NCBI GenBank assembly: GCA_031254315.1
Contig: JAIRUQ010000126.1
Location: forward strand, 1-45,456
Direction of reading: 5' to 3'
Source of the DNA: Treponema sp.
GTDB taxonomy: Bacteria; Spirochaetota; Spirochaetia; Treponematales; Breznakiellaceae
Length of the DNA: 45,456 bases
A model generated the notes under the pieces. That model was not told where the DNA came from and did no database searches. It saw nothing but the letters and a program-made list of their open reading frames with translations. Positions within the stretch are counted from its first letter, which is position 1; each line of letters starts with the position of its first letter. Made by a program: the position numbers and the translations under genes. Below, in pieces: positions 1-45,456 of the stretch.

Positions 1-1
1 A

Positions 2-148
2 TGCGCTCCTTACTCCTACCTCAGCCGCATTGGATTTTTAGCTGTATCGGAAGGTAAACAGACTCTTTATTTGGGGGAAGATACTTCTTCTTTTTACAAT
101 TTTGACAATGACGATTATACACCGATTTTTTATCAGATGCCATTGTAA
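2..148 (+). CDS. C-terminal end of a gene cut by the window start
   Basis: An open frame enters from the left edge and runs 48 codons to a TAA at 146-148. The visible residues are rich in Tyr, Asp and Phe (a stretch reads YLGEDTSSFYNFDNDDY) and carry no motif I recognise. Codon use is plausible and no stop interrupts the frame, but such a short tail could also be chance. The rest of the gene lies outside the window, so no function can be assigned. Confidence 0.45.
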   Translation, partial: CAPYSYLSRIGFLAVSEGKQTLYLGEDTSSFYNFDNDDYTPIFYQMPL

Positions 149-185
149 AAGTAGGAGATGCAACGTTAGCTGACCCGTCCGTCAA

Positions 186-254
186 TGAACCGAAGGTTCA
201 ACGATAGCGGACAGTTAATCCATACCTTAAAAGAGCCAAGCCCCGCAGGGGCTT
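186..254. other. Two adjacent perfect three-base-loop hairpins
   Basis: TGAACC-GAA-GGTTCA lies at 186-200 and AAGCCCC-GCA-GGGGCTT at 238-254. Both are perfect inverted repeats around a three-base loop. They follow the partial gene that ends at 148 and precede the lipoprotein gene at 325. Neither is followed by a run of T, so they are poor intrinsic terminators. They may be RNA stem-loops or part of a small repeat. The rest of 149-324 shows nothing else I can interpret. Confidence 0.4.
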
Positions 255-324
255 GATACCGTTGCGTGAGCTATAAAAATAGGATAATAACCCAAATGCC
301 TGATTGGGGGGGAGCGTGATCAAA

Positions 325-870
325 ATGCGGTACGGGATACTTGTTTTTACTAGTATGTTATTTGGTCTTATTGTTTTATCTTGTAGCTCTCAGGATAAAT
401 ACACAATGTCTATTGTTATTAGAAATATGACAAATGAACCTATGTTTATAAAAAGCCACTCTGGACTTGGTAGTATTGACTTTATAGAAAATGAAAAAAT
501 ATATTACTGTTCAACACCACTTTATTATAAAGATTCAACTATTTTTCTGTTAAGTTTTGATACTATATTAAATCCCAATGAAGAAAAAGAATATCCATTA
601 AGAAAAAGTTTTAATATTGATTACACGAAGTTTCATTATGTATTCGATGATGATGTTCCATACCCATCTCTTATTAAAATTGATGACGGTCAATCTGATA
701 TAATATCCTTTCGTTTATTATATACAAAAGAATCTTTCATAGTTGCTGATTATTCATATTATATTGATTATATGAAAACATCTGGATATTATGCTGTTGG
801 ATATCAAAAGGATGACAAAATTATTTTTGATATATACAACCATGTAAGGATTGATAAAACGCATCTGTAA
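325..870 (+). CDS. Small predicted lipoprotein, unknown function
   Basis: A 181-residue protein beginning MRYGILVF, with a hydrophobic signal segment ending in a lipobox-like IVLSC about 20 residues in. It is therefore likely lipid-anchored at the cell envelope after signal peptidase II cleavage. I chose ATG 325 because the run GGGGGGAG at about 305-312 sits a normal distance upstream and the signal peptide then starts at once; an in-frame GTG at 316 is too close to that run. The mature part is Tyr/Asp/Ile rich with no recognised domain. The gene is more AT-rich than the valS operon and resembles the other orphan lipoproteins in this window at 16868 and 17862. It converges on the toxin pair downstream. 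Confidence 0.7.
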   Translation: MRYGILVFTSMLFGLIVLSCSSQDKYTMSIVIRNMTNEPMFIKSHSGLGSIDFIENEKIYYCSTPLYYKDSTIFLLSFDTILNPNEEKEYPLRKSFNIDYTKFHYVFDDDVPYPSLIKIDDGQSDIISFRLLYTKESFIVADYSYYIDYMKTSGYYAVGYQKDDKIIFDIYNHVRIDKTHL

Positions 871-879
871 AGAAATAGA

Positions 880-940
880 GGAGTTCGTGACGAAGCAGAC
901 AGGTTTTTATGATTATCATAATTTATTCTGTCTTTACTCC
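880..940. terminator. Nested imperfect palindrome between convergent genes
   Basis: Around the 13-bp perfect palindrome TATGATTATCATA (908-920) lie the further matching arms AGACAG (897-902) with CTGTCT (928-933) and GGAGT (880-884) with ACTCC (936-940). It sits between the convergent lipoprotein gene (ends 870) and the small minus-strand gene (stop codon at 934-936), so a bidirectional terminator is the simplest reading. The stem is AT-rich and broken by mismatches, so this is tentative. Confidence 0.35.
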
Positions 941-1131
941 TTTTTGTATTCTTTCATTGCCATATTACTCAATTCTTTTACGGACATATTATCAAATAAG
1001 CCCCTTTGCCATTCGGTATAATCAAACGGCTCACGAATAATTAGGCTTATGAACCGCTCCGCTTCCACATGTCCCAATTTATTAATTAAAACTTTCATTC
1101 CTTCATTGCGTAAAGCCATTTCTGTATTCAT
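934..1131 (-). CDS. Small antitoxin-like partner of the PIN toxin
   Basis: 65 residues, MNTEMALRNEGMKVLINKLG at the start, with a core FDYTEWQRGLF around residues 37-47. It is translated two bases after the stop of the PIN-domain gene, with its GGAGG ribosome site inside the end of that gene, so the two are co-transcribed and coupled. Being tied to a PIN toxin suggests it is the antitoxin or an accessory regulator. The order is toxin first, the reverse of most VapBC pairs, and there is no AbrB or ribbon-helix-helix motif I can recognise. The same domain recurs at 37643 (fused to a membrane protein) and at 39640 (decayed), so it is a mobile small domain. The antitoxin role is inference. Confidence 0.65.
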   Translation of the reverse strand: MNTEMALRNEGMKVLINKLGHVEAERFISLIIREPFDYTEWQRGLFDNMSVKELSNMAMKEYKKE

Positions 1132-1133
1132 AA

Positions 1134-1562
1134 TTATTCCTCCACTTCATTTAGAAAAGTTAATGAATTTATTATTCTAATATCATTAAATCTTAGATTA
1201 AATAAATGTTTATCGGTTGTTATAAAATAATCTGAATCCGTAAAAACACCGCATGCTATATGCAAAGCGTCTTTTGTCCGAATACTTAGAGCATTTAATT
1301 TTTCCGCATATTCAATGATTTTATCATTTTCAGTGCAATGTATTTTTGCAATTTTTTTCCAATCATAAATGGCATTTCGCCTATCATCAAATTTATTTTG
1401 ATTGTTTTCATATTCCAAAACATAAGACCAAACTAACTCATGATGACCGGCAATTATACCTTGTTGTATAAATAACTTCGCCTCAGTTTCAAGTTTTATT
1501 CTTAGCTGATTTTGATCATCAAATTGTCTGTTAAAAGTGCAAATATCTAAATAGATTCTCAA
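1134..1562 (-). CDS. PIN-domain ribonuclease toxin (VapC-like)
   Basis: 142 residues with the layout of a PIN-domain nuclease: acidic residue D6 in YLDIC, E50/E52 in the middle, D98 in KDALHIACG and D117 in ITTDKHL. These four acidic positions form the Mg-binding site in PIN toxins, which cleave tRNA or other RNA. It starts at a TTG (1562-1560) preceded by AGAGGGAAG, a good ribosome site; no ATG fits the PIN fold start. It is first in a two-gene unit with the small gene 934-1131 and has its own sigma70 promoter with an internal palindrome (1594-1622). The family is clear; the exact RNA target cannot be read. Confidence 0.85.
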   Translation of the reverse strand: MRIYLDICTFNRQFDDQNQLRIKLETEAKLFIQQGIIAGHHELVWSYVLEYENNQNKFDDRRNAIYDWKKIAKIHCTENDKIIEYAEKLNALSIRTKDALHIACGVFTDSDYFITTDKHLFNLRFNDIRIINSLTFLNEVEE

Positions 1563-1593
1563 TATCTTCCCTCTAAATTAGCATTATTTGTAC

Positions 1594-1622
1594 ATTTTAC
1601 TATGATTTCATCATTATTTCAA
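1594..1622 (-). promoter_or_regulatory. Promoter of the toxin pair with operator in its spacer
   Basis: On the minus strand TTGAAA (1622-1617), a 17-base spacer and TAAAAT (1599-1594) make a near-consensus sigma70 promoter. The spacer contains the palindrome ATGAT-TTC-ATCAT (1602-1614), so a repressor bound there would block polymerase directly. Autoregulation by a toxin/antitoxin complex is the usual pattern for such pairs and is the inferred role. Confidence 0.7.
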
Positions 1623-1644
1623 TAGATTTCAGCTTTTTCGTATA

Positions 1645-1673
1645 TTGCACACTTCCCTTCAAAAAAGTATATT
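1645..1673 (+). promoter_or_regulatory. valS operon promoter, nearly leaderless
   Basis: TTGCAC (1645-1650), 17 bases, TATATT (1668-1673). Only nine bases separate the -10 box from the ATG at 1683, so transcription should start about three bases before or at the start codon. No Shine-Dalgarno sequence is present between 1660 and 1682, which agrees with leaderless translation. Confidence 0.7.
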
Positions 1674-1682
1674 GATACTACA

Positions 1683-4337
1683 ATGAATTCAATTGAACTC
1701 GCGAAATCCTATGATCCAAAATCCTTTGAAGATCGCATCTATGCCCTATGGAAGGAAAACGGCTGTTTTGCCCCTGAAGCGGCAAAAGAGAGCGGCAAAA
1801 ACTCGTTTGTCGTGGTAATTCCGCCGCCAAATGTTACGGGCGTACTGCACCTTGGGCATGGGCTTAATAACAGTCTTCAGGACATTATTGTCCGTTTTCA
1901 CAGAATGACGGGGGAACCGACCCTGTGGGTTCCCGGTACGGATCACGCCGGAATCGCCACCCAGAACGTGGTGGAACGCAAGCTCAAAGAACAGGGAAAA
2001 AGCCGCAGGGAGCTTGGGCGCGAAAAGTTCCTTGAAGAAACATGGAAGGTAAAAAAGGAACATCACGCCATCATCACAAAACAGCTTGAAAAAATAGGGG
2101 CAAGCGTTGACTGGAAACGCGAACGCTTCACAATGGACGAAGGGCTCTCTCAGGCGGTGCGTGAAGTTTTTGTTACCCTTTATGAGCGTAACCTTCTATA
2201 TAAAGGGAATTATCTTGTAAACTGGTGTACTTCCTGCGGAACCGCCCTCGCCGATGACGAGGTCGATCACGAAGACACTGCCGGAAAAATGTACCATCTG
2301 CGATATTTTTTTACAGGCGAAAAAGACAAATATATCGAAATTGCCACAACACGCCCCGAAACTTTGTTAGGCGACACTGCGGTTGCGGTACACCCCGAAG
2401 ATGAGCGCTACAGTTCATTGAAAGGCAAAACTCTGCGCCTTCCGCTTACGGAGAGGGACATTCCCCTAATCTTTGACACTTATGTTGAGCGTACCTTTGG
2501 AACAGGAGCGTTAAAAGTAACCCCTGCCCACGATCCCAATGACTGGGAACTCGCGAAAAGGCATAACTTGGCTGTCATCAATATCCTCAATCCTGACGGA
2601 ACGTTAAACGACGAAGTTCCTGAAAAATACCGTTCCCTTCCCGTTAAAAAGGCGCGGCAGGCGGTAATCGAGGACTTAATCGCAGGCGGCTGGTTTGTAA
2701 AAGAAGAGCCCCTCAATCACTCTGTTGGTCATTGTTACCGCTGTCATACAGTAATCGAGCCTTTTCTTTCAGAGCAGTGGTTTGTAAGAATGAAGCCGTT
2801 AGCTGAAAAGGCTCTTGCCTCTTGGCAGAAGGGCGAGATTATTTTCTATCCCAAAAAATGGGAAAACACATATAAACACTGGATGGAAAATATAAGGGAC
2901 TGGTGCGTCAGCCGCCAGTTGTGGTGGGGGCATCGTATTCCTGCGTGGACTTGCGCGGACTGCGGCAAACTCACAGTTTCACGTAACGACATTGAAACCT
3001 GCCCGTCCTGCTCAAGCAAAAATATTGAAAGAGACCCTGATGTTCTTGATACTTGGTTTTCAAGCTGGCTCTGGCCATTCAGCACTCTTGGCTGGAATAA
3101 AGTTGGCATCTCAACTTCCGATCTGGATCGCTACTACCCCACTACCGCGCTTATTACAGCGTACGACATTATTTTCTTTTGGGTTGCCAGAATGATAATG
3201 GCAGGACTTGAGTTTACAGGCAAAGCTCCGTTCCGTGACATTTACATTCACGGGCTTGTGCGCGACAAGCTGGGGCGTAAGATGAGCAAATCTCTCGGCA
3301 ACGGTCTTGATCCCCTTGAACTGGTAGACGAGTTCGGCGCGGACGCGATGAAGTTTACTCTCGCTTTTATGTGCGCGCAGGGACAGGACATACTTGTTGA
3401 CAAAGAATCTTTTAAGATGGGATCAAAATTCGCTAACAAGGTGTGGAACGCCAGCCGCTATGTTTTGATGAATCTTGAAGGTCGAAATTTAGTACAAAAT
3501 TCAGACCTGCTTCCCGTAGACGAATGGATTTATTCACGGCTGAACAGCGCGGCAAAGTCCATGAGAGACGCTTTCCTTTCTTATCGATATAATGACGCGG
3601 CGCAAACCGCTTATGAATACTTCTGGAATGATTTTTGCGACTGGTATCTTGAAGCGACAAAACTTTCCATGAAAGGCGGAGATGACGCTGAAAAAGATCG
3701 CGCGACAACGGTGTTGTTAGACGTATTGTCATCTTCGCTTAAACTGCTTCATCCGCTTCTGCCGTTTGTAACGGAAGAAATTTATCAAAAACTGCCGAAC
3801 GCGCACGGGACTATGCTCATAAACAGCCTCTACCCCGAATATGACGAAAAATGCCATTCTCCGGCGGAAGAAAAAAACTTTTTTGCTCTTCAATCGCTTG
3901 TGGGCATGGTACGGACATTGCGAAGCGAATGTGGCATAACGCCGGAGAAAAAATTGCGTGTGCTTGTACGCGCGGGCGAAGAGCAGAAACCTTTCCGTCA
4001 AAATGAAGGGTTGATAAAACTCCTCGCCGGCATTGGCGAGATTACGATCGAAGCAGTAGGGGAGGCAAAACGTCCTGAAGGCTCAATCGGTATCGCCGGA
4101 ACAGGTTTTGAAGTGTTTGTCTTTGTTGCCGAAGCGGTAGATACTCAGGCGTTAAAGAAAAAATTCTCAAATGATCTTGAGAGAGACCGAAAATATATAG
4201 AGGGACTGCGGGCAAAACTCGCTAACGAACAGTTTGTCAAAAACGCTCCGCCCCAGCTTGTCGCGGAGCAGAAAATCAAACTTGAAGAAACTCTTCTGCG
4301 GACTGAAAATCTTGGCAGTTATATAAGGGATTTGTAA
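1683..4337 (+). CDS. valS: Valyl-tRNA synthetase
   Basis: 884 residues, the usual length for ValRS. It charges tRNA-Val with valine in the cytoplasm. The class I signatures are clear: PPPNVTG followed by HLGHG (HIGH box, about residues 56-60) and KMSKSLGN near residue 533. The editing domain lies between, and a Lys/Glu-rich coiled-coil tail occupies about residues 815-884, as in other ValRS. It is the first gene of an eight-gene unit; its TAA overlaps the ATG of the HD-domain gene by one base. The start has no ribosome site and sits just below a promoter, implying a near-leaderless message. Confidence 0.97.
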   Translation: MNSIELAKSYDPKSFEDRIYALWKENGCFAPEAAKESGKNSFVVVIPPPNVTGVLHLGHGLNNSLQDIIVRFHRMTGEPTLWVPGTDHAGIATQNVVERKLKEQGKSRRELGREKFLEETWKVKKEHHAIITKQLEKIGASVDWKRERFTMDEGLSQAVREVFVTLYERNLLYKGNYLVNWCTSCGTALADDEVDHEDTAGKMYHLRYFFTGEKDKYIEIATTRPETLLGDTAVAVHPEDERYSSLKGKTLRLPLTERDIPLIFDTYVERTFGTGALKVTPAHDPNDWELAKRHNLAVINILNPDGTLNDEVPEKYRSLPVKKARQAVIEDLIAGGWFVKEEPLNHSVGHCYRCHTVIEPFLSEQWFVRMKPLAEKALASWQKGEIIFYPKKWENTYKHWMENIRDWCVSRQLWWGHRIPAWTCADCGKLTVSRNDIETCPSCSSKNIERDPDVLDTWFSSWLWPFSTLGWNKVGISTSDLDRYYPTTALITAYDIIFFWVARMIMAGLEFTGKAPFRDIYIHGLVRDKLGRKMSKSLGNGLDPLELVDEFGADAMKFTLAFMCAQGQDILVDKESFKMGSKFANKVWNASRYVLMNLEGRNLVQNSDLLPVDEWIYSRLNSAAKSMRDAFLSYRYNDAAQTAYEYFWNDFCDWYLEATKLSMKGGDDAEKDRATTVLLDVLSSSLKLLHPLLPFVTEEIYQKLPNAHGTMLINSLYPEYDEKCHSPAEEKNFFALQSLVGMVRTLRSECGITPEKKLRVLVRAGEEQKPFRQNEGLIKLLAGIGEITIEAVGEAKRPEGSIGIAGTGFEVFVFVAEAVDTQALKKKFSNDLERDRKYIEGLRAKLANEQFVKNAPPQLVAEQKIKLEETLLRTENLGSYIRDL

Positions 4338-4894
4338 TGACTCATGAACAGATGCAACAATTAAGCGGTCTTAGCCTTGCCCCGTATATCCAGGTAGCGA
4401 CACACTTAATCGGTAAATCGCGCGAAGGCGGCGGAAATATGTTCCGTCATCAGCTTGACACTATGTCAATCCTTATTGACTACAATTATATAGATTCGGT
4501 ATTGCTAAAGGCATCGCTCGTCCATGATCTGATTGAAGATATTCCCGAATTTAATCACAATGTTTTGCTCTCCATTGATTTTGAAAGCCATGCTGTCTAC
4601 GACCTTGTCATGGAAGTTACGCGCCGTTACGGAGAAACAAAGCCTGATTTTCTTACGCGCATAATTAAATTTGGTTCGCATAACGCTAAAATTCTTAAAG
4701 TCGCGGATCGTATCTCCAACATGATTTCCCTTGGCTTTGTGAACAACCTTGAATTCGTCGAACGTTACATTAATGAAACTGAATATTTTCTTCTCCCTCT
4801 TGCCGCCGAGGTGAACAACAATATGCTGACAGAGCTGACAGACCTTGTAGCCTCAAGACGGAAATATCTTGAGGATTTTCGTAACTTAAAATGA
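4337..4894 (+). CDS. HD-domain metal phosphohydrolase (SpoT/MESH1-like)
   Basis: 185 residues with the HD hydrolase pattern: H38, H63-D64, the ED pair E67-D68, and D124-R125-N128 in KVADRISNM. This arrangement matches the (p)ppGpp-hydrolase part of RelA/SpoT and the stand-alone MESH1/SAH-type enzymes, but there is no synthetase, TGS or ACT domain. A small-alarmone or nucleotide phosphohydrolase is the best reading; the substrate is not shown by sequence. It overlaps valS by one base and dxs by four (ATGA), so it is made from the same mRNA. Its place just after an aminoacyl-tRNA synthetase fits a stringent-response role, which is inference. Confidence 0.8.
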   Translation: MTHEQMQQLSGLSLAPYIQVATHLIGKSREGGGNMFRHQLDTMSILIDYNYIDSVLLKASLVHDLIEDIPEFNHNVLLSIDFESHAVYDLVMEVTRRYGETKPDFLTRIIKFGSHNAKILKVADRISNMISLGFVNNLEFVERYINETEYFLLPLAAEVNNNMLTELTDLVASRRKYLEDFRNLK

Positions 4895-6795
4895 TAAAAC
4901 AACCTGAAATATTGTCAAACCTCAATTCTCCCACTGAATTAAAAAAAATGTCCGTGCGTGAATTAAACCGGCTTGCCGAGGAAATAAGAGAAAAAATAGT
5001 TTCGACAGTTGCAAGTAACGGTGGACATCTTGCGTCAAATCTTGGGGTTGTGGAACTTAGTATCGCCCTTCATAAAACTTTCAATTCGCCTGAGGATAAA
5101 ATAATATGGGATGTCGGACACCAGTGTTATGCGCATAAACTGCTGACAGGACGCACTGCCAATTTTTCAACCCTTCGCAGGGAAGGCGGAATTGCCGGTT
5201 TTCCAAAAAGCACAGAAAGCCCCCATGACGCTTTTAATACGGGACACGCATCCACTTCGATTTCAGCCGCCCTTGGGCTTCTGGCGGCGGACAGAATCAA
5301 TGGCGGCAAATCTTACGCGATAGCCGTAATTGGGGACGGCGCTCTTACGGGCGGGATGGCGTATGAGGCTCTCTCTCACGCGGGGCATCTTGGGCTTCCT
5401 TTAATTGTTATTCTTAATGACAATAAAATGTCTATCAGCAGAAATGTCGGGGGGCTTTCAAAATATTTAAGCCGTCTTTCCCTCAAAAGAAATTATCAAA
5501 CTTTCCGCCGTCATTTTGACGCAATGGTAAAAAAGCTCCCCTTTATAGGAGAGGCTTTTTTCAACCTTATTGTCAGATTAAAAAGGGCTGTTAAAGCGGT
5601 ATTTTATATCGATAATTTTTTTGTTGATCTCGGTTTTGAATATGTGGGACCAATAGGAGGGCACAACATTCAAGCCCTGTCAAGCGTTTTTGAAGACGCG
5701 AAAAAATTGAACCGTCCTGTTGTCATTCATGTAATTACGCGCAAAGGCAAAGGCTACGGCTACGCGGAAGACGACCCAGACAGTTACCATGGAGTAGGTT
5801 CATTTTCTGTTGACGGCGGTATTGAAAAAGATGATCCCGAAAGAAAAAAAAGTTTTACTGAAGTCTTCTCAAGCATCCTTCTTGACTCGGCGAAAAATGA
5901 TAAACAAATAGTAGCCGTTACTGCCGCAATGCAAACGGGAACGGGACTCTCCCCTTTCGCCCAAGCCTTCGCGGATCGCTTTTTCGATGTGGGCATCGCA
6001 GAAGAACACGCTGTAACCTTCGCCGCAGGACTTGCCGCTCAAGGACTAAAACCTGTGGCGGCGGTTTATTCCACATTTATCCAGCGCGCCGTCGATCAGA
6101 TAATTCACGATGCCGCTCTTCAAAAACTGCCTGTAATTTTCGCGCTGGACAGGGCGGGTTTTACAGGGGCTGACGGCGAAACTCATCAGGGACTGTTTGA
6201 CATAACCCTCTTTCGAAGCGCGCCAAATATGACGCTCCTGTCCCCCGCAAGCGAGAACGAAATGCGGCTTATGTTCAACTGGGCTTTTGGTCAAAAAAAT
6301 GGTCCCGTCATTATTCGCTACCCAAAGGCATATTGCCCAAAAGAGCAGACCGTTTTTTCACAGCCGCTTGAAAGTGGGCGCGGTATTTGGGTTGAAAAGA
6401 GCGGAAAAAACGAGGTGTGCCTCCTATTTACCGGAAGCCTCTACAGGGAAGCGGCGGAAGCCTCGGCGCTGTTAAAAGAGGACGGAATTGAAGCTGATTT
6501 ATACAATATAAGGTTTCTAAAACCTGTTGACGAAGAGTACCTTGTCAATTTAATGAACGAATACAAATTGATTGCTGTTATCGAAGAGGGGATAAGGGAA
6601 GGCGGCTTCGCGGAGTACACATCGGCTTTGGCGCAAAGACATTCCTGCAGGGCAAAGACGGTGGTTCTTGCCGTAGAAAGCACATTTTTAGAAGAAGACA
6701 GGGCGCTTGGCACCAGGGAAGAATTACTGTCCTTAAACGGTCTTGACGGCAAAAGCATAGCAAAAACAGTCAAAAGCGTATATGATATAAAATAA
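4891..6795 (+). CDS. dxs: 1-deoxy-D-xylulose-5-phosphate synthase
   Basis: 634 residues, full length. It condenses pyruvate and glyceraldehyde-3-phosphate to DXP using thiamine diphosphate, the entry step of the MEP isoprenoid pathway. Seen: GGHLASNLG near residue 44 with the substrate/TPP histidine, the TPP motif GDGALTGG from residue 148 with its Asn partners near 176-178, and VGIAEEHAV in the second domain with the catalytic Glu. The start codon overlaps the HD gene by ATGA and the stop overlaps cdaA by one base. No other MEP genes are in the window. Confidence 0.97.
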   Translation: MIKQPEILSNLNSPTELKKMSVRELNRLAEEIREKIVSTVASNGGHLASNLGVVELSIALHKTFNSPEDKIIWDVGHQCYAHKLLTGRTANFSTLRREGGIAGFPKSTESPHDAFNTGHASTSISAALGLLAADRINGGKSYAIAVIGDGALTGGMAYEALSHAGHLGLPLIVILNDNKMSISRNVGGLSKYLSRLSLKRNYQTFRRHFDAMVKKLPFIGEAFFNLIVRLKRAVKAVFYIDNFFVDLGFEYVGPIGGHNIQALSSVFEDAKKLNRPVVIHVITRKGKGYGYAEDDPDSYHGVGSFSVDGGIEKDDPERKKSFTEVFSSILLDSAKNDKQIVAVTAAMQTGTGLSPFAQAFADRFFDVGIAEEHAVTFAAGLAAQGLKPVAAVYSTFIQRAVDQIIHDAALQKLPVIFALDRAGFTGADGETHQGLFDITLFRSAPNMTLLSPASENEMRLMFNWAFGQKNGPVIIRYPKAYCPKEQTVFSQPLESGRGIWVEKSGKNEVCLLFTGSLYREAAEASALLKEDGIEADLYNIRFLKPVDEEYLVNLMNEYKLIAVIEEGIREGGFAEYTSALAQRHSCRAKTVVLAVESTFLEEDRALGTREELLSLNGLDGKSIAKTVKSVYDIK

Positions 6796-7619
6796 TGGCA
6801 TGGTTTCAAACTATTATTGTTATATATGATTATATCCGCCCGGTTCTGGATGTAGCCCTTCTCGCCTTCATTATTTACAAGGGCTATGAACTCCTTGAAA
6901 AAACACAGGCTCTGCCGCTTATTAAGGGAGCCGCCTTTCTTGTCCTTGTCTACGGTATCGCTTTTCTTTTTAAACTTACAACTTTGCGCTGGGTGCTAAC
7001 CATGATCGCTCCCGGACTTTTCATCGCGGTAGCCATTGTCTTTCAACCTGAACTGCGAAAGATATTTATGCGCCTTGGGCAGGCTGAATTTTTCCGTCCC
7101 AACGCGGCTGTACAAATAGGAAAACTTGATGCGGTTGTTACTTCGGCGGAACTCCTTTCTCAGAAAAGGCGAGGAATGTTAGTTGTTTTCCCAAGGAAGA
7201 TCAATCTAAAAAATATTATTGATACCGGCACAAGGATCAACGCTGAAATTTCATCAAGCCTTATTGTCGCTCTTTTTGAATTTGACGGACCTCTGCACGA
7301 CGGCGCTATTGTTGTACAGGGCGGAAAAATCGCCGCCGCCGGATGTTTTTTGCCGCTTTCAGAAAGGCAGGACATACGCAAAAATTTCGGCACTCGCCAC
7401 AGGGCAAGCCTTGGCATGGCGGAACAGTCCGATGCTGTAGTACTGATTGTCTCTGAAGAAACAGGGGCAATCTCCCTTGCTTATGACTCGAAAATCTACT
7501 ACGATTTGTCTTCCTCAGAAATTACGCGCAAATTAATGGAATTGCTTGACAAGGGGAGCAGAAAAGAAATTGAACAAAAAGATACTTCCGTAGAAGAAGG
7601 GGAGGTAATTGTTGAATAG
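6795..7619 (+). CDS. cdaA: Membrane diadenylate cyclase CdaA
   Basis: 274 residues. Three hydrophobic helices fill about residues 5-85, followed by a DisA_N cyclase domain with the signature PLHDGA (D169-G170-A171) and GTRHRA (R201-H202-R203). These motifs bind ATP and metal to make cyclic di-AMP from two ATP, a second messenger controlling potassium, osmolytes and wall stress. The family is also known as YbbP/DacA. It overlaps dxs by one base and the YbbR-type regulator downstream by several bases, the classic cdaA-cdaR arrangement. A Glu-rich tail follows the cyclase domain. Confidence 0.95.
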   Translation: MAWFQTIIVIYDYIRPVLDVALLAFIIYKGYELLEKTQALPLIKGAAFLVLVYGIAFLFKLTTLRWVLTMIAPGLFIAVAIVFQPELRKIFMRLGQAEFFRPNAAVQIGKLDAVVTSAELLSQKRRGMLVVFPRKINLKNIIDTGTRINAEISSSLIVALFEFDGPLHDGAIVVQGGKIAAAGCFLPLSERQDIRKNFGTRHRASLGMAEQSDAVVLIVSEETGAISLAYDSKIYYDLSSSEITRKLMELLDKGSRKEIEQKDTSVEEGEVIVE

Positions 7620-8349
7620 AAAAAAACTCCTCTCTTTAATTTACGATAAATGGCCTGTCAAAGTTCTTTCTCTTACTGCGGCTCTTATCATCTCTGTCTT
7701 CTACAGGATGGGCAGTCTTGAAACCCGTTTTTTTACGGCTCCACTGCTTATTGAATCAAGTGAAACTTTAATTCCGGCAAACTCTTTCGCAACTTCTGTA
7801 AGGGTATCTCTTCGCGGAGAAGATGACGGTATTCAGCCTATTCTTGAAGAAGACATCGAAGTCTATATCGATCTTGGAAGGTACATAAACGAAGGAACTT
7901 ACAAAGTGCCGGTACAGATTAGAAAAAAAGGAAGCGCCCTTGGAGTTGAGCCACTGGAAATATCCGTCCTTCCGATAGAAATTCTTCTTGATCTTGAACA
8001 AAAAGTCACAAAAAATATTCCGGTCTTTCCTGTAATTCGCGGAACAGTAGAGGAAGATTATGAATTGACATATCAGGCGGTAATTCCGGCAAGTGTGGTA
8101 GCCGAAGGTCCGCGCAGTGTCATTGAAAGTCAAATTGAATTTAACACAGAAACCATTAACCTTGACAGACGTTATGATAATTTTTCATTAATGATAAATA
8201 TTATAAACGAAAACCCGTTAATTACCATCCACGGCGGCGGAATGGTCGAGTTTCGCGGAGCAATCAACAGGAGAATACGCGAAGGGCAAATTAATAATAA
8301 TACCGTGTGGAATAACGAGATTGAATTTCCTTTTGGAGAAGAACAATGA
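7612..8349 (+). CDS. cdaR: YbbR-domain regulator of diadenylate cyclase
   Basis: About 245 residues: a short basic start, one membrane helix (about residues 14-32), then beta-rich YbbR repeats outside the membrane. CdaR proteins bind and modulate CdaA; the gene directly follows cdaA and overlaps its end. Two adjacent TTG codons (7609 and 7612) could initiate. The GGAGG at 7601-7605 favours 7612 by spacing; there is no ATG or GTG that keeps the membrane anchor. The C-terminal part is Asn/Ile rich. The stop overlaps acpS by ATGA. Confidence 0.85.
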   Translation: MNRKKLLSLIYDKWPVKVLSLTAALIISVFYRMGSLETRFFTAPLLIESSETLIPANSFATSVRVSLRGEDDGIQPILEEDIEVYIDLGRYINEGTYKVPVQIRKKGSALGVEPLEISVLPIEILLDLEQKVTKNIPVFPVIRGTVEEDYELTYQAVIPASVVAEGPRSVIESQIEFNTETINLDRRYDNFSLMINIINENPLITIHGGGMVEFRGAINRRIREGQINNNTVWNNEIEFPFGEEQ

Positions 8350-8720
8350 TTACCGGAATTGGAATTGATATTGTCCAGATAAATCGCATAGAGAATTGGC
8401 TCAACAATAAAAAACTTATTGAAAGATATTTTCACCCGGAAGAGATTTCACTTGCTACTTCAAGGAAAAACAGCGAAGCCCAAACACTTGCGGCAAGATT
8501 CGCGGCAAAAGAAGCGTTTGGCAAGGCTCTTGGAACAGGGTTCGCTAATATCACTTTAAAAGATATTATGGTAATTAATGAGGGCAACGGAAAACCGGAA
8601 ATAAAATTATTTGGGTCGGCGCAAAAGGCGTTTGAAAAATCAGGGGCGAGTAAGGTGCATATTTCCCTTACACATGAAAGGGACAACGCGGTGGCTATGA
8701 TCGTTTTGGAGGGGGCGTAG
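8346..8720 (+). CDS. acpS: Holo-[acyl-carrier-protein] synthase
   Basis: 124 residues, normal for AcpS. It transfers 4'-phosphopantetheine from CoA to ACP, activating fatty-acid synthesis. The opening ITGIGIDIVQINRIE carries Mg-binding D8, and RFAAKEAFGKALG holds the second conserved acid E56. It overlaps cdaR by four bases and is followed five bases later by the DUF2225 gene. Confidence 0.96.
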   Translation: MITGIGIDIVQINRIENWLNNKKLIERYFHPEEISLATSRKNSEAQTLAARFAAKEAFGKALGTGFANITLKDIMVINEGNGKPEIKLFGSAQKAFEKSGASKVHISLTHERDNAVAMIVLEGA

Positions 8721-8725
8721 GAAAA

Positions 8726-9595
8726 ATGGCAAAAAAACCAAATGTAATAAAAGAGTTAAAAACTACTTTTCAATCAAAAAAGGAATATACATGCCCTGCA
8801 TGTGATACTGTATTTCGCAAGGAAGAACTGCTCTCAGGCGGCGGCAGATTGATAGCGGGCAAACTTACAGAAGAACTTCACAGGCTTTATGAGCCTTCTG
8901 CGAAATACGGGGAGGTTTTTCCGCTTGTATATCAATCCATTGTCTGTCCCGAATGTTGGTTTTCATCAATGGAAAATGACTTCCCGCTTCTGCCCGCTGA
9001 TAAAAGAGAAACAGCAAAAAACGAAGCAGAAAAACGAAGAAAGGAGACTTGTTTAATTTTTCCCGATACGGATTTTTATGAAGCAAGGTCATTATTAGAA
9101 GGGGCGGCTTCACAGTACCTTACATTACGCTGTTATGATTATTACACCAAACAAGTTTCACCTACAATTAAACAGGGGCTTGCTTCAATTCGATGCGCAT
9201 GGCTCCTTGACGAGCTTCACAAAAAATATCCGGGACAGCACTTTGACTGGCTTGGCACACTCTTCCGTAAAAAATCCCATTATCTGTACAACGAAGCTCT
9301 ATCCCGCGAGCAAAGCGGCAAAGAAACTCTTTCAGGCATAAAAGTATTCGGTCCTGATACAGATAAAAATTATTCGTACGAAGGAATGTTATACATGTGC
9401 GCCTATCTTCGATATAAATACGGTCCGGCTAATGATGCCGCTCAAAGGACATCGTCTCTGGAAGACGCTCGCCGTACAATAGCCAAACTTTTCGGCATGG
9501 GAAGATCGTCAAAGGATAAACCGGGCGCGTTCCTTGAACTGGCAAGAAAACTCTATGACACAATAAATCATGACCTTACAGCAGAAAGCGAATAA
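8726..9595 (+). CDS. DUF2225-family protein with zinc-binding cysteines
   Basis: 289 residues. Near the N-terminus are two Cys pairs, C23-P-A-C26 and C74-P-E-C77, which should hold a zinc ion; the rest is a helical region with repeated Tyr/Leu patterns (for example YEGMLYMCAYLRYKYG) typical of the DUF2225 family and of TPR-like folds. The role of this family is not established. It lies five bases after acpS and nine before truA, with a TAGGAAAA ribosome site, so it belongs to the same operon. Confidence 0.8.
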   Translation: MAKKPNVIKELKTTFQSKKEYTCPACDTVFRKEELLSGGGRLIAGKLTEELHRLYEPSAKYGEVFPLVYQSIVCPECWFSSMENDFPLLPADKRETAKNEAEKRRKETCLIFPDTDFYEARSLLEGAASQYLTLRCYDYYTKQVSPTIKQGLASIRCAWLLDELHKKYPGQHFDWLGTLFRKKSHYLYNEALSREQSGKETLSGIKVFGPDTDKNYSYEGMLYMCAYLRYKYGPANDAAQRTSSLEDARRTIAKLFGMGRSSKDKPGAFLELARKLYDTINHDLTAESE

Positions 9596-9604
9596 CAAAA
9601 CAAT

Positions 9605-10345
9605 ATGGAAGGCAGGAACATCAAACTAACCGTCGCCTATGACGGCACTGATTTTTGCGGATGGCAAAGGCAGGACGGCGAAAGAACCGTTCAGGGCGTT
9701 ATTGAAGAAGCTCTTGAAAAGATGCATGAAAAGCACATAACGCTTACAGGCTCCGGCAGGACAGATTCGGGTGTTCACGCCGCAGGACAAGCCGCTAATT
9801 TTTACACAGAAATCGACAGTATACCCGCCAACCGTTTTGCGCCTGCGCTTAATTCGCTGATACCGCACGATGTTCGTATCCTTGACGCCGTTGAAGTAAG
9901 CGGCGATTTTCACGCGCGTTTCAGCGCGAAGGCGCGGACTTACCGCTATCAATTTATCTGCCGCCATGTCCTGCCTCACGAAAGCCGCTACAATCTGCGA
10001 TTAAACCGTTTCCCGAACTTGGAATTACTTAACGCCTACGGCAGACTGCTCTTTGGAGAAACGGACTGTTCCATTTTTGCCGGAGCGGGAGACACAAGTA
10101 AATCGAAAAACCGCTATGTCTACAAAGCATATTTTTATACAGAAAACGACCGCCTAATTTTTGAAATTTGCGCCAATGCCTTCCTTCGAAACATGGTGCG
10201 CTCAGTAGCCGGAACATTCCTTCACTACGAAGAAACCTCAACGCCGCCTGAAAAACTGCGCGAAATAATCGCCACAGGAGATCGCGCTTTTGCCGGTCCC
10301 ACTCTGCCGCCTCAGGGGCTTTTTTTGTGGGGAGTGGAGTATTGA
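9605..10345 (+). CDS. truA: tRNA pseudouridine(38-40) synthase
   Basis: 246 residues. It isomerises uridines 38-40 in the anticodon arm of tRNAs. The start is the typical VAYDGTDFCGWQ, and the catalytic Asp is D54 in GSGRTDSGVHA; the C-terminal half has FLRNMVRSVAG, also characteristic. It is the last gene of the valS operon. A short GC hairpin followed by seven T lies inside its last codons, near 10306-10328, and may help stop transcription. Confidence 0.95.
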   Translation: MEGRNIKLTVAYDGTDFCGWQRQDGERTVQGVIEEALEKMHEKHITLTGSGRTDSGVHAAGQAANFYTEIDSIPANRFAPALNSLIPHDVRILDAVEVSGDFHARFSAKARTYRYQFICRHVLPHESRYNLRLNRFPNLELLNAYGRLLFGETDCSIFAGAGDTSKSKNRYVYKAYFYTENDRLIFEICANAFLRNMVRSVAGTFLHYEETSTPPEKLREIIATGDRAFAGPTLPPQGLFLWGVEY

Positions 10346-10355
10346 AGAGAATACG

Positions 10356-10510
10356 GAAGATCAATGAATTGCACGAATAGAAACGAATAAGAGTAGGAAG
10401 GAGTGAACATCTTTCCCCATTGCTAATTACTCCCCACACCCCTCTCCATCACACACATTTCTCTTCATTCGTCTTAATTCGTTCCATTCGTGCAATTCGT
10501 TGATCTCTTC
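10356..10510. repeat. Long imperfect inverted repeat with ATTCGT units
   Basis: The left arm (10356-10393) contains GAATTGCACGAAT and the right arm (10476-10510) contains ATTCGTGCAATTC with a shared continuation, so the two arms can pair for about 30 bases with few mismatches. The right arm is built from ATTCGT repeats and reappears as a single arm at 27103-27135. It lies in the gap between truA and the pot operon. The intervening loop (10394-10475) shows no gene. Confidence 0.75.
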
Positions 10511-10537
10511 CCCCTGCTCATTTTTCCCAAAATCCTA

Positions 10538-10566
10538 TTGACAAAAAACACAAAAATCGTCATTGT
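10538..10566 (+). promoter_or_regulatory. Possible pot operon promoter
   Basis: A perfect TTGACA (10538-10543) is followed after 17 bases by CATTGT (10561-10566), which matches the -10 consensus at only three positions. Transcription from here would give a leader of about 90 bases before potA. The weak -10 box suggests either an activator-dependent promoter or that the true -10 lies elsewhere. Confidence 0.45.
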
Positions 10567-10595
10567 TCTTTCAGACGAAAAAAAATCTGGACGGC

Positions 10596-10664
10596 ATGGG
10601 AAGGTGTCGCGCCGTGAAGCCCGGCGGCATTACTCCTGAAGGGAGGCTGGAAGAAAACCATTGA
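10596..10664 (+). CDS. Upstream ORF in the potA leader, possible leader peptide
   Basis: ATG 10596 opens a 22-codon frame, MGRCRAVKPGGITPEGRLEE then NH, whose TGA overlaps the TTG start of potA. The same bases can form alternative hairpins: CGGC (10592-10595) with GCCG (10611-10614), or CGCCG (10610-10614) with CGGCG (10622-10626). A third, CTCC (10633-10636) with GGAG, covers the GGGAGG upstream of potA. Peptide coupling or an RNA switch sensing polyamines is possible. I match no known riboswitch class, and no strong ribosome site precedes the ATG, so the peptide itself is uncertain. Confidence 0.35.
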   Translation: MGRCRAVKPGGITPEGRLEENH

Positions 10665-11788
10665 AAGGTAGTGATGTTGTCATCGAAGGGGTAAGTAAAT
10701 CCTTCGGCGATTTCGAGGTGCTTAAAGATATAAACCTGGAAATTAAGAAGGGTGAATTTTTTTCCCTTTTGGGTCCGTCAGGGTGCGGAAAGACCACCCT
10801 GTTGCGCATTATAGCAGGCTTTGAAGCCCCTGATGAGGGTAAACTTACGCTTGACGGAGGCGATGTACTCTCATTGCCGCCAAACAAGAGAGCGACCAAT
10901 ACCGTATTCCAAAATTACGCGCTCTTTCCCCACCTTACAGTTTTTGAAAATGTGGCTTTTTCTCCCCGGTTAAAAGGCGTTTCCGCTTCGGAAATAAAAA
11001 ACAAAGTTGAAGAATATTTACAGCTTGTCCGCCTTGAAGGACACGCCGGGAAAAAACCAAACCAGCTTTCAGGCGGACAAAAACAGCGGGTGGCAATCGC
11101 GCGCGCGCTTATTAATGAGCCGCGTGTTCTCCTCCTTGACGAACCGCTTTCCGCCCTTGACGCGAAACTGCGCCAGCACATGCTTATAGAGCTTGACCGC
11201 ATCCACGATGAAATTGGAATAACTTTTATCTATGTTACGCACGATCAGCAGGAAGCGCTGTCCGTCTCCGACAGGCTCGCGGTAATGGATCACGGCGATA
11301 TTCTGCAAATCGGCACTCCGCATGAAATTTATGAAAGTCCGGCAAAAGATTTTATCGCGCGGTTTATCGGTGAGACCAATTTGTTTGACGCGACTGTAAT
11401 CAGCGTGGAAAAGATGAACCGCGAATGGGTTGAATACATGGCGGAACTTGAAATCCCCGAACTTGGGCGGATAAAAGTTACAACTGTTGATGAAATTAAA
11501 CCGGGACAGACCGTAAGTTTTACAATAAGACCGGAAAAAATCGTAATTACAACCGACAAACCCGCGACAAATCGTGTGGATATTAATTATTTTCAGGGTA
11601 AAGTAGATGAGCCGATTTATTCAGGCTTTCAAACAAAGTTTTATGTAAAGGTTTTTGATAAAACAATTATTCGCGTGATCAAACAGCACGCTAATTATTC
11701 CGATGAAGGACCGGCTATCCGCTGGAAAGACACGGTCTTCCTTTCATGGAGCGCGGATGACGGCTATATAGTAGAGGTGAAAAGTTGA
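10661..11788 (+). CDS. potA: Spermidine/putrescine ABC transporter ATPase
   Basis: 375 residues. ATP-hydrolysing subunit of the PotABCD polyamine importer. Walker A GPSGCGKTT (38-46), Q-loop near 84, signature LSGGQ (136-140), Walker B VLLLDE (156-161) and a TOBE-type C-terminal domain from about residue 240. The frame is closed by a TGA at 10637, and the only usable start after it is TTG 10661, with GGAAG seven to eight bases upstream. The stop overlaps the TTG start of potB. Expression may be tuned by the leader at 10573-10660. Confidence 0.95.
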   Translation: MKGSDVVIEGVSKSFGDFEVLKDINLEIKKGEFFSLLGPSGCGKTTLLRIIAGFEAPDEGKLTLDGGDVLSLPPNKRATNTVFQNYALFPHLTVFENVAFSPRLKGVSASEIKNKVEEYLQLVRLEGHAGKKPNQLSGGQKQRVAIARALINEPRVLLLDEPLSALDAKLRQHMLIELDRIHDEIGITFIYVTHDQQEALSVSDRLAVMDHGDILQIGTPHEIYESPAKDFIARFIGETNLFDATVISVEKMNREWVEYMAELEIPELGRIKVTTVDEIKPGQTVSFTIRPEKIVITTDKPATNRVDINYFQGKVDEPIYSGFQTKFYVKVFDKTIIRVIKQHANYSDEGPAIRWKDTVFLSWSADDGYIVEVKS

Positions 11789-12684
11789 AACCGGGTGTTA
11801 GGAATAACGGGCTACTCTACTCTTCGCCAATGGCGGCTTGGTTCACTCTCTTTTTCCTTGCGCCGATTGTAATTATCGTTGTCTACAGTTTCTTAAAAAA
11901 AGGACTGTACGGCGGCGTAGAAAAAGAATTCTCACTTGAAGCATACCATTATCTTGTAAATCCGGTCTTATTAAAAGTTACGCTTAGAACAATAGTTACT
12001 TCATTTATCGCTACGGTAATTACAATTCTTATCGCTCTGCCCTGCGGCTACTGCATGGCAAGAAGCAAACATCAAACATTGCTTTTGCTCCTTATTATCA
12101 TTCCGTTCTGGACAAATTTTTTGATTAGGGTTTTCGCGTGGATGAACATTTTGGGTAACAACGGTTTTCTCAATCAATTTTTATTAAAAATAGGACTAAT
12201 TAACGATTATATTCAATTTATGTATAATCAGGGCGCTGTTATTCTGGTGCTTGTCTATATGTATCTGCCTTACGCTATTTTGCCGTTATTTTCTACCATA
12301 GATAAATTTGATTTCTCTCTGCTGGAAGCGGCGCGTGATCTTGGCGCTAATAAAATCACATCAATGGTAAAAATACTGCTTCCCAACATTCGCGGCGGCA
12401 TTTTTACCGCTGTGCTTTTTACTTTTATCCCTATCTTTGGTGCTTATGCCGTTCCGCTCCTTGTCGGCGGAATGGACTCCTATATGCTTGGAAATATAAT
12501 CGCAGACCAGCTCTTAAAATCGCGTAACTGGCCAAGAGCCGCCGCTATTTCTATGGTTTTGACAGTTGTAACCACAGCCGGAGTCATTTTGATGATGTAT
12601 GTTCAGAAAAGGGACGCTTCCAGAAACATCGAAGCAAAGGCGAATAAAACCGCATCGGAGAGGGCAACATGGGTCAAAGCATAG
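11785..12684 (+). CDS. potB: Polyamine ABC transporter permease PotB
   Basis: 299 residues with about six membrane helices and the permease EAA loop EAARDLGANKITSMVKI (about residue 190), which contacts the ATPase. Begins at a TTG overlapping the potA stop (TTGA) with GAGGTG just upstream. It pairs with PotC to form the inner-membrane channel. The end overlaps potC by 16 bases. Confidence 0.93.
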   Translation: MKPGVRNNGLLYSSPMAAWFTLFFLAPIVIIVVYSFLKKGLYGGVEKEFSLEAYHYLVNPVLLKVTLRTIVTSFIATVITILIALPCGYCMARSKHQTLLLLLIIIPFWTNFLIRVFAWMNILGNNGFLNQFLLKIGLINDYIQFMYNQGAVILVLVYMYLPYAILPLFSTIDKFDFSLLEAARDLGANKITSMVKILLPNIRGGIFTAVLFTFIPIFGAYAVPLLVGGMDSYMLGNIIADQLLKSRNWPRAAAISMVLTVVTTAGVILMMYVQKRDASRNIEAKANKTASERATWVKA

Positions 12685-13538
12685 CCGCCAAAATTATCAC
12701 CTCTTTAAGACCGGAAAAAATTACCGGAGAAGCCGCAAGGCATGCAAAACGCGCGTACAGACAGCGTCTTTCAATGTCGCAGATGGTATTTGTTTTTACA
12801 ATTTTTTTCCTTTTCCTCCCCCTGTTTGTTCTGGTTGTCTATTCATTTAACGGTTCTACAGGTATGCAATGGACAGGGTTTTCCCTTCGCTGGTATGAGC
12901 GTCTTATCGGCTCAAGAGAATTGTGGCGCGCGTTAAGAAACAGCTTAATTATAGCGGTTTCATCAGCGGCGACAGCGACAGTGATTGGAACAATCGGCGC
13001 AATCGGGATTAACTGGTACAGATTTAAACTGCGCGGCTATGTGCAGACAATTTCTTTCCTGCCGATGATTCTGCCGGAGATTATAATCGGCGTCTCACTT
13101 GCAATCTTCTTCTCCGGGCTTGAAATACAGCTTGGGCTTTTTACAATTTATGTTGCGCATACAACTTTTAATCTGCCCTTTGTATTTCTTATGGTGATGG
13201 CACGTCTTGATGAATTTGATTTTTCAATAATAGAAGCGGCGGCAGACCTTGGAGCGAACGAAAGAGAAACAATGTTTAAGATAACGCTCCCTATATGTAT
13301 GCCCGGAATAATTTCAGGACTTCTTACTGCAATTACTCTTTCTCTGGAAGACTTTGTCATAACGTTCTTTGTGGCAGGTCCGGGCTCTTCTACCCTGCCG
13401 ATATTCATTTATTCGGCTATTACAAGAAAGGGCGGCATTACGCCTCTTATAAGTGCGCTTTCTGTGGTAATGATTCTTGGCACTGTACTTCTGTGCGTTA
13501 TGTTAAGGAAGTTCCTTAAATATATCGCGGCAAAATAG
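12669..13538 (+). CDS. potC: Polyamine ABC transporter permease PotC
   Basis: 289 residues. A basic N-terminal stretch of about 38 residues, then about six membrane helices and the EAA loop EAAADLGANERETMFKI. Partner of PotB. The N-terminal extension is slightly longer than usual for PotC, but ATG 12669 has the ribosome site AGAGGG and the overlap with potB is typical. The stop (TAG) is followed by the potD gene 47 bases on. Confidence 0.93.
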   Translation: MGQSIAAKIITSLRPEKITGEAARHAKRAYRQRLSMSQMVFVFTIFFLFLPLFVLVVYSFNGSTGMQWTGFSLRWYERLIGSRELWRALRNSLIIAVSSAATATVIGTIGAIGINWYRFKLRGYVQTISFLPMILPEIIIGVSLAIFFSGLEIQLGLFTIYVAHTTFNLPFVFLMVMARLDEFDFSIIEAAADLGANERETMFKITLPICMPGIISGLLTAITLSLEDFVITFFVAGPGSSTLPIFIYSAITRKGGITPLISALSVVMILGTVLLCVMLRKFLKYIAAK

Positions 13539-13585
13539 TGAAAATGGGCATCCTAGATGCTCAAAAGTATAATTTGGAGGATATT

Positions 13586-14713
13586 ATGGAAAGAAAGATG
13601 GAGGAAAAGGTGGAAATACCCACCTCAGACGCAGTCTCAAAGAAAAATCAGAGCGGACTGCGTGCGAAATTCTTAAAGCTGCTAACAAGCATGCTTGTGT
13701 TGGCTGTCATGTTTATGACTGTAGGGTGCGAAAAAAAGGCTCGCCTTTACATTTATAACTGGACATATTACACACCGGATTCTGTAATTGAAAAGTTTGA
13801 AAAAAAATTCAATTGCAGAGTTATTTATGACGAGTTTCCGTCTAACGAAGATATGTACGCAAAACTCAAATCGGGCGGCAGTGGTTATGACATTGTTTTC
13901 CCGTCGGCGGATTATGTGTCAATTATGATTCAGCAGAATATGCTTGAAAGAATTGACAGATCATTGATTCCCAATCTTGTGAACATAGACCCGGTTGTTC
14001 TTCAATATGCAAACTATGATCCGCGAATGGAATACTCTGTTCCATATTACTTCGGTGCGGCAGGCATAACAGTAAATAAAGCCAGAGTTCCGGATTTTGA
14101 ACGAAGCTGGTCTATTTTTGCAAGAGAAGATTTGCGAGGTCGTATGACTATGTTAGACGACATGAGAGAAGTTATGGGGGACGCTTTGGCATTCCTCGGA
14201 TATTCAGTTAATACGACAAACCCGGCGCAGATAGCGCAAGCCAGAGACCTTATAAACAATTCATGGAAGCCGAACCTTGTAAAATTTGACGCTGACGCGT
14301 TTGGCAAAGGTTTTGCGAGCGGAGATTTCTGGGTTGTTCAAGGATATCCCGAAGTAGTCTTTGAAGAAATAGCCGAAGACCCTGTCATGAGGGCAAACAC
14401 GTTTTTCTTCCTTCCGCCTGAAGGAGGACCTGCTTACATCGACAGTATGTGTATTTTAAAAGGTGCAAGGAACATTGAGCTGGCTCATCAATTTATCAAT
14501 TTTATACACGATCCTGAAATATACGCCGAGTTTGCCGATGAGTTCGGTTTCCCTGCGACAGCGAATATACCTGCGCGTCAATTCAAGCAGGGGGAATCAT
14601 GGTATTCGGTGGAAGACCTTGCAAATGGTAAATTTGAAATAAAGTATGATATTGGTTCTTCGCTTGAACTTTACAATAACGCATGGTTCGAGTCTATAAG
14701 AGCCGGCGAATAA
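13586..14713 (+). CDS. potD: Polyamine-binding lipoprotein PotD, copy 1
   Basis: 375 residues from ATG 13586, chosen for its strong TTGGAGG five bases upstream; an in-frame GTG overlapping the potC stop has no such site. The binding domain begins YIYNWTYYTPDSVIEKFE, typical of periplasmic spermidine/putrescine receptors of the PotABCD system. A lipobox-like TVGC precedes it, so it is lipid-anchored outside the inner membrane. Odd: about 28 mostly polar residues precede the hydrophobic signal core, far longer than copy 2. It is closely similar to the gene at 14908 along its whole length. A good terminator follows it. Confidence 0.92.
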   Translation: MERKMEEKVEIPTSDAVSKKNQSGLRAKFLKLLTSMLVLAVMFMTVGCEKKARLYIYNWTYYTPDSVIEKFEKKFNCRVIYDEFPSNEDMYAKLKSGGSGYDIVFPSADYVSIMIQQNMLERIDRSLIPNLVNIDPVVLQYANYDPRMEYSVPYYFGAAGITVNKARVPDFERSWSIFAREDLRGRMTMLDDMREVMGDALAFLGYSVNTTNPAQIAQARDLINNSWKPNLVKFDADAFGKGFASGDFWVVQGYPEVVFEEIAEDPVMRANTFFFLPPEGGPAYIDSMCILKGARNIELAHQFINFIHDPEIYAEFADEFGFPATANIPARQFKQGESWYSVEDLANGKFEIKYDIGSSLELYNNAWFESIRAGE

Positions 14714-14715
14714 TT

Positions 14716-14755
14716 AAAAAAATCCGCCATGTTTATATGGCGGCATAATTTTTTT
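14716..14755 (+). terminator. Intrinsic terminator after potD copy 1
   Basis: A run of seven A (14716-14722), stem CCGCCAT (14724-14730), six-base loop, ATGGCGG (14737-14743), then seven T (14749-14755). A complete stem plus T-run, and the A-run makes it work on the other strand as well. It separates potD copy 1 from copy 2, so copy 2 depends on read-through or its own promoter. Confidence 0.85.
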
Positions 14756-14765
14756 GACAGGGGGC

Positions 14766-14884
14766 TGTCCGAGAAGAATATTAAACCACGGAGGACACGG
14801 AGAAACACGGAGTTTTGGTACGATTTCTTTCTTTTCCTCCGTGAACTCCGTGTCCTCCGTGGTAAAATTCTTACTTCTTGGATA
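14766..14884. repeat. Palindromic CCACGGAGGACACGGAG element, copy 1
   Basis: Two arms of about 48 bases, left 14766-14813 and right about 14837-14884, are near-perfect reverse complements built on ACCACGGAGGACACGGAG, around a loop that contains TTTTGGTACGATTTC. The pairing continues outward through TCCRAGAAG. Copies 2 (23077-23262) and 3 (24932-25046) share the arms, and copy 3 shares the loop and outer flanks, so this is a dispersed miniature element. Here it ends about 20 bases before the start of potD copy 2. Confidence 0.85.
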
Positions 14885-14907
14885 TCTCCTTGTTACAGGG
14901 GGTTATG

Positions 14908-15963
14908 ATGGTAAAAAGGGACATCATCTTACTTGCGGTTTTGGCGGCGTTTTTAATGCCTGCCATTATTTCTTGTGATTCAAGGGAAAAATTGTATATT
15001 TACAATTGGACGTACTACACGCCCGAATCCGTCATCGAAAAATTTGAAAGCGAATTTAATTGCAGAGTAATTTACGATGAATTTGCCTCAAACGAAGACA
15101 TGTACGCCAAACTCATGGCGAACAAAGGCAAAGGTAGCAGTTACGATATCGTATTCCCTTCAAAAGATTATGTTCCGATCATGATCCGTCAAGGTATGCT
15201 GGAAAGAATTGACAAATCAAAATTAAAAAATCTTGTGAATATTGATCCTTATGTACTGAGCATAGCAAGCTATGATCCTCAAATGGAATATTCAGTTCCG
15301 TATTTTTACGGAGCGGCAGGCATAATAGTAAATACCGCCAGAGTCCCGAATTATGAACGAAGCTGGTCAATCTTCGCAAGGGAAGACTTAAAGGGCAGGA
15401 TGACGATGTTAGACGACATGCGCGAAGTTATGGGCGGCGCGCTGTCCTTCATGGGCAATTCGGTAAATACTCAAGACCCATTGCAAATTGCCGCGGCAAA
15501 AGACCTTATAAACGAGATGTGGAAGCCGAACCTTGTAAAATTTGACGCCGAGTCATTTGCCAAAGGCTATGTCAACGGCGATTTTTGGGTTGTCCACGGT
15601 TACGCCGACGCGATTTATGATGAAATCAAAGATAATCCTCAGCTTTTTGAAGACACGCTGTTCTTCATCCCGGAAGAAGGCGGTCCGTCCTATATTGACA
15701 ATATGTGCATATTAAGCGGAGCCAGAAATATCGATTTGGCTCATAAATTTATAGATTTTATTCACAGACCGGAAATTTACGCTGAATTTGTCGATGAATT
15801 CGGCTTACCTGCCACCGTCAACATACCTGCCCGTCAGCAAAAAAGAGGTGTACCCATGTTTTCAGAGACTGAATTGCTCAATACCGAGCTTGTTGAAGAC
15901 CTTGGCGAATCCTTGGAATTCTACATAGACGCATGGTTTAACTCGATTCGAGCCGGGGACTAG
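14908..15963 (+). CDS. potD: Polyamine-binding lipoprotein PotD, copy 2
   Basis: 351 residues from ATG 14908 (MVKRDIIL), five bases after the run CAGGGGG; ATG 14905 is also possible. A short classical lipoprotein signal ends in IISC, followed by the binding domain YIYNWTYYTPESVIEKFE. Most residues match copy 1, including YDEF, SNEDMYAKL and EDLKGRMTMLDDMREVMGG-type blocks, so it arose by tandem duplication. The two receptors may prefer different polyamines while sharing one permease; that is inference. It is separated from copy 1 by a terminator and a palindromic element. Confidence 0.92.
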   Translation: MVKRDIILLAVLAAFLMPAIISCDSREKLYIYNWTYYTPESVIEKFESEFNCRVIYDEFASNEDMYAKLMANKGKGSSYDIVFPSKDYVPIMIRQGMLERIDKSKLKNLVNIDPYVLSIASYDPQMEYSVPYFYGAAGIIVNTARVPNYERSWSIFAREDLKGRMTMLDDMREVMGGALSFMGNSVNTQDPLQIAAAKDLINEMWKPNLVKFDAESFAKGYVNGDFWVVHGYADAIYDEIKDNPQLFEDTLFFIPEEGGPSYIDNMCILSGARNIDLAHKFIDFIHRPEIYAEFVDEFGLPATVNIPARQQKRGVPMFSETELLNTELVEDLGESLEFYIDAWFNSIRAGD

Positions 15964-15970
15964 AGGCTGT

Positions 15971-16002
15971 CCCGCTATGGCGGGGGCTTTACATTTTTTT
16001 TG
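15971..16002 (+). terminator. Terminator after potD copy 2
   Basis: CCCGC (15971-15975), loop TATG, GCGGG (15980-15984), then a T-rich stretch including eight T from 15994. The -35 box of the rpmB promoter lies within this T-rich region, so the two signals are packed together. Confidence 0.7.
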
Positions 16003-16016
16003 TTTTTTGCTAAAAT
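15988..16016 (+). promoter_or_regulatory. Strong rpmB promoter
   Basis: TTTACA (15988-15993), 17 bases, TAAAAT (16011-16016) with the extended -10 element TGC directly before it. The inverted repeat TTTTGCTA-AAA-TAGCAAAA covers the -10 box. The transcript would start near 16023, at a small hairpin GCCC-AAAAA-GGGC followed by five T (16027-16044), ahead of the ribosome site AAGGAAGG. Confidence 0.8.
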
Positions 16017-16057
16017 AGCAAAATATGCCCAAAAAGGGCTTTTTAAGGAAGGATAAT

Positions 16058-16249
16058 ATGTCACGGACTTGTGATATCTGCGGAAAACATACAGTTACAG
16101 GCAATAAAGTAAGCCATGCCAAAAATCGTACCAGAAGGACATGGAAACCCAATCTGGTAAACGTAAAGACGGAAGTCAGCGGCACTACAATGAAGCTTAA
16201 AATCTGCGCAAGGTGTCTTAAAAGCGACTATATAACCAAAAAAGTCTAA
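16058..16249 (+). CDS. rpmB: Ribosomal protein L28
   Basis: 63 residues, normal for bL28. Begins [10 protein letters not shown] and ends with [14 protein letters not shown]; the two Cys pairs (CDIC and CARC) mark the zinc-binding form. The body [14 protein letters not shown] is the RNA-binding signature. I chose ATG 16058 for its AAGGAAGG site; a longer in-frame start upstream would add eleven residues outside the family. It is a 50S ribosome component made from its own strong promoter. Confidence 0.95.
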
Positions 16250-16258
16250 CTGTCGCCT

Positions 16259-16834
16259 ATGACGGATCCCGGACTTTTGCAAGCGCTGGACTACATTCTC
16301 AATCACAGTGACGAAGCCACAATAGACGCGCTCTCTGAAGCTGTTGACAGACGGCGGCGCGATCTAACGGTATTCGGCGCGTTGGGTAATATTCCCGATC
16401 CGCAAAAAATGTCGAAAGAAATTTCCGAAAAGCTCAATGCCGGAATTGGCGGCGGCATTGAAAGCATGAAAAAGTCCGTTCGGGACATGATGGTTAAAAT
16501 ACTAAAAGAACACGCGCCGGAACTTAACAAAAAACAGATAGACGAACTTTGCGACTCTTGGCTACCCAAAAACTCAGAAACAAAAAAAGGAGCCGCCGGT
16601 TCAGGTCTACCGCCCGATGTGCTACTCTCGATGATCGAACAGTTTGTCGCCTTTTCTCACGGTGAAATGAGAGAATCGACAGACCAAGGTCTTCGTGAAG
16701 AAATGGGCGCCTGGCCTGAGCGTTATTGGAATTCTTTTCCCCCTGTTATCCGACAAATAATCACCGACTACCTAAAAAGCAAAATATCCGATAAAGATTT
16801 TAAATCACAAATTGTTATTGCTCTTAAGATTTAA
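16259..16834 (+). CDS. Hypothetical cytoplasmic protein after rpmB
   Basis: 191 residues, no signal peptide or membrane segment. The N-terminal half is helical and charged with RRRRDL; a Gly-rich link NAGIGGGIESM lies near residue 62, and the C-terminal half has a Trp-rich patch (MGAWPERYWNSF). I do not recognise the family. It starts nine bases after rpmB without an evident ribosome site, so it is probably translated as part of the rpmB message. GC and codon use resemble the core genes, unlike the two AT-rich genes that follow. Confidence 0.7.
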   Translation: MTDPGLLQALDYILNHSDEATIDALSEAVDRRRRDLTVFGALGNIPDPQKMSKEISEKLNAGIGGGIESMKKSVRDMMVKILKEHAPELNKKQIDELCDSWLPKNSETKKGAAGSGLPPDVLLSMIEQFVAFSHGEMRESTDQGLREEMGAWPERYWNSFPPVIRQIITDYLKSKISDKDFKSQIVIALKI

Positions 16835-16867
16835 ATTGTGAAAATAGAATATTGCAAAAGGAAATAT

Positions 16868-17869
16868 ATGAAAATTAGATATTATATATTTTTTTATATT
16901 GTATTAATATTACTTTTTTCATGTGTAAAGGAAAAAATAATTGATAAATCAATTACAGTAATTGAACAAAGAACAATTAATAATTTAATTATTCCTAATC
17001 CATATCCAGCCACAACAGAAAAAAAAGAAGAGATTAAGGAATTCTTATATAAAAATGAAGCCTTATATAATAGATATTATGGAATAGGACAAAACCTAAA
17101 AATTAATTTTATTGAGAGGGTAAATTTTGGAATACCGGGAGGGGATAATTGGATAGTTAGAATTGAACCCCATAGTAATAATGAGCGTATGCAGGTGTAT
17201 ATTTTTGTGATTGACGGCGATAATATAGTAAAGACTTTTCTTGAGACAGTTAATCGATTGCCTTTTTGGTTTGATACAGAAGCGATTTGTAAATATGATA
17301 TAATGGAGGACATTCCTGGTATGCATATTCCTAACGGAAATATTTCAATTGGTGATTTTAATGACGACGGTATATTTGAATTATTCAATATTTTTTATGA
17401 TTATTATCTAGGTCATAATGTTGATATTTTTTATTATGATTCAGAAAAAGATGGCTTTGTATTTAGTAGAATATATTTTGGCTTAATTGATCCAATTAAC
17501 GGTCCTGCACCGGTTGAATTTATAAATTATAATGGAACGAATGGGATTAAAGTATATTATGATCATAGATGGAGATTTTATGTATGGGATATCATTAAAA
17601 GAGAATATGAGGAAGTTGTGGAAATAAGCAACGAAATGAATATTGGATATAATATACATAATTTTCAAATTGGATATTTTTGGAGTAGAATAGAAAGTGT
17701 TATGGAAACAAATATGTCAACTTTGGAAAATGTTGTAGAAATAGACCCAAAATTTGAAGGAGGAAGAAGTTTCATGGCTACTATAAGATCATACGATAAT
17801 ACATATTGGGAAAGCAGACATGATTTTTATCCTGATGGAAAATGGTATGGGTGGTATACTGGTGAATAA
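16868..17869 (+). CDS. Predicted lipoprotein, AT-rich, unknown function
   Basis: 333 residues from ATG 16868, which has AAAGGAAA upstream; a GTG at 16838 has none. Signal segment YYIFFYIVLILLFSC gives a clear lipobox. The mature region is Tyr/Ile/Asn rich, with an FG-GAP-like stretch SIGDFNDDGIFELF near residue 160. Markedly more AT-rich than rpmB. The stop overlaps the start of the next lipoprotein gene. Unrecognised; probably a surface-anchored protein. Confidence 0.7.
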   Translation: MKIRYYIFFYIVLILLFSCVKEKIIDKSITVIEQRTINNLIIPNPYPATTEKKEEIKEFLYKNEALYNRYYGIGQNLKINFIERVNFGIPGGDNWIVRIEPHSNNERMQVYIFVIDGDNIVKTFLETVNRLPFWFDTEAICKYDIMEDIPGMHIPNGNISIGDFNDDGIFELFNIFYDYYLGHNVDIFYYDSEKDGFVFSRIYFGLIDPINGPAPVEFINYNGTNGIKVYYDHRWRFYVWDIIKREYEEVVEISNEMNIGYNIHNFQIGYFWSRIESVMETNMSTLENVVEIDPKFEGGRSFMATIRSYDNTYWESRHDFYPDGKWYGWYTGE

Positions 17870-18425
17870 TAAAATTATACTAATAATCGTTATATCCATG
17901 TTTTTCTCTTGCGTAACACCGCCAATATCTGAAAAAAGCTGCTTCCCCGATGATATAATACACCCTCCCCCAATTGTGGAGTTTATAAATAATTTTAGTA
18001 CCGGTGATATAGATGTTGCAAGAAATACGTATCTTACTGTCCTTGCATTTATTGAAGAAGTAATTGCCGCTCACAATGAAAATATTGCAAGGGCATATAG
18101 GTTTGATACTTACACAGTAAAACGCCCTGCTCTGATAGACGGAAAGCTAACAATTATCGAAACTTCAGTTGGTGTTTCTGTTTTAACAATATTTGATGAT
18201 GTTCTGGATGAATATGTTGAAGTTGGTCCTTCAGGTGATGGTCTTTCTGAAATTTTTCAAATAATACGAAACAGTATTTTGTATAATAAGCTTTTGGATC
18301 ATTGGTTTTTTTTGGCAGACGAATTATTGGGAGAACATATAGATGTTAGGTCAGTAGGAGAAAAATTAATACAAGAGCATGAACCTTTGCATAACTTAGG
18401 CTTTTTCCATTTAAACTACGATTAA
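17862..18425 (+). CDS. Predicted lipoprotein, unknown function
   Basis: About 187 residues starting at GTG 17862, eight bases inside the end of the previous gene. The start VNNKIILIIVISMFFSC gives a signal peptide with lipobox; an upstream ATG at 17820 would bury the signal and is less likely. The mature part has no motif I know. Coupled translation with the 16868 gene suggests the two lipoproteins work together. Confidence 0.65.
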   Translation: MNNKIILIIVISMFFSCVTPPISEKSCFPDDIIHPPPIVEFINNFSTGDIDVARNTYLTVLAFIEEVIAAHNENIARAYRFDTYTVKRPALIDGKLTIIETSVGVSVLTIFDDVLDEYVEVGPSGDGLSEIFQIIRNSILYNKLLDHWFFLADELLGEHIDVRSVGEKLIQEHEPLHNLGFFHLNYD

Positions 18426-18439
18426 GCGATTTTATTTAA

Positions 18440-18471
18440 GCGCAAAAAGCGCCTGTACGATGAGGCGTTTT
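18440..18471 (+). terminator. Weak terminator-like competing hairpins
   Basis: GCGC-AAAAA-GCGC (18440-18452) and CGCC (18450-18453) with GGCG (18464-18467) followed by four T share bases and cannot both form. They follow the lipoprotein pair. A weak intrinsic terminator is the likeliest role. Confidence 0.4.
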
Positions 18472-18502
18472 AAAACTATCTCTAATAGTGTAGAATAATT
18501 AT
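18471..18502 (+). repeat. Direct repeat upstream of the 18520 gene
   Basis: 32 bases, TAAAACTATCTCTAATAG and on through TAGAATAATTAT, repeated at 19123-19154 with one mismatch. The unit contains the small inverted repeat ACTAT-CTCTA-ATAGT and a -10-like TAGAAT, so this copy may act as the promoter or operator of the gene that starts at 18520. Confidence 0.8.
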
Positions 18503-18519
18503 AAAGGAGTTTTCTAGAG

Positions 18520-19125
18520 ATGAAAAAATACTTTTACTTTTTTGTCTTGTTAGGAATAATACCTCAACTTAGCGCTGAAACACTTGTGCAAATATATCCA
18601 CCATCTTGGTTAGAGGTTGTTTCCGGCAAGTACGCGCTGTTTAACACTTTCAGGGAAGGTACGTTAGACACTATATCTAAAGAGACTTTCCACTCAGATG
18701 AAAGTGGATATACAATGTTTAATTTACCCATTGAGATACGTCAAACTGTTGTGGAATTTTCCGCTGAAAATTCTTTATTAGCCGATGGCGGATTGTCTTT
18801 TTATTTTGAAAATGGGGCATTAAGCTCCATAAACATAAGCGCCGGTTTAACTTTTGGCTATGGATATAACAGAAACAATGCGATTTTTTTTCTTCGTAGA
18901 TTTAACGTAACAATATATCCGTTATACGAGTTTCCTTTGGCGATTTTTTGGAAAACACCGAAATTCCCATGGAAATTTGCTCTGGATATAGGTTGGGAAT
19001 TTCTTCAATTGGGACCGGTAAGTATTAGCGTATATGCTCGGGCGGTATGTTGGTTAACATCTGATGCTGTTTCCGGGTTCACGTTTTTGCCTGATTTTGG
19101 TTTAACAGTGGGTTGGGTATTCTAA
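18520..19125 (+). CDS. Exported beta-barrel-like protein, unknown
   Basis: 201 residues with a cleavable signal peptide (KYFYFFVLLGIIPQLSAE) and no lipobox. The mature part alternates aromatic and small residues, and the final residue is Phe (TVGWVF), as in outer-membrane beta-barrel proteins. A good AAAGGAG site precedes ATG 18520. The gene is bracketed by a 32-base direct repeat, and its own stop codon TAA is the first part of the second copy. An outer-membrane location is inference; no specific family is recognised. Confidence 0.6.
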   Translation: MKKYFYFFVLLGIIPQLSAETLVQIYPPSWLEVVSGKYALFNTFREGTLDTISKETFHSDESGYTMFNLPIEIRQTVVEFSAENSLLADGGLSFYFENGALSSINISAGLTFGYGYNRNNAIFFLRRFNVTIYPLYEFPLAIFWKTPKFPWKFALDIGWEFLQLGPVSISVYARAVCWLTSDAVSGFTFLPDFGLTVGWVF

Positions 19126-19154
19126 AACTATCTCTAATAGTATAGAATAATTAT
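19123..19154 (+). repeat. Direct repeat downstream of the 18520 gene
   Basis: Second copy of the 32-base unit at 18471-18502, with one base different (TAGTATAG in place of TAGTGTAG). It begins exactly at the TAA stop codon of the gene. The region up to 19209 holds nothing else I recognise. Confidence 0.8.
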
Positions 19155-19209
19155 TACAAAGATAAATAATAAAATTTATCGGACACGATAAGATAAAATA
19201 ACCGCAGTT

Positions 19210-20871
19210 TCAATACTTAAACTCGCTATCCCCGATAAATTCGCGGAGGATGCTTGTGCCGGGTACATATTGCGGCGGAATTGGCATAAAGTTTTCAAGG
19301 AATGACAGTAACCTTACAGCTTCGGCGTATTCAACATTGCTTGGCTTTACCGCGCGCAATAGCGGGTCGGCGTAGTATTTAAGAACCGAAAGCTCATAAT
19401 CAAGAGCAGAATTAAAAGCTGTATCTGATGAGCCTTGGAACGGGAAAATGTGCTTGCGCTCCCCTGCCTGCACCTTAGGCCACATTTTAATTGTGCCTGC
19501 CGCGGACATTCCTCTGAATTGGGAATCGCGCACCATGCGCCTAAGAAGCCTGTTGTCGCTTGTAGGAATTCTGTTGTGATCGTCAAGGTTAAGTTGAGTA
19601 AGAGCGGAAATATAAACCTTAAACTTTAATTTGCGATCTATACTGTGTGTAAGAGCGTCGTTAAGACCGTGAATACCTTCAACTATCAATATATTATTCT
19701 TTTCTAATTTAATTTTTCTGCCGCCGGTTTCTTTTCTGGTTCCGGTTTTAAAATCATAAACGGGGAGCGATATTTCTTCTCCGCGAAAAAGGGCTTGAAG
19801 TTGTTTATTAAGATACGGAACATCAAGGGCTTCAAGACATTCATAATCAGGCTCGCCTTTTTCATCTTTGGGAGTTTCCGCCGTTCCCCTATAGTAATCG
19901 TCAAGGCTGATGGCGATTGGTTTTAACCCCGATACCATAAGTTCAATTTCAAGCCGCTTCGCGCTCGTTGTCTTTCCTGAGCTTGAAGGTCCTGCTATTA
20001 ATACCATTTTTATATCTTTGCGTCTTTCATGAATTTGGTTCGCGATATCCGCCATGTTTCTTGCCTGATGCGCCTCCGCTATTCTTATAAATTCTAAAAA
20101 AGTTCTGTTAGTAATCCGCGCGTTTAGCTCTCCTACGACACGCACTCCGATAATCTTTCCCCAATTTTTATAATCGTTGTAAACATTAAAAAACACAGGC
20201 TCATCTACAAAAGGCTCAAGCTTCATTCCTTTGCCAACGCCGGGGTAGCGAAGCAAAAATCCGTCATGGTATGGCATAAGTTCAAAAACAGAAAGTTGCC
20301 CCGTACGGAAAAGGAGCGGCTGAATATAAATATCCATAAAGCCCTTACATTCATTAACTTTTATGCGCGGCGAGCTTTTTTGCTCCAAAAGCAGGGCTGT
20401 GTCCTTTTGCTTGTAGTCTTTGAATAACTGCACGGCTTCTTCATAAGCTAAATATTTAAATGTTATTAACAGATTTTCTTTTACAATTTTATTCATTTCT
20501 TGACTAAGTTTTTCTACATCGCCGTCCTTTGGTTTATCGCCTGAACTTAATGTATAATAATAACTGTTGCCAAGCGACTGTCCGACATACACACCGTCCT
20601 GCGGAAAAATACTCTGCGCGGCTATAGAAAGGACAAAGGAAAGGGTTCGCCTGTAGATCATTGCCCCTTCATGCGAATCGACAAGAACAGGCTCTACAGA
20701 GGCGTTCATAAGCAAGGATGTCCCAAGAGGTCGAATCTCGTTATTTACCTTGATTGCCGCCAGTTCTTCGGCAGGGATGTTTAAATGCTCAAGTAGCGTC
20801 GCGGCTTTTGTGCCATAAGCGCAGGTTACCGTTTTCTTTGTGTTAATAAAATGAATTTGAAGATCGCTCAT
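19210..20871 (-). CDS. Nucleoside (uridine) kinase with synthetase-like N-terminus
   Basis: 553 residues. The C-terminal half is a phosphoribulokinase/uridine-kinase P-loop domain: Walker A GPSSSGKTT (294-302) and the lid/acceptor motif SLDDYYRG near 325. The N-terminal third begins with a TGS-like ubiquitin fold and a region like the second additional domain of threonyl-tRNA synthetase, a fusion found in spirochaetes and Firmicutes. It probably phosphorylates uridine or cytidine for pyrimidine salvage. Its promoter puts the -10 box five bases before the ATG with no ribosome site, suggesting a leaderless message. It lies 50 bases after pncB on the same strand. Confidence 0.85.
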   Translation of the reverse strand: MSDLQIHFINTKKTVTCAYGTKAATLLEHLNIPAEELAAIKVNNEIRPLGTSLLMNASVEPVLVDSHEGAMIYRRTLSFVLSIAAQSIFPQDGVYVGQSLGNSYYYTLSSGDKPKDGDVEKLSQEMNKIVKENLLITFKYLAYEEAVQLFKDYKQKDTALLLEQKSSPRIKVNECKGFMDIYIQPLLFRTGQLSVFELMPYHDGFLLRYPGVGKGMKLEPFVDEPVFFNVYNDYKNWGKIIGVRVVGELNARITNRTFLEFIRIAEAHQARNMADIANQIHERRKDIKMVLIAGPSSSGKTTSAKRLEIELMVSGLKPIAISLDDYYRGTAETPKDEKGEPDYECLEALDVPYLNKQLQALFRGEEISLPVYDFKTGTRKETGGRKIKLEKNNILIVEGIHGLNDALTHSIDRKLKFKVYISALTQLNLDDHNRIPTSDNRLLRRMVRDSQFRGMSAAGTIKMWPKVQAGERKHIFPFQGSSDTAFNSALDYELSVLKYYADPLLRAVKPSNVEYAEAVRLLSFLENFMPIPPQYVPGTSILREFIGDSEFKY

Positions 20872-20876
20872 AGGCT

Positions 20877-20906
20877 ATTATAACATAATATTATTTAATT
20901 TGTCAT
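20877..20906 (-). promoter_or_regulatory. Leaderless promoter of the nucleoside kinase
   Basis: On the minus strand ATGACA (20906-20901), 18 bases, TATAAT (20882-20877), then five bases and the ATG at 20871. A perfect -10 box so close to the start codon means transcription begins at or beside the A of ATG. Confidence 0.75.
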
Positions 20907-20921
20907 GTATTTAAGAGGGAA

Positions 20922-22367
20922 TTAATCCTCGGCGTTTCCCGAATGTTTTTGAATTAATTCCAGCTTTAGATTGCGAAGTTTTTCTGTAATTGAGACCTTA
21001 TACATATGCGGATTTAAGAGCCTTTTATATGTAGCGTCAAAGGAGTCAAGGTTTTCTGCCACATACGCTTTTATATTGGCTAATGAAGGATGTTTCCCAA
21101 TGAGAGCGCCGCAGTCAATGCGCTTTTTTAACAGCGGCTCGGCGCTCCCTTCAATTGTGTGTAAAAAATGACGGTAATCCGTGGAGTGATGCCAGAAGCA
21201 ATAACTCTGCCCCTGTTTCAGCGCATCATCATCGCTGTCCATGCTTAACACGTCCGCTACTGCGGCTCCGCTCTTATCCCTGACTCTCCAAACCTGTTTT
21301 ATACCGGGGTTAGTTGTCTTTTCGGGATTATCGGAAACTTTCATAACAGAAACCGGCTCGGCTGTTGTCTGAATAGCCGCAAGTTTGTACACTCCGGTAA
21401 AAGCCGATGCGCCAGCACCCGTAACAAGGTGCGTCCCCACTCCCCAACTGTTCACAGGCGCTTTATCTTTAACAAGGGTTTCAATTATATACTCGTCAAG
21501 ATCGTTTGAGACAGTAATGTAAGCCTTATTCAGTCCTTCGCTGTCAAGACGCTTGCGAACCTCTGTAGAAAGATACTGAATATCCCCCGAATCAAGGCGC
21601 ACTCCAAAATTTTTCCCCTGCACATAAAGTTTTTTGCCGGACTTTATCGCATTAAGGAGCCCGCTTTTAAGAGTGTTGTATGTGTCTATTAAAAAAATGG
21701 ATTTGAATGGATATAAAGAAGCGTAGGCGTCAAACGCTTCTTCTTCACTATCAAAGGACATGATCCATGAATGAGCCATTGTTCCCATCACCGGAATACC
21801 AAATGTTTTGCCGGCAAAAGTATTACTGGTTCCGGTTGCTCCTCCGATGTAAGCGGCGCGGGACGCGGACATTGCTCCGTCAAAGCCCTGCGCTCTGCGA
21901 AGACCAAATTCCATTATCTGCCCTTTTCCCGACGCAAGCCAGATACGGCAGGTTTTTGTAGCGATTAAAGTTTGAAAATTGATAATGTTAAGGAGTAGCC
22001 CCTCGATTATCTGACATTCGATCAAACTTCCTTCAACACGCAATAACGGCTCGTATGGAAAAACAACCGTCCCTTCATCCATTGCAAAAAGATTTCCCTT
22101 AAAACGAAAAGTTTTAAGAAAATCAATAAAACCATCTTCAAAAGTTCTCAAACTTTCTAAATAGGTAATGTCCTCGGCAGAAAAAGAAAAAGCAGTTAGT
22201 CTTTCGAGTAAAGTTCCAAGACCGGCAAAGATTGAATAGCCGCCGTCAAACGGCTGATAGCGAAAGAACATTTCAAAGAACACACGTTCTTTGCGGTTAT
22301 TTTTCCAGTAGCCTTGAGCCATAGTCAGAGAATAAAAATCTGTAAACAGGGCGGAATCTTTCATCAT
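20922..22367 (-). CDS. pncB: Nicotinate phosphoribosyltransferase
   Basis: 481 residues. It makes nicotinate mononucleotide from nicotinate and PRPP, the second salvage step to NAD. Seen: FYSLTMAQGYW (11-21), EFGLRRAQG (153-161), the GTMAHSW block with H199, and GVRLDSGD in the phosphate-binding loop. It begins four bases after the stop of pncA, with no evident ribosome site, so translation is likely coupled to pncA. Two adjacent ATG codons could initiate. Confidence 0.95.
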   Translation of the reverse strand: MMKDSALFTDFYSLTMAQGYWKNNRKERVFFEMFFRYQPFDGGYSIFAGLGTLLERLTAFSFSAEDITYLESLRTFEDGFIDFLKTFRFKGNLFAMDEGTVVFPYEPLLRVEGSLIECQIIEGLLLNIINFQTLIATKTCRIWLASGKGQIMEFGLRRAQGFDGAMSASRAAYIGGATGTSNTFAGKTFGIPVMGTMAHSWIMSFDSEEEAFDAYASLYPFKSIFLIDTYNTLKSGLLNAIKSGKKLYVQGKNFGVRLDSGDIQYLSTEVRKRLDSEGLNKAYITVSNDLDEYIIETLVKDKAPVNSWGVGTHLVTGAGASAFTGVYKLAAIQTTAEPVSVMKVSDNPEKTTNPGIKQVWRVRDKSGAAVADVLSMDSDDDALKQGQSYCFWHHSTDYRHFLHTIEGSAEPLLKKRIDCGALIGKHPSLANIKAYVAENLDSFDATYKRLLNPHMYKVSITEKLRNLKLELIQKHSGNAED

Positions 22368-22371
22368 ATTG

Positions 22372-23025
22372 TTATTTTAATCTGTCAATAAGATCATTGG
22401 AAGAGTAAAATTCTATTCCGGCGGCTTTCATTTCTGAAATTGCCTTTTCGATTGAGCCTTCGGGAAAGCCTACTCCGCGAACAGCGTCGCTTGCGATAAT
22501 GGTATTAAAGCCCAATTTTTTACAGTCCATGGCGCTGAAGAACACGCAGTAATCGGTGGCAATTCCTCCAATGATAACGGTTTCTATACCAAGACATTTT
22601 AGCCAGCCTTCAAGTCCTGTTGGGGTCTTTCGGTCGTTTTCAAAAAAAGCGGAATAAGAATCAAGTTCTTTTCTAAAACCTTTGCGAACAATCATTGAGA
22701 CCGGAGAAAGCTCAAGGGCTGAATGAAACTCCGCGCCCCCAGTCCCCTGAACACAGTGGTCGGTCCAAAGAACCTGTCCCTTTACAAGAGCGGTATCAAT
22801 TATTTCTCCCACTTTGCATCCACTGTGTGAAGAGGCGAAAGAAACATGCCCCGTACAATGCCAGTCCTGAGTAGCGGCGACACGCCCTCCCCTTTCGGCA
22901 AAAGCGCGGGACAGAGCGTTCAGCGGCGCGACAACAGCGTCCCCGTTATTTACCGCAAGCGCCCCCCCAGGACAGAAATCGTTCTGAACGTCAATTAGCA
23001 ATAAAAGTGTTTTAATAGAGTCCAT
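22372..23025 (-). CDS. pncA: Nicotinamidase
   Basis: 217 residues. It deamidates nicotinamide to nicotinate, feeding PncB. The isochorismatase-type catalytic triad is present: D12 in LIDVQNDFCPGGAL, K115 in VRKGF and C160 in GIATDYC; the metal site D54, H56 and H90 is also there. Directly upstream of pncB in the same unit. The promoter is of the leaderless type (TATATT ends seven bases before the ATG). Confidence 0.95.
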   Translation of the reverse strand: MDSIKTLLLLIDVQNDFCPGGALAVNNGDAVVAPLNALSRAFAERGGRVAATQDWHCTGHVSFASSHSGCKVGEIIDTALVKGQVLWTDHCVQGTGGAEFHSALELSPVSMIVRKGFRKELDSYSAFFENDRKTPTGLEGWLKCLGIETVIIGGIATDYCVFFSAMDCKKLGFNTIIASDAVRGVGFPEGSIEKAISEMKAAGIEFYSSNDLIDRLK

Positions 23026-23032
23026 AAATGAT

Positions 23033-23062
23033 AATATAAACCAAAAGATACTAAACTGTAAA
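23033..23062 (-). promoter_or_regulatory. Leaderless promoter of pncA-pncB
   Basis: TTTACA (23062-23057), 18 bases, TATATT (23038-23033), seven bases to the ATG at 23025. No Shine-Dalgarno sequence precedes the start codon. Confidence 0.75.
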
Positions 23063-23076
23063 CCCTACACTAAAAG

Positions 23077-23262
23077 ATATCCAAAGAATATTAACCACGG
23101 AGGACACGGAGTTCACGGAGAGAAGAAAAGAGGAAGAGAGGAAGTTTTCTGAACAGAGCGCCGTGGATCGTTGTTAGTTATCAAAGCGAGAAATCAACAC
23201 GCTTAGATTACTAACAACTCTCTCTTCCTTACTCCGTGTCCTCCGTGGTTCTCTTCTCTTCC
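23077..23262. repeat. Palindromic CCACGGAGG element, copy 2 (long loop)
   Basis: Arms with AACCACGGAGGACACGGAG (from about 23092) and its reverse complement CTCCGTGTCCTCCGTGGTT (ending near 23250) bracket a loop of about 110 bases. The loop holds its own inverted repeats: GTTGTTAGT with ACTAACAAC, and GAGGAAGAGAGGAAG with a CTCTCTCTTCC stretch. The left flank ATCCAAAGAATATTA matches copies 1 and 3. It lies between the pncA promoter and the accA stop. Confidence 0.8.
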
Positions 23263-23272
23263 TTTGCTCTTT

Positions 23273-24076
23273 TTATTCCGTGAAAACTCCAATCTTGCGG
23301 AACTTCTGATACCGTTTTTCGGGGAGCCTGCCAAAGTCTTCTTTGCTCAGCTTGCTTACGGTTTCTGTGAGCCAGCTACTGATGTTCTGCGCTGTCTTGT
23401 TCACGTCCTTAGACGCTCCGCCTTCAGGCTCAGCGATAATTTTATCGCAAACGCCAAAACGGTTGAGGTCTTCGGCGGTAATTTTCATCAGCTCCGCGGC
23501 TTCCCTTTCCCTTGAGCCGTCTTTCCACAGAATGGAAGCAAAACCTTTGGGCGAGATTACCGAATACAGGGCGTTTTCAAGCATGGCAAGTTCATCGCAT
23601 ACGCCAAGAGCCAACGCTCCGCCTGAGCCTCCCTCTCCAAGTACAACAGAAACGACAGGAGTTTTCAGCATCATGAACTCGTGAAGGTTACGCGCAATCG
23701 CTTCTCCCTGACCACGCTCTTCCGCGCCTACTCCGCAGTACGCTCCGGGAGTGTCAATAAAACATATAACAGGGCGACCGAATTTTTCAGCCTGTTTAGC
23801 GAGGCGCAACGCCTTGCGGTAGCCTTCAGGATGCGGCATCGAAAAATTGATCTTTTGCAGTCCTTCAATATCTTTGGCGCGCACCTGTGAAACAACTGTT
23901 ACGGGATTGCCGTTCAAAAGACAAATGCCGCCAAGAAGAGCCGGGTCGTCGCTGTAGTAGCGGTCACCGTGGAATTCAATAAAGTCCTTAAAGATAAGAG
24001 GAATATAATCGCGTATGGTCGGACGTCCAAGACTTTTTAATAAGTCGAGTTTTTGTTGCATGTTCAAAGCCATCAT
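23273..24076 (-). CDS. accA: Acetyl-CoA carboxylase carboxyltransferase alpha
   Basis: 267 residues, somewhat shorter than the 319 of E. coli but without a missing core. It transfers CO2 from carboxybiotin to acetyl-CoA with AccD, giving malonyl-CoA for fatty acids. Typical blocks: IEFHGDRYYSDDPALLGG, FIDTPGAYCGVGAEERGQ and GEGGSGGALALGV (oxyanion/biotin site). Begins at an ATG overlapping the accD stop by four bases. accB and accC are not in the window. Confidence 0.95.
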   Translation of the reverse strand: MMALNMQQKLDLLKSLGRPTIRDYIPLIFKDFIEFHGDRYYSDDPALLGGICLLNGNPVTVVSQVRAKDIEGLQKINFSMPHPEGYRKALRLAKQAEKFGRPVICFIDTPGAYCGVGAEERGQGEAIARNLHEFMMLKTPVVSVVLGEGGSGGALALGVCDELAMLENALYSVISPKGFASILWKDGSREREAAELMKITAEDLNRFGVCDKIIAEPEGGASKDVNKTAQNISSWLTETVSKLSKEDFGRLPEKRYQKFRKIGVFTE

Positions 24077-24846
24077 TGTCCTCCTTTGTAGCCGTGCAGG
24101 GCGATAATTTTCGCGAGCATATCAGGCAATTCTTTGCGGTGATAAACCGCGTCAACAAATCCGTGTTCATGAACAAACTCCGAAGTTTGGAAACGATCGG
24201 GTAATACCGCGCCGATTGTGTCTTGAATGACGCGCTTTCCGGCAAACCCTAAAGTTACTCCCGGCTCAGCGAGAATTATATCGCCAAGCATAGCGAATGA
24301 CGCAGTAACGCCGCCTGTTGTCGGGTCTGTAATTACCGAGATATAAAGCTGACCCGCGTCCGTGTGCCGCGCGACCGCGCCTGAAGTTTTCGCCATCTGC
24401 ATAAGAGAGATAATTCCCTCCTGCATACGCGCGCCGCCAGAAGCGGAAAAAACAATTGCCGGCAATTTATTCGCTGTCGCGTATTCAATCGCCCTTGTAA
24501 TTTTTTCTCCGACTACGCTACCCATGCTCGCCATCATAAAACGGCTGTCCATAATACCGATTACCGCCGGGAAACCCTTTATGGTACAGCGACCTGTAAC
24601 AACCGCTTCTGAGGTTTCGCAATTTTTCATAAGTTCAGTAATTTTCTTTTCATAATCGGGGAATTCAATCGGATTACCCGATTTCATACCCGAATCGAAC
24701 TCGTTAAAACTACCCTGATCCGCGGTAATACTCAGCCTCTGCTGCCAGCCCAATCTGGAATGATTACCGCAAGCATCGCAGACCCAGAGGTTTTTCTCCG
24801 GATCGGCAACGGGTTTTTGACATTGGGAACAAATAAAATCTGCCAT
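24073..24846 (-). CDS. accD: Acetyl-CoA carboxylase carboxyltransferase beta
   Basis: 257 residues. Zinc finger C6-x2-C9 ... C23-x2-C26 at the N-terminus, then the crotonase-fold core with FSASGGARMQEGI and DPTTGGVTASFA. Forms the alpha2beta2 carboxyltransferase with AccA, which follows it. Strong promoter directly upstream with the -10 box six bases from the ATG and no ribosome site. The accDA unit is bracketed by repeat copies 2 and 3. Confidence 0.95.
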   Translation of the reverse strand: MADFICSQCQKPVADPEKNLWVCDACGNHSRLGWQQRLSITADQGSFNEFDSGMKSGNPIEFPDYEKKITELMKNCETSEAVVTGRCTIKGFPAVIGIMDSRFMMASMGSVVGEKITRAIEYATANKLPAIVFSASGGARMQEGIISLMQMAKTSGAVARHTDAGQLYISVITDPTTGGVTASFAMLGDIILAEPGVTLGFAGKRVIQDTIGAVLPDRFQTSEFVHEHGFVDAVYHRKELPDMLAKIIALHGYKGGQ

Positions 24847-24852
24847 AAAGTC

Positions 24853-24881
24853 AATTTAGACAGATTCCAAGAAAATGTCAA
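24853..24881 (-). promoter_or_regulatory. Leaderless promoter of accDA
   Basis: TTGACA (24881-24876), 17 bases, TAAATT (24858-24853), then six bases to the ATG at 24846. The usual distance from -10 box to transcription start places +1 on the A of the start codon. Confidence 0.8.
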
Positions 24882-24931
24882 GTTGATTCATTGACAATTT
24901 TCGATGTTTGGGGCATATTTTTGAGGTAGGG

Positions 24932-25046
24932 ACTGTTCGGGAAGAATATAAAACCACGGAGAAACACGGAGTTTTGGTACGATTTCTTTCTTTAATCCTC
25001 CGTGAACTCCGTGTCCTCCGTGGTGAAATTCTTACTTTTTGGACTT
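24932..25046. repeat. Palindromic CCACGGAG element, copy 3
   Basis: Same loop (TTTTGGTACGATTTCTTTCTTT) and outer flanks (GAAGAATAT... and GAAATTCTTACTT) as copy 1, with arms ACCACGGAG and CTCCGTGGT. The left arm lacks the GACACGGAG unit found in copies 1 and 2, so it is a slightly decayed copy. It lies between the accD promoter and tRNA-Thr. Confidence 0.85.
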
Positions 25047-25058
25047 TTCCTATTATTA

Positions 25059-25131
25059 GCCGTCTTAGCTCAGCTGGCAGAGCACTTGACTTGTAATCAT
25101 GAGGTCTTCGGTTCAATTCCGAAAGACGGCT
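25059..25131 (+). tRNA. tRNA-Thr (anticodon TGT)
   Basis: 73 bases. Acceptor GCCGTCT pairs fully with AGACGGC; D-arm GCTC...GAGC; anticodon loop CTTGTAA with TGT; T-arm TTCGG-TTCAATT-CCGAA. The anticodon stem (CTTGA/TCATG) has one T-T mismatch. CCA is not encoded, and the T-run right after the gene can end transcription. Confidence 0.92.
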
Positions 25132-25195
25132 TTTTTTCGCCTTTAAGTTGCATGGGGAAGGTTTGCGATTTTAAATGAAGATAAAAGAGGAAATC

Positions 25196-26095
25196 ATGAA
25201 AATCGGCAAGACAGGAAAAACAACAATAAAAATAATAGCATCGGTTTTGTTGATCGTAATATCTTTGTTGGTTTCATTAAGCGCCTCATCATTGCGGTAT
25301 GACGGCAGGGATAACAGCAGGCTTCAAAAGCAATTAACCGAGAAATTGACGAAAGTCGCGGTTGTCTGGGCAACGGTAAAAGTTGTAAGCGGCGTCATTT
25401 CTGTTGTTAAAACTATTCAGGTGGAAGGCTCTATTCCTGTTGTCGGCGGTTTGGCAGTATCCGCTCAGCCTTTAGGATGGGCTGATGTTATAGATAATAT
25501 TTTAGATAAAATCTCTACCCTTTTGCTTTGGGCAATGGGGGCAATTACCATAGAAAAATTATTATTAGCTGTATCAGTGTGGGTCTCGCTCAAAATAGTT
25601 ATTCCGCTCTGCGCTGTATTTGTTGTCATAACGATATGGTATAAAAAATATCAGGAACAGTTAAAAAGAATTATAGCGGGTATTATAATAATTGGGCTTA
25701 GTATTAGCTTAGCGATTCCATTGTCTCTGGGATTGTCTAACGTAATAGAAACCTCTATCCTTTCGAGTCAGATAAACAAAACAATGAATGAATTGGAGGG
25801 ACAATCGCGGGAAATTGAAAAAGAAGGGGATGTCGATACTTCTTTATTGAGGCAGATAGGCGCGAGTATAGCGAATTTTTTTAGCGGTTTGAAACAAAAA
25901 TTTGATTCATTTATTGAGAACACAATAAATTATATTATGTGCTTTATTGTAACAAGTTTATTAATTCCTGTTATAACGCTTTTTGGCTTAAAATACCTTG
26001 TTGGCGTAACGCTGAGGTTTATAGGTTTTCCGGCAAAAGGGGACGCTGTCATACGCTTTCTGCCGGGAAAAAAGGAAAAACTTGAAATTACTTGA
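25196..26095 (+). CDS. Membrane protein of unknown function
   Basis: About 299 residues from ATG 25196, which has AAGAGGAAA upstream (an ATG at 25175 lacks a site). An N-terminal hydrophobic segment (KIIASVLLIVISLLVSLSAS) looks like a signal or first helix; further membrane helices lie near residues 115-155, 160-185 and 250-280. A polar stretch with a coiled-coil look (LEGQSREIEKEGD) lies between helices. I do not recognise the family. It is 65 bases after tRNA-Thr and 19 before the metallophosphoesterase gene, so the two proteins may be co-expressed. Confidence 0.65.
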   Translation: MKIGKTGKTTIKIIASVLLIVISLLVSLSASSLRYDGRDNSRLQKQLTEKLTKVAVVWATVKVVSGVISVVKTIQVEGSIPVVGGLAVSAQPLGWADVIDNILDKISTLLLWAMGAITIEKLLLAVSVWVSLKIVIPLCAVFVVITIWYKKYQEQLKRIIAGIIIIGLSISLAIPLSLGLSNVIETSILSSQINKTMNELEGQSREIEKEGDVDTSLLRQIGASIANFFSGLKQKFDSFIENTINYIMCFIVTSLLIPVITLFGLKYLVGVTLRFIGFPAKGDAVIRFLPGKKEKLEIT

Positions 26096-26114
26096 CAAAG
26101 GGTTGTAATACAAA

Positions 26115-26918
26115 ATGTCAATTCTGTTTTCAGGTGATTTTCACGCTAACGCAAGAGGCGAGCTTGACTTAATTACCAAAGATTCTCTCATAGATAAATA
26201 CGGTCAGAAAATATACGACAGCATTAACTACCACATAATTCTGGGAGACGGAGGTTTTATGTGGCAGAATAATGAAGAAAAAGACAAACACAATTACAAA
26301 ATACTTGGAAAGAGATCATTCCCTGTCCTGTGTGTATTGGGCAACCATGAACCAATCTACGGTATGAAAAACGTACCTGAAGAAGACATCGGTCTTGGAG
26401 AGACAGTCTATAAGATAAAAGCCAAACCTTTTGTCGCCTATCTTAAGCGGGGGAAGGTTTATGTTATTGACGGTATCAAATTTTTGGTTTTAGGCGGGGC
26501 GTTATCTATAGATAAAAACAGGCGAATTCCAAATAAATCATGGTGGGAGAATGAATATTGGGATGAGCGGGAAAAGGAATATCTATATAAATTACTTGAA
26601 ACTGAAAACTCCTTTGATTGCGTCATCTCCCATATCGGTCCTCACCATATCAACCAAAAGTTGTTTCTCTTGGGCGGCGCGAGCATGGCTTTCCTATCTC
26701 ATCCAAAATTTAAAGACGAAGTCGCGTTTTTAAATGATGAGATACATAAAAGCATAAAATTTAAGGAATGGTGGAGCGGTCACTGGCATGAGGACAAATA
26801 CCATTACAATAAAAGCACAAAACGCAAATATCAGTATCTGTATAGAACCACCAAAATACTTAATAAAACGGATGGCAAGCTGGCGGTATACAACGAATAC
26901 GGTAAGGCAAAGCGGTAG
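26115..26918 (+). CDS. Calcineurin-like metallophosphoesterase
   Basis: 267 residues with all metal-binding motifs of the family: GDFH (D8, H10), GDGG (D45), GNHE (N77-H78-E79), an SHIGPHH block near 173, and GHWHED near 225. A two-metal phosphoesterase, probably cytoplasmic as no signal peptide is seen. The substrate (protein, nucleotide or nucleic acid) cannot be told. It follows the membrane protein gene closely; a TTGACA lies at the end of that gene but no matching -10 box does. Confidence 0.88.
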   Translation: MSILFSGDFHANARGELDLITKDSLIDKYGQKIYDSINYHIILGDGGFMWQNNEEKDKHNYKILGKRSFPVLCVLGNHEPIYGMKNVPEEDIGLGETVYKIKAKPFVAYLKRGKVYVIDGIKFLVLGGALSIDKNRRIPNKSWWENEYWDEREKEYLYKLLETENSFDCVISHIGPHHINQKLFLLGGASMAFLSHPKFKDEVAFLNDEIHKSIKFKEWWSGHWHEDKYHYNKSTKRKYQYLYRTTKILNKTDGKLAVYNEYGKAKR

Positions 26919-26936
26919 ATTTTTTCTTGGGGCGTT

Positions 26937-27060
26937 GCGGGGTTTCCCCGCTGAGGGGGGAAGCGGAATACGACCTCTAAAACTCTACGGAAGAAAGGCT
27001 TTACTGTTATAATTGTGTTTTAGTGGTCGTATGAAGCGTGGGGGGAGACTTCCCCCCTCA
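26937..27060. repeat. Nested palindromic element
   Basis: Three nested inverted repeats: GCGGGG-TTT-CCCCGC (26937-26951); TGAGGGGGGAAG (26952-26963) with CTTCCCCCCTCA (27049-27060); and ATACGACCTCTAAAAC (26968-26983) with GTTTTAGTGGTCGTAT (27017-27032), one mismatch. The loop (26984-27016) contains TTATAAT. No protein is encoded. It occupies the first part of the 355-base gap after the metallophosphoesterase gene and looks like a small mobile or structured-RNA element. Confidence 0.75.
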
Positions 27061-27102
27061 ATAAGAATTACAGTCTGCAGTCCATCTCTGACTAGCACCA
27101 AT

Positions 27103-27135
27103 CTTCATTCGCGTTCATTCGCGCAATTCGTTGAT
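27103..27135 (+). repeat. Solitary ATTCGT-type repeat arm
   Basis: CTTCATTCGCGTTCATTCGC then GCAATTCGTTGAT, closely similar to the right arm of the inverted repeat at 10473-10504. No pairing left arm is present here. Confidence 0.65.
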
Positions 27136-27181
27136 AAAAATTCCTTCTCTTTGCTCATTGACCTGCTTTCCAAAGCAAAAA

Positions 27182-27230
27182 TGTGAGAAAAATCACACTT
27201 TTCCCCGGTAAAAACGTGATTTTTCTCACA
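27182..27230. promoter_or_regulatory. Two CRP-consensus palindromes in tandem
   Basis: TGTGA-GAAAAA-TCACA (27182-27197) and CGTGA-TTTTTC-TCACA (27215-27230) each match the CRP/FNR-family consensus TGTGA-N6-TCACA, the second with one base off. Their centres are 33 bases apart, about three helical turns, and the second ends eight bases before the -35 box of the ATPase gene. The two are also reverse complements of each other over 15 bases. Which regulator binds is unknown. Confidence 0.7.
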
Positions 27231-27238
27231 AAATACCC

Positions 27239-27267
27239 TTGAAATATTGTGATTTATAGCCTATAAT
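27239..27267 (+). promoter_or_regulatory. Leaderless promoter of the DUF4143 ATPase
   Basis: TTGAAA (27239-27244), 17 bases, TATAAT (27262-27267), then six bases to the ATG at 27274. No ribosome site lies between. Downstream of the two palindromes at 27182-27230. Confidence 0.8.
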
Positions 27268-27273
27268 TGGCTT

Positions 27274-28584
27274 ATGAGGCGGAATATAACAGAATCCCTT
27301 TTACAGTGGAAAGAGAGTTCAGAGCGGAAGCCCCTGATTATTCAGGGAGCGCGGCAGGTGGGGAAAACATGGCTTATGAAAGAATTTGGCAGGAATTTTT
27401 ACGCCTCTACGGTATATATAAATTTTGATGATATGCGGATATTTCATGATCTTTTTATTCCTGATTTGAACATAAAACGAATCATAGCAAGTCTGGAACA
27501 AATTATGCGCGTTAAAATCAATGCTGATAACACGCTGATTATTTTTGACGAGATTCAGGAGTGTAACCGCGCTTTGGTTTCACTAAAATATTTTTGTGAA
27601 AATGCCCCTGAGTATCATATCATTGCGGCAGGCAGTTTTCTTGGGGTTGCCATACACGAAGATAATTCTTTTCCGGTGGGCAAAGTGGAAATAAAGACCT
27701 TGTACCCATTGAACTTTTTTGAATTTCTGACTGCTATCGGTGAAGAGGGTCTTGTGGAAGCGGCGGTAACACAGGACTATGCATATATACAGGGCTTAAA
27801 AAACCGGTACATCGAACTGCTAAAGCATTATTATTATACCGGCGGTATGCCCGAAGCGGTACTTACTTTTGCTCAGGAAAGAAACCTTGAGCGGGTAAGG
27901 GAAGTACAGCATGCCATAATTGCGGGCTATTCGGCGGATTTTTCCAAACATATTTCCGCCGCAGATATTCCAAAAGTTCATCTGCTGTGGAATTCTATTC
28001 CAGCCCAGCTTGCCAAGGAAAAGAAAAAATTTGTGTACAGCGACATAAAGCAGGGCGCAAGGGCAAGGGAATATGAAAATGCCCTTGGGTGGCTGGTTAA
28101 GAGCGGGCTTGTGTATAAGATAAACCGGGTAAGCCTGCCGGGACTGCCGTTAATCAGCTACGAGGAGCGTGAACATTTTAAGCTGTATATGCTGGATATT
28201 GGATTGTTATCTGCAAAAACGAATCTGGACATTTCAACTTTGCTTGCGCCGGACACCTCCCTATTCCGGCATTTCAAGGGCGCATTATCCGAACAATATG
28301 TTTTGCAGGAGTTAAAGTCCTTGGACAGCGAACTCCCTGTCTTTTACTGGACAAACGCAAAAAACACTTCAGAAATTGATTTTATAATTCAGAAATGGGA
28401 TACGGTAATTCCCCTCGAAGTAAAAGCGGAAACCAACCTAAAAGCAAAAAGCCTTACGTCATTTATGGAGAAACACAAGCCGCAAAAGGCTGTCCGTGCA
28501 TCCCTATCGGATTATAAACAGCACAGCAATATTTACGAAATACCCTTGTATTTGTTGGAGCGTTTGTTTCAATATATTGGATGA
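27274..28584 (+). CDS. AAA ATPase with C-terminal DUF4143
   Basis: 436 residues. N-terminal AAA_14 domain: Walker A GARQVGKT (25-32), Walker B LIIFDE (D92, E93), and the sensor-like AAGSFLGVA. The C-terminal half is the DUF4143 type, ending in EIDFIIQKWDTVIPLEVKAE (about 373-392), a PD-(D/E)xK-like pattern that hints at a nuclease fold. These proteins are widespread, often in many copies per genome, and their role is not settled. It is a single-gene unit with a leaderless promoter and two CRP-like sites. Confidence 0.9.
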   Translation: MRRNITESLLQWKESSERKPLIIQGARQVGKTWLMKEFGRNFYASTVYINFDDMRIFHDLFIPDLNIKRIIASLEQIMRVKINADNTLIIFDEIQECNRALVSLKYFCENAPEYHIIAAGSFLGVAIHEDNSFPVGKVEIKTLYPLNFFEFLTAIGEEGLVEAAVTQDYAYIQGLKNRYIELLKHYYYTGGMPEAVLTFAQERNLERVREVQHAIIAGYSADFSKHISAADIPKVHLLWNSIPAQLAKEKKKFVYSDIKQGARAREYENALGWLVKSGLVYKINRVSLPGLPLISYEEREHFKLYMLDIGLLSAKTNLDISTLLAPDTSLFRHFKGALSEQYVLQELKSLDSELPVFYWTNAKNTSEIDFIIQKWDTVIPLEVKAETNLKAKSLTSFMEKHKPQKAVRASLSDYKQHSNIYEIPLYLLERLFQYIG

Positions 28585-28692
28585 GAAGGGAGTATTTTCA
28601 CTAAACAATGCTATAATTGGGGGTAATGGAAGACAAAGAGCAAATGAAGAAGGGTACTCGTGCTTAGCTCTCTAATCACGCCACTCCCTATT

Positions 28693-28773
28693 TGCGAGAG
28701 AAGGGACTTGAACCCTTATGCCTGCGGCACCAGATCCTAAGTCTGGCGTGTCTGCCAATTCCACCACTCTCGC
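28693..28773 (-). tRNA. tRNA-Leu (anticodon TAG)
   Basis: On the minus strand, acceptor GCGAGAG pairs with CTCTCGC, with discriminator A. The anticodon stem CCAGA/TCTGG carries loop CTTAGGA with anticodon TAG. The long variable arm TGCC-GCA-GGCA is typical of class II tRNAs (Leu), and the T-loop is TTCAAGT. CCA is not encoded. Confidence 0.93.
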
Positions 28774-28852
28774 TCAACAAAAAAATCGTATCAATATTTT
28801 GCCTTGCCTGTCAATTGACCTAAATGCCGCTTTTTGATAGGATTTTCATAAT

Positions 28853-28925
28853 GGACCGCTAGCTCAGCTGGTAGAGCAGCAGACTCTTAATCTGCGGGTC
28901 GCAAGTTCGATCCTTGCGCGGTTCA
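28853..28925 (+). tRNA. tRNA-Lys (anticodon CTT)
   Basis: 73 bases. Acceptor GGACCGC pairs with GCGGTTC (one G-T pair), discriminator A, D-arm GCTC...GAGC, anticodon stem GCAGA/TCTGC with loop CTCTTAA (anticodon CTT), T-arm GCAAG-TTCGATC-CTTGC. CCA is not encoded. It is divergent from tRNA-Leu at 28693. Confidence 0.93.
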
Positions 28926-29048
28926 AAGTGCTAATTTTTCGCGTTTCTCAATGTCCCTCATTCCCGTAAAAGCCTTTGTTGCTTCGCTAAAAATAGCCGC
29001 TTCCGTTTCATAGCCGCATCTCGTCATCACTTTATCATCCCTATTCAC
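28923..29048 (-). CDS. Possible small gene ending inside tRNA-Lys
   Basis: A GTG at 29048 overlaps the end of the 29041 gene and opens a 41-residue frame (after the start: NRDDKVMTRCGYETEAAIFS and on to EKREKLAL). Its TGA stop lies in the last three bases of tRNA-Lys on the opposite strand. The composition is protein-like, with alternating charged and hydrophobic residues, and the GTG-at-stop overlap resembles 17862. It could be a real coupled small gene or the tail of a decayed gene; I recognise no family. Confidence 0.3.
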   Translation of the reverse strand: MNRDDKVMTRCGYETEAAIFSEATKAFTGMRDIEKREKLAL

Positions 29049-29898
29049 GCTTAGTGGGAATACGGAAATGGGTTGGGTAATCTTCAATGTTATCACTGTA
29101 TAATACTTCTATTTTGTCATTTTCAAAGAAAATATCAATTAAAGAAAAATAATCGGTTGTTTTGCCCAGCACAGGATGATAATTAAGGTTATAGCCCATT
29201 CCTCCACCAAAAAGATAAAGAGTATTCTCTAATACAGGAGCGGAATCAGGCGTTTCTTTGTACTGAAGAATAAAAGTGGGGCGTTTACCGTCCTTGTATA
29301 TACTAAATTCTTTCTCAGACATATTTTTATGTATAGAAACATGAGACATTTTTTCTATTATCCTGTTCTCTGCTATTGTTTTGTCATTAACAATAATTGT
29401 TAAGTAATAATCTGTATCCGCGTGATTTGTTATTGAAAACCAAAGGGGTTCATGCTGAGCATACCACCATGCAAATGAAATAAATAATAAAATAAAAATT
29501 GATAGAATTAGCAATAAAATTAAAACAATTAAAAATATTATTTTAACAGGAGCTTTTTTTAATGGAGTTAAACCCCTAATTATTATAATTAATAATGAAG
29601 GGAATAATACTAGGAAAATAAGTAATAAAACGGGGCTAACTTTCTCCAGCTCAGGAAACACACCGCTTAATATAACTAATGATAAAAAAATTGATATTAT
29701 TAATATTATCACTATCGTGCGTATCTTTAATGGAATTAAATTCTTAATTAATACAATCAATAATGAAGGTAATAATATAAATATTATAATAATTAAAAGC
29801 GGTTCAACATCACGTAACACATCACTAAATAACAGAATTAATGATAACGATACTAATATTATTGATATTATTAATATAATCTTTTTTGGTATCTTAAT
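29041..29898 (-). CDS. Repeat-built membrane protein with likely ATT start
   Basis: About 285 residues if read from ATT 29898. Two tandem units of about 56 residues, each starting KIPKK or KIRTI and ending PSLL...LIPL or PSLL...LTPL, form four membrane helices. A fifth helix and a polar C-terminal domain follow. The first unit is complete only if reading starts at ATT 29898, which has GGAG seven bases upstream; no ATG, GTG or TTG lies in frame there. A GTG at 29820 would cut the first repeat in half. Either a rare ATT start or a mutated ATG is used. AT-rich; function unknown. Follows the secreted-protein gene at 29943. Confidence 0.6.
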   Translation of the reverse strand: MKIPKKIILIISIILVSLSLILLFSDVLRDVEPLLIIIIFILLPSLLIVLIKNLIPLKIRTIVIILIISIFLSLVILSGVFPELEKVSPVLLLIFLVLFPSLLIIIIRGLTPLKKAPVKIIFLIVLILLLILSIFILLFISFAWWYAQHEPLWFSITNHADTDYYLTIIVNDKTIAENRIIEKMSHVSIHKNMSEKEFSIYKDGKRPTFILQYKETPDSAPVLENTLYLFGGGMGYNLNYHPVLGKTTDYFSLIDIFFENDKIEVLYSDNIEDYPTHFRIPTKRE

Positions 29899-29942
29899 GT
29901 GTATACTCCATGCTCCCGATTTTCCGCTTACCGCTTTTTCCT

Positions 29943-30767
29943 CTATCCTCCGTCTCTTGCCGGAGGCTGGTAGGGAACTATCCTGTACCTGCCTTCATCT
30001 AAATTCAGTCTTATGTTGGGGTCACTGTTTTGGTAAAAAATATCATCCCTATATTCTGCCTCTGTCGGCAATTCGCTTGGATAGATATAATATTCATTTG
30101 TCCTATCCCAGAGTACATGCAGAACACGATTCCCAGGATCAAATGCCGCAACAGCCCCGATCCTCCCATATTCCGCATCATTGTAAATGGTAAATTTATC
30201 TGTTCCGTTGCGTAAGAATAAAAAATCACCATTACCTGATTTTTCTACCTCCCAAGTAATATCCATTATTTTCCTTTGGACATTAAGATCGATAAGTACA
30301 CCAGTCAATATTTTACCATAAGAAAAATTTCTTGTTGTAAATACCATGTACCTGCCATTTTCTGTGGTTGTAAATCTATAATAGGTATCAATAATATACC
30401 TTATCTGTCCTATTCTTCCATCAATGTAGTATACAGGATATTCCCAGTTGCCGTTATGCGTGTTGATCTGAAAAAAACAATTCGTCCTGTTGTTTGCAAA
30501 TTGTATTTCTCTCCTTTGAAAAACATCATCAAATCGTTTAATTTCTCTCCGCGTCCATGTTTTATCATTTACAGCATAGAATGTTACTGTCCCTACATTA
30601 TAAGCGAAATATGCAAGTTTTTCATCATTACTTAGTGGCGGAAATTCCGCAACCAGTTCGTTATGAAACGAGACTTGGTATTCATCGGCAAAAAGATTGT
30701 AAGAAAAACTGATTGTACAAAGCAGAAAAAAAAGCGTTAATACGCCGCTTGCCCTCTGTGTTTTCAT
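29943..30767 (-). CDS. Secreted protein of unknown function
   Basis: 274 residues with a signal peptide (VLTLFFLLCTISFSYNLFADE, cut about residue 28) and no lipobox. The mature part has repeated short strands with aromatic residues (YRFTTTENGRYMVFTT, GKILTGVLIDLNVQRKI), giving a beta-propeller feel. The ribosome site GGAGGG precedes the ATG. The stop lies about 45 bases before the ATT start of the membrane protein gene, probably one unit. Periplasmic or surface location is inferred; no family recognised. Confidence 0.65.
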   Translation of the reverse strand: MKTQRASGVLTLFFLLCTISFSYNLFADEYQVSFHNELVAEFPPLSNDEKLAYFAYNVGTVTFYAVNDKTWTRREIKRFDDVFQRREIQFANNRTNCFFQINTHNGNWEYPVYYIDGRIGQIRYIIDTYYRFTTTENGRYMVFTTRNFSYGKILTGVLIDLNVQRKIMDITWEVEKSGNGDFLFLRNGTDKFTIYNDAEYGRIGAVAAFDPGNRVLHVLWDRTNEYYIYPSELPTEAEYRDDIFYQNSDPNIRLNLDEGRYRIVPYQPPARDGG

Positions 30768-30842
30768 ATTCTACCCTCCGTATTCATATTTCCGATAAAA
30801 TTAGAAAAAATATATCACATAGTAGCATATTTCTCTAAAAAA

Positions 30843-30879
30843 GGCAAGGCGTTCGCGAAACCGCCCTTGAGTTCTTGCC
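30843..30879. other. Hairpin in a divergent promoter region
   Basis: GGCAAG (30843-30848) pairs with CTTGCC (30874-30879), with an inner 8-bp palindrome TTCGCGAA (30852-30859). It lies between the divergent genes at 30767 and 30931, where it could be an operator or an RNA stem. Confidence 0.4.
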
Positions 30880-30930
30880 CGTAATGAAGGATAATATAGA
30901 GTAGCAGGCAGGAAATTAAGAAGGGGCTTT

Positions 30931-31656
30931 ATGGATTCTATATATTTTATACTTTTTTTTATCATGCTTTTTGTCTTGATAATTACTATTATACTCTCAA
31001 TTCGCAAGTGTCATATTGTCTATTTCCTGCCGGATATTGTGATAACAGGAGCCTTTTTTGTTGCCGGAATTATAAATTCAGGGAACATAAGCTCATATTT
31101 TTCTATTGGTTTTTTTTACTTTATATATATTTCTTTAAGATTCCTGTTAGTTGTAATAATTTATATTATTATGAGAGTTAAGAAAAGAGAAATTGCGTCT
31201 CGCCGAATAATTGAAAAAATAATAATAATTATAAATGTTGTTATTAACATTATTGCTTTTTGTGTTGCTGTTTTTGGAGGATTTAATGGTTTTGTCATAT
31301 TTTTCTTACTACTTATAGGGATGATAATATTAACTATTATTTCTTCAGGATATTCATGTAAGACGCTCTATTTTATACTGGATACCTTGGTTATTGTATT
31401 TTTTCTTATCGTAGGAACAATAGATTCATGGGGGTTAAATTCGTATTTTAAAATAACAGGGTGGGGTGGTTTATATATACTACCCAGATCTATAATTTTG
31501 CTGGTCATATTTATTTACAAGAAATTGTATTTTAAAACCATAGAGTTCAATACTCGCAAAACATTTCTAAAGTTATTGATTTGTTTTAATGCTGCATTGA
31601 ATATCATTTTTATTTCTCTCTTTGTATGGCAGATAATCGGAGCATCCGGTGTATGA
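30931..31656 (+). CDS. Integral membrane protein with internal duplication
   Basis: 241 residues, almost all membrane helix (about seven or eight). Two halves of about 105 residues are alike: each has a YF-LD (or P-D) opening, an IV-G-I(N/D)S stretch, a -SYF-I- motif, an LR/PRS turn, and a basic loop before a final helix pair. The family is not recognised. AAGGGG precedes the ATG. AT-rich like the genes on the other side of the divergent region; like the 29041 protein it is built from repeats. Confidence 0.65.
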   Translation: MDSIYFILFFIMLFVLIITIILSIRKCHIVYFLPDIVITGAFFVAGIINSGNISSYFSIGFFYFIYISLRFLLVVIIYIIMRVKKREIASRRIIEKIIIIINVVINIIAFCVAVFGGFNGFVIFFLLLIGMIILTIISSGYSCKTLYFILDTLVIVFFLIVGTIDSWGLNSYFKITGWGGLYILPRSIILLVIFIYKKLYFKTIEFNTRKTFLKLLICFNAALNIIFISLFVWQIIGASGV

Positions 31657-31758
31657 AAAGCGTCTATGCTATCAACAACCTCGCCCTAAAGAGCGGGGTA
31701 TATTGTTCTTATACCGTAGGTCTCTCAATTATCAGCTGTTTTGGGGCAGTTTCCTTCA

Positions 31759-31787
31759 TTGACAAAGATTTCCTTTCTTATTATACT
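31759..31787 (+). promoter_or_regulatory. Promoter of tig
   Basis: TTGACA (31759-31764), 17 bases, TATACT (31782-31787). The start would be near 31794, giving a leader of about 14 bases that still holds AAGAGG before the GTG at 31808. This contrasts with the leaderless promoters elsewhere in the window. Confidence 0.85.
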
Positions 31788-31807
31788 ATCCAAATAAGAG
31801 GAAAAAT

Positions 31808-33151
31808 GTGGCTATTTCTAAAGAAATAAAGCGTCTTGAAAAATCGAATGTTAAATTGAGCGTTACCGTCCCCAAAGAGGATGTCCGCGCCCAATACAAT
31901 GATATGCTCAAGGATTATACCCAAAATCTTCAATTACCGGGCTTCCGTAAGGGGAAAGTCCCCCGTGAAGTGCTTGAACGCAAGTTTGCCGACGCCCTCA
32001 AAGGCGACGCTATGGGGCGTATCATGGAATCCACCTTGCAGGAGCTTTTTAAGGAAGAAAACCTGCCCAGAAGCGAAAGACCCCTGCCCTACTCCACCCC
32101 TGAACTTGAGGGCGAGCCGGTTCTGGAACTCGACAAAGACCTCCAATTTTCCGTCGTTTACGACGTTCTGCCCGATGTAAAAATCGGTCAATGGAAGGGC
32201 TTAAAAGTCGAATATCCGTACGCGGAAGTCGAAAAAAAGGACATAGACAGAGAACTTGAAGAAATACGAGACCGAAACGCCATCGTCATGGATCGTGATG
32301 ACAGCGCCGATGCAAGAAAAGGCGATGTCGCCGCCGTGGACTACCAAATCTTCGCCGAAGACGGGAGCGCTCCGCCCTCTATGCAACGCAAGGATTTTAC
32401 CTTCACGATTGGCTCAGGAACCAATGTCTACAAATTTGACGATGATATTATCGGGATGAAAAAGGGCGAAACCAAAACAATCGATAAAAAGTTTGAAAAC
32501 GATCATTTTGAAAGCGAACTTGCCGGTCAAACCAGAAAGCTCGAAATAAAGCTGATTTCTCTTAAAGAGAAAAAACTCCCCGATTTAGACGACGATCTGG
32601 CGCAGGATGTCGATCAAAAATTCAAAACATTGGACGACTTAAAAAACAGCATAAAAGAAAGATTGGGCAAAAACCTCGACTTCCGCCTTAGGGAGAAAAA
32701 ACTCAACGAAATATTAAAGAAAATAATGGATAATACGCCTGTTATTCTGCCTGAATCAATGGTCAAACTGGAAGTTGAAGGACGCTGGCGCAGACTTGCC
32801 CGTTATTACAACGTAAACTTCGAGGCAGTCCAGCAGATGATGAGCGGAAAAGACAAAGAATGGCGAGAAGCGGCGGAAAAGGCTCTCCATTCACGATTGA
32901 TTATCGAGACTTTAATGGAACAGCAAAAAACCGAAGTTTCGGATGATGATGTAGAAAAAGAATTTGAATCGATAGCGGCGGCAAACAGCGTTGAAATTGA
33001 CGAAGTTAAAAAGCACTATGACGAGCAGGCGGTTTTCAACCTTAAAGAAGATATAAGAGAAAAGAAAATTACGGACTTACTTCTAGCGGAAAACACCCTA
33101 AAAACAGGAAAAAAGGAGAATTATCTGGATTTTATGACAGATAATGGTTAA
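31808..33151 (+). CDS. tig: Trigger factor
   Basis: 447 residues. Ribosome-bound chaperone and peptidyl-prolyl isomerase acting on new chains. The ribosome-docking signature GFRKGKVP is at 45-52; the FKBP-type isomerase domain (about 155-240) and the helical C-terminal chaperone arms follow. The start is GTG 31808 with AAGAGG upstream. It heads the tig-clpP-clpX-lon quality-control cluster. Confidence 0.95.
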   Translation: MAISKEIKRLEKSNVKLSVTVPKEDVRAQYNDMLKDYTQNLQLPGFRKGKVPREVLERKFADALKGDAMGRIMESTLQELFKEENLPRSERPLPYSTPELEGEPVLELDKDLQFSVVYDVLPDVKIGQWKGLKVEYPYAEVEKKDIDRELEEIRDRNAIVMDRDDSADARKGDVAAVDYQIFAEDGSAPPSMQRKDFTFTIGSGTNVYKFDDDIIGMKKGETKTIDKKFENDHFESELAGQTRKLEIKLISLKEKKLPDLDDDLAQDVDQKFKTLDDLKNSIKERLGKNLDFRLREKKLNEILKKIMDNTPVILPESMVKLEVEGRWRRLARYYNVNFEAVQQMMSGKDKEWREAAEKALHSRLIIETLMEQQKTEVSDDDVEKEFESIAAANSVEIDEVKKHYDEQAVFNLKEDIREKKITDLLLAENTLKTGKKENYLDFMTDNG

Positions 33152-33160
33152 ATTGATTAT

Positions 33161-33775
33161 ATGGACGAAAGAATGAGCTATCAGGTTCCAATTGTAGTTG
33201 AACAGACAGGCATGGGGGAACGTGCCTACGATATTTTTTCCCGTCTTTTGAAAGATCGCATTGTATTTCTGGACGGGGAAATAAACGACGTTTCCGCCGA
33301 TTTAGTTGTAGCACAGCTTTTATTTTTAGACGGTCAGGATGTTGAAAAAGACATCAATCTCTATATAAATTCTCCCGGCGGCGCTGTTACTTCAGGTCTT
33401 GCCATCTACGACACTATTCAACATATAAAATCCAGTGTGCAGACGATCTGTGTCGGGCAAGCCGCGAGTATGGCGGCTCTCATTTTAACCGCCGGAACCG
33501 AAGGAAAGCGGATGATCCTTCCTTCGGCAAGGGTGCTTATACACCAGCCGTGGGGCGGAGCGCAAGGACAGGCTCGTGATATCGGCATTCAGTCAAAAGA
33601 AATTATACGCTTAAAAAAAATGACAATCGAATATTTCGCGCAACACACAGGTAAATCGGTTGAACAAATAGCGTCCGATATGGAAAGGGATTTTTATATG
33701 TCCGCGCAAGACGCGGTTGCGTACGGCATAGCCGATTCTATTTTAGAGAGGAAAACAAATGGCAAAGCTTCGTAA
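33161..33775 (+). CDS. clpP: ATP-dependent Clp protease proteolytic subunit
   Basis: 204 residues. Serine protease of the ClpXP complex with triad S103 (GQAASMAA), H128 (LIHQPWGG) and D177 (ERDFYM). The motif YINSPGG is typical. ATG 33161 is ten bases after tig; a second ATG at 33173 may be the true start, as the family usually begins just before VPIVVEQT. It overlaps clpX by 17 bases. Confidence 0.96.
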
Positions 33776-35018
33776 CGGACCTGAAGTTTTTGAAAGAGTT
33801 TGCTCTTTTTGTCAGAAGAGCGGAGACATGGCTCGCCGTCTTATATCGGGACCGAATAATGTTTTTATCTGCGATGAATGTATCGAAGTATGCAGAAAAA
33901 TCTTAAGTGAAGAAGAACACGAGCTTACCTCGCATTTTACGGGTGACATTCCCACTCCAAGAGAAATAAAAAGTTACCTCGACCTTTTTGTCATTGGACA
34001 GGACAACGCGAAAAAAGCGCTGTCGGTCGCTGTTTACAACCACTACAAGCGCATCGCCAATCCTCCTGTTGAAAGCGAAGAAGTAGAAATAGAAAAATCA
34101 AATGTTCTATTGATAGGACCTACAGGAACAGGAAAAACGTTACTCGCTAAAATACTCGCTAAAAAACTTAAAGTGCCGTTTGCCATTGTTGACGCGACCA
34201 CGCTTACAGAAGCAGGTTATGTAGGCGAAGATGTTGAAAACATCCTCCTTAAATTATTGCAGAGTGCCGGCGGCAATATTTCAGCGGCGGAAAGAGGAAT
34301 CGTTTATATTGATGAAATTGACAAAATCGCTCGCAAGGGCGAAAATATTTCGATAACACGTGATGTTTCGGGTGAGGGCGTTCAGCAGGCGTTATTAAAA
34401 ATTATTGAGGGGACAATTGCTTCGGTCCCGCCTCAAGGCGGCAGAAAGCATCCCAATCAGGAGATGATCCGCATTGACACCACGAATATTCTTTTTATCT
34501 GCGGCGGCGCTTTTGTCGGGCTTGATAAATTAATTTCACGCAGAGTTGTTCAGCATCCTCTGGGCTTTGGAGCGGAAACAGGCGGCAGTGAAAAATCACT
34601 AAAAGACCTTTACGACGCTATGCACCCCGATGATTTAATTCAGTTCGGCATGATACCCGAATTTATCGGAAGGCTTCCCATTACCGTCGGTCTTGAAGAA
34701 CTCAAACGTGATGATCTAAAGCGCATAATCACAGAGCCTCGCAACGCTATTGTCCGCCAGTATCAGGCATCCCTTTCCTATGACAACGTAAAACTTGAGT
34801 TTACAGAGAAGGCAATTGACGCTATCGCTGACAAGGCGATAAAACAAAAAACAGGCGCGCGCGGGTTACGCGCAATTGTAGAAAGACTTATGACAGATAT
34901 AATGTTCGATATTCCTTCTATGGACGGAAACAAGCAGGTAATCATCACGCAAGATACAGTGGAAAAATCCGAACCGCCGCAAGTAGTCTATCTGGAAGAG
35001 AAGCAAAAGAGCGCGTAA
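33759..35018 (+). CDS. clpX: Clp protease ATPase subunit ClpX
   Basis: 419 residues. Unfoldase that feeds ClpP. Zinc finger C15/C18/C38/C41, Walker A GPTGTGKT (120-127), Walker [10 protein letters not shown], and the ClpP-docking loop HPLGFGAE. Ribosome site GAGAGG inside the clpP end. The stop codon lies in the loop of a small hairpin (35009-35023) that may end the transcript. Confidence 0.96.
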
Positions 35019-35034
35019 CGCTCCAAGATTTTTA
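35009..35034 (+). terminator. Weak terminator at the clpX stop
   Basis: GAGCG (35009-35013), loop CGTAA holding the clpX stop codon, CGCTC (35019-35023), then five T from 35029. The stem is only five pairs and the T-run is displaced, so read-through into lon is likely. Confidence 0.45.
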
Positions 35035-35038
35035 TGGA

Positions 35039-35077
35039 AGTTATTCAAAAACTGAAGTTTCCGAATAACTGTATAAT
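35039..35077 (+). promoter_or_regulatory. lon promoter with 32-bp palindromic operator
   Basis: AGTTATTCAAAAACT (35039-35053), GA, AGTTTCCGAATAACT (35056-35070): the arms match at 13 of 15 positions. TATAAT (35072-35077) follows one base later, so the palindrome covers the -35 and spacer region; no good -35 box is visible. It is not the CIRCE sequence. A repressor bound here would shut off lon; an activator replacing a missing -35 is the other option. Confidence 0.7.
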
Positions 35078-35089
35078 GAGGTCTCTCTG

Positions 35090-37633
35090 TTGAAAAAAAA
35101 AGCCGGTGAAAAAAAGAGTGTCTTTGACGGAATTTTTTCGCGCTTCAAGGGAAAAAGCTCCCTGTTCTATGACTACACGGGAACAGAAGAACTTATAACG
35201 GAAGATTTACCTCTTCTCCCCTTGCGTGACCTTGTGCTTTTTCCCCAGACAGTGGTTCCCATTTTTATTACATTCAAGCCCGGTATTGCCGCATTAGAAG
35301 AAGCGATAAAAAGGGATAACCGTCTTTTTGCCGCGTGTCTTAAAAAGAACGAACTGCGTATGTCGTCTGACGAACCGTGGGAAATCGGCACTGTCGTCAG
35401 AATTATCTCTCATCTAAAACTTCCCGACAATTCTTTTCGCATAGTTTTACAATGCGAATATCGAGGCACTATCGAATCAGTTCATTATCAAAAAAGTTTT
35501 TCTATAGTAAGAGTTGAGCCGTTAAAAACAATAGGACTAACCGAGCCTTTAAGTTCGGAAGATTTAGGTTTAATGCGAAGCGTCCAAAAATCTTTTTCTC
35601 AGTACGCCGAATACTCGGGGAAAATCGCCCCCGACACTCTTAACGCTGTCGAAAAAACAGAAGACCCTGAACGCCTTGCGAACCTTGTGTGCAACGCGGC
35701 GTTATTCAAATCCGAGAAAAAAATTGAGCTTTTAGCGTATACCGATACAAAAGAAAGATACCTCGCGATCCTTGAAATCCTAGAAAAAGAAAATGAAATA
35801 TACGGTATTCAAAAAAATATTTCCGGCAAAGTCAGAAAACGGATGGACAAACGCCACCGTGAATATATTTTGAATGAACAGCTCAGAGAAATTAACAAAG
35901 AGCTTGGCAAAGATAAAATTGAAGATGAGTTCGCGCTTTTAGAAAAACGCATCGCTGAAAAATATCCTCCTGATGAAGTTACAGAAAAAGCCGCGAAAGA
36001 AATAAAGCGATTGCGAAAACTCCAACCGCTCTCACCTGAGGCAGGCGTTTTGCGCGGCTACCTTGAATGGATAGCCGATCTCCCTTGGAGCGATTATTCC
36101 GTTGACTCAGGCGGACTTGATGAAGCCGAAAAAATCCTTGATGAAGATCATTTTGGAATGAGGAAAGCAAAAGACCGAATAATTGAATTTATAGCGGTAA
36201 GGCAGTTATTGTCAGGTAACAATCCGCCTGAGGGCGAAGAGATAGCCGTGGACATTGGTGGATTATCACAAAAAATAGAAGAGGCAAGACGCAATGAGCC
36301 TATTTCGATAAAAGGACCCATTCTCTGTTTTGTCGGTCCTCCCGGAACTGGAAAAACCAGTCTTGGCAAATCAGTCGCCCGCGCGCTGGGGCGAAATTTT
36401 GTGCGTGTATCGCTTGGCGGTGTCCGTGATGAAGCTGAAATCCGCGGGCATAGAAAAACTTATGTAGGCGCTCTTCCGGGAAAAATTATTCAATCGATGC
36501 GAAAAGCGGGAACTGTCAACCCTGTTTTTTTGCTTGACGAAATTGACAAACTTTCAAGTGATTTTCGAGGCGATCCCGCCTCTGCTCTTCTTGAAGTTCT
36601 TGATCCTGAGCAAAATTCAACTTTTGTCGATCATTATCTTGAAGTCCAGTACGATCTTTCAAAAGTTATGTTTTTAACTACTGCAAACTCTCTTCATTCT
36701 ATTCCATATCCGCTGTTAGACCGCATGGAAATAATTGAAGTTCCCGGTTACGGTGAAAACGAAAAACTAAGCATAGCGAAACAATTTTTAGTCCCCAAAG
36801 AATTACGCGACAACGGTCTTGCCTCCGCGAAAATAACATTCAGAGACGATACGTTAAAAGACATAATCCGCTACTGGACAATGGAATCTGGGGTAAGAAA
36901 CCTTGAACGTGAAACAGCGAGGTGCATAAGGCGCATCGCCCGTGACGCTGTAAACAAAGGTTACGGCAAAGACAAGCCCGTCCGCCAGTTCAACAAAATG
37001 GTAACGCCGGCGAATCTTGAAAAACTTCTTGGAAAGAAAAAATACAAACGTGACGTAGTTTACAGGGAAGCTCGTATTGGCGTAACATACGGTCTGGCAT
37101 GGACAGAAACCGGCGGAACGATTATGCCGGTCGAAACAATCCGCTATGACGGAAGCGGCGAGCTTCTCATAACAGGAAACCTCGGCGACGTAATGAAAGA
37201 AAGCGCGCGCATTGCTCTTTCCTATCTGCGAAGCACAGCGAGCAAATACAACTTCGCTGTAAAAGATTTATCAAAATCCGACTTTCACATCCACGTCCCG
37301 GAAGGAGCGATCCCCAAAGACGGTCCTTCCGCCGGCGTAACTCTCGCTTCATCATTACTCTCTACCCTCTGCAAGCTCCCTCCTCGTCCCGGCATCGCTA
37401 TGACAGGGGAGCTTACGCTCACGGGCAGAATCCTCCCCATCGGCGGATTAAAAGAAAAACTTTTAGCCGCGATCAGAAACGGCATGGAAAAAGTGTTACT
37501 GCCCAAAGACAACGAAGAAGACTGGGGCGAATTGGACAAAGACATCCGCTCTTCGATTAAAGTGGAGTTCGCGGAGACCGCCGCCGATGTGTTTACGCTG
37601 TTGTTTGACGCGAAGATTTTGCGCAAGAAGTAG
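35090..37633 (+). CDS. lon: ATP-dependent Lon protease
   Basis: 847 residues. Degrades misfolded and regulatory proteins. The N-terminal substrate-binding domain starts near LPLLPLRDLVLFPQ, the AAA domain has Walker A GPPGTGKTS near residue 417, and the protease domain has catalytic Ser near 746 in KDGPSAGV and Lys near 789 in GGLKEKL. Starts at TTG 35090, with GAGGT upstream. The promoter -10 box ends 12 bases before the start. Last gene of the quality-control cluster; the accessory island begins right after it. Confidence 0.95.
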   Translation: MKKKAGEKKSVFDGIFSRFKGKSSLFYDYTGTEELITEDLPLLPLRDLVLFPQTVVPIFITFKPGIAALEEAIKRDNRLFAACLKKNELRMSSDEPWEIGTVVRIISHLKLPDNSFRIVLQCEYRGTIESVHYQKSFSIVRVEPLKTIGLTEPLSSEDLGLMRSVQKSFSQYAEYSGKIAPDTLNAVEKTEDPERLANLVCNAALFKSEKKIELLAYTDTKERYLAILEILEKENEIYGIQKNISGKVRKRMDKRHREYILNEQLREINKELGKDKIEDEFALLEKRIAEKYPPDEVTEKAAKEIKRLRKLQPLSPEAGVLRGYLEWIADLPWSDYSVDSGGLDEAEKILDEDHFGMRKAKDRIIEFIAVRQLLSGNNPPEGEEIAVDIGGLSQKIEEARRNEPISIKGPILCFVGPPGTGKTSLGKSVARALGRNFVRVSLGGVRDEAEIRGHRKTYVGALPGKIIQSMRKAGTVNPVFLLDEIDKLSSDFRGDPASALLEVLDPEQNSTFVDHYLEVQYDLSKVMFLTTANSLHSIPYPLLDRMEIIEVPGYGENEKLSIAKQFLVPKELRDNGLASAKITFRDDTLKDIIRYWTMESGVRNLERETARCIRRIARDAVNKGYGKDKPVRQFNKMVTPANLEKLLGKKKYKRDVVYREARIGVTYGLAWTETGGTIMPVETIRYDGSGELLITGNLGDVMKESARIALSYLRSTASKYNFAVKDLSKSDFHIHVPEGAIPKDGPSAGVTLASSLLSTLCKLPPRPGIAMTGELTLTGRILPIGGLKEKLLAAIRNGMEKVLLPKDNEEDWGELDKDIRSSIKVEFAETAADVFTLLFDAKILRKK

Positions 37634-37642
37634 GCTTGGGGG

Positions 37643-38434
37643 ATGGTGGTGAAGAAGGCTGATGACGCCCTTAGAGTTGAGGGCATGAAACTGCTTATTG
37701 AAGGGCTTGGCGTTGTCGATACAGGACGTTTTATAAATTGCGTAAAGAAAGAGCGGTTTGATTATACAGAATGGCAGAGGGGGCTTTGGAAAGGGAAAAG
37801 TGTTGAGGAAATAATGGATATTAACGCTGAAAAAAAGAAACTACTTGATATATATAATAAGACTTCAAATATGAATTTATATAAAAATGCAAGTAAAAAA
37901 GAGAAGTTTCTTTTATTTATCCTTCCAATTATTCTAACATTGATTTTATTGTTCTTTTGTTGGGTATTTAAAAATAGTCCTGTATCTTTAATATCATTTC
38001 CATTGCTTTTTTTTATTTTTTATATTTCTGGTAAGAGATATGACAATTATATAAAAAATAAATATTGTTTACCCAAAAATCAGAACGATAATATTTATTA
38101 TCGAACTTTTATTAAAGATTTGAAAGCGGAGGGAATAAAGGGTAAAAAAATAAAATATTATATTGACCTATTAGGATTGGATAATAATTCAGACCAAAAT
38201 AACAAAATTAGCTTCTATAGCTATTTTACTTTGATTTACATTCCTGCGTTAATGGTATATTTCAATGATGCATTCATAGATGCGAAAATAATAGCATATT
38301 TAACCTTGGGATTATTTTTTGTACCAGTTTTTGTTTTTTTATTCAAAGCCTATTTTGGTATAAAAAAGAGAAAATATGATATGATTTTACAATTTCTAAA
38401 AAGAAGAAGTATTGAATTAAAATATAAACGGTAA
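37643..38434 (+). CDS. Antitoxin-like domain fused to a membrane protein
   Basis: 263 residues in two unlike parts. Residues 1-62 match the small partner of the PIN toxin at 934: EGMKLLIEGLGVVD, FDYTEWQRGLW and KSVEEI line up. From about residue 68 the DNA turns AT-rich and encodes an unrelated protein with membrane helices near 88-110, 115-130 and 200-245. There is no PIN gene nearby. The fusion looks recent and may be a recombination product. Starts at ATG 37643 (or GTG 37649) just after GGGGG, ten bases past lon. Function unknown. Confidence 0.65.
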   Translation: MVVKKADDALRVEGMKLLIEGLGVVDTGRFINCVKKERFDYTEWQRGLWKGKSVEEIMDINAEKKKLLDIYNKTSNMNLYKNASKKEKFLLFILPIILTLILLFFCWVFKNSPVSLISFPLLFFIFYISGKRYDNYIKNKYCLPKNQNDNIYYRTFIKDLKAEGIKGKKIKYYIDLLGLDNNSDQNNKISFYSYFTLIYIPALMVYFNDAFIDAKIIAYLTLGLFFVPVFVFLFKAYFGIKKRKYDMILQFLKRRSIELKYKR

Positions 38435-38548
38435 ATGAAAACCGATAATTCCGAAATCATCATTTATCAAATAAATGAAGACGAGCTAAAGGAAAATTCA
38501 GTTGTCAAAGATTACTTGATAACTACCGGAGATGATGGAAATGGGTAA
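38435..38548 (+). pseudogene. Remnant of a RhuM-type protein
   Basis: A 37-codon frame, starting right after the previous stop, reads MKTDNSEIIIYQ, then NEDELKENSVVKDYLITT. From family knowledge, RhuM (virulence) proteins open with a similar IIIYQ-type strand and later have an E-G-ELxENSVVKDYLIT-like stretch; here the DNA-binding part between them is missing. It thus looks like an internally deleted copy. It overlaps the start of the DUF1016 gene. The match is by eye only, and the chance of a real tiny gene remains. Confidence 0.5.
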
Positions 38549-39653
38549 GCAGAAACCAAAAATTGTATCCCAAAAGGTAAAGCCATTTGACGAGAACAAG
38601 CTGTTTGAGATGGTTGTGGCTATTATTGAAAAACGCAAGAACCGCGCCGCTACCTATGCAAACAGGGAAATTAATTTGATGTTCTGGGAAATAGGTAAAT
38701 ATATCAATTCGGTAATACTTGATTTCAAGCGCGCCCCATACGGAAAGAAGATTTTCTCGACATTGTCGAGAAAATTGGCTACACAATATGGAAAAAGTTT
38801 TCAGGAAGAAAATTTATACAGAATGACCCAATTTGCCAATATGTTTACCGATACCGTAATAGTCAAAGGATTGCTTATCGGGTTAAGTTGGTCTCATGTT
38901 TGTGAACTCATCAGGATAAAAAATGAGAAGGCACGTATTTTTTACGCAAAAGACGCTACCGCAAGGCATTTAGGCGTTCGGGAGATTCGCAGTCAAATTG
39001 CCCGTAAAGCGTTTGAACGAACCGAAATTGCAAACACTCAGTTGGCAGAATCTTTCGCTGTACCTTTTAATGTATTCAAAGACCCCTATTTACTAGATAT
39101 TCTGGAATTAAAAGAGAATTATCTTGAAGCATATCTGGAGAAAGCGATTTTATTGGGACTTGAAAACTTTATTCTTGAATTTGGTCATGGGTTTACGTTT
39201 GTAGCTAGGCAGAAACGGATGATCATAGATGATGATGATGATTTCACACTTGATCTGCTGTTTTACCATCGTTTGTTGAAACGGTTTATAGCGATTGAAC
39301 TTAAACTTGGTAAATTCAAGCCACAGTACAAGGGACAAATGGAGTTCTACCTTAAATGGCTCAACAGGCACGAGCGCACAGAAGATGAGAATGCCCCAAT
39401 CGGCTTAATCCTTTGTACTGAAGCGAGCCACGATCAAATAGAGCTAATGGAAATGGACAGGGCAGGCATTGCCGTTGCAGAATATTGGACGGTTTTTCCT
39501 CCCAAGTCTGAGTTTGAACAAAAAATCAAGGAGCTAACATTTGAGGCACGGGAGCGTCTTGAACGCCGCAAACCGCTTCCAACCCTCGGAATAAAAAAAC
39601 AGCTTGAATATTTTTATGAACCGAAGGATGAGGATGGAGATGAAAGCCAATAA
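38541..39653 (+). CDS. YhcG-type DUF1016 PD-(D/E)xK nuclease
   Basis: About 370 residues. An N-terminal DUF1016 helical region (LFEMVVAIIEKRKNRAAT, NREINLMFWEIGKYI) is followed by a nuclease core: DLLFYHRLLKRFIAIELKLG has D near residue 234 and ExK near 248, the PD-(D/E)xK pattern. The family is linked to mobile DNA and defence regions; the exact role is not settled. Three in-frame ATGs (38532, 38535, 38541) follow GGAG; spacing favours 38541. The end overlaps the decayed antitoxin-like copy at 39640. Confidence 0.85.
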   Translation: MGKQKPKIVSQKVKPFDENKLFEMVVAIIEKRKNRAATYANREINLMFWEIGKYINSVILDFKRAPYGKKIFSTLSRKLATQYGKSFQEENLYRMTQFANMFTDTVIVKGLLIGLSWSHVCELIRIKNEKARIFYAKDATARHLGVREIRSQIARKAFERTEIANTQLAESFAVPFNVFKDPYLLDILELKENYLEAYLEKAILLGLENFILEFGHGFTFVARQKRMIIDDDDDFTLDLLFYHRLLKRFIAIELKLGKFKPQYKGQMEFYLKWLNRHERTEDENAPIGLILCTEASHDQIELMEMDRAGIAVAEYWTVFPPKSEFEQKIKELTFEARERLERRKPLPTLGIKKQLEYFYEPKDEDGDESQ

Positions 39654-39784
39654 CGCCCTCGGGGCTAAGAGCATAAAACTGCTTTTTGAAGGGTGGGGTG
39701 TTGTCGATGCCGAACATTTCATAAATTGTATAAAAAAGTTTTGATTATTTAGTATGGTAACGAGAGCCTTGGAAGGGTAAAACT
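39640..39784 (+). pseudogene. Decayed third copy of the antitoxin-like domain
   Basis: ATG 39640 opens MKANNALGAKSIKLLFEGWG and then VVDAEHFINCIKKF, matching the start of the 37643 gene, before a TGA at 39743. One base out of frame the match goes on as SFDYLVW, stop, REPWKGKT, parallel to RFDYTEWQRGLWKGKS. So one frameshift and one stop codon broke it. It overlaps the DUF1016 gene end by 14 bases. Between 39785 and 39937 there are only promoters. Confidence 0.75.
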
Positions 39785-39838
39785 TGATACCTATATATGG
39801 GCGTTACTATTTTGGGTACTTATATAAATCTTTGCCTA

Positions 39839-39918
39839 TTGCATAGAATGACTCTTTTTTGTATACTATTATCAAGGAATAAGGGAACTTGACAATATCT
39901 TATCCTTAAATCTATTAT
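39839..39918 (+). promoter_or_regulatory. Two tandem promoters before the small basic gene
   Basis: P1: TTGCAT (39839-39844), 17 bases, TATACT (39862-39867). P2: TTGACA (39889-39894), 18 bases, TATTAT (39913-39918). Both point at the small gene at 39938, whose ribosome site AGGGGGAAA follows P2. Confidence 0.7.
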
Positions 39919-39937
39919 TCATAATTAGGGGGAAATT

Positions 39938-40063
39938 ATGCCAGTACATAGCGGTGGAAAAGTTGGGCAAGCTGGGAAAACTTTAGCTAAGAAATCATCA
40001 GGCAAGAGTGCAAAAAGCAAAGCAGGAAAAACTTTGGTTAACCACAAAAACAGTAAACATTAA
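39938..40063 (+). CDS. 41-residue Lys/Gly/Ser-rich basic protein
   Basis: MPVHSGGKVGQAGKTLAKK then SSGKSAKSKAGKTLVNHKNS and KH. Very basic, with the phrase AGKTL twice about 20 residues apart, so it is made of two imperfect repeats. Preceded by AGGGGG and two good promoters, so it is most likely expressed. Too basic and low-complexity for a fold prediction; could bind nucleic acid. I have seen similar short proteins in accessory regions but no role is known to me. 76 bases before the 40140 gene. Confidence 0.65.
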   Translation: MPVHSGGKVGQAGKTLAKKSSGKSAKSKAGKTLVNHKNSKH

Positions 40064-40139
40064 AACTGACGAAAAATTTGATACCTGATATTGAGGTTGT
40101 CAAATATATAAGGAAAATGCCTATCTTCAAGGAGAAAAA

Positions 40140-41207
40140 ATGACTTCATACGAATTAATTGAATTATATGATGAAATTTTACTTGATATTAACAAGTTAA
40201 AACCATATTCCGATGATATCACTAAACTATCTATCCTAATTGACACTAATAATAATCTTTTAGTTGATTGTATTTTAAATAAAGGTCTATACGATGATAA
40301 CACAATTACTTTCTCAGCTAATAAGAGAGATGAAATAATAAAATTGTCAACAGATTTTGTTAATGGTTTTGATATGCTCAAAAATCATTCGAGTCTAATT
40401 GATATAAAACAAAAAATAGACACTAAAAGACTCATGCCAGCATATAATAAACTTGAAAAAGAAATAAACAATATTTTATTATTACTTGATATTTATTCTG
40501 AAACGACACAGAATATTTATAATTATATAAAAAATAAAAACAATCTACTACTTATGAAAATGTTATATAGTATTAGGAAAGCATCATATAAATACAACGA
40601 AATTATTAATGACTACAGTAAATTAAAAGAGTTTGTTACAATGTTAGAGAGAATTAACAAAGAAGAAATTCCAGAAAGTGAAGAAGAAATTTATTTGCAT
40701 TTTTATAACGAAGAAAATGCCTTTAATTCCTACATTGAACATTTCTCATCGTTGTTAAGAATTTATAATGAATTTAAAAATGTTTTCAAAAGTAATATTG
40801 AATTAAAAGTTATTAAAATTGAATCCGGCTCCTTTCTAGATAAATTATTAGGAGACAAAAACATTATATCATTGATTACTGATATACTACATAAATGTTT
40901 TGATTTAGTTTATAGAAAATATACAACTGAAGGTAAACTTATCAGAAAAACAGATATTTTAAAATTTATTAAAGAAGAATTAGACATTATAGAAAGGTGC
41001 AAATCATTGGGGATAGAAAATAGTTCTGATACAAAAGAAGCAATAGATAAAACCTTGGTGATCATATCTGGGGAGATTTTGAAATTAGCGGGAAAAAGTA
41101 CAAAAATACGTGTGAACGATGAGATTTTGAGAATTGAAGATGGTATGTCTGAAAAATATTTACTAGAACATAAAACCATGTTAATTGAAGACCAACAAAG
41201 CAAATAA
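40140..41207 (+). CDS. Unknown 355-residue helical protein
   Basis: 355 residues, strongly AT-rich, no signal peptide or clear membrane helix. Long charged helices (coiled-coil-like at about 60-200), then a stretch IELKVIKIESGSFLDKLLGD near 240 leading into a hydrophobic helix, and a helical C-terminus. No enzyme motif is visible. The AAGGAG site is seven bases from ATG 40140. It lies between the small basic gene and the decayed methylase gene within the defence-like island; a defence role is only a guess from position. Confidence 0.65.
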   Translation: MTSYELIELYDEILLDINKLKPYSDDITKLSILIDTNNNLLVDCILNKGLYDDNTITFSANKRDEIIKLSTDFVNGFDMLKNHSSLIDIKQKIDTKRLMPAYNKLEKEINNILLLLDIYSETTQNIYNYIKNKNNLLLMKMLYSIRKASYKYNEIINDYSKLKEFVTMLERINKEEIPESEEEIYLHFYNEENAFNSYIEHFSSLLRIYNEFKNVFKSNIELKVIKIESGSFLDKLLGDKNIISLITDILHKCFDLVYRKYTTEGKLIRKTDILKFIKEELDIIERCKSLGIENSSDTKEAIDKTLVIISGEILKLAGKSTKIRVNDEILRIEDGMSEKYLLEHKTMLIEDQQSK

Positions 41208-41287
41208 AATCTTTCCAGATTTAAGGAATTTACATAGTTTCTTCTCCCCCTCCCCACAACCCCCAAAATACAATATAATACCCTATA

Positions 41288-41616
41288 ATGCCCTCTCTCC
41301 ACTGGCTGACAAAAGAAACCGACCTCAAAGCCGCCGCCAATACGGAGTAACGTTTGCCGGTAGAGGAAGAAACACACAGTCACAGCGATCCTGACACTGA
41401 AAATATAATCGTTCAAGGCGACAACCTTGAATCCCTAAAAGCCCTTTTGCCCTTCTATGCAGGACAGGTAAAATGCATTTACATTGATCCGCCCTATACG
41501 GTTCCGCTAATGTATACCGTACACAACTTCCCGACTATTTAACCAATGTAGAAAAAGCCTATTTAGATACATTAAAAAAGATGCAAAAGAAACTAAAAGT
41601 CGGAAGCGTAGATTAA
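41288..41616 (+). pseudogene. Broken type III restriction methylase (mod) remnant
   Basis: ATG 41288 reads MPSLHWLTKETDLKAAANTE, then a TAA, then in the same frame PVEEETHSHSDPDTENIIVQ followed by GDNLESLKALLPFYAGQVKC and IYIDPPYT, the N-terminus and motif IV (DPPY) of type III N6-adenine methylases. After DPPYT the frame shifts into LPDYLTNVEKAYLDTLKK and stops at 41616. A whole Mod protein has about 600 residues, so most is deleted. A premature stop plus a large deletion means no active enzyme. Confidence 0.8.
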
Positions 41617-41665
41617 GCTATGAATTTATACCCATTGCTAATAAACTTGTTTTTATTCATAAAAC

Positions 41666-44083
41666 ATGATAGTTTATAAGCTAATGGCAGATTACAGTAG
41701 TGTACAAAAAGAAGAAACTCTCAAAGCTCAAGTTTTCCGTGATTTTTTCAACAAGTCAAAATACGCCTATGAACCTGACACCGGAAATATAGATTTTATT
41801 GTTACCGATACAAAACTGCAAAAGGACAGCATTTTCAAACACCACTACCTGTGGGCGGAAGCGAAAAAGGGAGTGCAGGACGTTCCTATAATGCTGACCC
41901 AATTGGTATTGACGATAAAAAAGACCTACGACAAAGGCGACCAATTACCTCCCCCATACATTGGCTGTTTTGACACAAAGAAAATCGCCTTTGTGCCGTT
42001 TCACGACATATTACCTATTTTCCATGAAAGCGATTTTAACTGGAATATCACCCCAAGCAACCACGAGACCGATGACTTTCAAAAAGCAAAAAAGAAAATT
42101 GCAAAATTGATACTGAAAAATCTTGCAATCTATCATTTTTACGATGATAAAAACGAAATAGTTGATTTTATCAATAATAATCTTGTTCCTGGGGCGTTAA
42201 ACGCCAAAAGTCAGATAACAAAAAATAATTTTGCTCATATTTATAATAAATGGGTCAAAGAAGTAAAACCTTTTATCAATATTCCCAAAGATGAATGGAA
42301 CGAGCTTAGAAATGCCGGAATACTTGACTGTGATTTTTACCGTGCCGACATGATGAGTAGCGAAGGCGATACTATTACAGAGAAATTAAAAATTATTCTT
42401 GAGAAAGACAATTATAAATTGAAAGAGAGCATAAAAGGTCGTCTCTTTTCAACAACGATTGACTTTTCCGATGGAGGCGTTGCCTACCGCCAGTTCTGGA
42501 ATAAATACGAACGTCCTCCCGCACAGGAATATCAGCAGTACATTATCGACCGCAGGGACTTGCTTGTGCCGCAAAATATCCGTGAAATAAAGGGCTCATT
42601 TTTTACCCCCGCAATTTGGGTAGAAAAATCGCAGGAGTATCTGGAAGCCGTATTCGGTAAAAACTGGCAGGATGAATATGTGGTTTGGGATTGCGCCGCA
42701 GGAACAGGAAACCTTTTAGCAGGGCTTGTCAACAAATACAATTTATGGGCTTCCACGATTGACCAGCCTGATGTTGACACCATGCACGCCCTGATTGATG
42801 ACGGTTTCAATCTGTTACACGATCAGGTGTTCCAGTTTGATTTTTTGAATGACAGTTTTGACAAACTGCCTAAAGTCCTGAAAGACATTATTGATGATCC
42901 TGAAAAGCGAAAGAAACTTATTATTTATATCAATCCGCCGTATGCGGAAGCGGCTAATCATGGAAACAGAATGAATAAAGCACAAGTAACATCAATACAC
43001 AGGACTAGTGAAAAGTATAAACTTACTCTTGGTCGTGGTATAAATGAACTTTTCGCAAACTTTTTTGTCAGAATATATCATGAAATCCCCGATACTCATC
43101 TTGCATCTTTTAGCACATTAAAATATATAAACTCACAAAATTTTATTAAATTTCGAGAATATTTTCTTGCAGAATTTAAGGCTGGTTTTATATGTCCAGC
43201 AAATACTTTTGATAACGTGAACGGCAAATTCCCTGTTGGATTTTTGATATGGGATTTATCAAGAAAAAAATCAATTTCAAAAATCACCACAGAAGTATTT
43301 GATTACAACGATAAATTATTGCAATATATAAAGCAAGAGAAAAAATCATTTTATGCTACTAATACAAAAACGTTTATCATAGATTGGTTAAGAACTTTTT
43401 TTGATGATTCTTTGGATATTTTAGGATTCATGAGAATACAGGGAGTAGATTTCCAGCAAAATAATACGATATTCATAACAAGTAAACCATCGGAAGCTGA
43501 TATTAGAGAATCGAAGATAACAAAAATTACAAAAAACAATCTCATTGAAATGTGTATATATCTTACAATACGGCAATGTATTGAGGCAACATGGCTTAAT
43601 AATCGCGACCAATTTTTACTCCCAAAAGAGAGTTACAAGAATGACAATATGTTTCATTATGATTGTCTTATCTTTTCATTGTTTCATAGTCAAAATCATA
43701 TAGAATCTATTCATGGGACAAACCATTGGATTCCATTCACTGAAAAAGAAGTAAACGCCAAAACTAAATTTCAGTCTAATTTTATGAGTGATTTTCTCAA
43801 AGAAAAGACCTTTAGCCCCGAAGCGCAGGAAGTTCTCAATTCCGGCAGGGAATTATGGAGTTATTATCATACAAAAATCGCCAATAACCGTACCGCTACG
43901 GTAGACGCTTCATTTTATGACATTCGGGAGTTCTTTCAGGGGCGTTCAGAAAAAGGCACAATGAAACAAAAGTCCGATGATGAAACATACAATACACTGA
44001 TCAAAAGCCTGCGTCAAAATTTGTCCGTTCTAGCAGAAAAGATAAAACCAAAAGTGTATGAATACGGCTTTTTGGTGGAGTGA
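41666..44083 (+). CDS. Single-polypeptide restriction nuclease/N6-adenine methylase
   Basis: 805 residues. Near the N-terminus, D43 and W63-A-E65-A-K67-K look like a PD-(D/E)xK nuclease site; a helical spacer follows; then the methylase core: GSFFTP (310-315), motif I WDCAAGTGN (341-349) and motif IV INPPY (422-426). The C-terminal third is likely target recognition. This layout fits type IIG-like enzymes (Eco57I type), which cut and methylate DNA with one chain. No ribosome site is evident for ATG 41666 or for a second ATG at 41684. Followed seven bases later by an AbiH gene. Confidence 0.82.
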   Translation: MIVYKLMADYSSVQKEETLKAQVFRDFFNKSKYAYEPDTGNIDFIVTDTKLQKDSIFKHHYLWAEAKKGVQDVPIMLTQLVLTIKKTYDKGDQLPPPYIGCFDTKKIAFVPFHDILPIFHESDFNWNITPSNHETDDFQKAKKKIAKLILKNLAIYHFYDDKNEIVDFINNNLVPGALNAKSQITKNNFAHIYNKWVKEVKPFINIPKDEWNELRNAGILDCDFYRADMMSSEGDTITEKLKIILEKDNYKLKESIKGRLFSTTIDFSDGGVAYRQFWNKYERPPAQEYQQYIIDRRDLLVPQNIREIKGSFFTPAIWVEKSQEYLEAVFGKNWQDEYVVWDCAAGTGNLLAGLVNKYNLWASTIDQPDVDTMHALIDDGFNLLHDQVFQFDFLNDSFDKLPKVLKDIIDDPEKRKKLIIYINPPYAEAANHGNRMNKAQVTSIHRTSEKYKLTLGRGINELFANFFVRIYHEIPDTHLASFSTLKYINSQNFIKFREYFLAEFKAGFICPANTFDNVNGKFPVGFLIWDLSRKKSISKITTEVFDYNDKLLQYIKQEKKSFYATNTKTFIIDWLRTFFDDSLDILGFMRIQGVDFQQNNTIFITSKPSEADIRESKITKITKNNLIEMCIYLTIRQCIEATWLNNRDQFLLPKESYKNDNMFHYDCLIFSLFHSQNHIESIHGTNHWIPFTEKEVNAKTKFQSNFMSDFLKEKTFSPEAQEVLNSGRELWSYYHTKIANNRTATVDASFYDIREFFQGRSEKGTMKQKSDDETYNTLIKSLRQNLSVLAEKIKPKVYEYGFLVE

Positions 44084-44089
44084 AGGAAT

Positions 44090-45166
44090 TTGAATAAAAT
44101 AATACTTATAGGCAATGGTTTCGACTTGGCTCATGGTTTAAAAACAAGATATAAAGACTTTATTGATGATTTTTGGGAGAAAGAGAAAGAAAAAGTTATT
44201 GCTGAAACTAGAAAAGATAGCGATAATTTTGTTTACACAGATGAAACTATCACAATGATAAGTCCTTGCCATCCATCAACGCTACCTCAAGAGATTCATA
44301 ATAATGAAAGGGGGTACAAATGGTTTTATAAAAATTCAGAATCAGGTTATGGTAAACATATTAATGATAGACTTATTAAATTAAGTGTTACCTTTAAAAA
44401 TGTCTTTATAAAGGAAATCACTGAAAAAACAGATCTGGAAGATTGGGTTGACATAGAGGAAGAATATTATTCTGCGTTAAAAAAATGTTTGGATGATGAA
44501 AATGAAGAAAGAATTATAAAATTAAATAAGGATTTTTTAGCTGTACAAAAAGCGTTAGAAAAATATTTATTAAACCAAACGAAAGAAATTACTAATGCAT
44601 CTCCAAAAATTAAGGAAAATTTAATTTCTTTATTAAATCATCCTATAAATGATGGTGATGATATATTAATTCTAAACTTTAACTATACAAATACCGAATG
44701 TTACTATATAGAATCTTCCTCAGACTATTTCCCAAACAGAATAGAATGTATTCATATTCATGGAGAGTTAAGAAATAAAGATAATAGTATTATTTTTGGT
44801 TACGATGATGATATTGATGATAAATTTAAACGTATCGAACAACAAAATAACAACAACTTTCTTAAAAATGTAAAATTACTTAAATATTTGGAAACAGATA
44901 ATTATAAAAGATTACTAAATTTTATCAATCGTGAAAAATTTCAAGTGTTTATCATGGGGCTCTCTTGCGGTATTTCAGACAGGACTTTGTTAAATAAAAT
45001 ATTCGAAGATGAAAATTGTATATCAATACAGGTATTCTATCATAAAGAGGAAGATGGTACAGATGACTATTACGACAAGATAAGCAATATATCCCGAAGT
45101 TTTACCAAGAGGACCTTAATGATAGAAAAGGTTGCCAATAAAAAAGACAGTAAGCCATTAACATAG
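44090..45166 (+). CDS. AbiH-family abortive infection protein
   Basis: 358 residues. The opening NKIILIGNGFDLAHGLKTRY is the nucleotide-binding-like signature of the AbiH family, and HIHGELRNKDNSIIFGYDDD near 220 is also typical. AbiH was found as a phage-resistance protein of lactococci; its mechanism is not known. Starts at TTG 44090 just after the methylase stop, with AAGGAA upstream, so it is translated with the restriction gene. AT-rich like the rest of the island. Confidence 0.85.
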   Translation: MNKIILIGNGFDLAHGLKTRYKDFIDDFWEKEKEKVIAETRKDSDNFVYTDETITMISPCHPSTLPQEIHNNERGYKWFYKNSESGYGKHINDRLIKLSVTFKNVFIKEITEKTDLEDWVDIEEEYYSALKKCLDDENEERIIKLNKDFLAVQKALEKYLLNQTKEITNASPKIKENLISLLNHPINDGDDILILNFNYTNTECYYIESSSDYFPNRIECIHIHGELRNKDNSIIFGYDDDIDDKFKRIEQQNNNNFLKNVKLLKYLETDNYKRLLNFINREKFQVFIMGLSCGISDRTLLNKIFEDENCISIQVFYHKEEDGTDDYYDKISNISRSFTKRTLMIEKVANKKDSKPLT

Positions 45167-45225
45167 ACAAGAATGCCTCAATGCCCTACCTCTTTTAATC
45201 AATTGCTCTACTTCAGGTAAGCCCA

Positions 45226-45254
45226 TTGATTTTTCCCTTATTCTGTATTATCAT
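45226..45254 (+). promoter_or_regulatory. Promoter of the tautomerase gene
   Basis: TTGATT (45226-45231), 17 bases, TATCAT (45249-45254). The start would be near the ribosome site GAAGGAG (45261-45267), giving a leader of about 14 bases. Confidence 0.5.
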
Positions 45255-45274
45255 AATATAGAAGGAGCGAAAAT

Positions 45275-45456
45275 ATGCCGCACATAGTTATTAAAACAAT
45301 CGCCGGACCATCGGAGAAACAGCTTGAGTCTGCCGCCAAACAAATCAGCGCCATTGTAAACAAGACATTGGGAAAACCGGAAAAGTATATTTCGGTTTCT
45401 GTAGAAGAATACTCTTTCGGCGAATGGGAAGGTGTGTTTAACGAATACATAAAAGA
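45275..45456 (+). CDS. Tautomerase (4-oxalocrotonate type), cut by window end
   Basis: 60 codons are visible before the edge, starting MPHIVIKTIAGPSEKQ and including GKPEKYISVSVEEYSFGEW. Proline 2, exposed after Met removal, is the catalytic base of 4-oxalocrotonate tautomerase/PptA-like enzymes, and the SVSVEE strand is typical. GAAGGAG precedes the ATG. Only the last residues seem missing. The core-like GC suggests the island ends at about 45166. Confidence 0.85.
   Translation, partial: MPHIVIKTIAGPSEKQLESAAKQISAIVNKTLGKPEKYISVSVEEYSFGEWEGVFNEYIK

Follow-up and report, generated by a model that had tools for sequence, protein, structure and literature searches.

Leaderless expression as such is not new and is known in other bacteria, spirochaetes included. 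In Leptospira interrogans, dRNA-seq showed the 5′ UTR to be shorter than 10 nt for about 440 genes, the transcription start site (TSS) lying exactly at the start codon in 184 genes at 30 °C and in 170 genes at 37 °C (PMC5243855). For Borrelia, a paper on ribosome structure describes leaderless transcripts as occurring "with a high frequency" (PMC10618245). Of the 18 spirochaete genomes covered by Zheng et al. (2011), 6 were predicted to contain leaderless genes (mean 3.9%, range 1.8–6.9%), the predicted shares being about 20% in actinobacteria and 40% in Deinococcus-Thermus (PMC3160421). Counting against the reading developed here, six species of Spirochaetes had a negative mean on a component tied to leaderless/S1 signals in bacteria (PMC5397173). 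Leaderless mRNAs of spirochaetes thus have measured 5′ ends in Leptospira, are described as frequent in Borrelia and were predicted for a third of the genomes covered, and for these reasons the remark in the original prediction for the DNA studied here, that they were not known to be described as common in spirochaetes, fails as a claim to novelty. The literature that we searched contained no description of leaderless genes for this treponeme lineage or for genomes of its order, and none of transcription starts in termite Treponema.

We analysed a 45,456-nucleotide stretch of DNA from a Treponema sp. (hereafter the window), in which five genes begin 5–9 nt downstream of a promoter-like pair of −35 and −10 boxes. 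The arrangement resembles that of Leptospira, also a spirochaete, in which many transcripts begin at or less than 10 nt from the start codon, beside leadered genes; however, the Leptospira 5′ ends were measured, and the available text of that report gives sigma-54 sites as the sole promoter motif, whereas here we infer the 5′ ends from near-consensus sigma-70 boxes (PMC5243855). Borrelia burgdorferi belongs to the same phylum and the frequency there is called high, but the basis is a statement in the ribosome-structure paper (PMC10618245). As in the TA-like-signal genes of Zheng et al., a Pribnow-like box stands just upstream of the start, although the excess found here amounts to 6–12% of operon-first genes, which is a different denominator (PMC3160421). 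The actinobacteria and Deinococcus-Thermus likewise have promoters directly at the start codon, no Shine-Dalgarno (SD) sequence and a mixture with SD genes, but the leaderless genes here form a minority class, unlike the shares of about 20% and 40% predicted there (PMC3160421).

Results

Five genes in the window lie directly downstream of promoter-like box pairs

On the forward strand, TTGCAC-17-TATATT (1645..1673) ends 9 nt before the ATG of valS (valyl-tRNA synthetase, 884 aa; 1683..4337), most relatives of which align from M1, and TTGAAA-17-TATAAT (27239..27267) ends 6 nt before the ATG of a gene for an AAA_14 + DUF4143 ATPase (436 aa; 27274..28584). On the reverse strand, ATGACA-18-TATAAT (20877..20906), with an extended −10 box (TGnTATAAT), ends 5 nt before a uridine kinase/PRK-family nucleoside kinase gene (553 aa; 19210..20871); TTTACA-18-TATATT (23033..23062) ends 7 nt before a gene for a pncA-like isochorismatase-family hydrolase (217 aa; 22372..23025); and TTGACA-17-TAAATT (24853..24881) ends 6 nt before accD (carboxyl transferase subunit, 257 aa; 24073..24846). 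The coordinates, spacings and box-to-start distances given in the original prediction (9, 5, 7, 6 and 6 nt) were thus reproduced. All five genes start with ATG, and the 17 or 18 bases between the boxes are within the 16–18 bp of sigma-70-type promoters. The description of the boxes as near-consensus holds for four promoters but not for valS, the −35 box of which is weak (2.4 bits) where relatives have TTGAAT or TTGAAA at equal spacing. Further, at 9 nt valS is at the edge of a box-to-start distance of about 6 nt, the other four being at 5–7 nt. The own-genome sample contains 19,727 ATGs, true starts among them, and 1.4% of these are preceded by a pair that matches that of valS in quality; the corresponding values were 0.06% for the kinase, 0.2% for pncA, 0.13% for accD and 0.05% for the DUF4143 gene.

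The predicted lack of an SD sequence in the five genes was also borne out: none of the core 4-mers AAGG, AGGA, GGAG, GAGG and AGGT occurs within 30 bases before the five starts, where mere fragments such as TGAT and GTGAT are seen. A wider definition of the SD sequence as any 4-mer of TAAGGAGGTGAT was rejected in favour of the five core 4-mers, as it counted TGAT, GTGA and TAAG and mislabelled valS itself. Elsewhere in the window, the starts at 8726, 24076 (−), 30767 (−), 1131 (−) and 18520 have GGAGG or AGGAG upstream.

Two promoters contain repeats. That of accD has a short GACA..TGTC inverted repeat between the boxes (24859–24879), and a search for this palindrome in the own and G021 samples returned nine scattered matches. 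DUF4143 genes have operator-like repeats with a 32–33-bp period within their promoters; in the window these are two imperfect palindromes (no strand assigned), one upstream at 27193..27219 and a second copy 33 bp 3′ of it, over the −35 box, at 27226..27252. These were found by shift autocorrelation and palindrome scoring, used because Tandem Repeats Finder (TRF) reported no array at this promoter and gave a 10-bp unit at 27104–27123 as its sole repeat.

Promoter-like pairs are in excess close to SD-less starts

We compared the number of operon-first genes with a pair ending 5–9 nt before the start with the numbers in other 5-nt windows, using E. coli hexamer frequencies in all promoter tests. 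The own-genome sample of 637 kb held 137 SD-less operon-first genes and 93 (of 230) with a core SD 4-mer. The gene caller was crude: its choice of start penalises GTG and TTG, and two of the five genes did not come out as clean first genes, the kinase being classed as "mid" and accD receiving a downstream start. In the own sample, 17 of the 137 SD-less first genes had such a pair, compared with 2, 4, 4 and 3 in the other windows (mean 3.25; p about 7e-8). The same excess was seen in the order genomes G021 (10/82 vs a mean of 1.5), G025 (20/68 vs 0.5), G034 (10/35 vs 1.0) and, at 64% GC, G030 (8/29 vs 0.25), and, with a still smaller p, in a set of collected loci (46/246 vs 5.25), which overlaps in part with the same-genus genomes, so that the sets are not fully independent. 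The E. coli K-12 control gave 0/86 vs 2.0. In leaderless-rich Deinococcus there was a peak at 6 nt (4/97) but few genes overall (5/97 vs 1.0), which indicates a low yield of the test in that genome. The main peak was at exactly 6 nt in the own sample (10/137), G021, G034 and the collected-locus set (21/246), and weakly so in G030; G025 had a shoulder at 7–9 nt (7, 4, 5 and 4 genes at 6–9 nt). The −10 box taken by itself gave a weak result in G021 (9 vs 5.4, p 0.1), where the pair test was clear, and a strict −10 threshold was abandoned because it left too few counts. Across the six sequence sets, 108 of 111 near-promoter genes start with ATG, compared with 422 among the remaining 486 first genes that lack an SD sequence (Fisher p 0.0007).

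This excess at 5–9 nt in SD-less first genes had no counterpart in the own-sample first genes with an SD sequence (2/93 vs 1, 7, 6 and 5). Two slight excesses count against this reading, one in the SD-bearing first genes of G030 (4/55 vs 2, 1, 2 and 1) and one in operon-internal genes of the own sample (5/146 vs 3, 1, 2 and 0).

The positional signal is seen without gene calls

Irrespective of gene calls, we counted ATGs after promoter-like pairs, with the counts at 14–39 nt as background. ATG at 6 nt exceeded every background count in five of the six sets: 24 vs a mean of 9.65 in the own sample, 15 vs 5.9 in G021, 17 vs 4.15 in G025, 9 vs 3.2 in G034 and 68 vs 34.7 in the collected-locus set. 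In G030 the peak was at 7 nt (10 vs a mean of 3.15). No permutation of ATG rose above its own background maximum at 6 nt in any set. Pooled over five genomes, the ATG count at 6 nt was 81 against a background of about 33 with a 17-base spacer and 28 against about 14 with an 18-base spacer; the other eleven spacings tried, 16 included, were near background at this position. In E. coli the count at 6 nt was 8 vs 4.65, under its maximum of 10 elsewhere. Against these results, in the own sample GAT was also raised, with 17 occurrences at 6 nt and 16 at 7 nt (mean 8.3), as was ATG at 8 nt (19).

Most relatives keep the arrangement or have an SD sequence

Orthologues of valS, the kinase, pncA and accD were counted within the genus; the valS loci came from 17 of the 24 genus genomes in the search, own included, and one pncA locus lacking a start was set aside. 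Of these 75 orthologues, 45 have a near promoter without SD, 19 have an SD sequence and 11 have neither, these last counting against the reading; a control window gave 5/75. Among the 20 same-genus orthologues of the kinase gene, 14 have the −10 box at 5–6 nt, paired with an acceptable −35 box in 12 and with a weak one in 2, and a near promoter without SD precedes pncA in 9 of 19 and accD in 11 of 19, own included in each case. The 55 listed DUF4143 matches included 30 whose loci could be read, and 19 of these 30 family members have a near promoter without SD.

A quick valS tree was built from 110 loci (L001–L110), reduced to 100 distinct rows (4 unlabelled) by removing duplicates, loci with less than 50 nt upstream, partial N termini and short proteins. 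The 17-row clade around the own valS consists of 16 rows with a near promoter and no core SD and one unlabelled row (L036), which also has a near promoter. The tree implies eight changes of state, of which at least five are forced by strongly supported branches, and none of 500 shuffles gave as few. Because no 16S gene was found in the own assembly or in same-genus relatives, the anti-SD sequence was read from three order-mates (G025, G028 and G035), in which the 16S 3′ end keeps CCTCC.

Discussion

The excess over chance and the retention of the pattern in relatives make leaderless or near-leaderless transcription of these genes very likely. Ordinary sigma-70-type promoters would be placed so that the TSS coincides with the A of the ATG or lies no more than about four bases from it, producing an mRNA with neither leader nor SD. 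Translation would then initiate on a 5′-terminal AUG, as on leaderless mRNAs elsewhere, a mode of ribosome entry that we infer, and many other genes in the same cell retain a leader and an SD sequence. That two modes of translation stand side by side, as originally predicted, is strongly supported by the positional peak, the −35 box at 17 bases, the ATG preference, the conservation and the negative E. coli control. Judged from promoter placement, the 5′ ends would lie at the start codon: the distances for accD and DUF4143 (6 bases), the kinase (5) and pncA (7) are consistent with a true zero leader, and the valS leader is probably 0–4 bases, still too short for an SD sequence. A variant of this explanation, which overlaps with it in likelihood, places the TSS 1–5 bases ahead of the start codon, with translation from a very short, SD-less 5′ end. 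The valS boxes of relatives (5–10 nt before the start, 8–10 nt in several), the G025 shoulder and the G030 peak at 7 nt point this way, but the main peak at exactly 6 nt in most sets does not, and we regard the variant as possible but rather doubtful.

The remaining explanations all fare worse. If the true starts lay downstream behind SD sequences, the near promoters would feed ordinary leaders, and a core SD 4-mer does precede four in-frame starts among the first 100 codons of the five genes (kinase codons 71 and 94, DUF4143 codons 29 and 35). These fall, however, inside a stretch that is conserved in same-genus relatives from near the first residue, and do not rescue an SD start; alignments of valS, the kinase and accD with their same-genus orthologues, and of the DUF4143 protein with most of its relatives, begin near residue 1 with a matching start codon, and the accD N terminus up to the first Cys is kept in 12 relatives, own included. 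With the genome-wide peak specific to ATG at 6 nt, mis-annotation is highly improbable. It is scarcely more probable that the near promoters are incidental and that ribosomes enter, independently of an SD sequence, on the unstructured leader of a transcript begun further upstream. The intergenic DNA is AT-rich and extra −10-like boxes are therefore common, but this does not explain the paired −35 box at 17 bases, the sharpness of the peak, its absence from own-sample SD genes and from E. coli, or the conservation of the arrangement across divergent intergenic DNA. Chance in an AT-rich genome can draw on the fact that single −10 hexamers near starts are not rare; given the p values of the pair test in the own sample and the collected-locus set, and an excess also at 64% GC, it is a negligible prospect.

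With large genome samples as sequence evidence, our results would extend leaderless expression to a termite-gut treponeme lineage and other genomes of its order. Annotation of start codons in these genomes should allow for leaderless starts. The results also provide sets of orthologous genes that have an SD start in some genomes and a leaderless one in others, with which the reasons why a gene turns leaderless can be tested directly. We tentatively suggest that in Treponematales leaderless initiation may be a conserved, evolvable state of each gene rather than noise, a housekeeping set (valS, the kinase, accD and others) being held leaderless across a clade of the genus and flipping to and from SD when a short leader is gained or lost, a possible reason being that translation of such mRNAs differs under stress or growth arrest.

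Results

The original prediction held that five genes, namely valS, a nucleoside kinase gene, pncA, accD, and a gene for a DUF4143 ATPase, have promoters of the leaderless type. On re-reading, all five promoter boxes were confirmed in their coordinates (1645-1673, 20877-20906, 23033-23062, 24853-24881, and 27239-27267, respectively) and in the distance from the -10 box to the ATG (9, 5, 7, 6, and 6 nt), and a core Shine-Dalgarno (SD) motif (AAGG, AGGA, GGAG, GAGG, or AGGT) precedes none of them (0/5), as had also been claimed. Four downstream in-frame starts with a core SD were found among the five genes, all within the conserved protein. Pfam matches identify the products as valyl-tRNA synthetase, a PRK/uridine-kinase-family protein, an isochorismatase-family protein (consistent with pncA), a carboxyl transferase subunit (consistent with accD), and an AAA_14+DUF4143 protein. 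The source assembly comprises 3.1 Mb in 127 contigs, of which the window is contig C77 in its entirety. Its valS shares 87% identity (best segment) with the best named match, and all of the top 12 named matches are "Treponema sp." metagenome-assembled genomes; judging by isolate codes, many of these genomes presumably come from termite guts.

In a 637-kb sample of the window's genome (own sample), SD-less operon-first genes were enriched for a -35/-10 pair whose end lies 5-9 nt ahead of the start (17/137, compared with 2, 4, 4, and 3 for the remaining 5-nt windows). The corresponding counts were 2/93 for SD-bearing first genes (other windows 1, 7, 6, and 5) and 5/146 for operon-internal genes (3, 1, 2, and 0). 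Genes were called by a simple codon-usage caller that does not use upstream signal, and the promoter matrix was one made for E. coli K-12, in which the control gave a pair at 5-9 nt in 0/86 SD-less first genes. The same excess was seen in four further Treponematales genomes (one of the same genus; 38% to 64% GC) and in 80 loci from relatives found with the window's valS (80-locus set); in one of these genomes, G030, SD-bearing first genes were also slightly raised (4/55 versus 2, 1, 2, and 1). As a share of first genes, the excess amounts to 6.0% (own), 6.4% (G021), 12.4% (G025), 11.1% (G034), 9.2% (G030), and 9.5% (80-locus set), values taken as lower bounds because a control from the leaderless-rich Deinococcus group, which peaks at 6 nt, yields only 5/97 and because two of the five noted genes escape the caller's clean class. 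The start codon was ATG in 108/111 near-promoter genes (pair adjoining the start) versus 422/486 other SD-less first genes, the caller itself favoring ATG.

We also counted ATG after promoter-like pairs anywhere on both strands, independently of gene calls, with counts at 14-39 nt after the -10 box as background. At 6 nt, ATG occurred 24 times versus a background mean of 9.65 in the own sample, 15 versus 5.9 in G021, 17 versus 4.15 in G025, 9 versus 3.2 in G034, and 68 versus 34.7 in the 80-locus set, in each case exceeding the highest background count. G030 had only 2 at 6 nt and peaked at 7 nt (10 versus 3.15), and E. coli had 8 versus 4.65, under its maximum of 10. None of the five other letter orders of ATG rose above its own background maximum at 6 nt in the six sets, GAT in the own sample (17) equaling it. 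In five genomes pooled, the ATG effect required a spacer of 17 or 18 bases.

Same-genus orthologues keep the box beside the ATG, and the bases separating the two vary. Among 75 orthologues of valS, the kinase gene, pncA, and accD (own genes included), 45 had a near promoter without SD, 19 a core SD (one of them, L282, with a near promoter too), and 11 neither; a control window 11-16 nt upstream of the starts held a pair in 5/75. The near type accounted for 13/17 valS, 12/20 kinase, 9/19 pncA, and 11/19 accD genes, and for 19/30 DUF4143 relatives. A quick tree built from 100 valS proteins (26 near-promoter, 70 SD, and 4 unlabelled rows) requires at least 8 state changes, 5 of them forced by strongly supported branches; shuffled labels required about 23, and 0/500 shuffles were as low as 8. 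The branch with the window's gene holds 17 rows, 16 near-promoter and one unlabelled (L036), in which AAGG/AGGT overlaps the near promoter. In most of the more distant relatives an SD-like site is present, frequently together with a promoter located further upstream.

Individual promoters showed further features. In the kinase promoter (minus strand; relatives at L211-L224), a TGn extended -10 is present in 13/14 near-promoter orthologues, own included, and the -35 is poorly conserved. Between the -35 and -10 of the accD promoter lies a short GACA..TGTC inverted repeat (24859-24879, minus strand), which reads GACAAAA-N7-TTTTGTC in L275-L277 and is partly conserved in L274 and L278; it may be a repressor site for the carboxylase genes. 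In three relatives (L279, L280, and L281), a near-perfect palindrome, GACAAAT..AAATTTGTC, lies in the accD start region and ends 3 nt before the ATG. Six same-genus genomes (G022, G020, G016, G010, G012, and G015) showed only accD-like genes ~48-50% identical to the window's accD; the accD-like genes at L283-L288 carry AAGG/AGGA-type SDs, and a near promoter is absent there.

DUF4143/AAA_14 promoters (window 27193-27252; L293-L322) contain imperfect palindromes repeated in tandem every 32-33 bp. The window has copies at 27193-27219 and, 33 bp on, at 27226-27252, the last sitting on the -35. When shifts of 24 to 41 were compared, at least 15 of 22 bases matched at one or more of them in 24/30 members, with the best shift at 32-34 in 24/24; the figure for first genes from five samples, possibly including the window's DUF4143 gene, was 54/685, 16 of them at 32-34. 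Mean self-identity at shifts 32/33 was 0.45/0.48 versus 0.28/0.29 in 230 controls, and the palindrome score was only modestly above that of controls (7.87 and 7.93 of 12 versus 6.78 and 6.68). Repeat sequences vary among members, and operator-region similarity correlated with protein similarity (rho 0.34 over 378 pairs from 28 members; a control region lying further upstream gave 0.02), much of this coming from the closest pairs (the 19 closest average a score of 31.7). These patterns suggest gene-specific autoregulation with diverging specificity.

Discussion

Leaderless genes are a known kind, spirochaetes included. The suggestion in the original prediction that they have not been described as common in spirochaetes is not supported by passages of three papers, in which leaderless genes are predicted for 6/18 spirochaete genomes (PMC3160421), leaderless mRNAs are mapped in L. 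interrogans (PMC5243855), and leaderless transcripts are said to be frequent in B. burgdorferi (PMC10618245). On the contrary side, six spirochaete species average -3.25 in the third component column of PMC5397173, where a positive mean in bacteria is taken as a leaderless/S1 sign. A literature search at listing level found no leaderless mRNA for Treponema; the two words co-occur, for example, in a T. pallidum proteome paper that has "leaderless" once (PMC12687308).

No shared function stands out among the near-promoter genes of the own sample. The 14 further ones (of 17) are mixed and comprise genes for peptide deformylase, an alanyl-tRNA synthetase-like protein, a glycosyl transferase, a sugar transferase, an epimerase, a PilZ protein, a radical SAM protein, an isocitrate/isopropylmalate dehydrogenase, an aminotransferase, a phosphoesterase, and a phosphoribosyltransferase, with three lacking a Pfam match.

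With the usual sigma-70 geometry, a -10 box ending 6 nt before the ATG places +1 at the A of the ATG. Transcription from such a promoter would start at that A and give an mRNA beginning with AUG. The CCTCC anti-SD is retained at the 16S 3' end in the order-mates G025, G028, and G035, and a core SD precedes 38-65% of first genes in six Treponematales sets. We therefore conclude, in agreement with the original prediction, that two modes of translation initiation very probably coexist.
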